Below the pieces are notes generated by a model. It searched no databases. It had not been told where the DNA came from and worked only from the letters and a program-made list of their open reading frames with translations. This document shows positions 1 through 64,000 of a stretch of DNA of 64,000 nt, piece after piece. Origin of the DNA: Zygnema cylindricum (Eukaryota; Streptophyta; Zygnematophyceae; Zygnematales; Zygnemataceae). Each line of letters begins with the position of its first letter. Positions within the stretch are counted from its first letter, which is position 1. Location of the stretch: the NCBI GenBank assembly GCA_037447655.1, contig JBBHKE010001088.1, positions 20,195-84,194 on the forward strand, written 5' to 3'. Made by a program: the position numbers and the translations under genes.

Positions 1-509
1 AGGTAACAACCTACCAAAATTTTATAAGTCTTGATTCCCTCTAATAACTTCTATCTACTGAAGTATGGATGAATCAGATTAGTGTCTCGTACCAAAAAGT
101 ACTTCTGCCAATGTACCTTTTGTACGGCCTATGTACGACAAAACTATTAAGCGGACGCGTGTCTGCTTTTCACTCGTCAGCACGTTCCTCGAAATTTTTA
201 TGACTGAATGTCATCCCTCCACTTGGCTCCAGGTCATGCCACGTCAAAAAACGCCAATGTGACCTCTTCGCGATCTTGGCAAAGACGTAAGCTGTTGGAT
301 AAGAACCGGGATTAAACATCATTTGTCGAAACAAATGACAGATTCATTTGTTTCGTGCGGGATCCACTCCGCACTGAATCTATCCTGATTTATGATGCTA
401 CATTTACATTTTCGTTAATCGGTTTAGGGGATGTAACATACTTTAAATATCAATCACAATCTATATACTCTAACGAACATCTACAACAAACTGGTTAGAA
501 CTCACGGCT
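1..509 (-). repeat. Partial 3' LTR of E1
   Basis: This matches the middle of the E-type LTR at 5070-5585: the same run from the ctaccaaaa stretch through the gctacgcc motif. It stops abruptly near 505-512, where the typical E internal sequence (tattttctagtctaatt) begins. The LTR part that should lie between, including the tRNA-like B box and the terminal TGTTGAA, is missing, so an internal deletion has joined LTR to coding end. Confidence 0.8.
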
Positions 510-523
510 ACGCCCTTTATTTT

Positions 524-3500
524 CTAGTCTAATTTTAATTTTTCTTTCAACCAACATTTTTCCCAACAATATTTTAATTTAGGAGAGGGCACTTGTTTGG
601 TCATCATGTTAGCTACCATTTCTTCATCAGGTCTATACACAAGATTTAAAATTTTATTTTCAACTTTTTCTCTCACGAAGCTTAATCTTTTGTTCCTATG
701 TTTTGCTTCGTAATGGTGTTTTGGATTGGCTGCAATTGCAATTACAACTTGATTATCACAAAAGACTTCATGCATTCCCTCGTTCATATATCCCAGTTCT
801 TGCAACAATGACTTCACCCACATTAGTTATTCTACAACTGAAAAAGACGCCATATACTCAGCCTCCATAGTAGACAGAGCGACCACCTTTAGTTGCTTAT
901 TGCTCCAACAGCAAGCACCTTCCCCCACATACAAAATATATCCAGAAGTGTATCCTCTCATATATGCATCCCCATAACTGGCTACACTCCAAGTGGTGAT
1001 ATCAGTGTGCTCCCCTCCCAAATGCAACCATAATTCTCTGGTTCCAGCCAGATATCTCATGACTCTCTTGGCTGCCTCCCAATCTCTCTTTCTAGGATCG
1101 TTAAGACTCCTATTGAGGACTCCTACTGTTGCCGCTATGTCTGGCCTTGTACAGTTCATAAAGTAGATTAAACTTCCTACGTCATATCTGTAACGAATAG
1201 ACTTCATAAACTCTCTCTCCTCTGAACTCATCTAATTATCTAAGATTTTCACTCCTCCCCCTACACTCCCATCACTTACTTTTTTCAAGTCCATGGGAGT
1301 GGTACAACTGTTAGCTTTCTCCATTTGAAATTTCTCAAGCATATTTCCTATTGCTTCTTTTTGAGTGAGTCTTATGATCCTGTTCCCCCTATCTCTTTCC
1401 ATTTGAATTCCCAAAATATATCTTGCCTCCCCTAAATATTTCATGTCAAATATGCTTCTAAGATCTTTCTTCAACTTATTGATTATTTCCAAAGACTTAC
1501 TTAACACCAGCAGATCATCCAAATAAATTGAAATAAAGATCACAACATCCGCAATTTTAAACATATAGATAGAATGGTCAAAACTGATCTTGATATATCT
1601 TAGACCAGTAAGAAACTCTTCTAGTTTCTTATTCCATTGTCGAGGAGCCTGCTTAAGTTCATATAAGGACTTTATGAGCCTGCAGACTTTGCTCTCTTCC
1701 CCTTCCTCCACCAACCCCTTGGGTTGCCTCATGAAAATTTCTTCCTCTAACTCACCATTAAGAAAAGCAGTCTTATTGTCCATCTGGTGTATTTCCATGT
1801 CTTCCGCTGCTGCCAGACTGAGGAGAATCCTTAGTGATGGGAACCGAACAAGTGGAGCAAAGGTCTCCTCATAGTAAATCCCCTCCTTTTGGGTGAACCC
1901 CTTTGCTACCAATCGAGCCTTAAATCTCTCAATGGTATTATCTGGGTTCAGTTTTAGTCTATATACCCATTTACACCCAATAGGTTTTCTGTCTGGAGAA
2001 CAATCCGCTAGCTCCCAAGTATTTGCTTCCATGATGGAGGCCATCTTATCATTTATGGCTCTAATCCATCTTTCTTTCTCTGGACTATTCACTCCCTCCG
2101 AGTAAGACTGAGGCTCATCTTGGTGAGATAGCTTAGTTACCTTATGAGCGACATGTTTTTCTAGTATCCTTTTGCTACTACTTCTCCCTCCCTCAAACTC
2201 CAAAGCTGGAATGGATGGAAGTCTTGGATTTCTTCTCACTAACTCATCGGCTCCCCTGTCCACGGAAACCGGTTCTGGTCCCACTTCTTCTTTCTCCTCG
2301 AGGTCCATATGAGTATGTGAGGTTTCTGATGAGTCTGCTATATCTCGGATCTCCCCTGAATCTGCAATCACAGTTTCACTCATTTCCCTTTCGGGAACTA
2401 CCGAGTTCTCCTCACTTTCGGACTCAATCTGATTTTTATCTTCTTTGTATATTTGAAGGGATCAAATGACTTTCCTTCATCCATGACAACTAAGTGATTG
2501 ACTAGAATCTTATCCTTCTTTGCAAAGTCATAGACTATATACCCCTTAAAATCCTCATCATATCCCACAAAGTATCCAAGTTTTCCCTTAGCATCTAGTT
2601 TCCAGTTTTTCCAATCCGTGTCAAGACTCTAAATTTGGCTACCGAACACTTTAAGGTGTGAGATATCTGGTTTCCTTCCAACCCATCTCCCATAAGGTGT
2701 CACTCCCTATACAGTTGAGTTAATGACTCTATTCTTAATGTAGTTGGCATTGTTCATTGCTTCTGCCCAAAATCTCTTTCCTTTTTTCTTGACGGCCAAC
2801 ATACTGCATGCTTTATCTCCTAGTGTTCAATTCAACCTCTCACCTACCCCATTTTGTTCCAGGTTATATGGTACAGTTTTCTGGTGCTGCACTCCCTCAT
2901 CTCTCAGATATTCCTCAAACATGTTAGAGGTATATTCCCCCCCTTTATCACTTCTTATTCTCTTTATGTGGGTTTCATGTAACTTCTCACTCGAGGCTTT
3001 ATATTCTTTAAAGTACGTTGACGTTTCAAAATTTGTTTTTAAAAAACAGAGTTTAGAGTATCTAGACCAGTCGTCGGTTAGTGTCAACATAAACCTCTTT
3101 CCTCCATTCGAAGGTACTTTTGCAGGTCCCCAAATATCTGTGTGGACGAAATCTAGTACTTTTTTACCTCTATATGCGGCGGCTTTAAGAAAGGGAAGTA
3201 TGTGAGCCTTACCTTGAGCATAGCCACTATAATCATCTATCATTTCATTATCCCCAAATTGAATGCCTTCTACTACCCCAAGCTTTTTCATTTCCCTAAA
3301 CCTATCAAAAATGCACATGCCCCAACCGCTTATGCCAAATAATCAACTTAAGAACACCAACATAATAAGCATTCTTCTTTTCATTACTCAAGTTAAACCT
3401 AAACATTCCTTGGCTACCCTTATCTGTCGTGAAGTAAACTTTATCCCCGTACTTAGCTGTAAAGACTCCCTTTCTAGAAAAGGTATCAAACTCTTTGTCA

Positions 3501-3690
3501 CCTAACATAGACGTAGAGACAAGATTTTTACTCAGCTGAGGAATGTAGAGTACTTCTGAGAATAGAAGTATAGAAGTCTTACCCTCCACTAAGACTTTCA
3601 AATCTACCGACCCCACTAGATATGTGAAAACCACTCTCCCATCCCCATAGTCTATTTCTATAGTAGGGGTTTTTCTTAGCTTAGTGAAGA
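524..3690 (-). pseudogene. Copia pol of E1 (protease end, integrase, RT, RNase H), broken
   Basis: From the C-terminal side of protease at about 3690, the minus strand encodes the GAG-pre-integrase HKRLGHVHF motif (about 3305), an integrase core with the TDDWSRYSK and RSDKGGEY motifs (about 2830-3140), the linker, RT (about 1232-2080; YLDD at the catalytic site) and RNase H (about 524-1230; ADxMTKxxPSPKL ending). RT is the longest uninterrupted part (383 codons at 1232-2383). Stops or shifts lie at about 826, 1231, 2390-2830 and 3310-3690. YLDD instead of the usual copia YVDD is a tolerated substitution. Confidence 0.88.
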
Positions 3691-4855
3691 GTTATTTATC
3701 ACGACACATATGCATGGATGCACCTGAGAGGATGATCCATCCTTCCTGTGGAGCTTCCTGAATTGCTCCAAGGGCACACTTCTGTCTCTGAGGGATCTCT
3801 TTCACCTCCAGACTCTCGTCAAGGAGAAGCTCCCTATCCTCCTCAAAAGACTCATCCTCAGTTTCTTCTGTCACTTTTGTGACCAAAAGTGCCTCTTTCT
3901 TCCCTCCGAAAGAACCACCTCCAAGGTTCTCTTGGAGCCTGAGCTCCGACAGCTTGACACAATCTGCGATATAGTGTCCCGGCTTTTTGCAACAATGACA
4001 AAAGCCCTTTGGGGGCCTTGGTACTCCTGAGTAATCTCTTTTCCCTTTGTACAGTTTATTCGGGTCTTTCCCCCATCGGTCCCCTCCTATTGCTAGAGCT
4101 TGAACACTCTCCCCTCCGATCCTAATCTCTATGGTATTTTCCTGCTCAAGTATCATACGGACCACTGTATTCCACTTCCATGAACTATAAGTCATTCCCT
4201 GTACTCCGTACATTATATTCTCGTATTCGTCTGGTAACTTCATGATGAGAGTGTTAACTTTCATTTTCATTCTACCTGTCCATCCGACACTTTCCATCTT
4301 GATATACAATCAAGAAAAATCATTACAATAATCTAACACCTTTCCTCCTTTGTAAGTGTAACTCACTAGCTTTTGCTCAGCCAACTGGAGCTACTCAATA
4401 GTTTCTTCTCTATAGATCTCCACCAAACTCACCCACAACTCCTCGGCCTTGTAAATGTGAAGATGAGGAGTGTCCAAAGCTTGTGTGAGGTACCTCATAA
4501 TGAAGTTCTTGCCAGCCATATTTACACCCTCCCACATTTGAGTATCGTTCTCCATGGTCTTCACGGCCGCCTATTCCGGTGCCATTGCAATAGGGTGAGG
4601 GGTGTCTCCTTCCCTTTCCCCTTTTCGGACACACTGCTGTCCCCATCATCTGCCGCCTCCGCGGAAGCAATCGTGGTTGCAGAAAACCTTACTCCACCAA
4701 ATCCAGACGGAATTTCACTTGTCCACGGACGATACCCTAGTATCGTTTTTCACACTAGCTCCCATGATCATGGCTTCCTAGTAGATGAACCTAGATCCAT
4801 TGAAGGTGGGCACCCCAGAGGGTGGGCCCATAACCTGCAATTTTGTGTCCTCCAT
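3691..4855 (-). pseudogene. Copia Gag and protease start of E1, broken
   Basis: The ATG at 4855 lies inside the 5' LTR and opens a frame running through the primer site as VMGPPS. The capsid-like region (KAEELWVSLVEIY, YKGGKVLDYC) spans about 4300-4560, and a CCHC zinc knuckle (CHCCKKPGHYIADC) is at about 3965-4010. The protease motif at about 3715-3755 reads ILSGAS where relatives have IDSGAS, so the catalytic Asp is lost. A stop follows the GSRFIY motif and a frameshift lies near 4600-4700. Confidence 0.85.
4821..4835 (-). other. Primer-binding site of E1, half-tRNA-iMet type
   Basis: The minus strand reads GGTTATGGGCCCACC directly after the LTR. This is the reverse complement of the anticodon-arm segment GGTGGGCCCATAACC of plant initiator tRNA-Met, not of its 3' CCA end. 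Drosophila copia is the known precedent for priming by such an internal tRNA half. Confidence 0.75.
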
Positions 4856-5835
4856 TGGACCACATAATATAGGAAGCCTCTAGATAGTATTAAACTAACC
4901 CACTTTAAGCCACAACCACTGCAGTCCAAAAAGGCAAACTAACAGCTTGAATGCACCCCTATGCAGCGTGGACTCCCTTGAGTCCGTAGCAAAAAGAATC
5001 ACTGAAAATGGCTAACAAGCTGATTAGTTATCAGGCAATAAAAAATGCCAATTTGTACAAACTTGCAAAGGGAGAGGTGACTACCTACCAAAAAATTTTA
5101 AGTCCTGATTCCCTCTAATAACTTCTATCTATTGAAATACGGACCAATCAGATTACTGTACCGTACCAAAAAGTACTACTACCGGTGTACCTTTTGTACG
5201 GCCTATATACGACAAGGCTATTAAGTGGACTCGTGTCTGCTTTTCACTCGTCCGTACATTCCTCAAAATTCTCATGACCAAATGTCATCCCTCCACGTGG
5301 CTCCAGGTCATGCCACGTCACAAAATGCCAAAGTGACCTTTCCGAGATCTCGGCGAAGACGTAAGCCGTTGGATAAGAACCGGCATTAAATATCGTCTGT
5401 CGAAACAAATGTCAGATTCATTTGTTTCGTGCGGGATCTAGTCCGCACTGAATTTAACCTGATCTATGATGTTACATTTACATTTCCGTTAATTGGTTTA
5501 GGGGACGTAACATACTTTAAATATCAATCACACCCTATATACTCTAGCGAACATCTACGACAGATTGGTGAGAGCGGACGGCTACGCCACGCTCTACCGG
5601 TCGGGGGTTCGAGTCTTGCTAGACTCAACCATTTTGTAGAGAGTGACTTAAGGTCACTCTCTAACCCTGTCTATGGAGCTGAGACAGCCATGGCTCCATC
5701 ACTCTCTCTCTTCCTTCAATGACTACAACAAGTATGTGGGTAAGAGAGAAGAGATGAAGACAAGCTGGATGCATGTTTCTTTTTCCGCTAATATATAAAG
5801 ACCTAGAAAATAACAAAAAGCTATATATTTAAACA
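4836..5835 (-). repeat. 5' LTR of E1
   Basis: About 1000 bp; on the element strand it starts TGTTTAAAT and ends TTGCA just before the primer site. It contains the motif tagaaaataac near its 5' end, the ccatggct motif, a tRNA-like segment (5560-5630) and the gaaacaaatg palindrome (about 5400-5435). The Gag ATG is near its 3' end. Confidence 0.85.
5560..5630 (+). other. tRNA-like segment in E1 5' LTR (antisense to element)
   Basis: A D-arm-like ATTGGTGAGAGC and a B-box-like ggttcgagtct at 5606-5616 lie about 45 bases apart, the usual spacing of Pol III internal promoter boxes. No convincing 7-bp acceptor stem is seen, so this is a tRNA-derived or tRNA-mimicking element rather than a tRNA gene. 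Confidence 0.55.
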
Positions 5836-7116
5836 TAAGACTCTCTCAACGTTATTAGTATAGAAAGTAATTTCCCCCATCTGGTGTGATGCTTTAAGAA
5901 CCAAGTCCGATAATGAGGAATTGAATCGACAAGTGGTGTTACTGACAATCTCCGATTAAGGACTCCAGGTTTTATCTCTATTCTCTTGAATCAGTTCCGA
6001 TTTGGAAGTTGTCTTAAAAACCGGATATTGGGTGGAGTCATATGCAGCCGTGGAGATATCACCTGAAGCACTTGCTGTCAGCGAACACCACCTCCAACAA
6101 CTTCACAACCTATATTCGCAATAGCTTCCAGTGTCTTTCATTTCCAAAGCTCACCGAAGTCTTCCCCAGAATGTAGAAAACATCACAACCCCACATCTGG
6201 CCAGTTGGGGATTTGTAGATTTGGTGTTCGCAGGATGGCCTTGTCAAAGATACTCCCTAGCAGGACAAGGAAAAGGGCATCAAGACCGCAGGAGTCGGAG
6301 ATTTTATCAGATGATCACATTAATCTCGTGGATTCAACTGCTCTATGACACCCCGATGGGGTACGTTTTGGAGAATGTCCACCCGGGAGATGATCGACAA
6401 AAACAAGTTGCAGACAGCTAGAATTAGGTAATCCATATTTTAGGAGCTCCCTTGGTTTTCGATGTCGCTCAAATGGGATCACAAACGCATAGAGTAAGGG
6501 CATATTAGACCAATATGATCCCGCTTCAAGTCTTCCGACAATTTTTGGAAAAGCAGATCCCCAACTAGCAGAATTCTGTGTAGCAAATCCTTGGGGAAGG
6601 AAGAATGGCAACCCCCGTGAAAACACTCGACCGCTCCCCCTTCTTTTGGTGCAACAGACCAGGATTCCCACGGAGAGCACTCCCCACATTGGTTTCTTTC
6701 CCTCACAGTCACGCATATCGAAAAGGAGCAACACAAATGACCTTGGACAGCAAGGCGGGAATCTGAACCACACCTTCAATCTCAGAACGCAAACAGGCAA
6801 TCGGATTCTATAAAAACACCATGGCAACACCACGTATTTCAGACCTCTTGAGGTTCATCCTTATAGGGAAAAGTATGTATTTCAATTCAATCACATGGGT
6901 GCTCAAGCATGCACTCTTCTTTTCCAGTCTCAAGTCATTGGAATCAAGGGCTATTTACCTTCAAGCTCCTCAATTGTTAATGCTACAAGCAACTTTCCAG
7001 CTTGATGGGGAGAGAAAAATGAAAAAAAACATCACATTTCACAACCGCTGGTTTCTCCAGTGGGGGGGGCGGCGGCTCAGATTGCGACAGCTTAGCGGAA
7101 GTAGTCAGCTATAGTG
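5836..7116 (+). pseudogene. C5-cytosine DNA methyltransferase domain of T3, broken
   Basis: Recognisable C5-MTase motifs occur in order. Motif I-like QVLSLFS is at about 5966-5986, with the following Gly now a stop. Then come the motif II region VESYAAVEISPEAL (about 6030-6070), motif IV AGWPCQ with the catalytic Cys intact (about 6229-6246), motif VI LENV (about 6368-6379), motif VIII-like QTHRVRAY (about 6480-6504), and motif X-like IGKSMYFNSITWVL (about 6860-6910). Stops occur after motif I, at about 6419, 6426 and 6505, and later. From about 6935 to 7116 is a low-similarity linker toward RT. A function for a living copy, such as methylating element DNA, is inference. The PCQ and ENV residues argue that the source was an active-type enzyme. 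Confidence 0.82.
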
Positions 7117-8181
7117 TGTAGAAATTGATGGTTCTTTTTTAAGTATTTTCTAGGTCTAAATTAAAATACAGAAAGAAGCCTAGGCAGTCTATCGCTAACT
7201 TCTCTTTCCAACTCCCACACTTGTCGCAGTCACTGGGAAGTTGGAGTGGAAGCAAGAGCCATGGCAGCCTAGGCTATCCAGAGATTTACGAGAAATTGAT
7301 TAGTTTATTTACCGCAAATTTTATTTACTAAAAGGGTAGATGTTGGAACTAAGATTTGATTTTGGAACCTGCGGAATGTTAGATAGCCGCTAGCCGGTAG
7401 TTCTAACCGTTAAGTCTAAGACTAATGATATATGATATAGGGTTTGATATTTATCTAAATATTATTACGTAGAATAATTCATTTACCTGCAACTGTTTAA
7501 AAGATACATAGATCCAGTTATGTAAAAGCACGGATTAAGGTGCGGACAAGGAACAAGTACCGCGCATTTGTTTTGATAGCAAAAGGAATACCGCGCAGGT
7601 AGACATCACGGCTACGATTAAATCAGCATTTAATTGGATAATCAGAATGAATGCCGAGATCCCGGAAGAGGATTTTGGCGGTTTTTGGTCATCGCCACAT
7701 CGGATGACACGTGGCAAAAAGACATTGGATCGCGGCATCTCCGAGGATTAAGGGAGCAAATCCGAATATACCACGTGTCGACATTTAGGCCATGTCGTAC
7801 TGTATTCGTACAGAAAGTACACCAACAGTTCTACTTTTGTGTACGGAAGAGGAATATGATTTGTTTCGTACATCAGTAGATAGAGTTTGTGAGAGAGATA
7901 GGACTTAGAAAAATTGGTAGATAGGACCCTCTCTCCTAGAAAGCTTCTGTTAAAAAGGTAAACTTTGACCCTCCACAACTTAGTGCTCAAGGGAGCAAAT
8001 TCAGAGATTCTTTATGCTATCGACTCAGGGGAGTCTTGCCTTCACAGGGGTGAAGGTGGTCAAAGTTTTTGTTTGCAAAGGTGGCATTTATTATTGCTGA
8101 AACACAAAGGGGTCAGGGTTATCCTAGAGGCTTTGTTGGAAGCTGTCCACTCTAAGGACTTATGGAGATCTCAGGGTTTCA
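7117..8181 (+). repeat. 5' LTR of B1
   Basis: 1065 bp, starting TGTAGAAATTGATGG and ending GGGTTTCA. The motif tattttctaggtct follows the start, as in the E, A and G LTRs. It contains a gaaacaa palindrome region (about 7553-7597), a ccacgtgtcgac box at 7771-7782, and near the 3' end the Gag start codon (8162). Confidence 0.9.
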
Positions 8182-8439
8182 AGTTATTGGCCCACCCTCT
8201 AGGGTAACCATTTTTAATAGAACTGGCTTCATATATTGGGAAAATATGATGATAGGAGCTCTATGCGAGAAAAGGTTTTGGGTGATAGTGAGTGGACGAG
8301 TGGGGCGTCGATCAAGTCATATAATCCCTCGAGGGTTTCTAAGGAAGCAAATTCACAAAGAAAGCAAATCCATCTTCAACAAAGGAGACAAAGGAAGGAG
8401 AGGCAGTGGACAAAGCAACGGAGAAGAAGACGACCTCAC

Positions 8440-9489
8440 TGCATTTCTGAGACCTCCATAAGTCCTCAGAGTGGACAGCTTCCAAGAAGCCTCTAGGATA
8501 ATCCTGACCCCTTTGTGTTTCAGCAAAAATAACTGCCACCCTGGCAAACAAAAACCCTGACCACCTGCTCCCTTGTGAAGGCAAGACTCTCCTGAGTCAA
8601 TAGCAAAAAGAAACTCTGAATTTGCTCCCCTGAGCAGTAAGTTATGGAGGGTCAAAGTTGACCTTTTGTACAGAAGCTCTCTGGGAGAGGGGGACCTATC
8701 TTCTAATTTTTCTAAGTCCTATCTCTCTCACAGACTCTATCTATTGATGTACGGAACCAATCAGAATTGAGTTTCGTACGCAAAAGTACAGTTGCCGGTG
8801 TACTTTATGTACGGACATTGTACGACATGGCCAAAATGTCGACACATGTCAAATCCGGATTCGGTGCCATAATCTCCGGAGATTCCACAATCCAACGGAA
8901 TTTCGCCACGCGTCATCCGATGTGGCGATGGCCATAAACCGCCAAAATCTTCCTCCGCGATCTCGGAGCTAATCCCGGACGTCCGATTAAATTCGGATTT
9001 AATCGTATCCGTAATAAATACACGCGCGGTATTTGTTTCACTTACGAAACAAATGCGCGGTATTGATTTTCGTCCGTACCGTAATTCGTACATTATATAT
9101 TACTGGATCTATGTATCGCGTAATCCATTTCAGTTAAATGATTTATCGCAAGTATAATCATTTAAATAAATATCAAACTACATGTTAAGTAATACTACGG
9201 CTAGACTTAACGGCTAAGGCTACCGGCTGTTTTCTGTCTGCCGGCCGGTAGGTACAAGGATCAAATCCTGCCGTCGGCACATACCTTTTAAATAAATAAA
9301 TAAACCCTAATATAAAATTCGCGTAAACCTCAGGATAGCCAAGGTAGCCATGGCTCTAGCTTCCTCTTGAATTTCTCAGTGACTGCGACAAGTTTGAGAG
9401 TTGGAGAGAGAAGTTAGAGATAGACTGCCTCGGCTTCTATATTTCTTTTCAGACCTAGAAAATACTAATAAAAACCATTAGTTTCTACA
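8440..9489 (-). mobile_element. Solo B-type LTR in B1 gag, inverted
   Basis: 1050 bp bounded by plus-strand TGCATTTC...TTTCTACA and flanked by perfect 5-bp duplications ctcac (8435-8439 and 9490-9494). Only one LTR remains, so the original insertion collapsed by LTR-LTR recombination. The interrupted gag frame reads through when this segment is removed. Confidence 0.92.
9200..9280 (+). other. tRNA-like segment in inverted solo B LTR
   Basis: An A-box-like cttaacggctaaggc (9206-9220) precedes ggatcaaatcc (9258-9268), a one-base variant of the Pol III B-box consensus. A cagga/tcctg-like pairing around the B box resembles a T-arm. It lies antisense to the LTR's own coding direction, as in the other families. 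Confidence 0.5.
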
Positions 9490-10339
9490 CTCACCAATAG
9501 CAACTCGTTCAACATTCATCTCACCTATTCTGAGGAACGAGGAGATTGATACTGATACCTAGGACTTCAACAATATGGCGAAAAAACACTTCATCCTCCG
9601 CCATCTTACTCAAGGGCTTGAATGTCCTCATTTGCTGGTAGAAAGGGCATCCGATCTTTGGATGGCTCTCATAGAGATGTAATCAAGTGGTACGATTCAT
9701 CAACAACAATTGGCTGATCAAAAAGTTAAGGAGTATGTATGTAAAGGGGGGAAGATGTTTGATTTTTGCAATAAGCTTTCTTACACTTTTTATAGAGCTA
9801 GAGAGTGTTGGAAAAGATTTTAGTGAAAAATAAAAGGTGAACTGTTTATTGATGAAGTTACCCAATGAGTTCAAGAACATTGTCAACCGTGTGCAAGACT
9901 TGCTTGACTCAAGGTGGATATAGAACTCATTGGTAGGGATGATTCTCGTTCAGGAGAATACAATTGAGATCCTAGGGGAGGAAATATTGGGCAAGCCTTA
10001 GGAGCTGCTACCGATTGGGATTCCCGAAAACCGGTCCGAAACTATGGGGGGAGGGAGAAGAAAAATTAGACCAACGAGTTAGGACCAAGGGCTCCCAAAG
10101 GTTTATGTCATTTTTGTAAGAAACTGGGGCACTATATGGCAGAGTGCACTAAGCTAACCGAGCTTTGGTTAAAGGAGAGGCACACTGGTGGAACCCCGAG
10201 AGGAAAGAAACTGGCCCTTGTGACACAGGTACATGAGGCGGAATCCGAGGACGAGGACAATGAGCTCCTATTCGATGAGGAGTTGGAGGCGAATAACAAG
10301 GTCGAAATTCCACCATGGTAGAAATGTGCTTACGATGGA

Positions 10340-11827
10340 TTGAAAGGTGAAGGAGGCAGGATTGTAGATTCAGGTGCCTCCATGCACATGTGTAAGGATA
10401 AACACCTGTTCACTAAGATTAGAAAGATTCCCACTATAGAGATAGAGTACGTGGATGGGAGGATAGTCACTACTACTCTTCTAAAATCGGTAGATCTGAG
10501 AGTGTTAGTAGAAACAAAGACATCTATAGTTACATTCTCTGATGTAATATTTATTCCGAAGCTGAACAAAAACCTCATCTCTACATCTGTATTAGATGAT
10601 AATGGTTTTTTTACTAACACTAGGGAAGGAGCCTTTACTGCTAGGTTTGAGGAAAAGGTCTATTTCATTGCTGAGAAAGGTAGCCAAGGGATGTTTAGGC
10701 TGATTTTAAGTAATGAAACAAAGAAACTTTATTATGCTGGTGTTCATGATTTATGATGTGGCATAAGAGGCTTGGGCATGTGAATCTAGATAAGTTAAGA
10801 GAGATGAAAAAGATGGGAGTGGTGGAAGGGATTCAGTTTAGTGAGAGTGATAATATAAGTGATTGTATTGGATGTGCTCAAGGTAAAGCACACATATTAC
10901 CCTTTCCCAAAACAGCCACTTACAAGGGAGAAAAAAATCTAGATTTAGTACGCATAGATATTTGGGGACCAGCTAAAGTGCCCTCACCGGGGGGGGAGAT
11001 ATTTATGATGACTGTCACTGATGATTAGTCTTGGTATTCCCGGGTGTATTTTTGGGAAAACAAGTCAAAAGCTCAAGATTGTTTTAGACAATATAAAGCA
11101 TGGAGCGAAAAACTCCATGAAACTCCAATCAAGAGAGTAAGGAGTGACAATGGTGGAGATTATACTTCTAACCAAATTGAGGATTTTTTGAGAGAAGATG
11201 TCCAACACCAAAAGGAAGTTCCAGAAAACCCTGAATAGAATGGGGTAGTTGAAAGATTAAATAGGGCACTAAGTGATAGTGCTAGAAGTATGTTGTCGGA
11301 TAAGAAGATAGGAAAAAGGTTTTGGGCAGAAGCAATGAATTGTGCTAATTACCTCAATAATAAAGTTTTTACTTCAGCTAGAATAGATCAAACACCTTTT
11401 GAGAGATGGACAGGCCGAAAACCAGACATATCTCACTTAGAGCTTTTCGGCAGTCAAGTATTCAGTCTAGATACGGATTGGTCAAATTGGAAGCTAGATC
11501 CTAAAGGAAAACGGGGATACTTATTATGATATGATGAGGATGTTAAAGGATATAGAGTTTATGATCTAAAAAAGGAAGATATAATCTTAGTAAAGCATCT
11601 AGTAGTTATGGATGAAGGAAAGTGTGTGGATCCCTTCAAATATACGAAGTCAGTAAAAATCAGATTTGAGTCAGAAAATTCCGATGACTTTGAGCTTCCT
11701 AACTATCCAGGTTTTAGAGAAGATGACATTCTTGCAGGTACAAATCAGACCGACAGGGACTCGGCTGTGGAAACTACAGTGACAACTCTACCCGAAGCGG
11801 AAGATGTGGTGGAAATTGAAATGAGTT
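10340..11827 (+). pseudogene. Protease and integrase of B1, broken
   Basis: The protease has an intact IVDSGASMHMCKDK motif at about 10360-10400. The GAG-pre-integrase motif MWHKRLGHVNLDKL starts at about 10755, and CIGCAQGKA supplies the second metal-binding pair. The integrase core carries TVTDD (about 11010) and RSDNGGDYTS (about 11140), then a WAEAMNCANY segment. Stops at about 10755, 11026, 11236 and 11527 break the frame. The acidic linker after integrase ends where element D begins, near 11828. Confidence 0.87.
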
Positions 11828-14800
11828 TAATCAGATTCAGAATCAGTTTAGATAGTTTAATCCAAGAAGAAATAGACAATCTTTCAATGCTTGTTTTTAT
11901 TGTAATGAAAAAGGTCATGGATACAAATTCTGTCCAAAGCTTAAGAAAGCTAATGAAACAAGTCTATATAGGCCTGGATGGCAGCAGAGCTAGTTTCATC
12001 AAGGCTTCACGGGATCATCACAACGAGGAAATGCATTATTCTCGGCGTCCTCATCTCATCACAACGAGTCTCTTTCACTCTCTAACGAGTAGGATGATGA
12101 TTTATTTGCTATGGCGGCAGCAATGGAGGCGCTAAGGACAATGGATGGATAATGGACACGGGAGCGTCCGCCCACATGTGCTGGAACAAGGCAGTTTTCA
12201 AAAATCTGATATCAACACCAGAGAAAAATATCTACTTTGCATGTGGAATAAGTGTGCAAACGCGGGCTGCAGGTGACATCTCCTTGCTAGTGGATTAAGA
12301 GGGCAAGGCAGTTGAGAGAACTCTTCATAATGTTCTATATGTCCCGGATTTTAAGAAAAATTTGTTCTCAACTTCTTTGGTAGAAAGTAAAGGGTTTGAG
12401 GTCAATCTAAAACATGGCAGGCTGTTACCAAAAATGGGAAAATTGCAGTTACAAGAACAATGGATGCCAGCAAAATGTATCGAATGGATATGCCCGATAA
12501 TAAAGAAATTTGATGTTTTGTATTCTGGTGCATTATCCTCAGATGAGCTGTGGCATAAAAGGTTAAGCCATGTGAATTATGATAGTATGAAAAAGATGGT
12601 CACTGCTGGTAAAATAGAAGGAGTCACTTTATCAAACCAGTCACCAAAAACGTGTTATGGATGTGCACTAGGGAAAATACACAGATTATCGTTTCCTCAG
12701 GAGTCTGAACATAGGTCTACGAAGCAACTCATTCATTCTGATGTTTTCGGCCCTGCAAAGGTACCATCTGCCGGGGGGATGAAATATATGGTTACGTTTA
12801 CATGGTTACCTTTACAGATGATTTTTCGAGGTTTACTAAAGTTTACTTCATGAAAGAAAAGAGTGAAGTCTTCACTCATTTTCAACACTACAAAGCGTGG
12901 GCGGAGAAACTACACGGTCTGCCAATTCTGGAGCTCGGAACGGACAATGGCGGGGAATATACGTCAAAAGAGTTTGAAATCTTCTTACTCAAGGAAGGTA
13001 TAAATCACAAATTGACTGTCCCATACTCTTCGGAACAGAATGGGGTCTCGGAAAGACTAAATAGAACTATCACAAAAAGCTCTAGGTCCATGCTTGTAGA
13101 TAAGGACGTAGATCCGAAATTCTGGGCTGAAGCATTAAATTGTGCGGTTTATATCAAAAATAGGATAGGTTCCAGATCGGTAGAAACCACCCCCAATAAG
13201 ATATAGAAGGGTAGAAAACTGGATGTTAGGCATTTCAAGGTCTTTGGAAGTAAGTGTTTTATGTTGTCCATAGCCATTTCTAGCCATGGATTCACCCTAG
13301 GAAGCACCACAGACTACCCTAAAAAAAGCGTACTTTGGATACATACAGAATTCAACAGAATTAACAAAACAAGCTGAAAATTTATTTAAAGATATTATCT
13401 AGGATATAAAATGACCTCATTAAGTTTCAGAAAAAAATAATAAACAGATTGATCACATCATCTAGTCAAAGTTGCAAAAAAGCAGTCTGCCGAACTTTGA
13501 TCAGACAGACTAACTTCACCATGAAGTAAAACACAGACCAGGCACACAATATACCTGAAAATCTGTGACAAATCAAAAATATAAATAGGAACAAACATGA
13601 ATAATTTCGGATAATTCTGCTAGCAGATCTGAGAGTAATCCTCAGATAAAATTACCAAAAATAACCATAAACAGTTTTTGGTCCAAAAAGTTCCTATGTC
13701 CTAAAATGACGAAGTCCTACAAATATATACAAGAGCTTACTGCTGAATGTACAGATGCATATCAGCGGTACGCTATCTACCAGCTACCTTTGTTAATTTC
13801 GGTATACCCGAATACTTCAAGGTATGTCAAAGTAAGTAAATCTACACTAATAATTAATTCACAAAAAGACACATCAATGTTCAACCAAATATTTACATCG
13901 ACGCTTCCGTAAAATCCGCGTACTGAGTATCAACTTGATTAGTCACTTGAGGACGAAACCACGTCATGAACCGACATCACATACGTACGGTCCACTTGAT
14001 ACCACATTATAAAAATACAATCCTTTGGAAATATCGGCGGACGCCGTCCGCCCTCCAAATGTACAACGGACCTCTTGCCGAAATTAAACCGTACCGAATT
14101 TGCGTCCTTTGCAATAAATACGCCTCTCGCAAATAAAGTACACTTGTCCAAATAAGACACTTCTTACCGGCGGCGTACATATTCAACATTTCGTAAATTT
14201 CACATCGGATCGCTTCGCGATCCGCCGTCCATTTGTAAACGTATCCCGAGCCACTCAATTAATCCTTTTAATTTCAATCGTACAATAACTCCCCCAATCC
14301 ACAAATCCATTCGAACCTCCATTTGTACCACCACAATATTTCCGGTAATAATCTACGCACAAACCGTCGCGTGCGCACAAAATGTGGCGTAAGTACGAAA
14401 CTAACATTTCAAAAACAACACTTTATTTTGGATACGTCTAATGATAGATGGAAAATGGAACCTAAGGGGTTGCCGCGCATTCTCTTAGGATACGATGATC
14501 ACTCTAAAGGTTATAGAGTCTTTGTTTTTGAGAGGAAGAAAATCATTGTAGCAAGGAACATCGTTGTCAAAGATGAACTAGACTCGATAGACTCATTTAA
14601 AATGACAGAGCAGCAGAAGCAGCAGAAGCAGCAAAAAGTACAGGAATATGCCATTTTAGATAGCATCCATAATATTGTCCCACTGATGCAAAATTCACCA
14701 GTGGTACCACCGGAATCATAACATAATCAGGTTCCACAACAGGTTCGTTTCGAAGCGCAACAACAACAGTCACTGGCTATGGATCGCAGCTAGCGCAACA

Positions 14801-16487
14801 AGCGCAACACACGGGATCCGACAATTTCAGCCTCAGAATTTCCGGGGGGAAGAAGATCCAATAGCTGCCTGTACGCAAACTCTCACTTTGCCTACTCGGC
14901 AGCCTCAGCGGAGCCTCTGACCATCCGGGAAGCCTTCTCATCACCGGAGCGGAATTACTGGATCGAGGCGGCAAATGATGAAATGAAGTCGATCATGGAA
15001 GCTCACACATGGGAGCTTCTGGACCTTCCTCCGGATCGAAAAGCGTTCGGCAGCAAATGGGTATTCAAGGTGAAGTTAAATCTAGAAATACCATTGAACA
15101 ATACAAGGCCAAACTTGTGGCAAAGGGATAGAATCAAAAGGAAGGAATTGATTTAGAAGAAACATTTTCTCTTGTGGTAAGATTTCCGACAGTTAGGATT
15201 TTGCTATCTCTAGCTGCTATAGAAAATATGGAAATACATCAGATGGATGTAAAGACGGCCTTTTTGCATGGAGAACTAGAGGAAACCATTTACATGCAGC
15301 AACCTGAAATGTATGCAGAACAAGGAAAAGAGCATTTAGTATGCAAACTACTAAAATCTTTGTACTGCCTAAAACAGGCCTCGAGGCAATGGAATCTAAA
15401 AGTTGATGAATTCTTAACTGGCTTAGGATTTAAAAGGATAAGTTCTGATCACTCTGTCTATGTGTTAAAGGGTGAGGATGGAATAGTGTATATAGCTATA
15501 TACTTAGATGATTTACTATTAGTTAGCAAATCAATGGCTGATATTAAAAAAAATAAAAATGCTTTAAAATCACTGTTCGAGATGAAAGACCTCGGAGAGG
15601 CAAAGTATATTTTGGGTATCCAGGTAGAGAGGGACAGGGAAAATAGATTAATAAAATTGACTCAAAATGAGGCTATTGGAAACATGATAGATGAATATGG
15701 AATGCGGGGGGCAAAAGGATGTCTAACTCCAATGGAATTTCGACATAAGTTAGAGGGGGAAGAAACACAACCTGGTGTTATTGTCAGTGAAATTTTTGAG
15801 TCAGGCGAGGATGATCCTATGACAGTGATACCTTACAGATAGATAGTGGGAAGTTTAATATATTTCATGAACTGTACCCGTCCGGATATTGCTGCTGCAG
15901 TTGGGGTACTTAGCAAGAGTCTAGAGAATCCGAGGAAATCTGACCGTGATGCAGCAAGAAGAGTGTTAAGATACTTGGCAAGAACCAAAGACCTCAAACT
16001 CACACTAGGCGGAAGAGAAGTGAAGCTGCAAACATGGAGTGATGCAAGCTTTGGCGATATGCCAAGTCGAAAATCCACCACGGGATTCGTTCTGCAAATT
16101 GGGAACGGGACTTGCTGTTGGAGCAGAAAACTGTAAAAGGTCACAGCACAATCGGCGATGGAGTCAGAATATATGGCAGCGAGTTCGGCCCTCATAAAAC
16201 TCTTGTAGGTGAAATCCATGTTGCAAGAATTGGGATACATGCAGGTTGGTCCACAAGTGATCTGGTGTGATAATCAAGCTGCCATTGCCATTGCTTCTAA
16301 CCCAAGTCACCACTTCAAAAGTAAGCACATGGATGTAAGATTACACTTTGTAAGGGAAAAAGTGTTCTCTAGAGTGATTAAATTATGCTATTTGCCAGAT
16401 ACAAAAATGGTTGCTGATATGCTCACTAAATCTCTTCCTGCTCCTAAGCTGAAGTACAGTAGAGACGCAGTGGGATTAAGTGAATAG
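11828..16487 (+). pseudogene. Gag end and pol of D, broken by an LTR insertion
   Basis: A CCHC knuckle (CFYCNEKGHGYKFC) is at about 11890-11935 and a protease motif WTRERPP/IMDTGAS region at about 12145-12175. The pre-integrase motif LWHKRLSHVNYDSM starts at about 12548, and the integrase core TFTDDFSRFTK is at about 12803-12840 with GTDNGGEYTS at about 12940. After the F-LTR (13262-14420) the frame resumes in the FILDTSND motif. RT has YLDD at about 15500-15520; RNase H spans 15846-16487 and ends in the ADMLTKSLPAPKL motif. Stops and a 14-bp tandem duplication (12788-12815) disrupt it. Confidence 0.87.
13262..14420 (-). mobile_element. Solo F-type LTR in D integrase region
   Basis: 1159 bp; the minus strand starts TGTTGTTTTTGAAATG and ends GGCTATGGACAACA. 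Flanks tttta (13257-13261) and cttta (14421-14425) are a 5-bp duplication with one change. Removal restores the D reading GSKCFILDTSND. The same LTR type occurs in plus orientation at 18298-20623. Confidence 0.88.
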
Positions 16488-17607
16488 CTGAGTTTCTGCA
16501 CTGCAATACTGCCATGCTGCGCTAGTCCAATTACGAGAATGTAGTGGGAAAAAGTGACTTGCTAAAATTGTTACGTTGCTATGCTGCGATGCTGCGCTAG
16601 TTCGACATCGAAGCTGCGCTGGCATATTGAGTCTAAAGCTTTAGGGGAGTGTTGTTCTTGGAAAGCTTTAAGACTCAGCATATTTATAGGACGGCGGAAA
16701 AATAGATCTATAGGGACGCGCTTCGTCACTTGAAGCACAGTGCAGGTTTTGAATGGTACCGACAACGCAGCTGCGTCGCAGATGGAACAAGCGCAGCTGC
16801 GGTTATTTTTGATATGGCCTGTACGGACGAACGCAACCTGCGACGCAACGGGACAAACCAAACTGCAGACATTTTGGTATAAGACAACACAGTTGCTACG
16901 CAACATGACAAACGCAGCTGCGACAGTTTTCGGAATGGGATAGCGCAGCGGTTACGAAGCTGCAGATATTTGAATGTGATCAATAATCAAGCTGCGCTGC
17001 TACGGTTGATATGAATAAACTCAACGGACGAGATTCATAAGAGAAAAATTAAGTAACTTAACAACCGGATGGACGTATCCAGACAATTGTCACTAAGCTA
17101 GGCGACAAGTATTTGAACAAATCACTTGTATAAGATTCTCAGTAATATTGATTGTACAGTGATGGGTTAGTTTTAGCGTGATTAGGAGCACTTAGACCAT
17201 AGTGGCAGTTTAGGTCTTTTGGACTTATCTTTTAGGAACACTTGTATCAGCGGTACAACACTATGTAGTAGGACAACTGAGTGAAGAGTATAAGACTTAG
17301 GGCGTAGAACATTTTATGTATCAAGACTTCCAGACTGTGTAATCTGCAAACTATTTTTGGGAAACTTCTGAGTTGCATATCTTGGTGTATGTTGGATCAA
17401 TTGAGCTGAAACATTAGGAGTTGTTTTTCTTTGTTATATTCTATACTCTGGTATAGTTTGAAATAGTTTGGTTCATTGTATCAGATTTGGTGAGCTGTTG
17501 AAAACAGCTGTTTAATAGGATTCTTGATAAGCTTCCGTGAGTGAGATTATGTCTTCTTCCACTACTACTGCTGATGCTCCACCTGTTCCAATGGTTGTAG
17601 AACAATA
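16488..17607 (+). repeat. 3' leader and 3' LTR of D
   Basis: After the RNase H stop, a non-coding stretch leads to the purine-rich taggggag and an LTR beginning TGTTGTTCTTGG at 16650. The LTR ends near 17607 after a short frame MSSSTTTADAPP, which corresponds to the Gag start encoded at the end of the C-type LTRs. The interior is rich in repeated gctgcg/cagctgcg words (16740-17000). Confidence 0.8.
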
Positions 17608-18669
17608 AATCTATGTTTTTGAAGATGAGGAAGGTGTTATATTTATTGCAGTTTATGTTGATGATTTGCTTGTTTTAAGTAAATCAATGGAAAAAATTAA
17701 AAGACTGAAAACCGATCTTAGAGGGAGATTTGAAATGAAGGATATGGGGGAAGCAAAATATATTTTGGGAATTCAAGTAGAAAGAGACCAAAAAAGAAAG
17801 ATTATAAGATTGACTCAAAAGGAAGCAATAGGGAACATGCTTGAAAAATTTCAGATGGATAAAGCTAATAGTCGTACAACTCCAATGGAGTTAAAGAAAG
17901 GAAGTGAGGGGAGTGAGGAAGAAGGAGTCATAATCTTAGATGAGAAATTATCTCCTGAAGAACAAAAGTTCATGCAGACTATTCGTTACAGGCAAGTACT
18001 GGGAAGTCTTATCTATTTTATGAATTGTAACCGGCCGGATTTAGCTGCAACTGTAAGAGTGCTGAGTAAAAGTCTAAATGCTCCCACTAAAAGGGATTGG
18101 GAGGCAGCTAAGAGAGTTCTTAGATATTTGATAGGAATAATGGATCTATGGTTGCATTTGGGTGGGGAAAATACTGGCATCACCACTTGGAGTGATGCTA
18201 GTTATGGTGATGCTTTCATGATGAGATGTACTTCTGGATATGTATTATATGTGGGTGATGGGGCTTGCTGTTGGAGTAGCAAACAACAAAAGGTTATTGT
18301 TGTTTTGAAATGTTAGTTTCATGCGTACAAAACATTTTATGCGCACGCGACATTTCGTGCGTATGTTATTATCGGAAGTAATGTGGTTATACAAATAGAG
18401 GTTCGAATGGATTTGTGGATTGTGGGAGTAAATGTATGAGTAAAATTAAAAGGACGTGATGGAGTAATTGAGTGGCGCGAAATGCGTTAAGAAATGGACG
18501 GCGGATTGCGACGCGATCCGACATAAAATATTCAAAGAGATTGAAATGGTACGTTGCACATACGAAACATAATGCAACAGGTGGCATTTATTGCAAACGA
18601 CGCGACGGTACAAAGAATCCTATTTTACAGGAGTACTTAAAACTGGTAGGCGTAATTTATGGCGAAGTA

Positions 18670-19723
18670 TGAAACTCTGAGACCTCCATAAGTCCTCAGA
18701 GTGGACAGCTTCCAAGAAGCCTCTAGGATAACCCTGACCCCTTAGTGTTTCAGCAAGAACAACTACCACCCTGGCAGACAATAACTGTGACAACCTTCAC
18801 CCTTGTAAAGAGAAGACTCCCCTAAGTTGATAGCAAAATGAATCTCTGAATTTGCTCCCCTGAGAAGTAAGTTATGGAGGGTCAAAGTTGACCTTTTGTA
18901 CAAAAACTCTCTAGGAGAGAGGATCATATCTCCTAATTTTTCTAAGTCCTATCTCTCTCACAGACTCTATCTACTGATGTACGGAGCCAATAAGATTACA
19001 CTTCCGTACACAAAAGTACAACTGCCGGTGTACTTTCTGTACGAACACTGTACTACATGGCCTATATGTCGACACGTGGTATATTCGGATTCGCTCCTTT
19101 AATCCTCGGAGATGCCGCGATCCAATGTCATTACGCCACGTGTCATCAGATGTGGCGATGACCAAAAACCGCCGAAATCCTCTTCCGCGATCTCGGCGTT
19201 AATTCCGGCCGTCCGATTATATTCACATTTAATCTTAGCTGTAATAAATACATGCGCGGTATTCGTTTCGCTAAAGAAAGTAATGCGCGGTATTGATTTT
19301 TTATCTGTAGCGTAATCCGTACTTTTACATTATTGGATCTATGTATCCCGTAAACAATTACAGTTAAATGAATTATCCTACATGGTAATGTTTAATTAAA
19401 TATCAAACCATATAGTACGTAACACTAGTTAAAGACTTAATGGCTAAGGCTACCAGCTACTAGCTGCTTGTCGCCGGCAGATACCAGGATCAAATCCTGT
19501 GGCCGGCACATATATTTTTACTAAATAAACCCCTAACTAATACATATTTCTCGTAAACCTCGGGATAGCCTAGGTAGCCATAACTCTAGCTTGCTCTCCA
19601 ATTTTCAGTGACTGCGACAAGTTTGAGAGTTGGAGAGAGAAGTTAGAGGTAGACTGCCTCGGCTTCTTTCTATATTTCTATTTAGACCTAGAAAATACTT
19701 TAAACGGACCATTAATTTCTACA
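18670..19723 (-). mobile_element. Solo B-type LTR nested in F LTR, inverted
   Basis: 1054 bp bounded by plus-strand TGAAACTC...TTTCTACA with perfect duplications aagta (18665-18669 and 19724-19728). It is the fourth nesting level: B LTR in F LTR in B1 in T3. Confidence 0.93.
19436..19508 (+). other. tRNA-like segment in nested solo B LTR
   Basis: cttaatggctaaggc (19436-19450) resembles an A box, and ggatcaaatcc (19487-19497) resembles a B box. The A-box part is almost the same as in the A-element LTR (ttaatggataagg), suggesting a shared ancestral module. Confidence 0.5.
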
Positions 19724-20991
19724 AAGTACGTAATTGCGGTACGGACAAATTTGGATGGTTTCACATCGTTTCCTCAAGTGGAATTTGGGATCATGTGGCG
19801 CGACATCAAGGGTGTCGAACAAGAGCAACGGACGGCGGACAAAGGCCGCCGGTATTTTTCAAGTAGTGGTGACGGGAAATTGCTTCAATCACACAATATC
19901 TATTTTTGGACGGCTCAGGTTGTTTTACGAGATTTGTGGAGTCTTATTGACTTACACGCAATGACTCAGCATACGATTTTGTTGTCAGTGTAAATATTTG
20001 GTTAAACATTGTTTTTTCTTTTTGTGAATTAGTCATTAGTGTACTTTTACTCATTTTGACATACCTTGAAGTATTCGGGTATATTAACATTAATTGAGGT
20101 AGCTGGTAGATAGCGTACGTCTGGTATGCCTCCGTACGGTCAGTAGTGAGCTCTAGTTTATATTTGGAGGACTTAGTCATTTTAAGATATAGGAACTTTT
20201 TGTACCAAAAATTGTTTATGGTGTTTTTGGTAATTTTATCTGAGTAATGCTCTCAAATCTGTTCGCAGAATTAACTGAAATTTTGCATGTGTGTTCCTCC
20301 CTGTATTCTTACATTGCTACAGATTTGCACTTATATTTTGTGTTTGGTTTGTGTTTTACTTCATTGTGAAGTTTGTCGGTTTTATCAAAGTTCTGGCAGA
20401 CTGTTTTTCTGCATCTTTGACCAAATGATGTGATCACTTTGTTTATAATTTTGTCTCAAACTTTGTCAAGTTATTTTTAAGCTTAGAAACTATCTGTGTT
20501 TGTAGTATAAGCTTGCTTTGATTTTTCTGTAGAATTCTGTGTTGATTCAAAGTAGGTTGTTTTTGGGTAGTCTGTGGTGCTTCCGAGGGTAAATCTATGG
20601 TTGAAAATGGCTATGGACAATAGTTATTGCTCATTCCACCATGGAGGCTGAGTATATGGCATCTTGCTCTGCTGTAGAAGAATTGATGTGGGTCAAGTCT
20701 TTGCTTGGTGAGCTCGGTCACCTTAAGAGTGGTGTGCAGAAAATGTTTTGTGATAATCAGGCAACAATTGATATTTTTGCCAATCCTAAACATCATTTTA
20801 AAGCCAAACGCATGGATATTAGACTCAGTTTTGTTAGAGAGAAAGTAGAAAATAAAAAAATCAGTTTAGAGTACCGACCAAATAGTGAGATGGTAGCAGA
20901 TATGATGGCCAAACCTGTGCCTTCCCCTAAGCTAATTTTGTGCAGGGAGAAGTGTGGTCTAAAATTAAAGATTGACTAGAAAATAGGGGAG

Positions 20992-22058
20992 TGTAGAAAT
21001 TAATGGTTCCTTTTTAAGTATTTTCTAGGTCTAAATTAAAATATAGAAAGAAGCCAAGGCAGTCTATCTCTAACTTTTCTCTCCAACTCCCACACTTGTC
21101 GCAGTCACTGGGAAGTTGGAGTGAAAGTTAGAGCCATGGCTGCCTAGGCTATCCAGAGATTTACAAAAAATAGATTAGTTTATTTACCGAAAAGTTTATT
21201 TACTAAAAGGGTAGATGTCGAAACTAAGATTTGATTTTGGAACCTTCGGAATGTTAGATAGCCGGTAGCCGGTAGTTCTAACTGTTTAGTCTAAGACTAA
21301 TGATATATGATATAGGGTTTGATATTTATTTAAATATTATTACGTAGAATAATTCATTTAACTGCAACAATTTACAAGATACATAGATCTCGTTATGTAA
21401 AAGTACGGATTGAGGCACTAAGAAAGAACAAGTACCGCGCATTTGTTTTGATAGCGAAACGAATACGGCGCAGGTATTTATCATAGCTACGATTTAAATC
21501 TGCATTTAATCGGATTGCCGAAATGAATTGCCGAGATCGCAGAAAAGGATTTTGGCGGTTTTTGGTCATCGCCACATCGGATGACACGTGGCAAAAAGAC
21601 ATTGGATTGCGGCATCTCCGAGGATTAAGGGAGCAAATCCAAATATACCATGTGTCGACATTTAGGCCATGTCGTACAGTATTCGTACAGAAAGTACACC
21701 GGCAGCTGTTTTTTTGTGTATGGAAGAGTAATATGATTGGTTTTCGTACATCAGTAGATAGTGTTTCTGAGAGAGATAGGACTTAGAAAAATTGGTAGAT
21801 AGGACCCTCTCTCCTAGAGAGCTTTTGTACAAAAGGTAAACTTTGACCCTCGATAACTTACTGCTCAGGTGAGCAAATTCAGAGATTCATTTTGCTATCG
21901 ACTCAAGGGAGTCTTGCCTTCACACGGGTGAAGGTGGTCAGAGTTTTTGTTTGCCAGGGTGGCATTTATTATTGCTAAAACACAAAGGGGTCAGGGATAT
22001 CCTAGAGGCTTCTTGGAAGCTGTCCACTCTGACGACTAATGGAGGTCTCAGGGTTTCA
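20992..22058 (+). repeat. 3' LTR of B1
   Basis: 1067 bp, TGTAGAAATTAATGG to GGGTTTCA, preceded by the purine-rich aaataggggag that serves as polypurine tract. It pairs with the 5' LTR at 7117-8181. Differences from that LTR are scattered, implying an old insertion. Confidence 0.92.
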
Positions 22059-22733
22059 TAGTGTCCTAGCTAGAGAGGCAGGGGAAGATCTACATGTAGG
22101 GTTGGAATTCGACATTAACCTCTGGGGAAGACCACTGGAAGCCTGGGCGGCGATTGAGCCGGGTAAAATGGATTGGACCCTGGGGGAGCAGTTAAACCCT
22201 CAGCAGAAAGCGCGGCTCTCCGAACTATTGGCCAAAAACAAGTAGGTGTTCTCATGGTCGGAAACAGATGTTGGCATCTACAAAAGAACCCCTTTCCGAA
22301 ATGATTTCATGGACAAGACAGCTACTCTTTGGCAAAAACAGTATCCTCTCAGTTTCAAGGAGAAGGAATTTATCACGGCTAAGGTCACAAACTTTGGTGG
22401 AAGCCGGATTGGTTCAAGAAAGTACATGACTCCATGGGTTCGCTTCCCGAACAGTCCTCCCTCCCAAAAAGGACTCGTCCGGGATAACCGTAGATTTCTG
22501 GATGTGTGGAGATTATCGCATGTTAAACACAACCACCATTTCTGATTGATATCCGATGCCGACCTCGGAAGAGATATTCGACACTCTCTTGCTGGTGCCA
22601 CTACCTACTCCACTCTGGACATGAAAAACGGTTTCCACCAAATTGCCATGGAACCGAAGCTCCGGGAGAGATTGACATTCACGGTAGGTTCTCGGCTCTG
22701 TGAATGGATTAACATGCCCTTCGGGCTGAAGAA
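22059..22733 (+). pseudogene. T3 gypsy RT, N-terminal part
   Basis: After the target duplication, the sequence encodes a pre-RT region (MDWTLGEQLNPQQKARLSELLAKNK), a conserved VFSWSETDVG-like box, then RT motifs: MCGDYRMLN-like (shifted frame, about 22495-22530), STLDMKNGFHQIAM (about 22610-22650) and MPFGLKN (about 22712-22733). At least two frameshifts and two stops are present. The frame continues at 38161 as ALAKFQGAMD after removal of C1. Confidence 0.85.
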
Positions 22734-23027
22734 TGTTGTTTTTTGAAAGCTTTAGTCCTCTCTATGCCTCACTTGTGAGGGAGAGAGAGCTGTTCAGGAC
22801 TTAAGTTATTTTTGGTTGAGTTCGGTTCAGTAATTACAAAAATTAGTGTGACAATGAAGTTGGAAGTTCACAGTTCATTCACACTTGGGACACGCGTCGT
22901 CACTTGAGAGAAATGCGTGAGTATGTCCTCCGTGGACGTACGGAAATTCTGCAGGACCACGACACTTCGTGAAGTCACATCTATGGTGCCAAATCCTCTA
23001 AGCGGACGGCTGACAACCGCCGCCAAC

Positions 23028-24123
23028 TGAAATTCTATGGGCTCCATTGCCCACAGAATTCGCAGATCCAAAAGAAGCTAATCTAGATAGTGCCGACTCC
23101 AAGTTGATATAAACTCAAATGAATGATCCCTTGACAATTAGAACCCCAATAAACATTCACCCCTGTGAAGAGAAGACCTTCTATGTGCTCAGTTCCACCA
23201 CAGAATGCAAAGCTTGAATATGTGGTTTTGGACAATATTCCCCACTTTGACTTTCCCACTGAATAAGCTCCACCCTGGCAAGCAATGACTCCGACCGACT
23301 ACACCATTATGTAGATTGGACTCCCCTGAGTCCGCAGCAAAAAGAATCACTGAATTTGCTCACCCGAGCATTAAGTTATGGCTGGTCAAAGTTGACCTTT
23401 ATAGTTACAAGCTCTCTTAGAGAGAGGTACCTAAATATCACTAAGTCTTGGTCTGCCTACTCACGACTACCTACTACTAAACCCTAGCCAATAGGAACAC
23501 TATATAGTACAAGAAGGTACGATGGGCGATGTACTTATTGTACGGCCATTGTACGACATGGTCTACAAGGTGACATGTGCCAAATCGGGAGCCATGGTTC
23601 CTCCTCCCATCTTCTCCGGTGTCAAATAATGTGGCGCCACGTGGCACCGCGTGACGCTATTCCCAAAGGCCGCCGAAAGCTTATTGCGGGTGGCGGCTGT
23701 AATGGTGGCCGTCCGATCAATTGTATTTATACGGCTTCGATTCGCTTCCATGCATCAATTGATTAATGCGCGTTTTCGTTAGTCTGCTGCGAATTAGTCC
23801 TTTGAATCAATAGATAAATATGCGTGAAACGTCTCACGTGTATCGTTTCGATAGTAACTTAATGGATAAGGCTTTGGTCTATTTCGTAGCCTGCAGAACC
23901 TGGTACAAATCCGACCGGCGGTGTATTTTGCTAAAACTAGTAAAATACTTTCTAATTCATTCTGCCTCCTTCTAAATGATGCGGCAACCATGGCGTGCCT
24001 TTTGTCCTCTCTTTCTCTCTCTTTACATTCTAACTAAAATATAGAAGTGAACTATTAGTCACCTCTTTTCAACACTCTATTTATTTTTCCAATACAGACC
24101 TAGAAAATACATAAATTTCAACA
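23028..24123 (-). repeat. 3' LTR of A
   Basis: 1096 bp; plus strand TGAAATTC...TTTCAACA. By eye about 3% different from the 5' LTR, with differences concentrated in the tRNA-like segment at 23856-23920. Confidence 0.93.
23856..23920 (+). other. tRNA-like segment in A 3' LTR (decayed copy)
   Basis: cttaatggataagg (23859-23872) followed by ggtacaaatcc (23902-23912). The B-box-like part has an extra change compared with the partner LTR (ggttcaagtcc). Confidence 0.5.
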
Positions 24124-24136
24124 CTCCCCTTATTTT

Positions 24137-24547
24137 CTAGTCTACCTTCTTTTCAACTCCCACTAAAACCTTTTTTTTTTTCTTCCTATTCCTCTTTCTT
24201 TTCTTCTCGTAAAACTTTAAGTGAATACCCTCGTATTTAAAGAAGTGTATTAGATGAACCGAAATAATAATTACATCACACATTTTATTTTGCATGCCAT
24301 TTTTCATAAATCCGAGAAAAGATTTTATCCACCTCATCTCTTTTCCATCCACACTAAATCCAATTTCCCTCTTGCAATTCGAACAGCCAGCCCCATCTCC
24401 AATATGCAACACACACCCAGATGCTAACCCTTTTATAGGCACACCTTCATAAATGCCATCCCTCCCATTAGTGATGTCAAATCCATTACCCCCCAAATTT
24501 TCCCAAAAAACAAGTGTCCCCACTAAGTTCCTCATAAGATCTACGTC
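24137..24547 (-). pseudogene. RNase H-like remnant tail of element A
   Basis: This continues the Gag frame after one stop (24548-24550; the G copy has a sense codon there). Segments match copia RNase H in outline: FDITNGRDGIYEGVPIKG corresponds to the TTWSDASYGDAxMRR box and SGCVLHIGDGAGC to SGYVLYVGDGACC. The catalytic acidic residues are largely lost. The tail ends in a Lys/Arg-rich stretch. Confidence 0.7.
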
Positions 24548-26155
24548 TTAGGTACTCATATTTTTATCCATGATACTCACCCCATTTTCTGAACTTTCCT
24601 CACTCTCTCCCATGGAATTCTTTCCGCTGTCACTTTCTATTTTTATCCCCAATAAATATTTCTCCTCCCCTAAACCTTTCATTAAATATTCCTCTACTCC
24701 CCTATCTTTTAAAACCCCCTCTAGATTTACTTCTCCCCTTTCCTCGGAATCCGTTGAAGTATCCCTTTCCGACCAGTTTTCTGTTTCCAAAATATCTATA
24801 AAATTATCCTCATTATATTTATCTTTCCCTTTTTCAATTATAGATTCTAGATCTGCCTTTCTATACTCCTTGACAACCACATCATGTCTAACTCCCTTAA
24901 GTTCCTCCCTTCCCTTTACTTCCCTTATACCTCCAAAAGCACACTGTTGCTTTCGTGGAATTTCTGTGTACTTTTCTCTCTTCTCCATTCTACCAATGTG
25001 GAGAAGCTCTAAGATTTCTTTATCCTCTTTTTGCTCTTCCCTTTCTTCCTCCTCATCCACATTCCAACTTCTAAGTTCTTCCAAACAAGGACACTCCTCT
25101 ATATAGTGACCCGGTTCTCTACAAAAGAAGCAAACACCCTTTTTCAAAGCTCCCCTTTCTTTTCCTCTCCCTCTCTTTCCACCAAAGTTCCGATAAGGTT
25201 TACCTTTGTCTTTCTTCCTCTCATCACGCTTCCGCTCAACACCGCTGTTCCTCTCATCACGCTTCCGCCAATCACAACCGTTCCTCTCATCACGCTTCCG
25301 CCAATCACCACCAGCTGTAAAGGCAGTTACCCTCTCACTTCCCCTACGAAGCTCCAAAGTGCTTTCCCTCACAAGAATTATTCTTATGGTAAAGCTCCAA
25401 GTCCATGAAGAGCCATCCATTGCCTGCATACGATTAATGATGTTTTCGTACTCATCTGGGAGTTTCATGAGTAGTGTATTGATCTTTCTCTCCTCAGATT
25501 CTACATACCCCACACTAGCAAGCTCAACATATAACGCAGCAATATCATTGCAAAACTCTATCATGTTACCGCCTTTATAAACATAGGCCTCTATTTCCTG
25601 TTTTACTAACTGCTGCCTCTGAATAGTCTCACTCTTATAAATCTCCGTTAGTGTTTCCCATATTTCCGAAGACTTTGTAAGACTTAAAAGAGTGATAGCT
25701 ATGGACTTAGACACATATCTAAGTATAAGATGTTTTGCTATAGTGTTTTTATACTCCAAAATTTTACTATCATTTTCTTCAGTTTTACTTATAACCCCTC
25801 TAAGTGAAGATGTGGCGGAGAGCATAGCTCCCCTCACCATAAGTGTCCCTTTATCCTTGCTCCCTTTTCCCCCTTCCATGGCAATATTTTTCCCTTCACC
25901 AACAGTTGCATCTGAAATACAGTTGGTTTTCTGGGAAGCCCCAAATGATTCTCCGTAGTGAGTTCCTCCAAAGCCCGGTGGCGGACACCTCACTTGTCCC
26001 GAAACAATTCCCCATAAGTGCTTCTCGAAAAGCAATCCCTCCATAGTAAACTCCCAATAAGTGAAGTCTGTTCCATCGAACATAGGAACCCTAGATGGTG
26101 GGCCCATAACCTGAAATTCTATGGGCTCCATTGCCCACAGAATTCGCAGATCCAA
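24548..26155 (-). CDS. Gag polyprotein of non-autonomous element A
   Basis: An open frame of 535 codons, the longest in the window. The listed start lies in the LTR; residues 17-24 (VMGPPSRV) cover the primer site. Order: MFDGTDFTYWE motif near the N-terminus; a copia Gag region of the UBN2/retrotran_gag type (about residues 120-270, with IWETLTEIYKSETIQRQQ and YVYKGGNMIEFCND); a repeated RNGCDWRKRDE basic stretch (about 285-330); a CCHC knuckle CFFCREPGHYIEEC (about 350); and an acidic tail. Near the end, EEKYLLGIKIESDSGKN is a remnant of the copia RT segment EARYILGIQMERD. No protease motif is seen. Gag would form particles and bind element RNA, with enzymes supplied in trans; that is inference from the domains. 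Confidence 0.8.
   Translation of the reverse strand: MDLRILWAMEPIEFQVMGPPSRVPMFDGTDFTYWEFTMEGLLFEKHLWGIVSGQVRCPPPGFGGTHYGESFGASQKTNCISDATVGEGKNIAMEGGKGSKDKGTLMVRGAMLSATSSLRGVISKTEENDSKILEYKNTIAKHLILRYVSKSIAITLLSLTKSSEIWETLTEIYKSETIQRQQLVKQEIEAYVYKGGNMIEFCNDIAALYVELASVGYVESEERKINTLLMKLPDEYENIINRMQAMDGSSWTWSFTIRIILVRESTLELRRGSERVTAFTAGGDWRKRDERNGCDWRKRDERNSGVERKRDERKKDKGKPYRNFGGKRGRGKERGALKKGVCFFCREPGHYIEECPCLEELRSWNVDEEEEREEQKEDKEILELLHIGRMEKREKYTEIPRKQQCAFGGIREVKGREELKGVRHDVVVKEYRKADLESIIEKGKDKYNEDNFIDILETENWSERDTSTDSEERGEVNLEGVLKDRGVEEYLMKGLGEEKYLLGIKIESDSGKNSMGESEESSENGVSIMDKNMST
26097..26111 (-). other. Primer-binding site of A
   Basis: GGTTATGGGCCCACC on the minus strand directly follows the LTR end (TTTCA). 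It is a full 15-base complement to the plant tRNA-iMet anticodon arm. It is also translated as part of Gag (VMGPP). Confidence 0.78.
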
Positions 26156-27206
26156 AAGAAGCTAATCTAGATAGTGCCGACTCCAAGTTGATATAAACTC
26201 AAATGAATGATCCCTTGACAATTAGAACCCCAATAAACCTTCACCCGTGTGAAGAGAAGACCTTCTGTGTGCTCAGTTCTACCACAGAATGCAAAGCTTG
26301 AATATGTGGTTTTGGACAATATTCCCCACTTTGACTTTCCCACTGAATAAGCGCCACCCTGGCACGCAATGACTCTAACCGACTACACCCCTGTGTAGAT
26401 TGGACTCCCCTGAGTCCGCAGCAAAAAGAATCACTGAATTTGCTCACCCGAGCATTAAGTTATGGCTGGTCAAAGTTGACCTTTATAGTTACAAGCTCTC
26501 TTAGAGAGAGGTACCTAAATATCACTAAGTCTTGGTCTGCCTACTCACGACTACCTACTACTAAACCCTAGTCCAATAGGAACACTATATAGTACAAGAA
26601 GGTACGATGGGCGATGTACTTATTGTACGGCCATTGTACGACATGGTCTACAAGGTGACATGTGCCAAATCGGGAGCCATGGTTCCTCCTCCCATCTTCT
26701 CCGATGTCAAATAATGTGGCGCCACGTGGCACCGCGTGACGCTATTCCCAAAGGCCGCCGAAAGCTTATTGCGGGTGGCGGCTGTAATGGTGGCCGTCCG
26801 ATCAATTGTATTTATACGGCTTCGATTCGCTTCCATGCATCAATTGATTAATGCGTGTTTTCGTTAGTCTGCTGCGAATTAGTCCTTTGAATCAATAGAT
26901 AAATATGCGTGAAACGTCTCACGTGTATCGTTTCGTAACGTTAATGGATAAGGCGTTGGTCTATTTAGTAGCCTACAGATCCTGGTTCAAGTCCGGCCGG
27001 CGGCTGTATTTTGCTAAAACTAGTAAAATACTTTCTAATTCATTCTGCCTTTTTCTAAATGATGCGGCAACCATGGCGTGCCTTTTATCCTCTCTTTCTC
27101 TCTCTTTACATTCTAACTAAAATATAGAAGTGAACTATTAGTCACCTCTTTTCAACACTCTATTTATTTTTCCAATACAGACCTAGAAAATACATAAATT
27201 TCAACA
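26112..27206 (-). repeat. 5' LTR of A
   Basis: 1095 bp, element strand TGTTGAAATTTATG to AGAATTTCA. It shares tattttctaggtct near the start with the B, E and G LTRs. The Gag ATG lies near its 3' end. Confidence 0.93.
26936..27003 (+). other. tRNA-Arg-like segment in A 5' LTR (antisense)
   Basis: ttaatggataagg (26941-26953) and ggttcaagtcc (26984-26994) match Pol III A- and B-box patterns at tRNA spacing. The segment aatggataaggcgttggtct resembles the D-arm to anticodon-stem stretch of plant tRNA-Arg genes. The anticodon stem does not close and no acceptor stem is seen, so it is not a functional tRNA. Confidence 0.6.
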
Positions 27207-27706
27207 CCAACAAATACTGACGATGCATGACTAGATCACTATCACTTTACGTTGTCGGAACTTTGGTGTAAATATTTGGTAGAACATAATTTTGTTTGTA
27301 GTGAATTAGTTGTTTAGTGTTGAGAATGTGATTTATGACATACCTTCAGTATACAGGTATACTCACAGTATTTTTGTGTTAGAATGTTAGATGTATGGCT
27401 GGAATGCCTCCGTACAGCTTAGTGTAGCTTCAGTGTATAGAAGTAGGACTTAGTAAATTTTGATTTATTAGGAACAAATGATATGAAAAAACTGTACACT
27501 CAGTTTTATGAAAATTCACCTCTGAATATCTCACAGATATGTGAGCAGAATTAAATGAAATTTTATGTGTGTGTTCTTTTGTATGATATCTACATTGTAG
27601 TAGATTTGTAGGACTATTGTGTCCCTCTATTGAATGTTATTTTCTGTCAAAGTTGTTGTTTTGTCATTTGTATTTGAGGAAGCTTCCTCTCTTGTTTTGT
27701 TCTAGA

Positions 27707-30700
27707 ATGACTACTACTGCTGCCTTTTCTTCATCTTCAGTACCAGCAGTTGTCTCAAAACAACAGATCACGGGCCCACCTTCACGAATTCGAGTCTTTT
27801 ATGGACGTAAATATTTGTATTGGGCAGAAACGGTTAAGTCTTACTTCAAGCAAGTGAAACTTATTGATGTCTTAAATGGATCCCTAGCAGAATCTGATGC
27901 CAACTTTGATGAGAAAAACGACCACGCTTTGCATTTAGTGAAGCTTATGATATCATAAGAATTGCATATGACATTTATTAATGTTACAAAGGCATCACAT
28001 TTGTGGGATGCTTTGCAATCTTCTTATGTTAAAGTTAGTGACCAGCATGAGATTATAATTGTTGGTCACATCTATGAGTATAAATACACAGGCGGTAGCA
28101 TGGTGGAATACAGTAATAGGTTTTGAATGTTATTGTCAAAAAATACATGTTCTCGGGGGACTTTCTCCCCTTATCATCAGGTCATGATTCTCTTAAAGGG
28201 GCTACCTACTGAATATAAATGAGCCTCGGATAAAATGAAAAAATTGTCCAAACCTCTTTGGAACTTGCAAACAGCTATATAGTTTATCTTGTTAGAAGAA
28301 GCCACTCAAATAGTTTTAGGATTAGGGTAACTAGCTGTAGCCTTCACGGCTCAATTTCAGAGAGAAAGTAGAAATCAAGGGAATCAGTTTAATCTCCAAT
28401 TTGAGAAATGTGTTTATTGCTATATTGATGGTCACTCCTTCAAAGCTTTTCCTTTGTATATAAAAGCTCTTGAAATAGGAAACTTCCGGAAAAGATGGAG
28501 ACATCGCGGACCTTCTATTCCTCAAACAACCCTGAATAAAACTGTTGCGTTTTCTGCGGAGGATACGGAATTGGAGAAATAGAAGATCGGGGAAGAAAAA
28601 CCTGATGTGACCAGTTTTCCGAAAACGGATGACAAAGAGTTCTTTGCTCTTGCCAAACTTGACATGATGCAAGGAGAAAAGGACCTCGGATGGATAATGG
28701 ATTCCGGCAGCTCTTCACACATGTGCTGGAACAAGTCTTGGTTTAAAGAGATGTCTTCTATTCCATTACGTCAGATCTTTTATACTTGTGGCTATGCTAT
28801 TCAATCAAATGCCAAATGAAATATAGATCTGGATTGTGTGATAGATGGAAAAGGTTGTTCAGAGAACTCTGTACGATGTCTTGTATGTTCTTAAGTTTAA
28901 GAAAATTTTGTTTTCTACGTCTTTATCTGAAAGCAAAGGCTTTGAGGTTCTCCAGAAAAATGGCAAGAAAATAGTTAGCAAGGATGGAAGAGTAGCTCTA
29001 GTAGGAACTAGAGGCCCAAACTTTTTGTACCGCATGGACCTCGCTAATAAAATTGATTTGCTAACTCCAGTGTCCTTTGTGATAGTGTTTTGTGGCATAA
29101 AAGACTTGGTCATGTGCATCATGAGAGACTTACTAAGATGATAAAGAATGATATGATAGAGGGAGTCAAACTCGATCAAAAAGAGTCTCATGTTTGTGAT
29201 GGTTCTGCTCTCGGAAAGCTTTACAAGCTTCCCCTCCCACAAGTTTCTGATCATCGAGCCACAGATCTCCTTGGTATTATTCACTCTGATGTCTTCGCCC
29301 CTTCCAAAGTTCTCTCTCTTAGTGGCAACTGCTATTTTGTCACCTTTACAGACGACAACTCTCGGTACAGTCGCTTATATTTCATGAAGGAGAAGAGCGA
29401 AGTCTTCACTCACTTTAAGCACTACAAAATCTGGGCGGAGAAACTTCACGGCAAATCTATTCTTGCTTTGAGGACGGATAACAGTGTAGAGTATGTATCC
29501 CATGCCTTTGCTGATTTCTTGAAAAAAAATGGTATCTCTCGTGAATTTGGTGCTCCGTACACACTGGAACAAAATGGTGTGGCTGAGAGACTTAATCAAA
29601 CTTTGACTCAATGTGCTCGCTCTATGATGGCCGATAAAAGTGTAGATCTAAAGTTTTGGGGGGAAGCTTTTCATTTTGCTTCCTAGATCAAAAATAGAGT
29701 AGAAACCCGAGCTGTTAAGGGTAAAACACCTTATGAAGTATGGACAGGCAGAAAAGCAAATGTTGGTCATCTTAGAGTCTTCGGATGCAAATGCTTTATC
29801 TTGGATAATCTTCCTAATTGGAAGCTTAGACCAAAATCTGTACCTGGTGTTATCTTAGGCAATAATGATGAATTTGCAGGTTATAGAGTGTATAACCCTC
29901 AGAGAGGATGCCTTCAGACAGCCAAGAATATTCAAATTAAAGAAGAGAGTCAATCTATGGATGTTTTTAGTATGGATGCAGCTGAAAGGAATGAGAAAAT
30001 ACATGAGTATGTCATTCTTGAGCAGGTACCTTTTACTCCATCTCCTTCTACTTCCCCTACCTCTCTTCCGAATGTCTTTGGGCCGTCAGATCCTACTTTT
30101 GGAGCTGCTCCTACCACTACACTCCCTTTGCGGAACACTAGGGGACCAACAGTTCTTGCGTCAGATTTTCCAAGGGGAAGAAGACAAAGCAGCCGCCTTC
30201 AAGGCGACCGAGTGGAAAGTGTTTTTTTTAGAAGCACAGGGGAGCCGCTTACTATTCAGGAAGCCTTTTCCGTTCCTGAAAAGGAACATTGGATCTCGGC
30301 TGCAAATGATGAAATAAAATCAATTATGGAAGCCCAAACTTGGAAACTTGTGGAGCTCCCACCGAACAGGAAAGCTATCGGTTGTAAGTGGGTCTTCAAA
30401 TTAAAATTGAATCCTGATAATACAATTGAAAGATATAAAGCTAGACTGGTCGCTAAGGGATATAGTTAGAAGGAGGGAATTAATTATGAAGTGACCTTCT
30501 CTCCTATGGTTCGTTTTTCTACTGTGAGAGTTTAATTGTCTTTTGCTGCAATAGAGGATATGAAATTGCATCAGATGGACATTAAAACAGCTTTCTTGCA
30601 TGGTGATTTGGAAGAAGTAATTTATATGAAGCAGCAAGATAATGTATGCTGAAAAAGGGAAAGAATATCTGGTCTGTAAAGTGTTAAAGTCCTTGTAAGG

Positions 30701-31818
30701 TCTGAAACAGGCTTCGAGACAATGGAACCTGAAGTTAGATAAGTTTTTAACAAATCTTGGCTTTACCGAATCATTTTAGATCACCCAGTCTATTTAATGC
30801 AAGGTGAGGATGGAGTGATTTATGTGGTAGTATATGAAGATGATTTGCTGTTGATTAGAAAATCTATCAATGAAATCAATAAAATTAAATCAGATCTGAA
30901 TTCTCGGTTTGAAATGAAGGACTTGGTGAGGCTAAGTATAATCTAGGAATTCAGGTAGAAAGAGATAGGAAACAAAAAATTATTTATCTAACTCAGAAAG
31001 AAGCAATCGGGAACATGCTAGAAAAGTTTGGTATGTCAGAAGCAAAGGGGAGTGCCACCCCTATAGAATTCAGGCAGAAGTTGGAGGGTACGGAAACGGA
31101 TGGTGGTGTTTTGGTTGATGATTTTTTGTATTCAGGGGAGGCAGATTCTATGTCTTCCATTCCTTACAGGCACATTGTCGGTAGCCTCATCTATTTCATG
31201 AACTGTACTCGTCCGGACATCGCAGCCGCAGTTGGAGCCTTGAGCCAAAGCCTGCAAAATTTGAGGAAGTCGGACTAGGAGGCAGCAAAGAGAGTTCTTC
31301 GCTATCTTGCAGGAACTCGAAATCTTAAACTCACTCTCGGTGAAGAGGAAGTTAAAAAAAATACATAGAGCGATGCGAGCTACAAAGATATACGCAGCCG
31401 ACGCTCCACCACCAAATACATTCTAAAGATCGGAAGTGAAACTTGCTGCTGGACCAACAAACTTCAGAAGGTAACAGCTCAGTCTACCATGGAGGCTGAG
31501 TACATGGCTGCCAGCTCGGCAGTTAAGGAGCTACTTTGGGTAAAGTCTATACTCCAAGAGCTTCTCTTTATGCAATATGGACCACAGATAGTATGGTGTG
31601 ACAATCAGGCAACAATCGCTATTGCATCTAATCCCAATCATCACTTTCAGAGTATGCACATTGATATCAAGCTACATTTTGTAAGAGAAATGGTGATGGG
31701 AAAAGTCCGGAAGTTGAGTTATTTACCGGATGAGCAAATGGTGGCTGATATGATGATGAAACCATTACCTGCACCCAAATTGAGGTTCTGTAGAGTCGCA
31801 TGTGGACTAAGTGACTAG
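27707..31818 (+). pseudogene. Gag-pol of C1, broken
   Basis: Gag starts in the LTR and passes through ITGPPSRI at the primer site. The zinc knuckle at about 28410 (CVYCYIDGHSFKAF) has lost its last Cys. The protease motif IMDSGSSSHMCWNK is at about 28695-28735, pre-integrase LWHKRLGHVHHERL at about 29090, and the integrase core TFTDDNSRYSR/RTDNSVEYVS at 29340-29500. The RT begins at about 30240 (EPLTIQEAFSVPEKEHW); its catalytic box at about 30830 reads YEDD. RNase H runs 31015-31818 and ends with ADMMMKPLPAPKL. Stops are scattered (about 27957, 28100-28340, 29680, 30467, 30530-30950). Confidence 0.88.
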
Positions 31819-31938
31819 CAAAGTCTAAAGCTTTAAAGGAGTGTTGTTTTTCGAAAGCTTTAGTCATCTCTATGCCTCAACTGGGAGGGAGAGAGAGCAG
31901 TTCAGGACTTATGTTATTTTTGGTTGAGTTCAGTTCAG

Positions 31939-32642
31939 TGTTGTTTTGAAAGCTTTAGTCCTGACTAAGCTTCATAGGTGAGGGGAGTGTTTTCTCAGTA
32001 CTTAGAATATTTTGTGAAAGTCTGGTTCATAATGTACCAGAATTAATGTTACAGTGAACAACGAGGGAGTTCACAATGTGACACACTTCAAGACACGTGT
32101 CGGTAAATGAGACACTCTACAAAGATCCGTTGGTACTATTCAGACTTACCATAAAGACCGAAGTGTCTCATTTCAGATTCTCTCTGTATGACATACCTTG
32201 ACATATTCAGGTATCCTCTTCTAGATAGTAGATATTAATGATGTATGGCTGGTTTGCCTTCTTTGCTGAGTTAGGGCAATAAGTGGCTCATAGCTCTTAG
32301 AAAAATAGATCTTTTAGGTATAAGAATAGGACTTAGTCATTTCAAAATTAGGAACTTGTTGTATCAAAATTATGCTGTGACGTTTTTGATATCTTTGACT
32401 GAGAATATATCCCAGATCTGTTTGCAAATTTCTAAGTAAATTTGCACTTGTGTTCTTTTGTGTATTATCTGCATTGTGTCAGATTTGTAGGCCATTTGGT
32501 TGCCTAAATTATCTTTGGTTGTGTTCCAAAGTTGTGTGTATTTTTTTAAGCATCTGTGAGAGCTTCTTGCTTATCTTAATTCTGTGATGACTACTCCAGC
32601 ATCATCTTCATCTTCAGTTGGTGTAGTAGTCACAAAACAACA
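31939..32642 (+). repeat. 5' LTR of C2
   Basis: 704 bp, TGTTGTTTTGAAAGC to cacaaaacaaca. The Gag ATG is at 32587, inside the LTR. The primer-site equivalent at 32643 reads GGTCACGGGCCCACC, keeping GGGCCCACC but not the TTAT part seen in the other families. Confidence 0.92.
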
Positions 32643-35600
32643 GGTCACGGGCCCACCCTCACGGATCCCAGTTTTGAATGGAAGGAAATACATCTATTGG
32701 TCTGATCTGGTTGAGTCATATTTCACTCAAGTTAAATTGTTTGATGTAGTTGATGGCAGCCTTGCTGAAACTGAAGCATCCTATAATGGGAAAAATCAGC
32801 AAGCTCTGCATTTGTTGAAGTTAATGATCACAGAAGATCTACTTATGTCACATATCAAAATGAAAAAGGCATCGAAAAGATGGTCTTCCTTGAAAACCAT
32901 CTATTTGAAAGCTAATGACCAACATGAAATAATCACAGCTGGGAACATTTTTGATTATAAGTATACAGGAGGTAGCATGGCTGAATATTGTAATGGTCTT
33001 AGGCTTTTGTTGGCAAAAAATGCATGTTCAGGGGAGAACTTTTCCCCTTATCATTAGGCTATGATTCTTATGCGAGGTCTTTCGAGGAATATAAAGGAGC
33101 CTTGGCTGATTTGAGAAAGTTGGATAAGTCAGCCTTGAACTTAGCAACAGCTATAAAAGTAGTATTAGAAGAGGAATCTACTGTTGTAGCTTTTAATCCA
33201 AGAAAATCATATGTAGCTTTTAATGCACAGTATCAAGGAAACATATCTCAGGGGTATCAAGGCTTTTAGCCTAATAACAAGTGTGTCTAGTGTTATAATC
33301 AAGGACATCTGTACAAACAGTGTCCTAATTTTCTTAAAGCTTGTGAGATAGGTGTGTTCAGAAATGGATGGAGGCCAAAATGGATCTACAAGCCACAAAA
33401 GAGACCACATACACCACTGACTCTTCCTTCCAAAACCGAAGCATTTTCAGCTGATACACCGAGATCGGTTGACAAGGGGAAGGCGCCAGATGTCGTCAAT
33501 TTTCCAAAAATTGATGACAAAGATTTCTTTGCCCTTGCAAAACTGATGGAGGGAGACAAAGACCACGGGTGGATCATGGTTTCAGGAAGCTCATCTCACA
33601 TGTGCTGGAACAAAGCTTCCTTCACAAATCTACAACCTATTCCAACAAGGCAGATCTATTATGCTTGTGGTGCCACAGTTGAAGCAAAGGCTCAAAGAAC
33701 TGTCATCCTTATGTGTGAGATAGATGGACACGCAGTTCCTAGAACTCTCTATGATGTATTGTATATTCCTCAGTTCAAAAAGAACTAGTTTTCTACCTCA
33801 GTTGCAAAAAGTAGAGGTTTTGAAATACTTCAGAAACAAGGAAAGAAAATAGTCAGCAAAGAGGGAAGGGTAGCCATAATGTGAACTAGAGGCCCAAATA
33901 ATTTGTACCGGATGGACCTGGTGAATACATATTCTTTTGTTTACTCTAGTGTCTTATCTGATAATGTTTTGTGGCATAAGAGGTTGGGTCATGTTCATTA
34001 TGAAAAATTGGATAAGATGGTTAAAAATAATATGGTAGAAGGAGTTAAGCTTGGTCAGCAACAGTCAAGTATTTGTGATGGTTGTGCTTTGGGCAAGCTT
34101 TTTAAACTTCCCTTACACCAAGCTGCAGATTTCAGAGCGACTAATATCTTAGAACTTGTTACATAGCTGTGTGGGGACCCTCTAAAGTACCATCTCTTGC
34201 TGGCAACAAATATTTTGTCACATTCAAAGATGACTTCTCCAGATTCAGCAGAATCTATTTTATGAAGGAGAAAAAAGAAGTCTTCACCCACTTCAAACAC
34301 TTTCGGATCTGGGCGGAGAAACTTCATGGTAGATCAATTCTCTCTTTAAGATCTGATAATGGAGGTGAATATACTTCCAATGAGTTTGCTGCTTATTTAA
34401 AAGAAAATGCTATATCTCACCAGTTCAGTGTGCCTTACACTCTTGAGCAGAATGGAGTCTCAGAAAGGCTAAAGAGAACTCTAACTGAGAGTGTCAAATA
34501 TATGATGTCTGGTAAAGGAATAGATATTAAATTCTGGGCTGAAGCTAACCAAACTGCAACATATATTAGGAACATATAAGAAACTAGATCTGCTCAGGGA
34601 ATTACACCTTATGAAGTGTAGACTGGCAGAGAACCAGATGTCAGTCACTTCAGAGTTTTTGGTAGCAAGTGCTTTGTACTAGATAATCTACCAAACTGGA
34701 AACTGAGTCCAAAGTCTAAACCTGGAATCTTTATGGGATATGATGATAAATTTGTAGGATATATAATTTATTTTCCTCAGAAACATACCATCAAGATTGC
34801 TATAAATGTTCAAGTAAAGGATGAGAGTGAGTCCATAGATGTATTTAGTTTGGATGAGAATGAAAAGAAAGAAAAACTGCAAGAATATGTCATCTTGGAT
34901 CAGATTCCCTTTCAGTCTGCTGTAACTTCTACTTCTTCTTCTACTAGATCGCAAAATACTGGAGTACCATCAGCTACTGAACAACAAACAACAACTGATC
35001 CTCTCTTTCCAAGACCTCAAGGTGAAGCTCGATATCCAACAGTTCTAGCCTCAGATTTTCTAGGGGGAAGAAGACAGAGTTCTTGTTTAAGGGGAGAACA
35101 AGTTCAATATGCTTTTTCTGCAAGCACCGGGGAGCCTCTTACCATTCACGAGGCATTTTTTGTTCCTGAAAATAATCATTAAATCTCAGTTGCAAATGAT
35201 GAGATGAGATCGCTTCTACCGGATCGAAAAGCCATAGGCTACAAGTGGGTCTTCAAATTGAAGCTCAACCTAGACAACACCATTGAAAGGTATAAAGCTC
35301 GTTTGGTTGCAAAGGGTTTTAGTCAAAAGGAAGGAATAGACTATGAGAAAACCTTCTCTCGTGTTGTCAGGTTTCTTACGGTCAGAGTCTTGCTATCTTT
35401 AGCTGTAATTGAGAATATGGAATTGCATCAAATGGATGTTAAAACTGCCTTCTTGCATGGAGACTTAGAGGAAGTAATCTATATGAAACAACCTGAAGGT
35501 TATGTAGAAAAAGGAAAGGAAAATCTAGTTTGTAAACTGTTGAAATCATTGTATGGATTGAAACAGGCTCCACGATAGTGGAATTTGAAGTTGGATGAGT

Positions 35601-36675
35601 TTCTTACCAGCTTGGGCTTTACAAGGATCAGCTCAGATCACTCTGTTTATGTCATTGAAGGAGATGATGGTGTGATTTATGTAGCAGTGTTTGTAGATGA
35701 TCTGCTTCTAATCACCAAATCATTAAATGAGATAAATAAGATAAAGGCAGCTCTGAATGCTAGGTTTGACATGACAGACTTAGGTGAAGCTAAGTATATC
35801 CTAGGTATTATAGTAGAGAGAGATAGGAGTTAGAGAGTTTTTTACCTCCCCCAGAGAGAGGCCAGTGGAAATGTACTTGAAAGATTTGGCATGACAGATG
35901 CAAAAGGGAGTGCCACTCCTATGTAGTTCATGCAAAAGGTGGAAGGAAAGGGGACAGATGGAGGAATGACTCTCGAAGATGATATGGAACCAGGGGAGTC
36001 AGACTTCATGTCCACGATTCCCTACTGACAAATTTTTGGGAGTCTTATCTACTTTATGAACTGCACTCGTCCGGATATCGCAGCGGCTGTTGGAGCTCTG
36101 AGTCGAAGTCTTCAAAATCCGAAAAAATCAGATTGGGAGGCAGCAAAACGAGTTCTGCGATATCTTGTAGGAACACGAGATCTCTGACTGTCTCTTGGAG
36201 GAGATGAAGTGAAGATCAACACCTGGAACGATGCGAGTTATGGTGATATGCCAAGCCGGCGTTCTACCACTGGATTCATTCTGAAGATCGGTAATAGTAC
36301 TTGCTGTTGGAAAAGCAAGCTCAAAAAGGTGACTGCTCAGTCAACCATCAAAGCTGAATACATGGCAGCTAGCTCAGCAGTTAAGGAACTTCTTTGGGTA
36401 AAGTCTCTCTTACAAGAACTGAAATTTATGCAATCTTGTCCTCATGTCATTTGGTGTGACAATCAAGCTGCTATTGCTATTACTTCTAATCCTAGTCATC
36501 ATTTCAAAAGCAAGCATATTGACATAAAGTAACACTTTGAAGGGAAAAGGTGGTGGGCAGAATTTTGAAACTCAGCTACTTACCTGATGAGAAAATGTTG
36601 GCAGATATGATGACAAAACCCTTACCTGCCCCAAAATTGAAATTATGTAGAGAGGGATATGGTCTAAGTAGTTAG
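32587..36675 (+). pseudogene. Gag-pol of C2, broken
   Basis: Gag MTTPASSSSSVGVVV then VTGPPSRIPVLNG. The zinc knuckle (about 33282-33325) has a stop between its first two Cys. The protease site reads IMVSGSS, so the catalytic Asp is now Val. Integrase FKDDFSRFSR and RSDNGGEYTS lie at 34220-34370. RT runs 35204-35833 with FVDD at about 35690-35705. RNase H runs about 36030-36540 with further pieces to the stop at 36673-36675. About ten stops or shifts are visible. Confidence 0.88.
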
Positions 36676-36695
36676 TAGAGTCTAAAGCTTTGGAG

Positions 36696-37399
36696 TGTTT
36701 TTTTGAAAGCTTTAGTCCTCACTAAGCTTTATAGGTGAGGGGAGTGTTTTCACAGTACTTAGAATATTTTGTGAAAGTCTAGTTTAGTATGTACCAAAAT
36801 TAATGTTACAGTGAATAGCGAGGGAGTTCACGCTGTGGCAGACTTCAAGACACGTGTCGGTAAATGAGACACTCTACAAAGATCCGTTGGTACTATTCAG
36901 ACTTACCATAAAGACCGAAGTGTCTCAGTTGAGATTCTCTCAATATGACATACCTTGACATATTCAGGTATCCTCTTCTAAATAGTAGATATTTTTGATG
37001 TATGGCTGGTATGCCTCCTTTGCTTAGTTAGGGCAATAAGTGGCTGCTAGCTCTTAGAAAAATAGATCTTTTAGGTATAAGAATAGGACTTAGTCATTTC
37101 AGAATTAGGAACTTGTTGTATCAAAATTATGCTGTGACGTTTTTGATATCTTTGACTGAGAATATATCTCAGATCTGTTTGCAAATTTCTGTGTAAATAT
37201 GCACTTGTGTTCCTTTGTGTACTATCTGCATTGTGTCAGATTTGTAGACCATTTGGTTGCCTAAATTATCTTTGGCTGTTTTCCAAAGTTGTGTGTATTT
37301 TTCTGAGCATCAGTGAGAGCTTCTTGCTTATCTTAATTCTGTGATGACTACTCCAACATCATCTTCATCTTCAGTTGGTGTAGTAGTCACAGAAAAACA
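36696..37399 (+). repeat. 3' LTR of C2
   Basis: 704 bp, TGTTTTTTTGAAAG to agaaaaaca, preceded by the short purine stretch tggag. Differences from the 5' LTR are mostly single substitutions. Confidence 0.92.
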
Positions 37400-38160
37400 T
37401 TCAGTACTTACCAAAATTAGTGTGAAAGTGAAGTTGGGAGTTCACGATTCATTCACATTTGGGACACGCGTCGTCACTTGAGAGAAATGGGTGAGTATGT
37501 CCTCCATGGACGTACGGAAATTCGGCGGGACCGCGGTACTTCATGAAGTCACATCTATCGTGCCAAATCCTCTAATCGGACGGCTGACAGCCGCCGCCAA
37601 CAAATACTGATGATGCATGACTAGATCACTATCACTTTACCTTGTCGGAACTTTGGTGTAAATATTTGGTAGAACATAATTTTGTCTGTAGTGAATTAGT
37701 TGTTTAGTGTTGAGAATGTGACTTATGACATACCTTCAGTATACAGGTATACTCATAGTATTTTTGTGTAAGAATGTTAGATGTACGGCTGGAATGCCTT
37801 CGTACAGCTTAGTGTAGTTTCAGTGTATAGAAGTAGGACTTAGTAAATTTTGATTTATTAGGAACAAATGATTTGAAAAAACTGTGCACTCAATTTTATG
37901 AAAATTCACCTTTGAATATCTCACACATCTGTGAGCACAATTAAGTGAAATTTTATGTGTGTGTTCCTTTGTATGATATCTACATTGTGGTAGATTCGTC
38001 GGACTATTGTGTCCCTATATTGAAAGTTATTTTCTGTCAAAGTTGTTGTTTTGCTATTGGTATTTGTGGAAGCTTCCTCTCTTGTTTTGTTCTACAATGA
38101 CTACTACTGCTGCTTCTTCTTCATCTTCAGTACCATCAGTTGTCTCAGAATAACCAAAAA

Positions 38161-40560
38161 TGCACTGGCCAAATTCCAAGGGGCAATGGACGAATCACTC
38201 CGAGGGTTCGATTGCGCCAGGTGTTACATTGATGATGTCATTTTCTTTTCCAAGACCTTTGAGGAACAATTGGAGCATGTCTAAATCGTCCTCCGGGCCC
38301 TCTAAGCAGCGGGCTTGAAATGTCACCTGGGCAAAGGTATTTTTGGGGTTCAAAGAATCATTTACCCCGGACATGAGATGACTCCCAAGTATATGGGTCC
38401 CCACATGGTGAAGGTGGCAGCAATAGACGCTCTTCCTTCACCTAAGGACATCTCGGCCCTTCGCACATTCCTGAGCCTTACGAACTACTATTGGTGGTTT
38501 ATCCCCGAGTTTAGTTGTCACGCTTAGCCCCTTACTCAGTTATTGCGGATGGACCAAGAATGGCAGTGGGTTGAAGAGCAACAGATCGCCTTCCAGTTCT
38601 TGAAGGATGCTCTGATGTAGCACCCCGTGCTCCAAATGCTTGATCACCAGAGGCCTTTCCTCCTTTACACTGATTGGAGACAGTTTGGATTGGGAGCAGT
38701 TTTGGCTCAAGTCGATGATGCTAGAGCTGAGTATGTGGTGGCTTACGCCAGCAAGAGCAATAACCGAGCAGACGGGAATTATAGCAGTTACCAAAGAGAG
38801 CTCCTCGCAGCTGTTTGGGCAATCCAACATTTTCAGCCTTATTTGTACGGGGTCCATTTCACCATGATTACTAACCACCAACCCCTGAAATGGATCCTAG
38901 AAAATAGTAAGTTAACCGGCATACTCGCCATATGGGTTCTTATCCTGGAGGAATATGATTTCGGCATTGTTCACTGGGCAGGGGAAATCCATGGGAATGC
39001 CGACGGACTTAGCCGAAATATCGATCCTTCCACCCTGGATTCTACCAGAGCTCGGCATGAAGAGGACTCGGAAATCAGTTTGGGACTCATTCGAGCATCC
39101 TCCGCCTTCATCTTGCTTTCCCAATCTGGGGGGGAACTATCAACTTTTGCGACAGACGTGGAGGGGCAGGCGCCCATAGGAGACAGACGGAAGGATATCT
39201 AGAATGTCTCCGATCCACTCCAATCTATCCTGCAGGGGTATCCTCTTCCCCATTAGGCTAGAGTTGAATTATATCGATTTCAGACCCGGATGGCGGCGTA
39301 TGATTGGGACCGAGGCATACTCCTCCAAAAATGGTCACATGACAAGAGGAAAGTGGTTCCTCCCCTTTCAGATCGAGAAACTTTGATCACCCATCTCCAC
39401 CAGCAATCTAGACACTTTGGGCAGAATCGGACCACTTCCATGGTTACCAGTTCTTATTGGTGGCACGGGTTGTTGGTCGAAGTCTACCAAATTGTGCAGA
39501 CTTGGTCTTCATGTGATCGAGTCAAAGCAGTTTTTGACAAAAAAGGCGGAACTAAGCTTCATTCTCTTCCTATCCGCGGGATGTTTTATCAGTGTTTTTT
39601 ATATCTTTAGGGACCTCTTCCGACTACCAGATAGGGGAACCGTTTCGTGCTATTCATGATAAAGCATTTTTAAAAATGGATAGAGTTGGTGGTTTTGCCC
39701 TGGAAGGAATCTAAGTCAATTGTAAATGCTTTTTTGTAGAGGGTGCTATCACAATATGGGGCACCAGCAGAGGTTCTAACAGACCATGGATCCTAATTTG
39801 CCGGAGAATTTACCAATATTTTGGAGAAATGCCTCATTGATCACTGACTGACAAGTCACAACCACCCCGAAGCCGATGGTTTGGCCGAAAGGTGCGAACA
39901 CACATTGAAGCTGTCACTACATAAATATGCAGTGGAAGAAGATTTGGGAGAGTGGGACTGGAGGGTGCCTTGGATTGCCATGGGATACACATTCAGCTGA
40001 CAAGCTTCTCTCCACTTCTATAGCCCTTACTTTATTTTGTTTGGACAACATCACATCGTGCCCAGGGCTGCCTCGACCTAAGCGGTGGTCAACTTGGAGA
40101 TGGATGATAGGGAACTGTAAAAAAATCGATCACCGATAGAGCCAAGATATTCCACCGAGAGATGCCCCTTGCCATGGGGAATTTACAGGTTGCTCAACAC
40201 CGGGATTAGTTGTGATATTCTCAACGCCGCATGGGGGATTATGTGCCACGGCAGCGAAGATTTATACCTGAGGACTTTGTATATCGCATGCAAGAGCAGA
40301 AGGACACGCTTAATATTTTTGTTCGGCGGGTGATTTTAAAAGTTATCGAAGTTTCAAACAAAGGGGTTTCTACCTTGGAGGGGATGGATGGTAAAAGAAT
40401 TAAGGAGAATCAGATTAATGTGGCCCCTTGCCATCTTCGGGGATAGCAGGACGAACCCACTTTTCAGTGGCTTTACTTTGTCGATCCCCCTTCCTGTTCA
40501 TCAGCATGCAGCCTGTCCTTTCAGCTTCCCAACGTTTTGATTTGCAATCAGTGTAGTACA
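38161..40560 (+). pseudogene. T3 gypsy RT C-terminus, RNase H and integrase, broken
   Basis: The RT catalytic box CYIDDVIFFSK is at about 38220-38255. RNase H (38640-38910) has LYTDW, QRELLAAVW and ITNHQPLKWI; the last normally reads TDH, so one catalytic Asp is Asn. A zinc-binding integrase segment (HQQSRHFGQNRT...CDRVKA, about 39395-39530) lacks the first Cys of its CxxC. Core pieces LTDHGS and HPEADGLAER (39780-39890) carry Asp and Glu of the DDE triad. A C-terminal domain at 40231-40446 ends VAPCHLRG. It is joined to MPFGLKN at 22733 across C1. Confidence 0.87.
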
Positions 40561-41728
40561 TGTTGATTTTTAAGTATTTTCTAGGTCTTTATAGAAAAAG
40601 AGCAAAGTCAATCTGTCCTTGAATCCCTTCTCCAAGCCCCCACAATTGTTGTAGTCACGGAAGGCTTGATAGGGAGCTAGAGCCATGGCTGCCTAAGCTC
40701 ACTAGAGAGGACATGGAGTGGATTAGGTAGATTTACCAAAAGGTGTTTGACGAACTAAGGAATTGATCGTGGTACCTGGCGTCCGACAAGATACAGTAGA
40801 CATAAGCTCTAACCGTTAAATCTATGACTAATATTACTATATATAAGGTTTGATAAATATATAAATTGTTACACGTAGATTAATTCATTTAACGGCGAAT
40901 AGATACTTAGTGCATAGATACAATTTGATTTAGTACGGAGTACGATATGGGGACGGAACGGATATTGCCTATTTGTTTCAATATCGAAACAAATACCGTG
41001 CGTCGAATTAAGCGGCTAGGATTATAACCAGTTTTGATCGGACGGCCACAATATGCGCCGCGATCACAGAAGAGGTATTTTTGGGGTTTTACGGTCTTTG
41101 CCACGTCAGATGACAAGTGGCGTGATAACATTGGATTACGAGAACTCTGGAGATTACGGGAAAAAATCATGATTTGACACGTGTCGACATTTTGGCCATG
41201 TTGTACAATGGTCGTACGGAAAGTACACCAACACCTGAACTTTACTATACGATACAGTAATTTGATTGGTGCCGTACTTCACTAGATAGAGTTTTAGAGG
41301 AGGAATATGACTTAGAAAATTTTGGGTAGGTAGACGCCTCTCCCGGAGAGCACCTTCTATAAACGGTACTTTGGCCATCCATAACTATCAATTTACTTGA
41401 CCATAATCAGTGATTGTTTTTGCTGCGGACTCAGGGGAGTCGAAGCTACACAAAAATGGAATCGGTCAGAGTTTTTGCCTGCCAAGGTGGCTGCATTTCT
41501 AAGGAAAGTCAAAGTGGGTGAATGTGTCCAAATCTCATATTCTAACTTTGCATTCTGTGGTGGAACTGAGCACACAGAAAGTATTATTTCACAGGAGTGA
41601 ATCTATATTGGGGTTCTAACTGTCAAGCTCAGTCATTTGGGTTTATATCAAGTTTAAAGTCGGCACTATCTAGATTAACTTCTTTGGATTTGCCTACTCT
41701 GAGAGGCCAATGGAGGCTTAGAGTTTCA
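40561..41728 (+). repeat. 5' LTR of G
   Basis: TGTTGATTTTTAAG to AGAGTTTCA, with tattttctaggtct after the start and a gacacgtgtcgac box at 41176-41188. A tRNA-like module appears degraded on the minus strand around 40770-40830. Confidence 0.88.
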
Positions 41729-41743
41729 GGTTATGGGCCCACC
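41729..41743 (+). other. Primer-binding site of G
   Basis: GGTTATGGGCCCACC immediately after the LTR, identical to the A and E1 sites and complementary to the tRNA-iMet anticodon arm. Confidence 0.78.
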
Positions 41744-43572
41744 ATCTAGGGTGCCTATTTTCGATGGAACAAACTTCACTTATTGGGAGTTTACTATGGA
41801 GGGATTGTTTTTGGAGAAGCACTTATGGGGAATTGTTTCGAGACAAGTGAGGTGTCCCCCACCAGGCTTTGGAGGAACTCACTATAGAGAATCATCTGGG
41901 GCTGCCCAGTTTACCAACCGGATTTCAGATGTAAAAGAAGGTGAAGGGAAAATCATTGCCATGGAATGGGAAAAATGGGAGAAGGGAAAAGAAACACCAC
42001 TGGTGAGGGGAACTAAGCTCTCGACTATGGTTCCACTTGTACGGAGTACAACTAAAATTGAAGAAAGTGACATTAAAATCTAGGAGTATAAAAACACCAT
42101 AGCAAAGCATCTCATACTTAGAATTGTATCTAAGTCTATAGCTATCACTCTTATAAATTTATCCAAGTCTTCAAAGATATGGGAAGCACTAAGTCACATT
42201 TATAAGAGTGAAACTATTCAGAGGCAGCAATTAGTAAAACAAGAAATAGATGCCTATGTTTATAAAGGCGGTAGGATGATAAAGTTTTGCAATGATATCG
42301 CTGCGCTATATGTTGAGCTTGCTAGTGCGGGATATGTAGAATCTGAGGAGAGAATTAATACACTACTCATGAAACTCCAAGATGAGAACAAAAACATCAT
42401 TTGTCGTATGCAGGCAATTGATGGTTCCTCATGGACTTAGAGCTTTACCATGGGGATAATTCTTGTGAGGAAAAGCACTTTGGAGCTTCGTAGGGGAAGT
42501 GACAGTGTGAATGCATTTACACCTGGTGGTGATTGACGGAAGCGTGATGAGAGGAACGGTGGTGACGAGCAGAAGCGTGATGAGACGAAGAAAGACAAAG
42601 GTAAACCTTATCGGAACTTTGGTGGAAAGATAGGGAGATGAAAAGAAAGGGGAGTTTTGAAAAAGGGTGTTTGCTTCTTTTGTAGGGAACGGGGTCATTA
42701 TATGGAGGAATGCCCTTGTTTGGAAAAACTTAGAAGTAAGAATGTGAATGAGGAGGAAGAAGGGGAAGAGGAGAAAGAGGATGAAGATGTTTTAGATCTT
42801 CTCCAGATTACTAGTATGGGGAAGAGAGAAAAGCACACATAAATTCCACGAAAGCAACAGTGTGCTTTTGGAGGTATAAGGGAAGTAAAGAGAGAGGAGG
42901 TACTTGAGGATGTCGAGTAGTGTAGAGTTTATGACTTAGAAATGAGAAAATCAGATCTAGGATCCATAAGTGAAAACGGGAAAGATAAAATTAATGAGGT
43001 TAATTTTATAGATAATAGGGAAACAGAAAACTGGTCGGAAAGGGAGACTTCAACGGATTCCGAGGAAAGGGGAGAAGTGAAACTCGAAAGAGGTTTTAAA
43101 GGATAGGGGAGAAGAGAAATATTTGATTAAAGGTTTAGGGGAGAAGAAATATTTATTGGGAATTAAATTAGAAAGTGATAGTGGAAAGAATTCCATGGGA
43201 GAGAGTGAGGGAAGCTCAAAAAATGGGGTAATTATCATGGATAAAAATATGAGTACGGAAGATGTAGATCTTATGAAGAAGTTAGTGGGGACTAGTGTTT
43301 TTTGTGAATATTTGGGGGTGGATGGATTTGACATCACTACTTGGTGTGATGTCGCTATTGAAGATGTGCCTCTAAAAGGGTTATCATCCGGGTATGTGTT
43401 GCAGGTTGGGGATATGGCTGACTATTGGAAATGCAAAAGGGAAAGTAGATTCTGGTTGGATGAAAAGGGGAGGAGGTGGATAAAATCTTTGATCGAATTA
43501 ATGATAAGTGGGGTGCTAAATGAAATGTGTGATGCAATTATTGTTTCTAGTTCATCTAATGCATTGTTTTAA
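41733..43572 (+). pseudogene. Gag and RNase H remnant of G, broken
   Basis: It begins MGPPSRVPIFDGTNFTYWE and aligns throughout with the Gag of A: YKSETIQRQQ, YVYKGGRMIKFCND, CCHC knuckle CFFCRERGHYMEEC (about 42670-42715). The tail has EKKYLLGIKLESDSGKN (about 43145) and FDITTWCDVAIEDVPLKG/SGYVLQVGDMADYW (43327-43430). Stops at about 42081, 42438, 42535, 42640, 42841, 42918 and 43104 break it. At the position of the A stop (24548) this copy has Glu (STEDVD). Confidence 0.85.
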
Positions 43573-43694
43573 ATAGGAGAGTATTTTTCTTAAGTTTTAT
43601 ATAAGGAAAAAGAAAAAAAAAAAAAATAGGGGAAGGAGTGTTAGTTTATTTGTTTGTAAGAGTTGAAATGAAGAAGACTAGAAAATAAAGGGAG

Positions 43695-44806
43695 TGTTGA
43701 TATTAGAGTATTTTCTAGGTCTTTATAGAAAAAAAGCAAAGGCAGTCTATCCCTGAATCCCTTCTCCAAGACCCCACACTTGTTGTTGTCACTAAAGGCT
43801 TGATAGCAAGCTAGAGCCATGGTTGCCTAAGCTTACTAGAGAGGACAAGGGGTGGATTAGGTAGATTTAACAAAACGTGCTTGACAAACCGAGAAATTAT
43901 TCTTGGTACCTGCCGACCGTTAAGTCACTGCAGCCGTTAGCTCTAAACGTTAAGTCTAGGAATCATATTACGATATATTTGGTTTGATAAATATTAAAAT
44001 TGTTACACGTAGATTAATTTGTTTAAGGGTGAATAGATACTTAGTGTATAGATACAGTTTGATTTAGTACGGAGTACGGTATGGGGACGGAATGGATACC
44101 GCGCATTTGTTTCGATAGCGAAACAAATACAACCTGTCGAATTTAAGCGGCTAGGTTTATAACCGGTTTTGATCGGACAGCCGCGATAGGTGCCGCGATC
44201 ACGGAAGAGGTATTTTTGGTGTTTTACTATCTTTGCCACGTCAAATGACACGTGGAGTGATAACATTGGATTACGGGACCTCCATAGATTACGGGAACAA
44301 ATCCTGATGTGACACGTGTCAACATTTTGGCCATGTTGTACAATGGCCGTACAAAAATTACACCGGCACATGTACTTTACTGTACGACACAGTAATTTGA
44401 TTGGTACCATACTTCAGTAGATTGAGTTTTAGAGGGGGAATAAGACTTAGAAAATTTTGGGTAGGTAGCTGCCTCTCCCAGAGAGCACTTTGTATAAATG
44501 GCAAACTTTGGCCAGCCATAACTATCAATTTACTTGACCATTTTCAGTGGTTTTTTTTGCTACGGACTCAAGGGAGTCCAAGCTACACAAGGGTGTAGTC
44601 GATCAGAGTTTTTGTTTGCCAGGGTTGCTGCATTTCTAAGGGAAAGTCAAAGTGGGTGAATGTGTCCAAATCTCATATTCTAACTTTTCATTCTGTGGTG
44701 GAACTGAGCACACAGAAAGTGTTATTTCACAGGGGTGAATCTACATTGGGATTTTGACTGTCAAAGGGTCAGTCATTTGGGTTAATATCAAGTTAGGAGT
44801 CAGCAC
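43695..44806 (+). repeat. 3' LTR of G, truncated
   Basis: It starts TGTTGATATTAGAG after aaataaagggag. It follows the 5' LTR to gtcagcac at 44806, then is interrupted by the B-type LTR. A perfect palindrome ATTTGTTTCG-ATAG-CGAAACAAAT lies at 44105-44128. Confidence 0.87.
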
Positions 44807-46528
44807 TAAAACTTTGAGACCTCCATAGGTCCTCAAAAAGAATAGCTTGCAAGAAGCCTCTATGATAACCCTGACCCCTTTGTGTTTCAGCAAAAACAAC
44901 TGCCACCGTGGCAAACAATAAGTCTGACCACCCTTACCTTTGTGAAGGTAAGACTCCCTTGAGTTTATAGCAAAAAGAATCTCTGAATTTGCTCCTCTGA
45001 GCAGTAAGTTATAGAGAGTCAAAGTTGACCTTTTGTACAGAAGTTCTTTGGGAGAGAGGGTCCTATCTACTACTTTTTTCTAGGTCCTATATCTCTTATA
45101 AACTCTATCTACTGATGTACTAAGTCAATCAGATTACACTTCCGTACACAAAAGTACAGCTGCCGGTGTACTTTCTGTACGGACAATGTATGTCATGCCT
45201 AAATGTCGACACGTGGTATATCCGGATTTGCTTCCTTAATCCTCGGAGATGCCGCGATCCAATATTATTCTGCCACATGTCATCCGATATGGTGATGACC
45301 ATAAACCGCCGAAATCCTCTTCCGCGATCTCGGCATTCATTCCGGCCGTCCGATTAAATGCACATTTAATCGTAGCCGTAATAAATACCTGCGCGCTATT
45401 CGTTTCGCTATCGAAACAAATGCGCGGTACTTGTTGCATATCCATACCGTAATCCGTACTTCTTCGTAACTGAACCTATGTATTCCGTAAGCATTTTTCG
45501 TTAAATGAAATGTCCTACATGGTAACGTTTAAATAATTATCAAACCACATAGCATGTATGATTAGTTCTAAACCTAACAAATAAGGTTACCGTCTACCGG
45601 TTGTTTGCCAGCCGGCATGTATCAGAATCAAATCTTGGATGCATCACTAATTCTTTTAGTAATTAAACTACCATTAAATAAATCAACTAATTTATTTCCC
45701 GTAAACCTCTCGATAGCCTAGGTAGCCATGGCTCTAGCTTCCTCTCCAATTTCTCATTGACAGCGACAAGTGTGGGAGTTGGAGAGAGAAGTTAGAGATA
45801 GACTGCCTCGGCTTCTTTCTAGTTAGACCTAGAAAATACTTAAAAGAGAACCATCAATTTCTACACTCCCCTTATTTTCTAGTTAATTCTTTAATTTTAG
45901 ACCACACTTCTCCCTGCATAAAATTAGCTTAGGGGAAGGCACAGGTTTGGTCATCAAATCTGCTACCATCTCGCTATCTGGTGGGTACTTTAAACTAATT
46001 ATTTTGTTTTCTACTTTTTCTCTAACAAAGCTGAGTCTGATGTCCATGTGTTTGGCTTTAAAATTATGTTTAGGATTGGCAAAAATAGCGATTGCTGCCT
46101 GATTATCACAAAAAAAAAATTTTGCACACCACTCTTAAGGTGACCAAGCTCACCAAGCAAAGACTTGACCCACATCAATTCTTTTACACCAGTGCAAGAG
46201 GCCATATACTCAGCCTCCATGGTGGACTGAGCAATGACTTTTGTTGTTTGCTGCTCCAACAGCAAGCCCCATCACCCACATATAATACATATCCAGAAGT
46301 GCATCTCCTCATCGGAGCATCACCATAACAAGCATCACTCCAAGTAGTGATGTCAGTATTCTCCCCACCCAAATGCAACCATAGATCTTTAGTTCCTATC
46401 ACATATCTATGGACTCTGTTAGCTGCCTCCCAATCCCTCTTAGTGGGAGCATTTAGACTTCTACTCAGTACTCCTACAGCTGCAGCTAAATCCGGCCGGG
46501 TACAATTCATAAAATAGATTAGACTTCC
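44807..46528 (-). mobile_element. B5, truncated B-type copia in minus orientation
   Basis: A 3' LTR (44807-45865; plus-strand start TAAAACTTTGAG, a mutated TGAAAC, ending TTTCTACA) is followed by ctccccttattttct and RNase H coding sequence, which stops at 46528 where B4 begins. The rest of the element is missing. Confidence 0.85.
45888..46528 (-). pseudogene. RNase H fragment of B5
   Basis: The minus strand has SLIYFMNCTRPDLAAAVGVLSRSL at its N-terminal end, TTWSDACYGDAPMRRCTSGYVLYVGDGACCW, and STMEAEYMASC. A frameshift lies at about 46130-46240. It closely matches B1 RNase H (18000-18297 and 20629-20979). It is cut just after the RT/RNase H boundary. Confidence 0.85.
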
Positions 46529-49456
46529 TGTAGAAATTAATGGTCTTTTTTAAGTATTTTCTAGGTTTGAATAGAAATATAGAAAGAAGCCGAGGCAGTC
46601 TACCTCTAACTTCTCTCTCCAACTCTCAAACTTGTCGGAGTCACTGAGAAATTGGAGAGGAAGCTAGAGCCATGGCTACCTAGGCTATCCAGAGGTTTAC
46701 GAGATATACATATTAGTTTATTTATGATTTAGAATATATTTATTAAAATATATGTGCCGCCTCCAGGATTTGATCCTGAAACCTGCCGGCCGCTAATCAG
46801 CCGGTAGCCGGTAGTTCTAACCGTTATGTCTAGAGATAGTGTTACGTATAATACGGATTGGTAATTAATTAAATAATAATACGTAGAATAGTTCATTTAA
46901 CTGAAATAGTTTTACGGGAGACATAGATCTTGTATTGTAAAAGTACGGATTACGGTATGGATAAGAAACCAATACCGCGCATTTATTTCTTTACCGAAAC
47001 GAATACCGCGCATGTATTTATTACGTCTACAATAAAATGTGAATTTTAATCGGACGGCCGGAATTTTACGCCGAGATCGCGGAAGAAATTTCGGCGGTTT
47101 TTGATCATAGCCACATCCGATGACACGTGGCGAAATGGCATTGGATCGCAGCATCTCCGAGGATTAAGAGAAATCCGTATATACCACGTGTCGACATTTA
47201 GGCCATGTCGTACAATGTCCGTACATAAAGTACATCGGCAACTGTACTTTTGTGTACGGAGGAGTAATCTGATTGGCTCCGTACATTAGTAGATAGAGTC
47301 TGTGAGAGAGATAGGACTTAGAAAAATTAGGAGATAGGACCCTCTTTCCCAGAGAGCTTCTGTACAAAAGGTCAACTTTGACCCTCCATAACTTACTGCT
47401 CAGGGGAGCAAATTCAGAGATTCTTTTTGCTATCGACTCAAGAGAGTCTTGCCTTCAAAAGTGTGAAGTTGGTCAGGTTATTGTCTACCAGGGTGGCACT
47501 TATTTTTGCTGAAACACAAAGGGGTCAGGATTATCCTAGAGGCTTCTTGGAAGCTGTCCACTCTGAGGACTTATGGAGGTCTCAGAGTTTCACATTATGG
47601 GCCCACCCTCTAGGGTATCAATATTTAATGGAACTAGATTCATATACTGGGAAAGTATGATGATAGGAGCTCTATGCCAAAAAAGGTTTTGGGGGATAGT
47701 GAGTGGACGGTTGGAGCGTCCATCAAGTCTTGGAATTCCTCCAGGGTTTGGAGGAAGCAGATTCACCATGAAAGAGGATCCACCTTCAACGAAGGAAACA
47801 AAAGAAGGAGAGGTGGTGGACAAAGGAAAGGAGAAGGAGGCAACCACACCAATAGCAACTGGTTCGGCATTCATGTCACCTATTCCGAGGAACGAGGAGA
47901 ATGATACTAAAACCTGGGACTTCAACAATATGGTGGCAAAGCACTTCATCCTACGCCATATCACTCAAGGACTTCCATGTCCTCATTTGCAGGTAGAAAG
48001 GGAATCCGATCTTCGGATGGCTCTCATAGAGATGTACGGAAGTGGTACGATTCAGCAACAACAGTTGGCTGATCAAAAAGTTAAGGAGTATCTATACAAA
48101 GGGGGGAAGATGTTGGATTCTTGCAATGAGCTTGCTACACTTTTCATGGAGCTAGAGACCGGTCGCAAACTATGGGGGGAGGGAGCAGAAAAATCAGACC
48201 GACGAGTTCGGACCAAGGGCTCCCAAAGGTTTATGTCATTTTTGTAAGAAACCTGGGCACTATATGGCAGAGTGCACTAAGCTAACCAAGCTTCTGTTAA
48301 AAGAGGGGCAGACCGGTGGTACATTGAGAGGGAAAAAAAAGGCCCTTGTCACACAGGTACTTGAGGCGGAATCCGAGGACGAGGACGATGAGCTCCTTTT
48401 AGATGAGGAGTTGGAGGCGAAAAACGAGGTCGAAATTCCACGAAGGCAGAAATGTGCTTACGGTGGATTGAAAGGTGAAGCAGGCTGGATTGTAGATTCA
48501 GGTGCCTCCATGCACATGTGTAAGGATAGGCACCAATTCACTAAGATAAGAAAGATTCCCACCGTAAAGATAGAGAACGGGTATGGGAGGATAGTCACCA
48601 CTACTCTTGTAGGATCGGTAGATTTGAAAGTGTTAGTAGAAGGAAAGACATCCATAGTAACATTCTACGATATATTGTTTATTCCGGGGTTGAACAAAAA
48701 CCTCATCTCTGCATCTGTATTAGATGATAAGGGTTTTTTTACCAGCACTAGGGAAGGAGTCTTTACTGCTAGTTTTGAGGAAGATGTCTATTTCATTGCT
48801 GAGAAAGGTAGCCATGGGATGTTTAGGTTGGTTTTAAGTAATGAAACGAAGAAACTTTATTATGCTGGTGTTCATGATATTATGTTGTGGCATAAAAAGC
48901 TTGGGCATGTGAATCTAGATAAGTTAAAAGAGATGAAAAAGATGTGAGTGGTGGAAGGGATTAAGTTTAGTGAGAGTGATAACATAAGTGATTGTAGTGG
49001 ATGTGCTCAAGGTAAAACACTCAGATTACCCTTTCCTAAAACAACCACCTATAAGGGAGAAAATATTTCTAGATCTAGTACACACAGATATTTGGGGACC
49101 GGCTAAAGTGCCCTCAGCAAAAGGAAGAGATTTATGATGACTATCACTGATGATTAGTCTCGGTATTCCCGAGTGTATTTTTTGAAAAACAAGTCCGAAG
49201 CTCTGGATTGTTTTAGACAATATAAAGCATGGAGCGAAAAACTCCATGAAACTCCAATCAAGAGAATAAGGAGTGACAATGGTGGAGAGTATACTTCTAA
49301 CCAGTTTGAGGATTTTCTGAGGGAAGATGGGGTCCAACACCAAAAGACAGTTCCAGAAAACCCGGAACATAATGGGGTAGCTGAAAGGTCAAATAGAATA
49401 CTAAGTGATAGTGGTAGAAGTATGTTGTCAGATAAGAAGATAGGAAAAGGATTTGG
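46529..49456 (+). mobile_element. B4, 3'-truncated B-type copia
   Basis: 5' LTR (46529-47592, 1064 bp), primer-site remnant CATTATGGGCCCACC (47593-47607), Gag, protease and integrase, then a sudden junction to minus-strand E sequence at about 49456. No 3' LTR. Confidence 0.87.
47573..49456 (+). pseudogene. Gag, protease and integrase of B4, broken
   Basis: Gag starts MEVSEFHIMGPPSRV with its ATG in the LTR and is open for 224 codons. An internal deletion of roughly 250 bp after LFMELET fuses it out of frame to the pre-knuckle region. The CCHC knuckle (CHFCKKPGHYMAEC) is at about 48236-48275 and protease IVDSGASMHMCKDR at about 48487. Pre-integrase LWHKKLGHVNLDKL is at about 48886, and the integrase core RSDNGGEYTS at about 49270. 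Stops at about 48945 and 49130-49160. Confidence 0.87.
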
Positions 49457-52275
49457 GCATCTCATCATTTAATCCATCTTTCTTTCTCCGGACTATTCAC
49501 TGCCTCTGAGTAAGACTGAGGCTCATCAGGGTGAGATAGCTTAGTTACCTTATGAGCGGCTTGTTTTTCCTGTAATCTTTTGCTGCTCCTCCTTCCTCCC
49601 TCAAACTCCAAAGCTGGAATGGATGGAAGTCTTAGATTTCTTCTCACTCTCTCATCGGCTCCCCTGTCCATGGAAACCGGTTTTTGTCCCACTTCTTATA
49701 TCTCCTCGAAGTCCATAGGAGTATGTGAGGTTTCCTGTGAGTCTCCTGTATCTTGGATCTCCCCTGAATCTGTAATCACGGTTTCACTCATGTCCCTTTC
49801 GGGAACGACCGAGTTCTCCTCACTTTCGGACTCAAATCCGATTCTTATCTTCTTTGTATATTTGAAGGGGTCAAATGACTTCCCTTCATCCATGACAACT
49901 AGGTGTTTGTCCACAATAATATCTTTCTTTGGTAAGTCATAGACTATATATCCCTTAACATCCTCATCATATCCCACAAAGTATCCAGGTTTTCCCTTAG
50001 CATCTAGTTTCCAGTTTTTCCTATCCGTGTCAAGACTGTAAACTTGGCTACCGAATACTTTAAGGTGTGAGATATCTGGTTTCCTTCCAAACCATCTCTC
50101 ATAAGGTGTCACTCCCTTTACAACTGAGGTAAGGACTCTATTCTTAATGTAGTTAGCACAGTTCAATACTTTCTGCCCAAAATCTCTTTCCTATTTTCTT
50201 GTCAGCCAACATACTGCATGCACTATCTCCTAGTGTTCGATTCAACTGCTCAGCTACCCCATTTTGTTCCGGGTTATATGGTACAGTTGTTTGGTGCTGC
50301 ACTCCCTCATCTCTCAGATATTCCTCAAACTGGTTAGAGGTATATTCCCCCCCATTGTCACTCTTAATCCTCCTAATGGGGGTTTCATGAAACTTCTCAC
50401 TCTAAGCTTTATATTCTTTGAAGTAAGTTGATGCTTCAGACTTTATTTTCAGAAAGTTGACTCTAGAGTATCTAGACGAATCATCGGTTATTGTCATCAT
50501 AAACCATTTTCCTCCAACCGAAGGTACTTTTGCAGGTCCCCAAATATCTATGTGGACCAAATCTAACACTTTATCACCTCTATATGTGGCGACTTTGGGA
50601 AAGGAAGTCTGTGAGCCTTACCTTGAGCACAGCCACTACAATCATCCATCATTTCATTATCCCCAACCTGAATGCCTTCTACTACCCCAAACTTTTTCAT
50701 TTCCCTCAACCTATCAAAATGCACATGCCCCAACCGCTTATGCCAAATCATCAGCTTAGGAACACCAACATAGTAAGCATTCTTCTTTTCATTACTCAGG
50801 TTAAGCCTAAACATTCCTTGGCTACCGTTATCTACCGTGAAGTAAACTTCATCCCCATACTTAGCTGTAAAGACTCCCTTTCTGGTGAAGGTATCAAACT
50901 CTTTGTCATCTAACACAGACGTAGAGACAAGATTTTAACTCAGCTGAGGAATGAAGAGTACATCTGAGAATGTAAGTATAGAAGTCTTACCCTCCACTAA
51001 GACTTTCAGATCTACTGATCCCACTAGATCTGTAGTAACCACTCTCCCATCCCCATACTCTATCTCTACAGTAGGTATCTTTCTTAGCTTAGTGAAGAGT
51101 TCTTTATCACGACACATATGCATGGATGCACCTGAGTCGATGATCCATCCTTCTTGTGGAGCTTCCTGAATTGCTCCAAGGGCACACTTATGTCTCGGAG
51201 GGATCTCCTTCTCCTCCAGACTCTCGTCAAGAAGAAGCTCCCCATCCTCTTCAGAGGACTCATCCTCGGTTTCTCCTGTCACTTTAGTACCCACAAGTGT
51301 CTATTTATTCCCTCCCGAAAAACCTCCTCGGCGGTTTTCTTGGAGCCTCAGCTCCGTCAGCTTGATACAATCTGCGATGAAGTGCCTTGGCTTTTTGCAA
51401 AAATGACAAAGACTCTTTGGGGGCCTCAGTCCCCTAAGATTTATCTCTTTCCCCTCTATAAGGTTTCTTCGGGTCCTTCCCACATCCGTCCCCTCCTGCT
51501 GCTAGAGCTTGAATGCTCTTTCCTCCTCTCCTAATCTCCATTGTGTTTTCCTGCCCAAGTATCATTCTAACCACTATTTTCCATTTCTATTAACTATCAC
51601 GCATTTCCTGTACTCGGTACACTATGTTCTCAAACTCATTTGGTGACTTCATGATAAGAGTGTTAACTTTCATTTTCATTGTGCCTCTCCACCCGGCACT
51701 TTCCATCTCCATATACAAACAAGAAAGATCATTACAGTAATCTAACATCTTTCCTCCTTTATAAGTGTAACTCACTAGTTTTTGCTCAGCCAACTGGAGC
51801 TCCTGAATAGTTCCTGGTCTATAAATCTCCACCAAACTCACCCACAACTCCTCGGCTTTGTAAATGTGAAGATGAGGGGTGGCCAAGGCTAGAGTGAGGT
51901 GCCTCAGAATGAAGAGTTTGGCAGCCATGTTTACATCCTCCCACATTTGAGTATCGTTCTCCACGGTCATCACGGTCGCCACTCCCGATACTCTGGCAAT
52001 AGGAGTGAGGGGTGTCTCGTTCCCTTTTCGGACACACTGCTGTCCCCATCATCTGCCTCCTCCGCTGAGGCAGCCGTTGCTGTAGGAAACCTTACTTCTC
52101 CAAATCCTGATGGAGTTCCCGAAGGTGGACGTTTCACTTGTCCACTGACGATACCCCAGTATCGTTTTTCACACAAAGCTCCCATCATTATGGCTTCCTA
52201 ATAGATGAACCCAGATCCATTGAATGTGGGCACCCAAGAGGGTAGGCCCATAACGTGCAATTCTGTGTCCTCCAT
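49457..52275 (-). pseudogene. Gag, protease and integrase of E2, broken
   Basis: Gag ATG at 52275; a stop replaces Trp in SGFIYW. Capsid-like region about 51600-51980, CCHC knuckle CHFCKKPRHFIADC at about 51370-51410. Protease IIDSGASMHMC intact at about 51115-51150. Pre-integrase MIWHKRLGHVHFDRL is at about 50710-50760 and integrase SDNGGEYTSN at about 50330-50370. Stops after SLE and in FEEI* are shared with E3. Confidence 0.87.
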
Positions 52276-52578
52276 TGGACTACAGAATACAAGAAGCCTC
52301 TAGTTAGTTATAAACTCACCCACTTTCAATGAAAATCACTGCTACCCAAATTTACAAGCAGACAATTTGACTACACCCATGTGCAGCCTGGACTCCCCTG
52401 AGTCCGTAGAAAAAGAAATCTCTGAAAACACCCAACCAAGCGATAAATTATAGGGTGGCAAAGATGCCAATTTATACAAACTCTCAAAGAGAGAGAGGAC
52501 AATCTACCTAATTTTTCTAAGTCTTAGTTTTTCCTAGTTCTCTCTCACAGCCCCTATCTATTGCCTTTACGAACCAAT
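52253..52578 (-). repeat. Partial 5' LTR of E2
   Basis: It starts TGCAATTCTGTG (plus strand) like the E3 LTR and follows it to ccaat at 52578, where the next E LTR starts anew. The remaining two-thirds is absent on both sides of E3. Confidence 0.83.
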
Positions 52579-53625
52579 TGCAATTCTATATTCTCCATTG
52601 GACTACAGAATACATAAAGCCTCTAGATGGTATTTAACTAACCCACTTCAAGCCACAACCACTGTAGCTCAAGGAGGCAAACTGACAATTTGACTGTACC
52701 CCTGTACAGCATGGACTCCCCTGAGTCTGTAGGAAAAAAAATCTCTGAAAACGCCCAACCAGACGATAAGTTATGAGGCAGTTAAAATGCGAATTTGTAC
52801 AAACTCTCAAAGAGATAGAGGACTATCTACCTAATTTTTCTAAGTCTTAGTTTTTCCTAGTTCTCTCTCACAGCCCCTATCTATTGCTTGTACGAACCAA
52901 TCATAACACTGTACAGTACCAGAAAGTACTACAGCCGATGTACTTTCTGAACGGCCTTTGTACGACAAGGCCATTAAGCGGACGCGTGTCCATTTTCCAC
53001 TCGTCCGTACGTTCCTCGGAATTCCTGCAATCGAATATCGTCTCTCCACGTGGCGCCAAGTCATGCCACATCACTAAATGCCAAAGTGACCATTCCGGGA
53101 TTTCGGCGATGATGTGCCCCGTTAGATTTGACGCGAAATTTTAACCTCAGTCGCAATAAATATTTGTGCGATATTTGTTTCGCTATCGAAACAAAATGCG
53201 CGATATCCGTTTCAAATGAGTACAGCATTTCGTACTTTGTAAAACTGCATCTATGGGTGCCGTAAAGAGTTTCAGTTAAATGATTTCTGTATAACACAAT
53301 AATTTAAATATTAATGAAACCCTATATCACCTAACAGACTTCTACAACAGACTGGTTTGAGCTAACGGCTACGCCGCGCTCTGCCGGTCGGGGGTTCGAG
53401 TCCTGCAGGACTCAACCTTTTGTTGAGAGTGACTTAAGTCACTCTTTAATCCAACCTATAGAGCTGAGGCAACCATGGCTCCATTGCTCTCTCTCTCCTT
53501 TAGTGACTACAACAAGTATGGGGGCGAGAGACAAGAGATGGAGGCAGGCTGCCTACATTTTCTTTATATGTTTTCCGCTAATTAATTTAGACCTAGAAAA
53601 TACAATAAAACTACTTAATTCAACA
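52579..53625 (-). repeat. 3' LTR of E3
   Basis: 1047 bp, plus strand TGCAATTCTATA to AATTCAACA, followed by ctccccttattttctag (complement of the polypurine tract). A palindrome gatatttgtttcg/cgaaacaaaatgc is at about 53168-53202. Confidence 0.88.
53349..53417 (+). other. tRNA-like segment in E3 3' LTR
   Basis: The segment gactggtttgagctaacggctacgcc is followed by a perfect B-box-like ggttcgagtcc (53393-53403) inside cgggggttcgagtcctg, which can form a T-arm. Confidence 0.58.
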
Positions 53626-53826
53626 CTCCCCTTATTTTCTAGTCTAATTTTAACTTTTCTTTTAATCCACATTTTTCCCTACAATATTTGAACTTTGGAG
53701 AGGGCACACGTTTGTTCATCATGTCACCAACCATTTCCTCATCAGATCTATATACAAGATTCACTATTTTATTCTCCACTTTTTCTCTTACAAAACTTAA
53801 TCTTATGTCCATATTTTGAGATTCAT

Positions 53827-54752
53827 TGTTGAATCGCGCGAAGTGACGCTTCGCGTGTACTTATTGAAATGGAGATGTTTCGTGCGAGTACTTCGCACGA
53901 TTGGATTTGTGACGGTTTGATTCGGACGTCACTTATATATTGGTTTGGCGGCGAAACGTACGACCTCGTTTCGCGCCTACATGTACTTTTGGAGTTTGGT
54001 ACATTTGGAGTAAATGTTGTTTGGCGCCGAAACGTACGACTTCGTTTCGTGTCAATATTTGATGAGTCAGCGAACGTTTCGTTTCGCGTGACTTTTTTCG
54101 TTTCGCGTGACTTTTGTTTTGCGTGCGCAGGTGTTTGATTTTGCGTGCATGTGTGTTTGTGAAGCGACACGTATAAAGCCAACTTTTGGAGTTAGTCGTT
54201 TCGAAGGAAGAAGCGCGTGCGCCTTCCTTCGTGGAACTTTCATTGCAGTGTGCGGCAGTTAGATAAGGACAGACTTTGTCGCTACGCTAAGTCTTGCTTG
54301 TCTTACCTTGTTGTCTCTTAATGTAGAGTTGCAAGTATACATGTTGCATAATTCAGCTGCAGAGTTATCCTTGTATTAGCTTTGGATCAATTGAGGAGAA
54401 AAGATGTAGATCCTTTGTGATCGATTAAGAGAGAGGGGAAGATCCTTTGTGATCAATTAAGAGGTGTTAAGGATCCTTCGTGATCCATTTGGAGAAAAGA
54501 GGTTTTGAGGAGTATGATCATCTTTGGTGATCTTTTAAGAGTGTAGAGTTTATCTTTGAAGAGAGAAGAAGAGGAGAGAAGAGTTGATGTAAAGAGGCTT
54601 CGGCAAGAAACACTTATAATTCTTTTTGGCTGATTATCCTTTTGTCTTTTATGAGCTTCCGCTGTGTGATGTTTTATGTTTCTTTTTGAGCATTTTTTTT
54701 GAGTGAGTTATTTATTTTTGTTAAGTGAAACTATTTATTTTAAGATCCAACA
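53827..54752 (+). mobile_element. H, solo-LTR-like island in E3
   Basis: 926 bp bounded by TGTTGAATCGCG and GATCCAACA, giving LTR-like TGTTG...CAACA ends, but without matching target duplications (ttcat left, ataag right). The left half is rich in gtttcgcg-type words, and cacgtataaagcc at about 54168 could be a TATA box. The right half (54408-54540) has loosely repeated gatcctttgtgatc units. Orientation assumes TG first on the plus strand. No coding similarity is recognised. Confidence 0.5.
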
Positions 54753-54754
54753 AT

Positions 54755-54865
54755 AAGGATAGGGGGAGGGAGAGAGATAGGGATAGGGGGAGGGAGAGAG
54801 ATGAGATTGGGGGAGGGAGAGAGATAGGGATAGGGGGAGGGAGAGAGATAGGGATAGGGGGAGGG
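54755..54865. repeat. 24-bp tandem repeat, about 4.5 copies
   Basis: Unit ggatagggggagggagagagatag, with the third copy starting gattggggg. It is placed directly between island H and the E3 RNase H frame, and read on the minus strand it adds a spurious PSPYPYLS repeat to the RT frame. It replaces the RNase H middle section. Confidence 0.9.
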
Positions 54866-57830
54866 CACTCCCTCCTTCATATACCCTAGTTCATGCAATA
54901 AGGACTTGACCCACATCAACTCTTTCACAGCAGAACAAGACGCCATATACTCAGCCTCCATAGTGGACTGAGCAACCACCTTTTGTTGCTTACTGCTCCA
55001 ACAGCAAGCACCTTCCCCAACATACAACACATACCCAGAAGTGCATCGTCTCATAAGTGCGTCCCCATAACTACCGTCACTCCAAGTAGCGATGTCAGTG
55101 TGCTCCTCTCCCAAATGCAACCATAACTCACTAGTTCCCACCAGATATCTCATGACTATCTTGGCTGCCTCCCAGTCTCTCTTCCTATGATCATTAAGAC
55201 TCCTACTGAGTACTCCAAATGTTGCCACTATGTCCGGTCTCGTACAGTTCATAAAAAATATTAAACTTCCTACGACCTGTCTATAAGGGATAGACTTCAT
55301 AAATTCTCTCTCCTCCGCACTCATCTGATCGTCTAAGATCATCACTCCTCCTTCTATACTCCCATCACTTCCTTTTTTCAAGTCCATGGGAGTGGTACAA
55401 CTGTTAGCATTTTCCATCTGGAATTTCTCAAGCATATTACTTATTACTTTTTTTTGAGTAAGTCTGATAATCTTCTTCCCCCTATCTCTCTCCATTTGAA
55501 TCCCTAAAATATATCTTGCTTCCCCTAAATCCTTCATATCAAATCTCCTTCTAAGATCTTTCTTTAACTTATTGATCTTTTCCAAAGATTTACTCAACAA
55601 AAGCAAATCATCCACATAAATTGCAATAAAAATGACACCATTCTCATCTTCAAACATATAGATAGAATGGTCAGAGCTGATACGGATATATCCCAGACCA
55701 ATAAGAAACTCATCTAGTTTCTTATTCCACTGTCGGGGAGCCTGCTTCAGTTCATATAAGGACTTTATGAGCCTGCAGACTTTGCTCTCTTCTCCTTCTT
55801 CCACAAACCCCTCGGGTTGTCTCATGAAAATTTCTTCGTCTAACTCACCATTAAGAAAAGCAGTCTTCATTTCTATCTGGTGTATCTCCATGTCTTCCGC
55901 TGCAGCCAGACTGAGGTGAATCCTTACTGATGGGAACCGAACAACTGGAGCAAAGGTCTCCTAATAATCAATCCCCTTATTTGGGGTCATCCCCTTTGCT
56001 ATCAATCGAGCCTTACATCTCTAAATGGTATTATCTAGGTTCAGTTCTAGTTTAAATTCACTTTTACACCAAATAGGTTTTCAGTATAGAGGACATTCCG
56101 CTAGTTCCCAAGTATTTGCTTCCATGATAAAAGTCATCTCATCATTTAATCCATCTTTCTTTCTCCGGACTATTCACTGCCTCTGAGTAAGACTGAGGCT
56201 CATCAGGGTGAGATAGCTTAGTTACCTTATGAGCGGCTTGTTTTTCCTGTAATCTTTTGCTGCTCCTCCTTCCTCCCTCAAACTCCAAAGCTGGAATGGA
56301 TGGAAGTCTTAGATTTCTTCTCACTGTCTCATCGGCTCCCTTGTCCATGGAAACCGGTTTTTGTCCCACTTCTTATATCTCCTCGAAGTCCATAGGAGTA
56401 TGTGAGGTTTCCTGTGAGTCTCTTGTATCTTGGATCTCCCCTGAATCTGTAATCACGGTTTCACTCATGTCCCTTTCGGGAACGACCGAGTTCTCCTCAC
56501 TTTCGGACTCAAATCCGATTCTTATCTTCTTTGTATATTTGAAGGGGTCAAATGACTTCCCTTCATCCATGACAACTAGGTGTTTGTCCACAATAATATC
56601 TTTCTTTGGTAAGTCATAGACTATATATCCCTTAACATCCTCATCATATCCCACAAAATATCCAGGTTTTCCCTTAGCATCTAGTTTCCAGTTTTTCCTA
56701 TCCGTGTCAAGACTGTAAACTTGGCTACCGAATACTTTAAGGTGTGAGATATCTGGTTTCCTTCCAAACCATCTCTCATAAGGTGTCACTCCCTTTACAA
56801 CTGAGGTAAGGACTCTATTCTTAATGTAGTTAGCACAGTTCAATACTTTCTGCCCAAAATCTCTTTCCTATTTTCTTGTCAGCCAACATACTGCATGCAC
56901 TATCTCCTAGTGTTCGATTCAACTGCTCAGCTACCCCATTTTGTTCCGGGTTATATGGTACAGTTGTTTGGTGCTGCACTCCCTCATCTCTCAGATATTC
57001 CTCAAACTGGTTAGAGGTATATTCCCCCCCATTGTCACTCTTAATCCTCCTAATGGGGGTTTCATGAAACTTCTCACTCTAAGCTTTATATTCTTTGAAG
57101 TAAGTTGATGCTTCAGACTTTATTTTCAGAAAGTTGACTCTAGAGTATCTAGACGAATCATCGGTTATTGTCATCATAAACCATTTTCCTCCAACCGAAG
57201 GTACTTTTGCAGGTCCCCAAATATCTATGTGGACCAAATCTAACACTTTATCACCTCTATATGTGGCGACTTTGGGAAAGGAAGTCTGTGAGCCTTACCT
57301 TGAGCACAGCCACTACAATCATCCATCATTCCATTATCCCCAACCTGAATGCCTTCTACTACCCCAAACTTTTTCATTTCCCTCAACCTATCAAAATGCA
57401 CGTGCCCCAACCGCTTATGCCTAATCATCAGCTTAGGAACACCAACATAGTAAGCATTCTTCTTTTCATTACTCAGGTTAAGCCTAAACATTCCTTGGCT
57501 ACCGTTATCTGTCGTGAAGTGAACTTCATCCCCATACTTAGCTGTAAAGACTCCCTTTCTGGTGAAGGTATCAAACTCTTTGTCATCTAACACAGACGTA
57601 GAGACAAGATTTTTACTCAGCTGAGGAATGTAGAGTACATCTGAGAATGTAAGTATAGAAGTCTTACCCTCCACTAAGACTTTCATATCTACTGATCCCA
57701 CTAGATCTGTAGTAACCACTCTCCCATCCCCATACTCTATCTCTACAGTAGGGATCTTTTTTATCTTAGTGAAGAGTTCTTTATCACGACACATATGCAT
57801 GGATGCACCTGAGTCGATGATCCATCCTTC

Positions 57831-58952
57831 TTGTGGAGCTTCCTGAATTGCTCCAAGGGCACACTTATGTCTCCGAGGAATCTCCTACTCCTCCCGACTC
57901 TCGTCAAGAAGAAGCTCCCCATCCTCCTTAGAGGACTCATCCTCGGTTTCTCCTGTCACTTTAGTAACCACAAGTGTCTTTTTCTTCCCTCCCGAAAAAC
58001 CTCCTCGGCGGTTTTCTTGGAGCCTCAGCTCCGTCAGCTTGATACAATCTGCGATGAAGTGCCTTGGCTTTTTGCAAAAATGACAAAGACTCTTTGGGGG
58101 CCTCAGTCCCCTAAGATTTATCTCTTTCCCCTCTATAAGGTTTCTTCGGGTCCTTCCCACATCCGTCCCCTCCTGCTGCTAGAGCTTGAATGCTCTTTCC
58201 TCCTCTCCTAATCTCCATTGTGTTTTCCTGCCCAAGTATCATTCTAACCACTATTTTCCATTTCCATGAGCTATCACGCATTTCCTGTACTCGGTACACT
58301 ATGTTCTCAAACTCATTTGGTGACTTCATGATAAGAGTGTTAACTTTCATTTTCATTGTGCCTGTCCACCTGGCACTTTCCATCTCCATATACAAACAAG
58401 AAAGATCATTACAGTAATCTAACATCTTTCCTCCTTTGTAAGTGTAACTCACTAGTTTTTGCTCAGCCAACTGGAGCTCCTGAGTAGTTCCTGGTCTATA
58501 AATCTCCACCAAACTCACCCACAACTCCTCGGCTTTGTAAATGTGAAGATGAGGGGTGGCCAAGGCTAGAGTGAGGTGCCTCAGAATGAAGAGTTTGGCA
58601 GCCATGTTTACATCCTCCCACATTTGAGTATCGTTCTCCACGGTCATCACGGTCGCCACTCCCGATACTCTGGCAATAGGAGTGAGGGGTGTCTCGTTCC
58701 CTTTTCGGACACACTGCTGTCCCCATCATCTGCCTCCTCCGCTGAGGCAGCCGTTGCTGTAGGAAACCTTACTTCTCCAAATCCTGATGGAGTTCCCGAA
58801 GGTGGACGTTTCACTTGTCCACTAACGATACCCCAATATCGTTTTTTACACAAAGCTCCCATCATCATGGCTTCCCAATAGATGAACCCAGATCCATTGA
58901 ATGTGGGCACCCTAGAGGGTGGGCCCATAACGTGCAATTCTGTGTCCTCCAT
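57831..58952 (-). pseudogene. Gag of E3, broken
   Basis: ATG at 58952 in the LTR (MEDTELHVMGPPSRV). Unlike E2, the Trp of SGFIYW is intact. A frameshift lies at about 58690. The middle ORF (58111-58659) contains KAEELWVSLVEIY, YKGGKMLDYC and the run to the knuckle; CHFCKKPRHFIADC is at about 58050-58090. The acidic tail ends with a stop at 57885. Confidence 0.86.
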
Positions 58953-59992
58953 TGGACTACAGAATACAGGAAGCCTCTAGATAGTTATTAACTCACCCAC
59001 TTTCAATAAAAATCACTGCCACCCTAGCAGACAACCAGACAATCTTACTGCACCCTTGTGCAGCCTGGACTCCCCTAAGTCCGTAGAAAAAGAAATCTCT
59101 TAAAACGCCCAACCAGGTGATAAATTATAGGGTGGCAAAGATGCCAATTTATACAAACTCTCAAAGAGAGAGAGGACTATCTACCTAATTTTTCTAAGTC
59201 TTAGTTTTTCCTAGTTCTCTCTCACAGCCCCTATCTATTGCCTGTTCCAACCAATCGTAACACTGTACAGTACCAGAAAGTACTATGCCGATGTACTTTC
59301 TGTACGGCCTTTGTATGACAAGGTCATTAAGCGGACGTGTGTCCATTTTCCACTCGTCCGTACGTTCCTCGGAATTCTCGCGATCGAATGTCGTCTCTCC
59401 ACGTGGCGCCAGGTCATGCCACGTCACTAAATGCCAAAGTGACCATTTCGGGATTTTGGCGATGATGTGCGGCATTAGATTTGACGCGAAATTGAATCTC
59501 AGCCGTAATAAATACTAGCGCGATATTTGTTTCGCTATCGAAACAAAATTCGCGATATCCGTTTCAAATTAGTACATTACTTCGTACTTTGTTAAACTGT
59601 ATCTATGCGTGCCGTAAAGAGTTTCAGTTAAATGATTTCTGTATAACAAAATAATTTAAATATTCTATATCACCTAACGGACTTCTACGACAGACTGGTT
59701 AGAGCTAACGGCTACGCCGCGCTCTGCCGGTCGGGGGTTCGAGTTCTGCCTGACTCAACCTTTTGTTGAGAGTGACTTAAGTCACTATTTAGTTTAACCT
59801 ATGGAGTTGAGGCAGCCATGGCTCCATTGCTCTCTCTCTCCTTCAGTGACAACAACAAGTATGGGGGCGAGAGACAAGAGATGTATGGGGGCGAGAGACA
59901 AGAGATGGAGGCAGGCTGCTTACATTTTCTTTATATGTTTTCCGCTAATTAATTTAGACTTAGAAAATATAATAAAACTACTTATTTCAACA
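58933..59992 (-). repeat. 5' LTR of E3
   Basis: 1060 bp, plus strand TGCAATTCTGTG to TTTCAACA. It includes a short local duplication of tatgggggcgagagacaagagatg (59860-59905), the B-box-bearing segment and the gaaacaaaat palindrome (about 59526-59560). Confidence 0.88.
59690..59760 (+). other. tRNA-like segment in E3 5' LTR
   Basis: gactggttagagctaacggctacgcc with ggttcgagttc at 59736-59746, one base from the B-box consensus. Same layout as 53349-53417 and 5560-5630. Confidence 0.55.
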
Positions 59993-59994
59993 CG

Positions 59995-60180
59995 TTGCCT
60001 AAGATTTGCGAAACGAATAGTGTACTACCGTGTCAGATTTGCGACGCTTTGTCGCGTTGCTTAAAATTTGCGAAATGAATTATGTACTACCGTGTCAGAT
60101 TTGCGACGCTTTGTCGCGTTCCCTATGATTTGCGAAATGTAAAGCGTTACTTCAATACCGTGTCAGATTTGCGACGTTAA
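59995..60180. repeat. 62-bp tandem repeat, three copies
   Basis: Units 59995-60056, 60057-60118 and 60119-about 60180 share gatttgcgaaa, taccgtgtcagatttgcgacg and ctttgtcgcg. The third is more diverged. The array begins directly at the E3 LTR edge. Confidence 0.88.
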
Positions 60181-61018
60181 TCATGATGTCACGTACTTCC
60201 ACGATACCAAAGAGTACAAATACAAAAATGTTTGATTATAAGGACAATACAAAATTTTCATTTTTTTTTGTTTTTTGGTTGACCGACAGTAACCGACCAT
60301 TTTTTTTTCCTGGTGAATCAACCGACCGTAACCGCCCGACCCCCAAAATTTGGCAACCGAATCTGTTCCTGATCCGGCGCGGGCGGTTGGTTAACGGTCG
60401 GTCACGGTTTCGGTTGACCGTTTCGTGCGTAGAATACGTTATGAACAACTATGTTTTTTGATTATTGATAAAAAGTGTGAAAAACTGAAAATGCGCGCAA
60501 ACGCTATATTTGATATCCCCGAAGCATATGCGTATTATATGCTACTGTACACCGTGTATTGCTATTAGGGTTAATATTTTTTTCGTCACTTAAAAACATC
60601 TTTTCTCCGTACACACTTGTCCGTAGCGTTAACTCGTCAAGTACAGTACTGTACTGTACTCTACAGATTCTGTAACTCTCGTACGCTATACGGACAAAAT
60701 CTTTACACACGTGGCAAATCATTCATAAATCCTGCAGATATTCCAAACCCTAAAAGTGCCTTGTCAGGAAAATCACTGCAGCAGCCGTTTTCTTCCAAAC
60801 TTTTCCAGGGTTCAGAGCTCAGCCTTTTTTAATCACAGAATTGCAAAACCTTAGTCCTTTTACACTGAAAAGGATTCCTTTTTTCTCTCCCTCCTCTCTC
60901 TCCCTCTTCTCTCTTATTCTCTCTCTCCTCTCCTAATCAGTACAGAAACTCTTCCTCTCTTCCTTCATCTTCATTTATTCTCCTTTTTTTTTGTTTTTAC
61001 ACTGGTTTCTCGGTAGCC
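60181..61018. other. Intergenic and 5' region of the reductoisomerase gene
   Basis: No protein gene is recognised here. Positions 60279-60425 hold an imperfect inverted repeat of gaccgacc/ggtcggtc words. Positions 60640-60660 read gtacagtactgtactgtact. Positions 60870-60990 are rich in ctctc, typical of a plant 5' untranslated leader. No confident TATA box. Confidence 0.5.

Positions 61019-64000
<2,982 letters not shown>

Follow-up and report, generated by a model that had tools for sequence, protein, structure and literature searches.

A dead Ty3/gypsy copy of a streptophyte alga, split by copia insertions, that carried a DNMT3-like methyltransferase

Introduction

The window analysed here, a 64,000-nucleotide stretch of the Zygnema cylindricum genome, holds a C5-DNA methyltransferase (MTase) domain and, downstream on the same strand, pieces of a Ty3/gypsy pol. 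Did these once form a single element that encoded its own MTase, as the initial annotation proposed, or has a nest of insertions made neighbours of unrelated sequences? If they formed one element, how might the enzyme have been produced, and what might it have done? That retrotransposons of algae and dinoflagellates have captured MTases, a precedent which the annotation had mentioned, is indeed reported in the excerpted text of PMC5890265.

Results

The window copy consists of the following features.

5836 to 7116, + strand: first element piece, comprising a short N-terminal linker, the MTase and a linker towards reverse transcriptase (RT) (tblastn, edges read)
5951 to 6910, + strand: DNMT3-like C5-MTase domain with 9 in-frame stops (PF00145; alignment 51-62% to F1 copies)
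6239 to 6247, + strand: catalytic PCQ motif of the MTase
6371 to 6379, + strand: ENV motif of the MTase
7112 to 7116: TAGTG, left-hand target duplication of copia B1
7117 to 22058: copia B1 with further copia insertions, between MTase and RT (LTR pair)
22059 to 22063: TAGTG, right-hand target duplication of copia B1
22064 to 22739, + strand: second piece, pre-RT and N-terminal RT, frame-shifted (tblastn, 57% to L013 7217-7888)
22740 to 38158: C1 insertion (nested copia sequence) within RT, edges approximate
38159 to 39208, + strand: third piece, C-terminal part of RT and RNase H (Pfam; 81% to L013)
39209 to 40560, + strand: H2C2 zinc domain and DDE integrase core (Pfam; 74% to L013 over 301 aa)

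The element is bounded on the left by the end of a copia LTR at 5835 and on the right by another that begins at 40561. PF00145 scores above its cut-off on the first piece (E=2.2e-6, 27.8 bits against 22; frame 5402+, Pfam), bearing out the C5-MTase domain that had been annotated there. Its ENV motif and its motif-X-like end, placed at about 6900 and reaching 6910, lie where they were expected, and PCQ is present but one base away from the 6238-6246 first given for it. The 320 MTase codons include 9 stops, and this copy is dead, as had been said. Copia B1, likewise correctly described, is flanked on both sides by TAGTG, and its LTRs (7117-8181 and 20992-22058) share 90.9% identity across 1068 columns. 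Within 38159-39868, Pfam detects RNase H (RT_RNaseH 102 bits, RT_RNaseH_2 105 bits) and H2C2 (36.8 bits), together with the end of RT (RVT_1, 18 bits) and the integrase core (rve, 28.9 bits), which fall under their cut-offs of 29.6 and 32.6 respectively. The duplication flanking the C1 break is imperfect (GAATG/AAATG), and thus the C1 join rests on homology.

That homology comes from L013, a locus of the same genome with an unbroken frame of 1394 residues, which we used as a tblastn query against the window. Residues 32-424 match 5867-7030, residues 441-691 match a segment ending at 22737 (the start of this match is spurious, its first residues running into the B1 LTR), residues 689-1340 match 38156-40111 and residues 1342-1393 match 40114-40269. 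All matches are on the + strand and colinear, so that both the removal of C1 to join RT to RNase H and integrase and the proposed order of MTase, RT, RNase H and integrase stand. The order within that unbroken frame is MTase, RT, RNase H, H2C2, integrase.

Could nested insertion alone have brought the two together, the MTase being a host gene or part of a different element from the RT? In favour of such a history are the nested insertions of the window and the imperfect duplication at C1; against it, other copies hold MTase and RT in unbroken frames. The two share one open frame in five of the six ORFs scanned: in C1374, C544 and C1344 this single frame continues through RT and RNase H to the DDE integrase, and in C1407 and C449 it spans MTase, RT and RNase H. 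In all 12 of the 10-kb MTase loci fetched (L009-L020, 12 of 123 MTase matches, chosen mostly for long frames), the MTase is likewise followed by RT in the same orientation. An MTase belonging elsewhere, the case that would have told against the annotation, was thus looked for in this genome and not seen. These shared frames and loci rule out chance adjacency, and we regard a separate origin of MTase and RT as highly improbable. The annotation had proposed checking for a common frame and LTR pair: the common frame is seen, and in place of an ordinary LTR pair the family has split repeats (below).

A search of the 8.2 kb upstream did not reveal the 5' part of the window element, nor were terminal repeats found in the window using those of C1374 and C1344; the amber region and the repeats described below are missing from the window copy itself. 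A search of the window for RNA families and tRNAs found none. Taken with the whole of the explanation that we prefer, the window probably holds a dead, DNMT3-carrying Ty3/gypsy copy of a streptophyte alga, split by nested copia insertions.

By sequence, the MTase of this family is DNMT3-like, with its motifs in the ordinary order. Among 48 matches to solved MTases the best relatives are DNMT3 (DNMT3A 57.7 bits, against 26 for HhaI and 20.6 for DRM2), with no DNMT1 or CMT, and these scores rule out the DRM, DNMT1 and CMT classes. Motif I precedes PCQ and ENV, and thus the rearranged motif order of the DRM type is absent. The genome holds at least 126 MTase matches (125 scored of 1,858 candidates); the MTase is a family trait of a large element family. 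In the window's own family, F1, the open frames keep PCQ, ENV and the SAM motif, and MTase dN/dS is 0.12-0.39 where finite (no value came from pairs in which dS was saturated, and the F2 row L018, being out of register, was left out), indicating purifying selection. In a second family, F2, ECQ replaces PCQ in every copy where the motif could be located, making MTase activity in F2 doubtful. Among viral contigs, 20 stretches matched a pattern and none was confirmed as a relative.

An in-frame TAG precedes MTase-Pol in all 24 F1 copies in which the site was found, separating it from a frame that bears the protease; the protease and gag zinc knuckle upstream are weak Pfam matches, below cut-off. 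On either side of the amber the reading frame is kept and the residues are similar, mostly DIAD.I*QFPISKRWE. Retention of TAG throughout makes readthrough likely. The classic stimulator of a leaky stop is the hexamer CARYYA; CAATTC, which follows the amber in 23 of the 24 copies, matches it at five of six positions, the last base missing. No marked RNA fold that could serve as a structured stimulator lies downstream of the amber in the one copy folded (z -1.05). The frames upstream were also considered for a further readthrough stop; this was rejected, given that the stop of C1374 is absent from C544.

Alternatively, the amber could be a true stop, with internal or re-initiated translation producing MTase-Pol from a Met further along. 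A Met does occur 19 codons past the stop in six of the seven unique copies printed (C412 is without it), and the stop context falls short of the full classic leaky motif. However, the TAG itself is kept in all 24 copies with the site, and similarity of frame and residues across the stop is unnecessary for a downstream start, making us sceptical of this alternative, which we judge unlikely. Amber readthrough is probably how MTase-Pol is produced, and the enzyme would then accompany RT and integrase and share the dosage of Pol.

Integrated copies are ordered A1-coding-B1-A2-B2, with no ordinary LTR pair; a probe spanning the G-run, B1 and A2 was covered over nearly its whole length in 39 of 43 matches. 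The copies end in TGTC...GACA. Target duplications of 4 bp flank 8 of 13 paired F2 copies; they are missing from the other 5 pairs and from the F1 copies C1374 and C1042. For C1234, C1820 and C544, the matching partner was selected among alternatives. At the B1-A2 boundary, 8 of the 15 stretches scanned carry the internal palindrome GACAGCTGTC, which equals the two termini plus GC. The A2-B2 join may be exact, may carry one extra base or may have lost the end of A, differing even between the near-identical C1344 and C1407; such variability looks like end-joining. The A1 of C1407 was not found, and in C1848, A2 is almost perfect but the search for A1 gave only a 76% identical A piece. No tyrosine recombinase was matched in the 16 ORFs and pieces scanned, whereas rve was found.

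These features incline us, with reasonable though not strong confidence, towards a route of insertion through a circle. Plus-strand synthesis would be primed at the G-run adjoining B1, giving a linear cDNA with 'BA' repeats; its ends would be joined into a circle, creating the A2-B2 join; and the DDE integrase would open the circle at the B-A palindrome, GACA^GCTGTC, inside one repeat, leaving permuted ends. The competing possibility is that reverse transcription itself generates the A-B-A-B form, by template switching as proposed for DIRS, yielding a linear molecule and no circle cut by integrase. DIRS elements with the same repeat order are known (excerpts of PMC5890265), but neither the variable, end-joining-like A2-B2 join nor a B1-A2 site built as a palindrome of the two termini plus GC favours it, and we hold it to be the weaker candidate, possible but rather unlikely.

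Discussion

The nearest known system is KnitGypsy-Dnmt3 of Klebsormidium nitens (de Mendoza et al. 2018, PMC5890265, of which excerpts are used throughout), and elements of this kind are thus already known. By its description there, it shares with the present family a DNMT3-class, unrearranged and intronless MTase in a gypsy Pol frame, and DIRS-like A-coding-B-A-B repeats together with gypsy domains. Its MTase has a dN/dS below 0.2, so that purifying selection on the MTase is common to it and F1; the host differs. The excerpted text makes no mention of an amber, an ECQ family or a palindromic B-A site for KnitGypsy-Dnmt3. What the elements described here add to that text is the F1 amber, the ECQ of F2, and ends, duplications, palindrome and variable A-B join that suggest a circle route. 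SymbioDIRS-Dnmt3 of Symbiodinium likewise has a DNMT3 in Pol and A-coding-B-A-B repeats, but is described with a tyrosine recombinase (PMC5890265, same excerpts), whereas the ORFs scanned here show a DDE integrase core and match no recombinase.

DNMT-carrying gypsy elements, described from Klebsormidium in the excerpted text, now appear in another genome and in large numbers, and what they do could be tested there, in an alga that is probably a near relative of land plants. With the present repeat anatomy, the finding of DIRS-like repeats in a gypsy element becomes a concrete route of insertion that can be tested, tied to an enzyme able in principle to mark the intermediate. Enzyme dosage can be approached through the amber, and F2 with its ECQ provides a natural test of the need for catalysis.

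As to that role, the proposal that the element controls its own methylation through the MTase is one that we can only infer. Our best guess, to which we give slightly less than even chances, is that the enzyme acts on the double-stranded cDNA, methylating it ahead of insertion; the host would then not see foreign DNA, or the new copy would start with a chosen state. Somewhat less probable, in our view, is that it targets the host, aiding the element's chromatin or host sites or slowing transposition, or that its role in Pol is not a catalytic one. Such options are listed by de Mendoza et al. in the excerpts of PMC5890265, and the ECQ of F2 speaks in their favour; on the other hand, F1 open frames keep PCQ, ENV and the SAM motif under constraint, and a place in Pol would put the enzyme beside the cDNA. 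The K. nitens domain had no activity in yeast, a result which its authors judged inconclusive (PMC5890265, excerpts). The full combination, in which an end-joined circle is cut at the internal palindrome and a DNMT3 made only by readthrough methylates extrachromosomal DNA that the host then takes as its own, is speculative, and we would not bet on it.

Cutting at a palindrome has parallels: according to the portions of PMC1180852 and PMC1905944 drawn on here, the integrases of foamy virus and HIV-1 respectively cut a palindromic 2-LTR circle junction, leaving processed ends. In those viruses the palindrome is the LTR-LTR junction, whereas here, judging from the DNA only, it lies inside the repeat (at B-A), and the inserted form would therefore be permuted.

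MTase and Pol share one open frame in other copies

The window spans 20195-84194 of contig C809, in an assembly totalling 352.8 Mb over 2,689 contigs, and its copy of the element retains the following features.

Features of the window copy
Frame 5402+: C5-MTase domain (PF00145, E=2.2e-6, above the Pfam cut-off)
6239-6247: PCQ motif
6371-6379: ENV motif
7117-22058: copia B1, inserted between MTase and RT; LTRs 90.9% identical over 1068 columns, flanked on both sides by TAGTG
38159-39868: RT end, RNase H, H2C2 and integrase core (Pfam; RT piece and rve below Pfam cut-offs)

The PCQ and ENV motifs named in the initial annotation are present, ENV where it was placed and PCQ one base from the claimed 6238-6246. 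The TAGTG duplication said to bound copia B1 is indeed seen on either side of it; the break made within the RT by the second insertion, copia C1, shows an imperfect duplication only. Two copia LTR stretches, at 5600-5632 and about 9250-9262 (GGTTCGAGTC, GGATCAAATCC), resemble by eye the B box of tRNA genes.

That MTase, RT, RNase H and integrase made up one element had been proposed from these broken pieces, and unbroken frames elsewhere in the genome bear this out. Six ORFs from other copies were scanned for domains. Those of contigs C1374 (fetched locus L013) and C544 (L012) are single open frames of 1,520 and 1,525 aa in the order MTase-RT-RNase H-H2C2-rve, while C1344 (L009) has one frame of 2,395 aa in which a zinc knuckle, below cut-off, precedes the same series; the shared frame for MTase and Pol that the initial annotation had proposed looking for is thus found in all three. 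The frames of C1407 (1,757 aa) and C449 (1,643 aa) hold MTase, RT and RNase H, with integrase found further on, and that of C82 (866 aa) holds MTase without RT. All three window pieces are covered, in order, by the L013 frame. RT lies downstream of MTase on the same strand in 12 of 12 fetched 10-kb loci, these being a selection out of at least 123 matches, chosen mostly for long frames. Our conclusion is that the MTase-retrotransposon fusion is real.

Two families of element

Searching the genome with PF00145 gave at least 123 matches (123 scored of 782 candidates), and with the C1374 MTase at least 126, at 64-100% identity (125 scored of 1,858 candidates). Stop-free matches make up 26 of the 126 listed. 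Members of the window's own family, F1 (the window, L001-L003, L006, L008, L012, L013, L016 and L019), have 52-64% identity to the window, and their catalytic motif in aligned rows is GWPCQG (GWPCQR in the window copy). The second family, F2 (including L009, L010, L011, L014, L015, L017 and L018), has 31-37% identity to the window and carries ECQ for PCQ in 7 of 9 unique copies, as GWECQG in C1344, C1407, C449, C829, C1848 and C2602 and as GSECQG in C82, with Cys and Gln retained; in C2678 and C1112 a search for the pattern gave no match. Judging from this motif, the F2 MTase, which stands in long open frames, may be altered or inactive.

Since F1 and F2 are similar in both the MTase region (42% over 328 residues) and Pol (49% over 793), and since the MTase occupies the same position within both elements, the simplest reading would be a single MTase capture predating their split. 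Where dN/dS between F1 MTases is finite it ranges over 0.12-0.39, with dS no higher than 0.19; the sole finite, in-register F2 pair gives 0.11. In F1, as read in L013, a proline-rich frame of 412 aa (896-2131) lies upstream and matches nothing in Pfam, and about 690 bases (4283-4975) separate the gag-like and protease frames.

The MTase resembles DNMT3

Among PDB sequences, the highest-scoring match of the intact F1 domain was DNMT3A (57.7 bits), ahead of HhaI (26) and DRM2 (20.6), and neither DNMT1 nor CMT was among its 48 matches. DNMT3 was likewise first for a profile built from F1 and F2 (73.6 bits, followed by HaeIII at 37, HhaI, DNMT2, and DRM2 at 32) and for the window's broken domain (27.2 bits, E=2e-5), and the motif order is ordinary, in contrast to that of DRM. 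By ranking of scores and motif order, the MTase is DNMT3-like.

Outside F1 and F2, a short exon-like frame (L007:1498-1797) has as top matches three PDB chains at 102 bits, including 4fsx, which we take to be the maize chromomethylase ZMET2, with the next DNMT1 chains at 51 bits. This points to an exon-like part of a host chromomethylase (CMT), and to a green plant or streptophyte host. The Zygnema cf. cylindricum SAG 698-1a_XF genome has 359.8 Mb in 3,587 scaffolds, with 29.8% Copia and 5.9% Gypsy (PMC11096116); the window's assembly is copia-rich, in keeping with that Copia share. The terms 'DNMT', 'retrotransposon' and 'DNA methyl' are absent from that paper's main text.

Capture of MTases by retrotransposons in algae and dinoflagellates had been mentioned by the initial annotation, and is on record. 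The DNMT3-carrying gypsy element is already known as a kind, from KnitGypsy-Dnmt3 of Klebsormidium nitens (de Mendoza et al., PMC5890265); PMC12344493 likewise mentions streptophyte and dinoflagellate retrotransposons with a DNMT3. Within the open-access literature searched, the name 'KnitGypsy' occurs only in PMC5890265, and no report of a methyltransferase in a retrotransposon from Zygnema was found. The available parts of PMC5890265 make no mention of the amber, ECQ family or palindromic site described here.

An amber codon precedes MTase-Pol in F1

In F1 a lone in-frame TAG stands between MTase-Pol and a preceding frame that matches protease weakly. Surveying 27 stretches (7 unique copies and 20 fetched for the purpose; the listed MTase identities to C1374 run from 67 to 100%), we located the site in 24. 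The stop is TAG in every one, followed directly 3' by CAATTC in 23 and by TAATTC in C1662; as for the other three stretches, C1880 and C636 carry other sequence there and one C1508 stretch was misplaced. TAG is also present in C412, which is more distant at 52% identity to the window, and the flanking residues are similar across copies, mostly DIAD.I*QFPISKRWE. The classic leaky stop context is CARYYA, from which the F1 context differs at the last base (C), and folding of a single copy gave no pronounced RNA structure behind the amber (z -1.05). The F2 frame of C1344 is open from knuckle through integrase, without a separating stop.

Split terminal repeats and target duplications

Integrated elements read A1-coding-B1-A2-B2, where A and B are parts of a split terminal repeat. 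We located these repeats around C1374, C1344, C449 and C1042, and partly around C1407; C1374 is rearranged, with a third B at 31421-31632.

Repeats of the C1344 element
85514-86444: A1
94737-94978: B1
94981-95911: A2, identical to A1
95912-96154: B2, 99.6% identical to B1

A 501-bp probe (G-run, B1 and A2) has at least 43 matches (40 of 527 candidates scored), and 39 of the 43 listed span the probe from position 12 or earlier to 489 or later. The B1-A2 junction is GACAGCTGTC in 8 of 15 stretches scanned, namely five of six stitched contigs (C544 being without it), C1848, and C829 and C2602 from 8 further loci, several of which may stop short of the 3' end. The six stitched contigs hold 5 occurrences in 179 kb, against 0.12 expected. 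Element termini are near-perfect inverted repeats (TGTCAAGCG/TGTCGAGCG in F1, TGTCATGC/TGTCGTGC in F2); B ends close in GACA in 17 of 18 read (AACA in the other), and the flanks of 22 A starts are unrelated, except for two in C1820 that share one flank.

Perfect 4-bp target duplications were found in 8 of 13 F2 pairs.

Perfect target duplications of F2 pairs
C1344: TTGG
C215: GTCA
C54: TACG
C2130: ACCG
C1234: GTGA (two candidate partners, matching one used)
C744: ATTC
C1093: TTGA
C1820: GAAT (two candidate partners, matching one used)

Such a duplication is missing in C1571, C1643 and C561, and in C1307 and C449, where 3 of 4 bases match. By their spacing alone, about 1.17 kb in C215, C54 and C2130 and 1.46 kb in C1820, four of these pairs would be lone A-B units equivalent to solo LTRs. 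Looking in F1, we found no target duplication at C1374 or C1042, and at C544 (L022 and L012, contig 116589-122391) GAAC and AGCT duplications match only with two elements read crosswise; an inversion between two A repeats has apparently swapped the ends of these F1 elements.

A proposed route of insertion

A G-run adjoins B1, and under the rules established for LTR elements the cDNA repeat would be 'B+A', yet insertion is at the A start and B end. Passing from BA-coding-BA to the inserted A1-coding-B1-A2-B2 would need the cDNA ends to be joined (A2-B2) into a circle, and the circle to be opened at one B-A site. That site is a palindrome, formed by both termini with GC between, as would be expected of an opening site for a DDE enzyme that cuts each strand 3' of CA. 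A one-repeat circle would give A-coding-B, which is how the C544 copy appears once its inversion is read back. Counting against a circle is C1848, in which the place examined for A1 showed only a 76% identical A piece.

The A2-B2 join is exact in C1344, has a single additional base in C1848, C1374 and C449, and has a shortened A in C1407 (705 of 931 bases) and C1042 (806 of 1186), a variation that looks like end-joining. DIRS-like template switching could instead have made A-B-A-B, but we regard this as the less likely course, given that the join varies even among near-identical A2 repeats (in their shared part, those of C1344, C1848 and C1407 reach 99.8% identity or more). End-joining of cDNA followed by opening at B-A is probably the route taken. 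Cleavage at a palindromic 2-LTR junction has been reported for foamy-virus integrase (PMC1180852) and, in vitro, for HIV-1 integrase (PMC1905944); among the papers listed by literature searches, none was seen to describe such a circle route for a gypsy element.

As part of Pol, the MTase would sit beside the cDNA, and methylation could protect or disguise an intermediate persisting as double-stranded DNA, so that cDNA methylation may be its role. De Mendoza et al. (PMC5890265) propose cDNA methylation for DIRS elements, saw no activity of the K. nitens domain in yeast, a result they term inconclusive, and mention DIRS-like repeats of a gypsy element in a figure legend. Our boldest reading, in which an end-joined circle is cut at a palindrome within its own repeat and a DNMT3 made by readthrough methylates the extrachromosomal DNA, is put forward only tentatively, because the palindrome is present in 8 of the 15 stretches scanned and duplications are missing from some of the pairs.

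Two further arrangements were observed. In C1820 (102595-104050), paired A starts 246 bases apart have an identical 5' flank, as if an insertion edge had been duplicated. Beside the C1042 element, near 281628 (L026), there is a second, degenerate B-A junction, GAAAGCTTTC, in which the sequence is altered and the palindrome kept.
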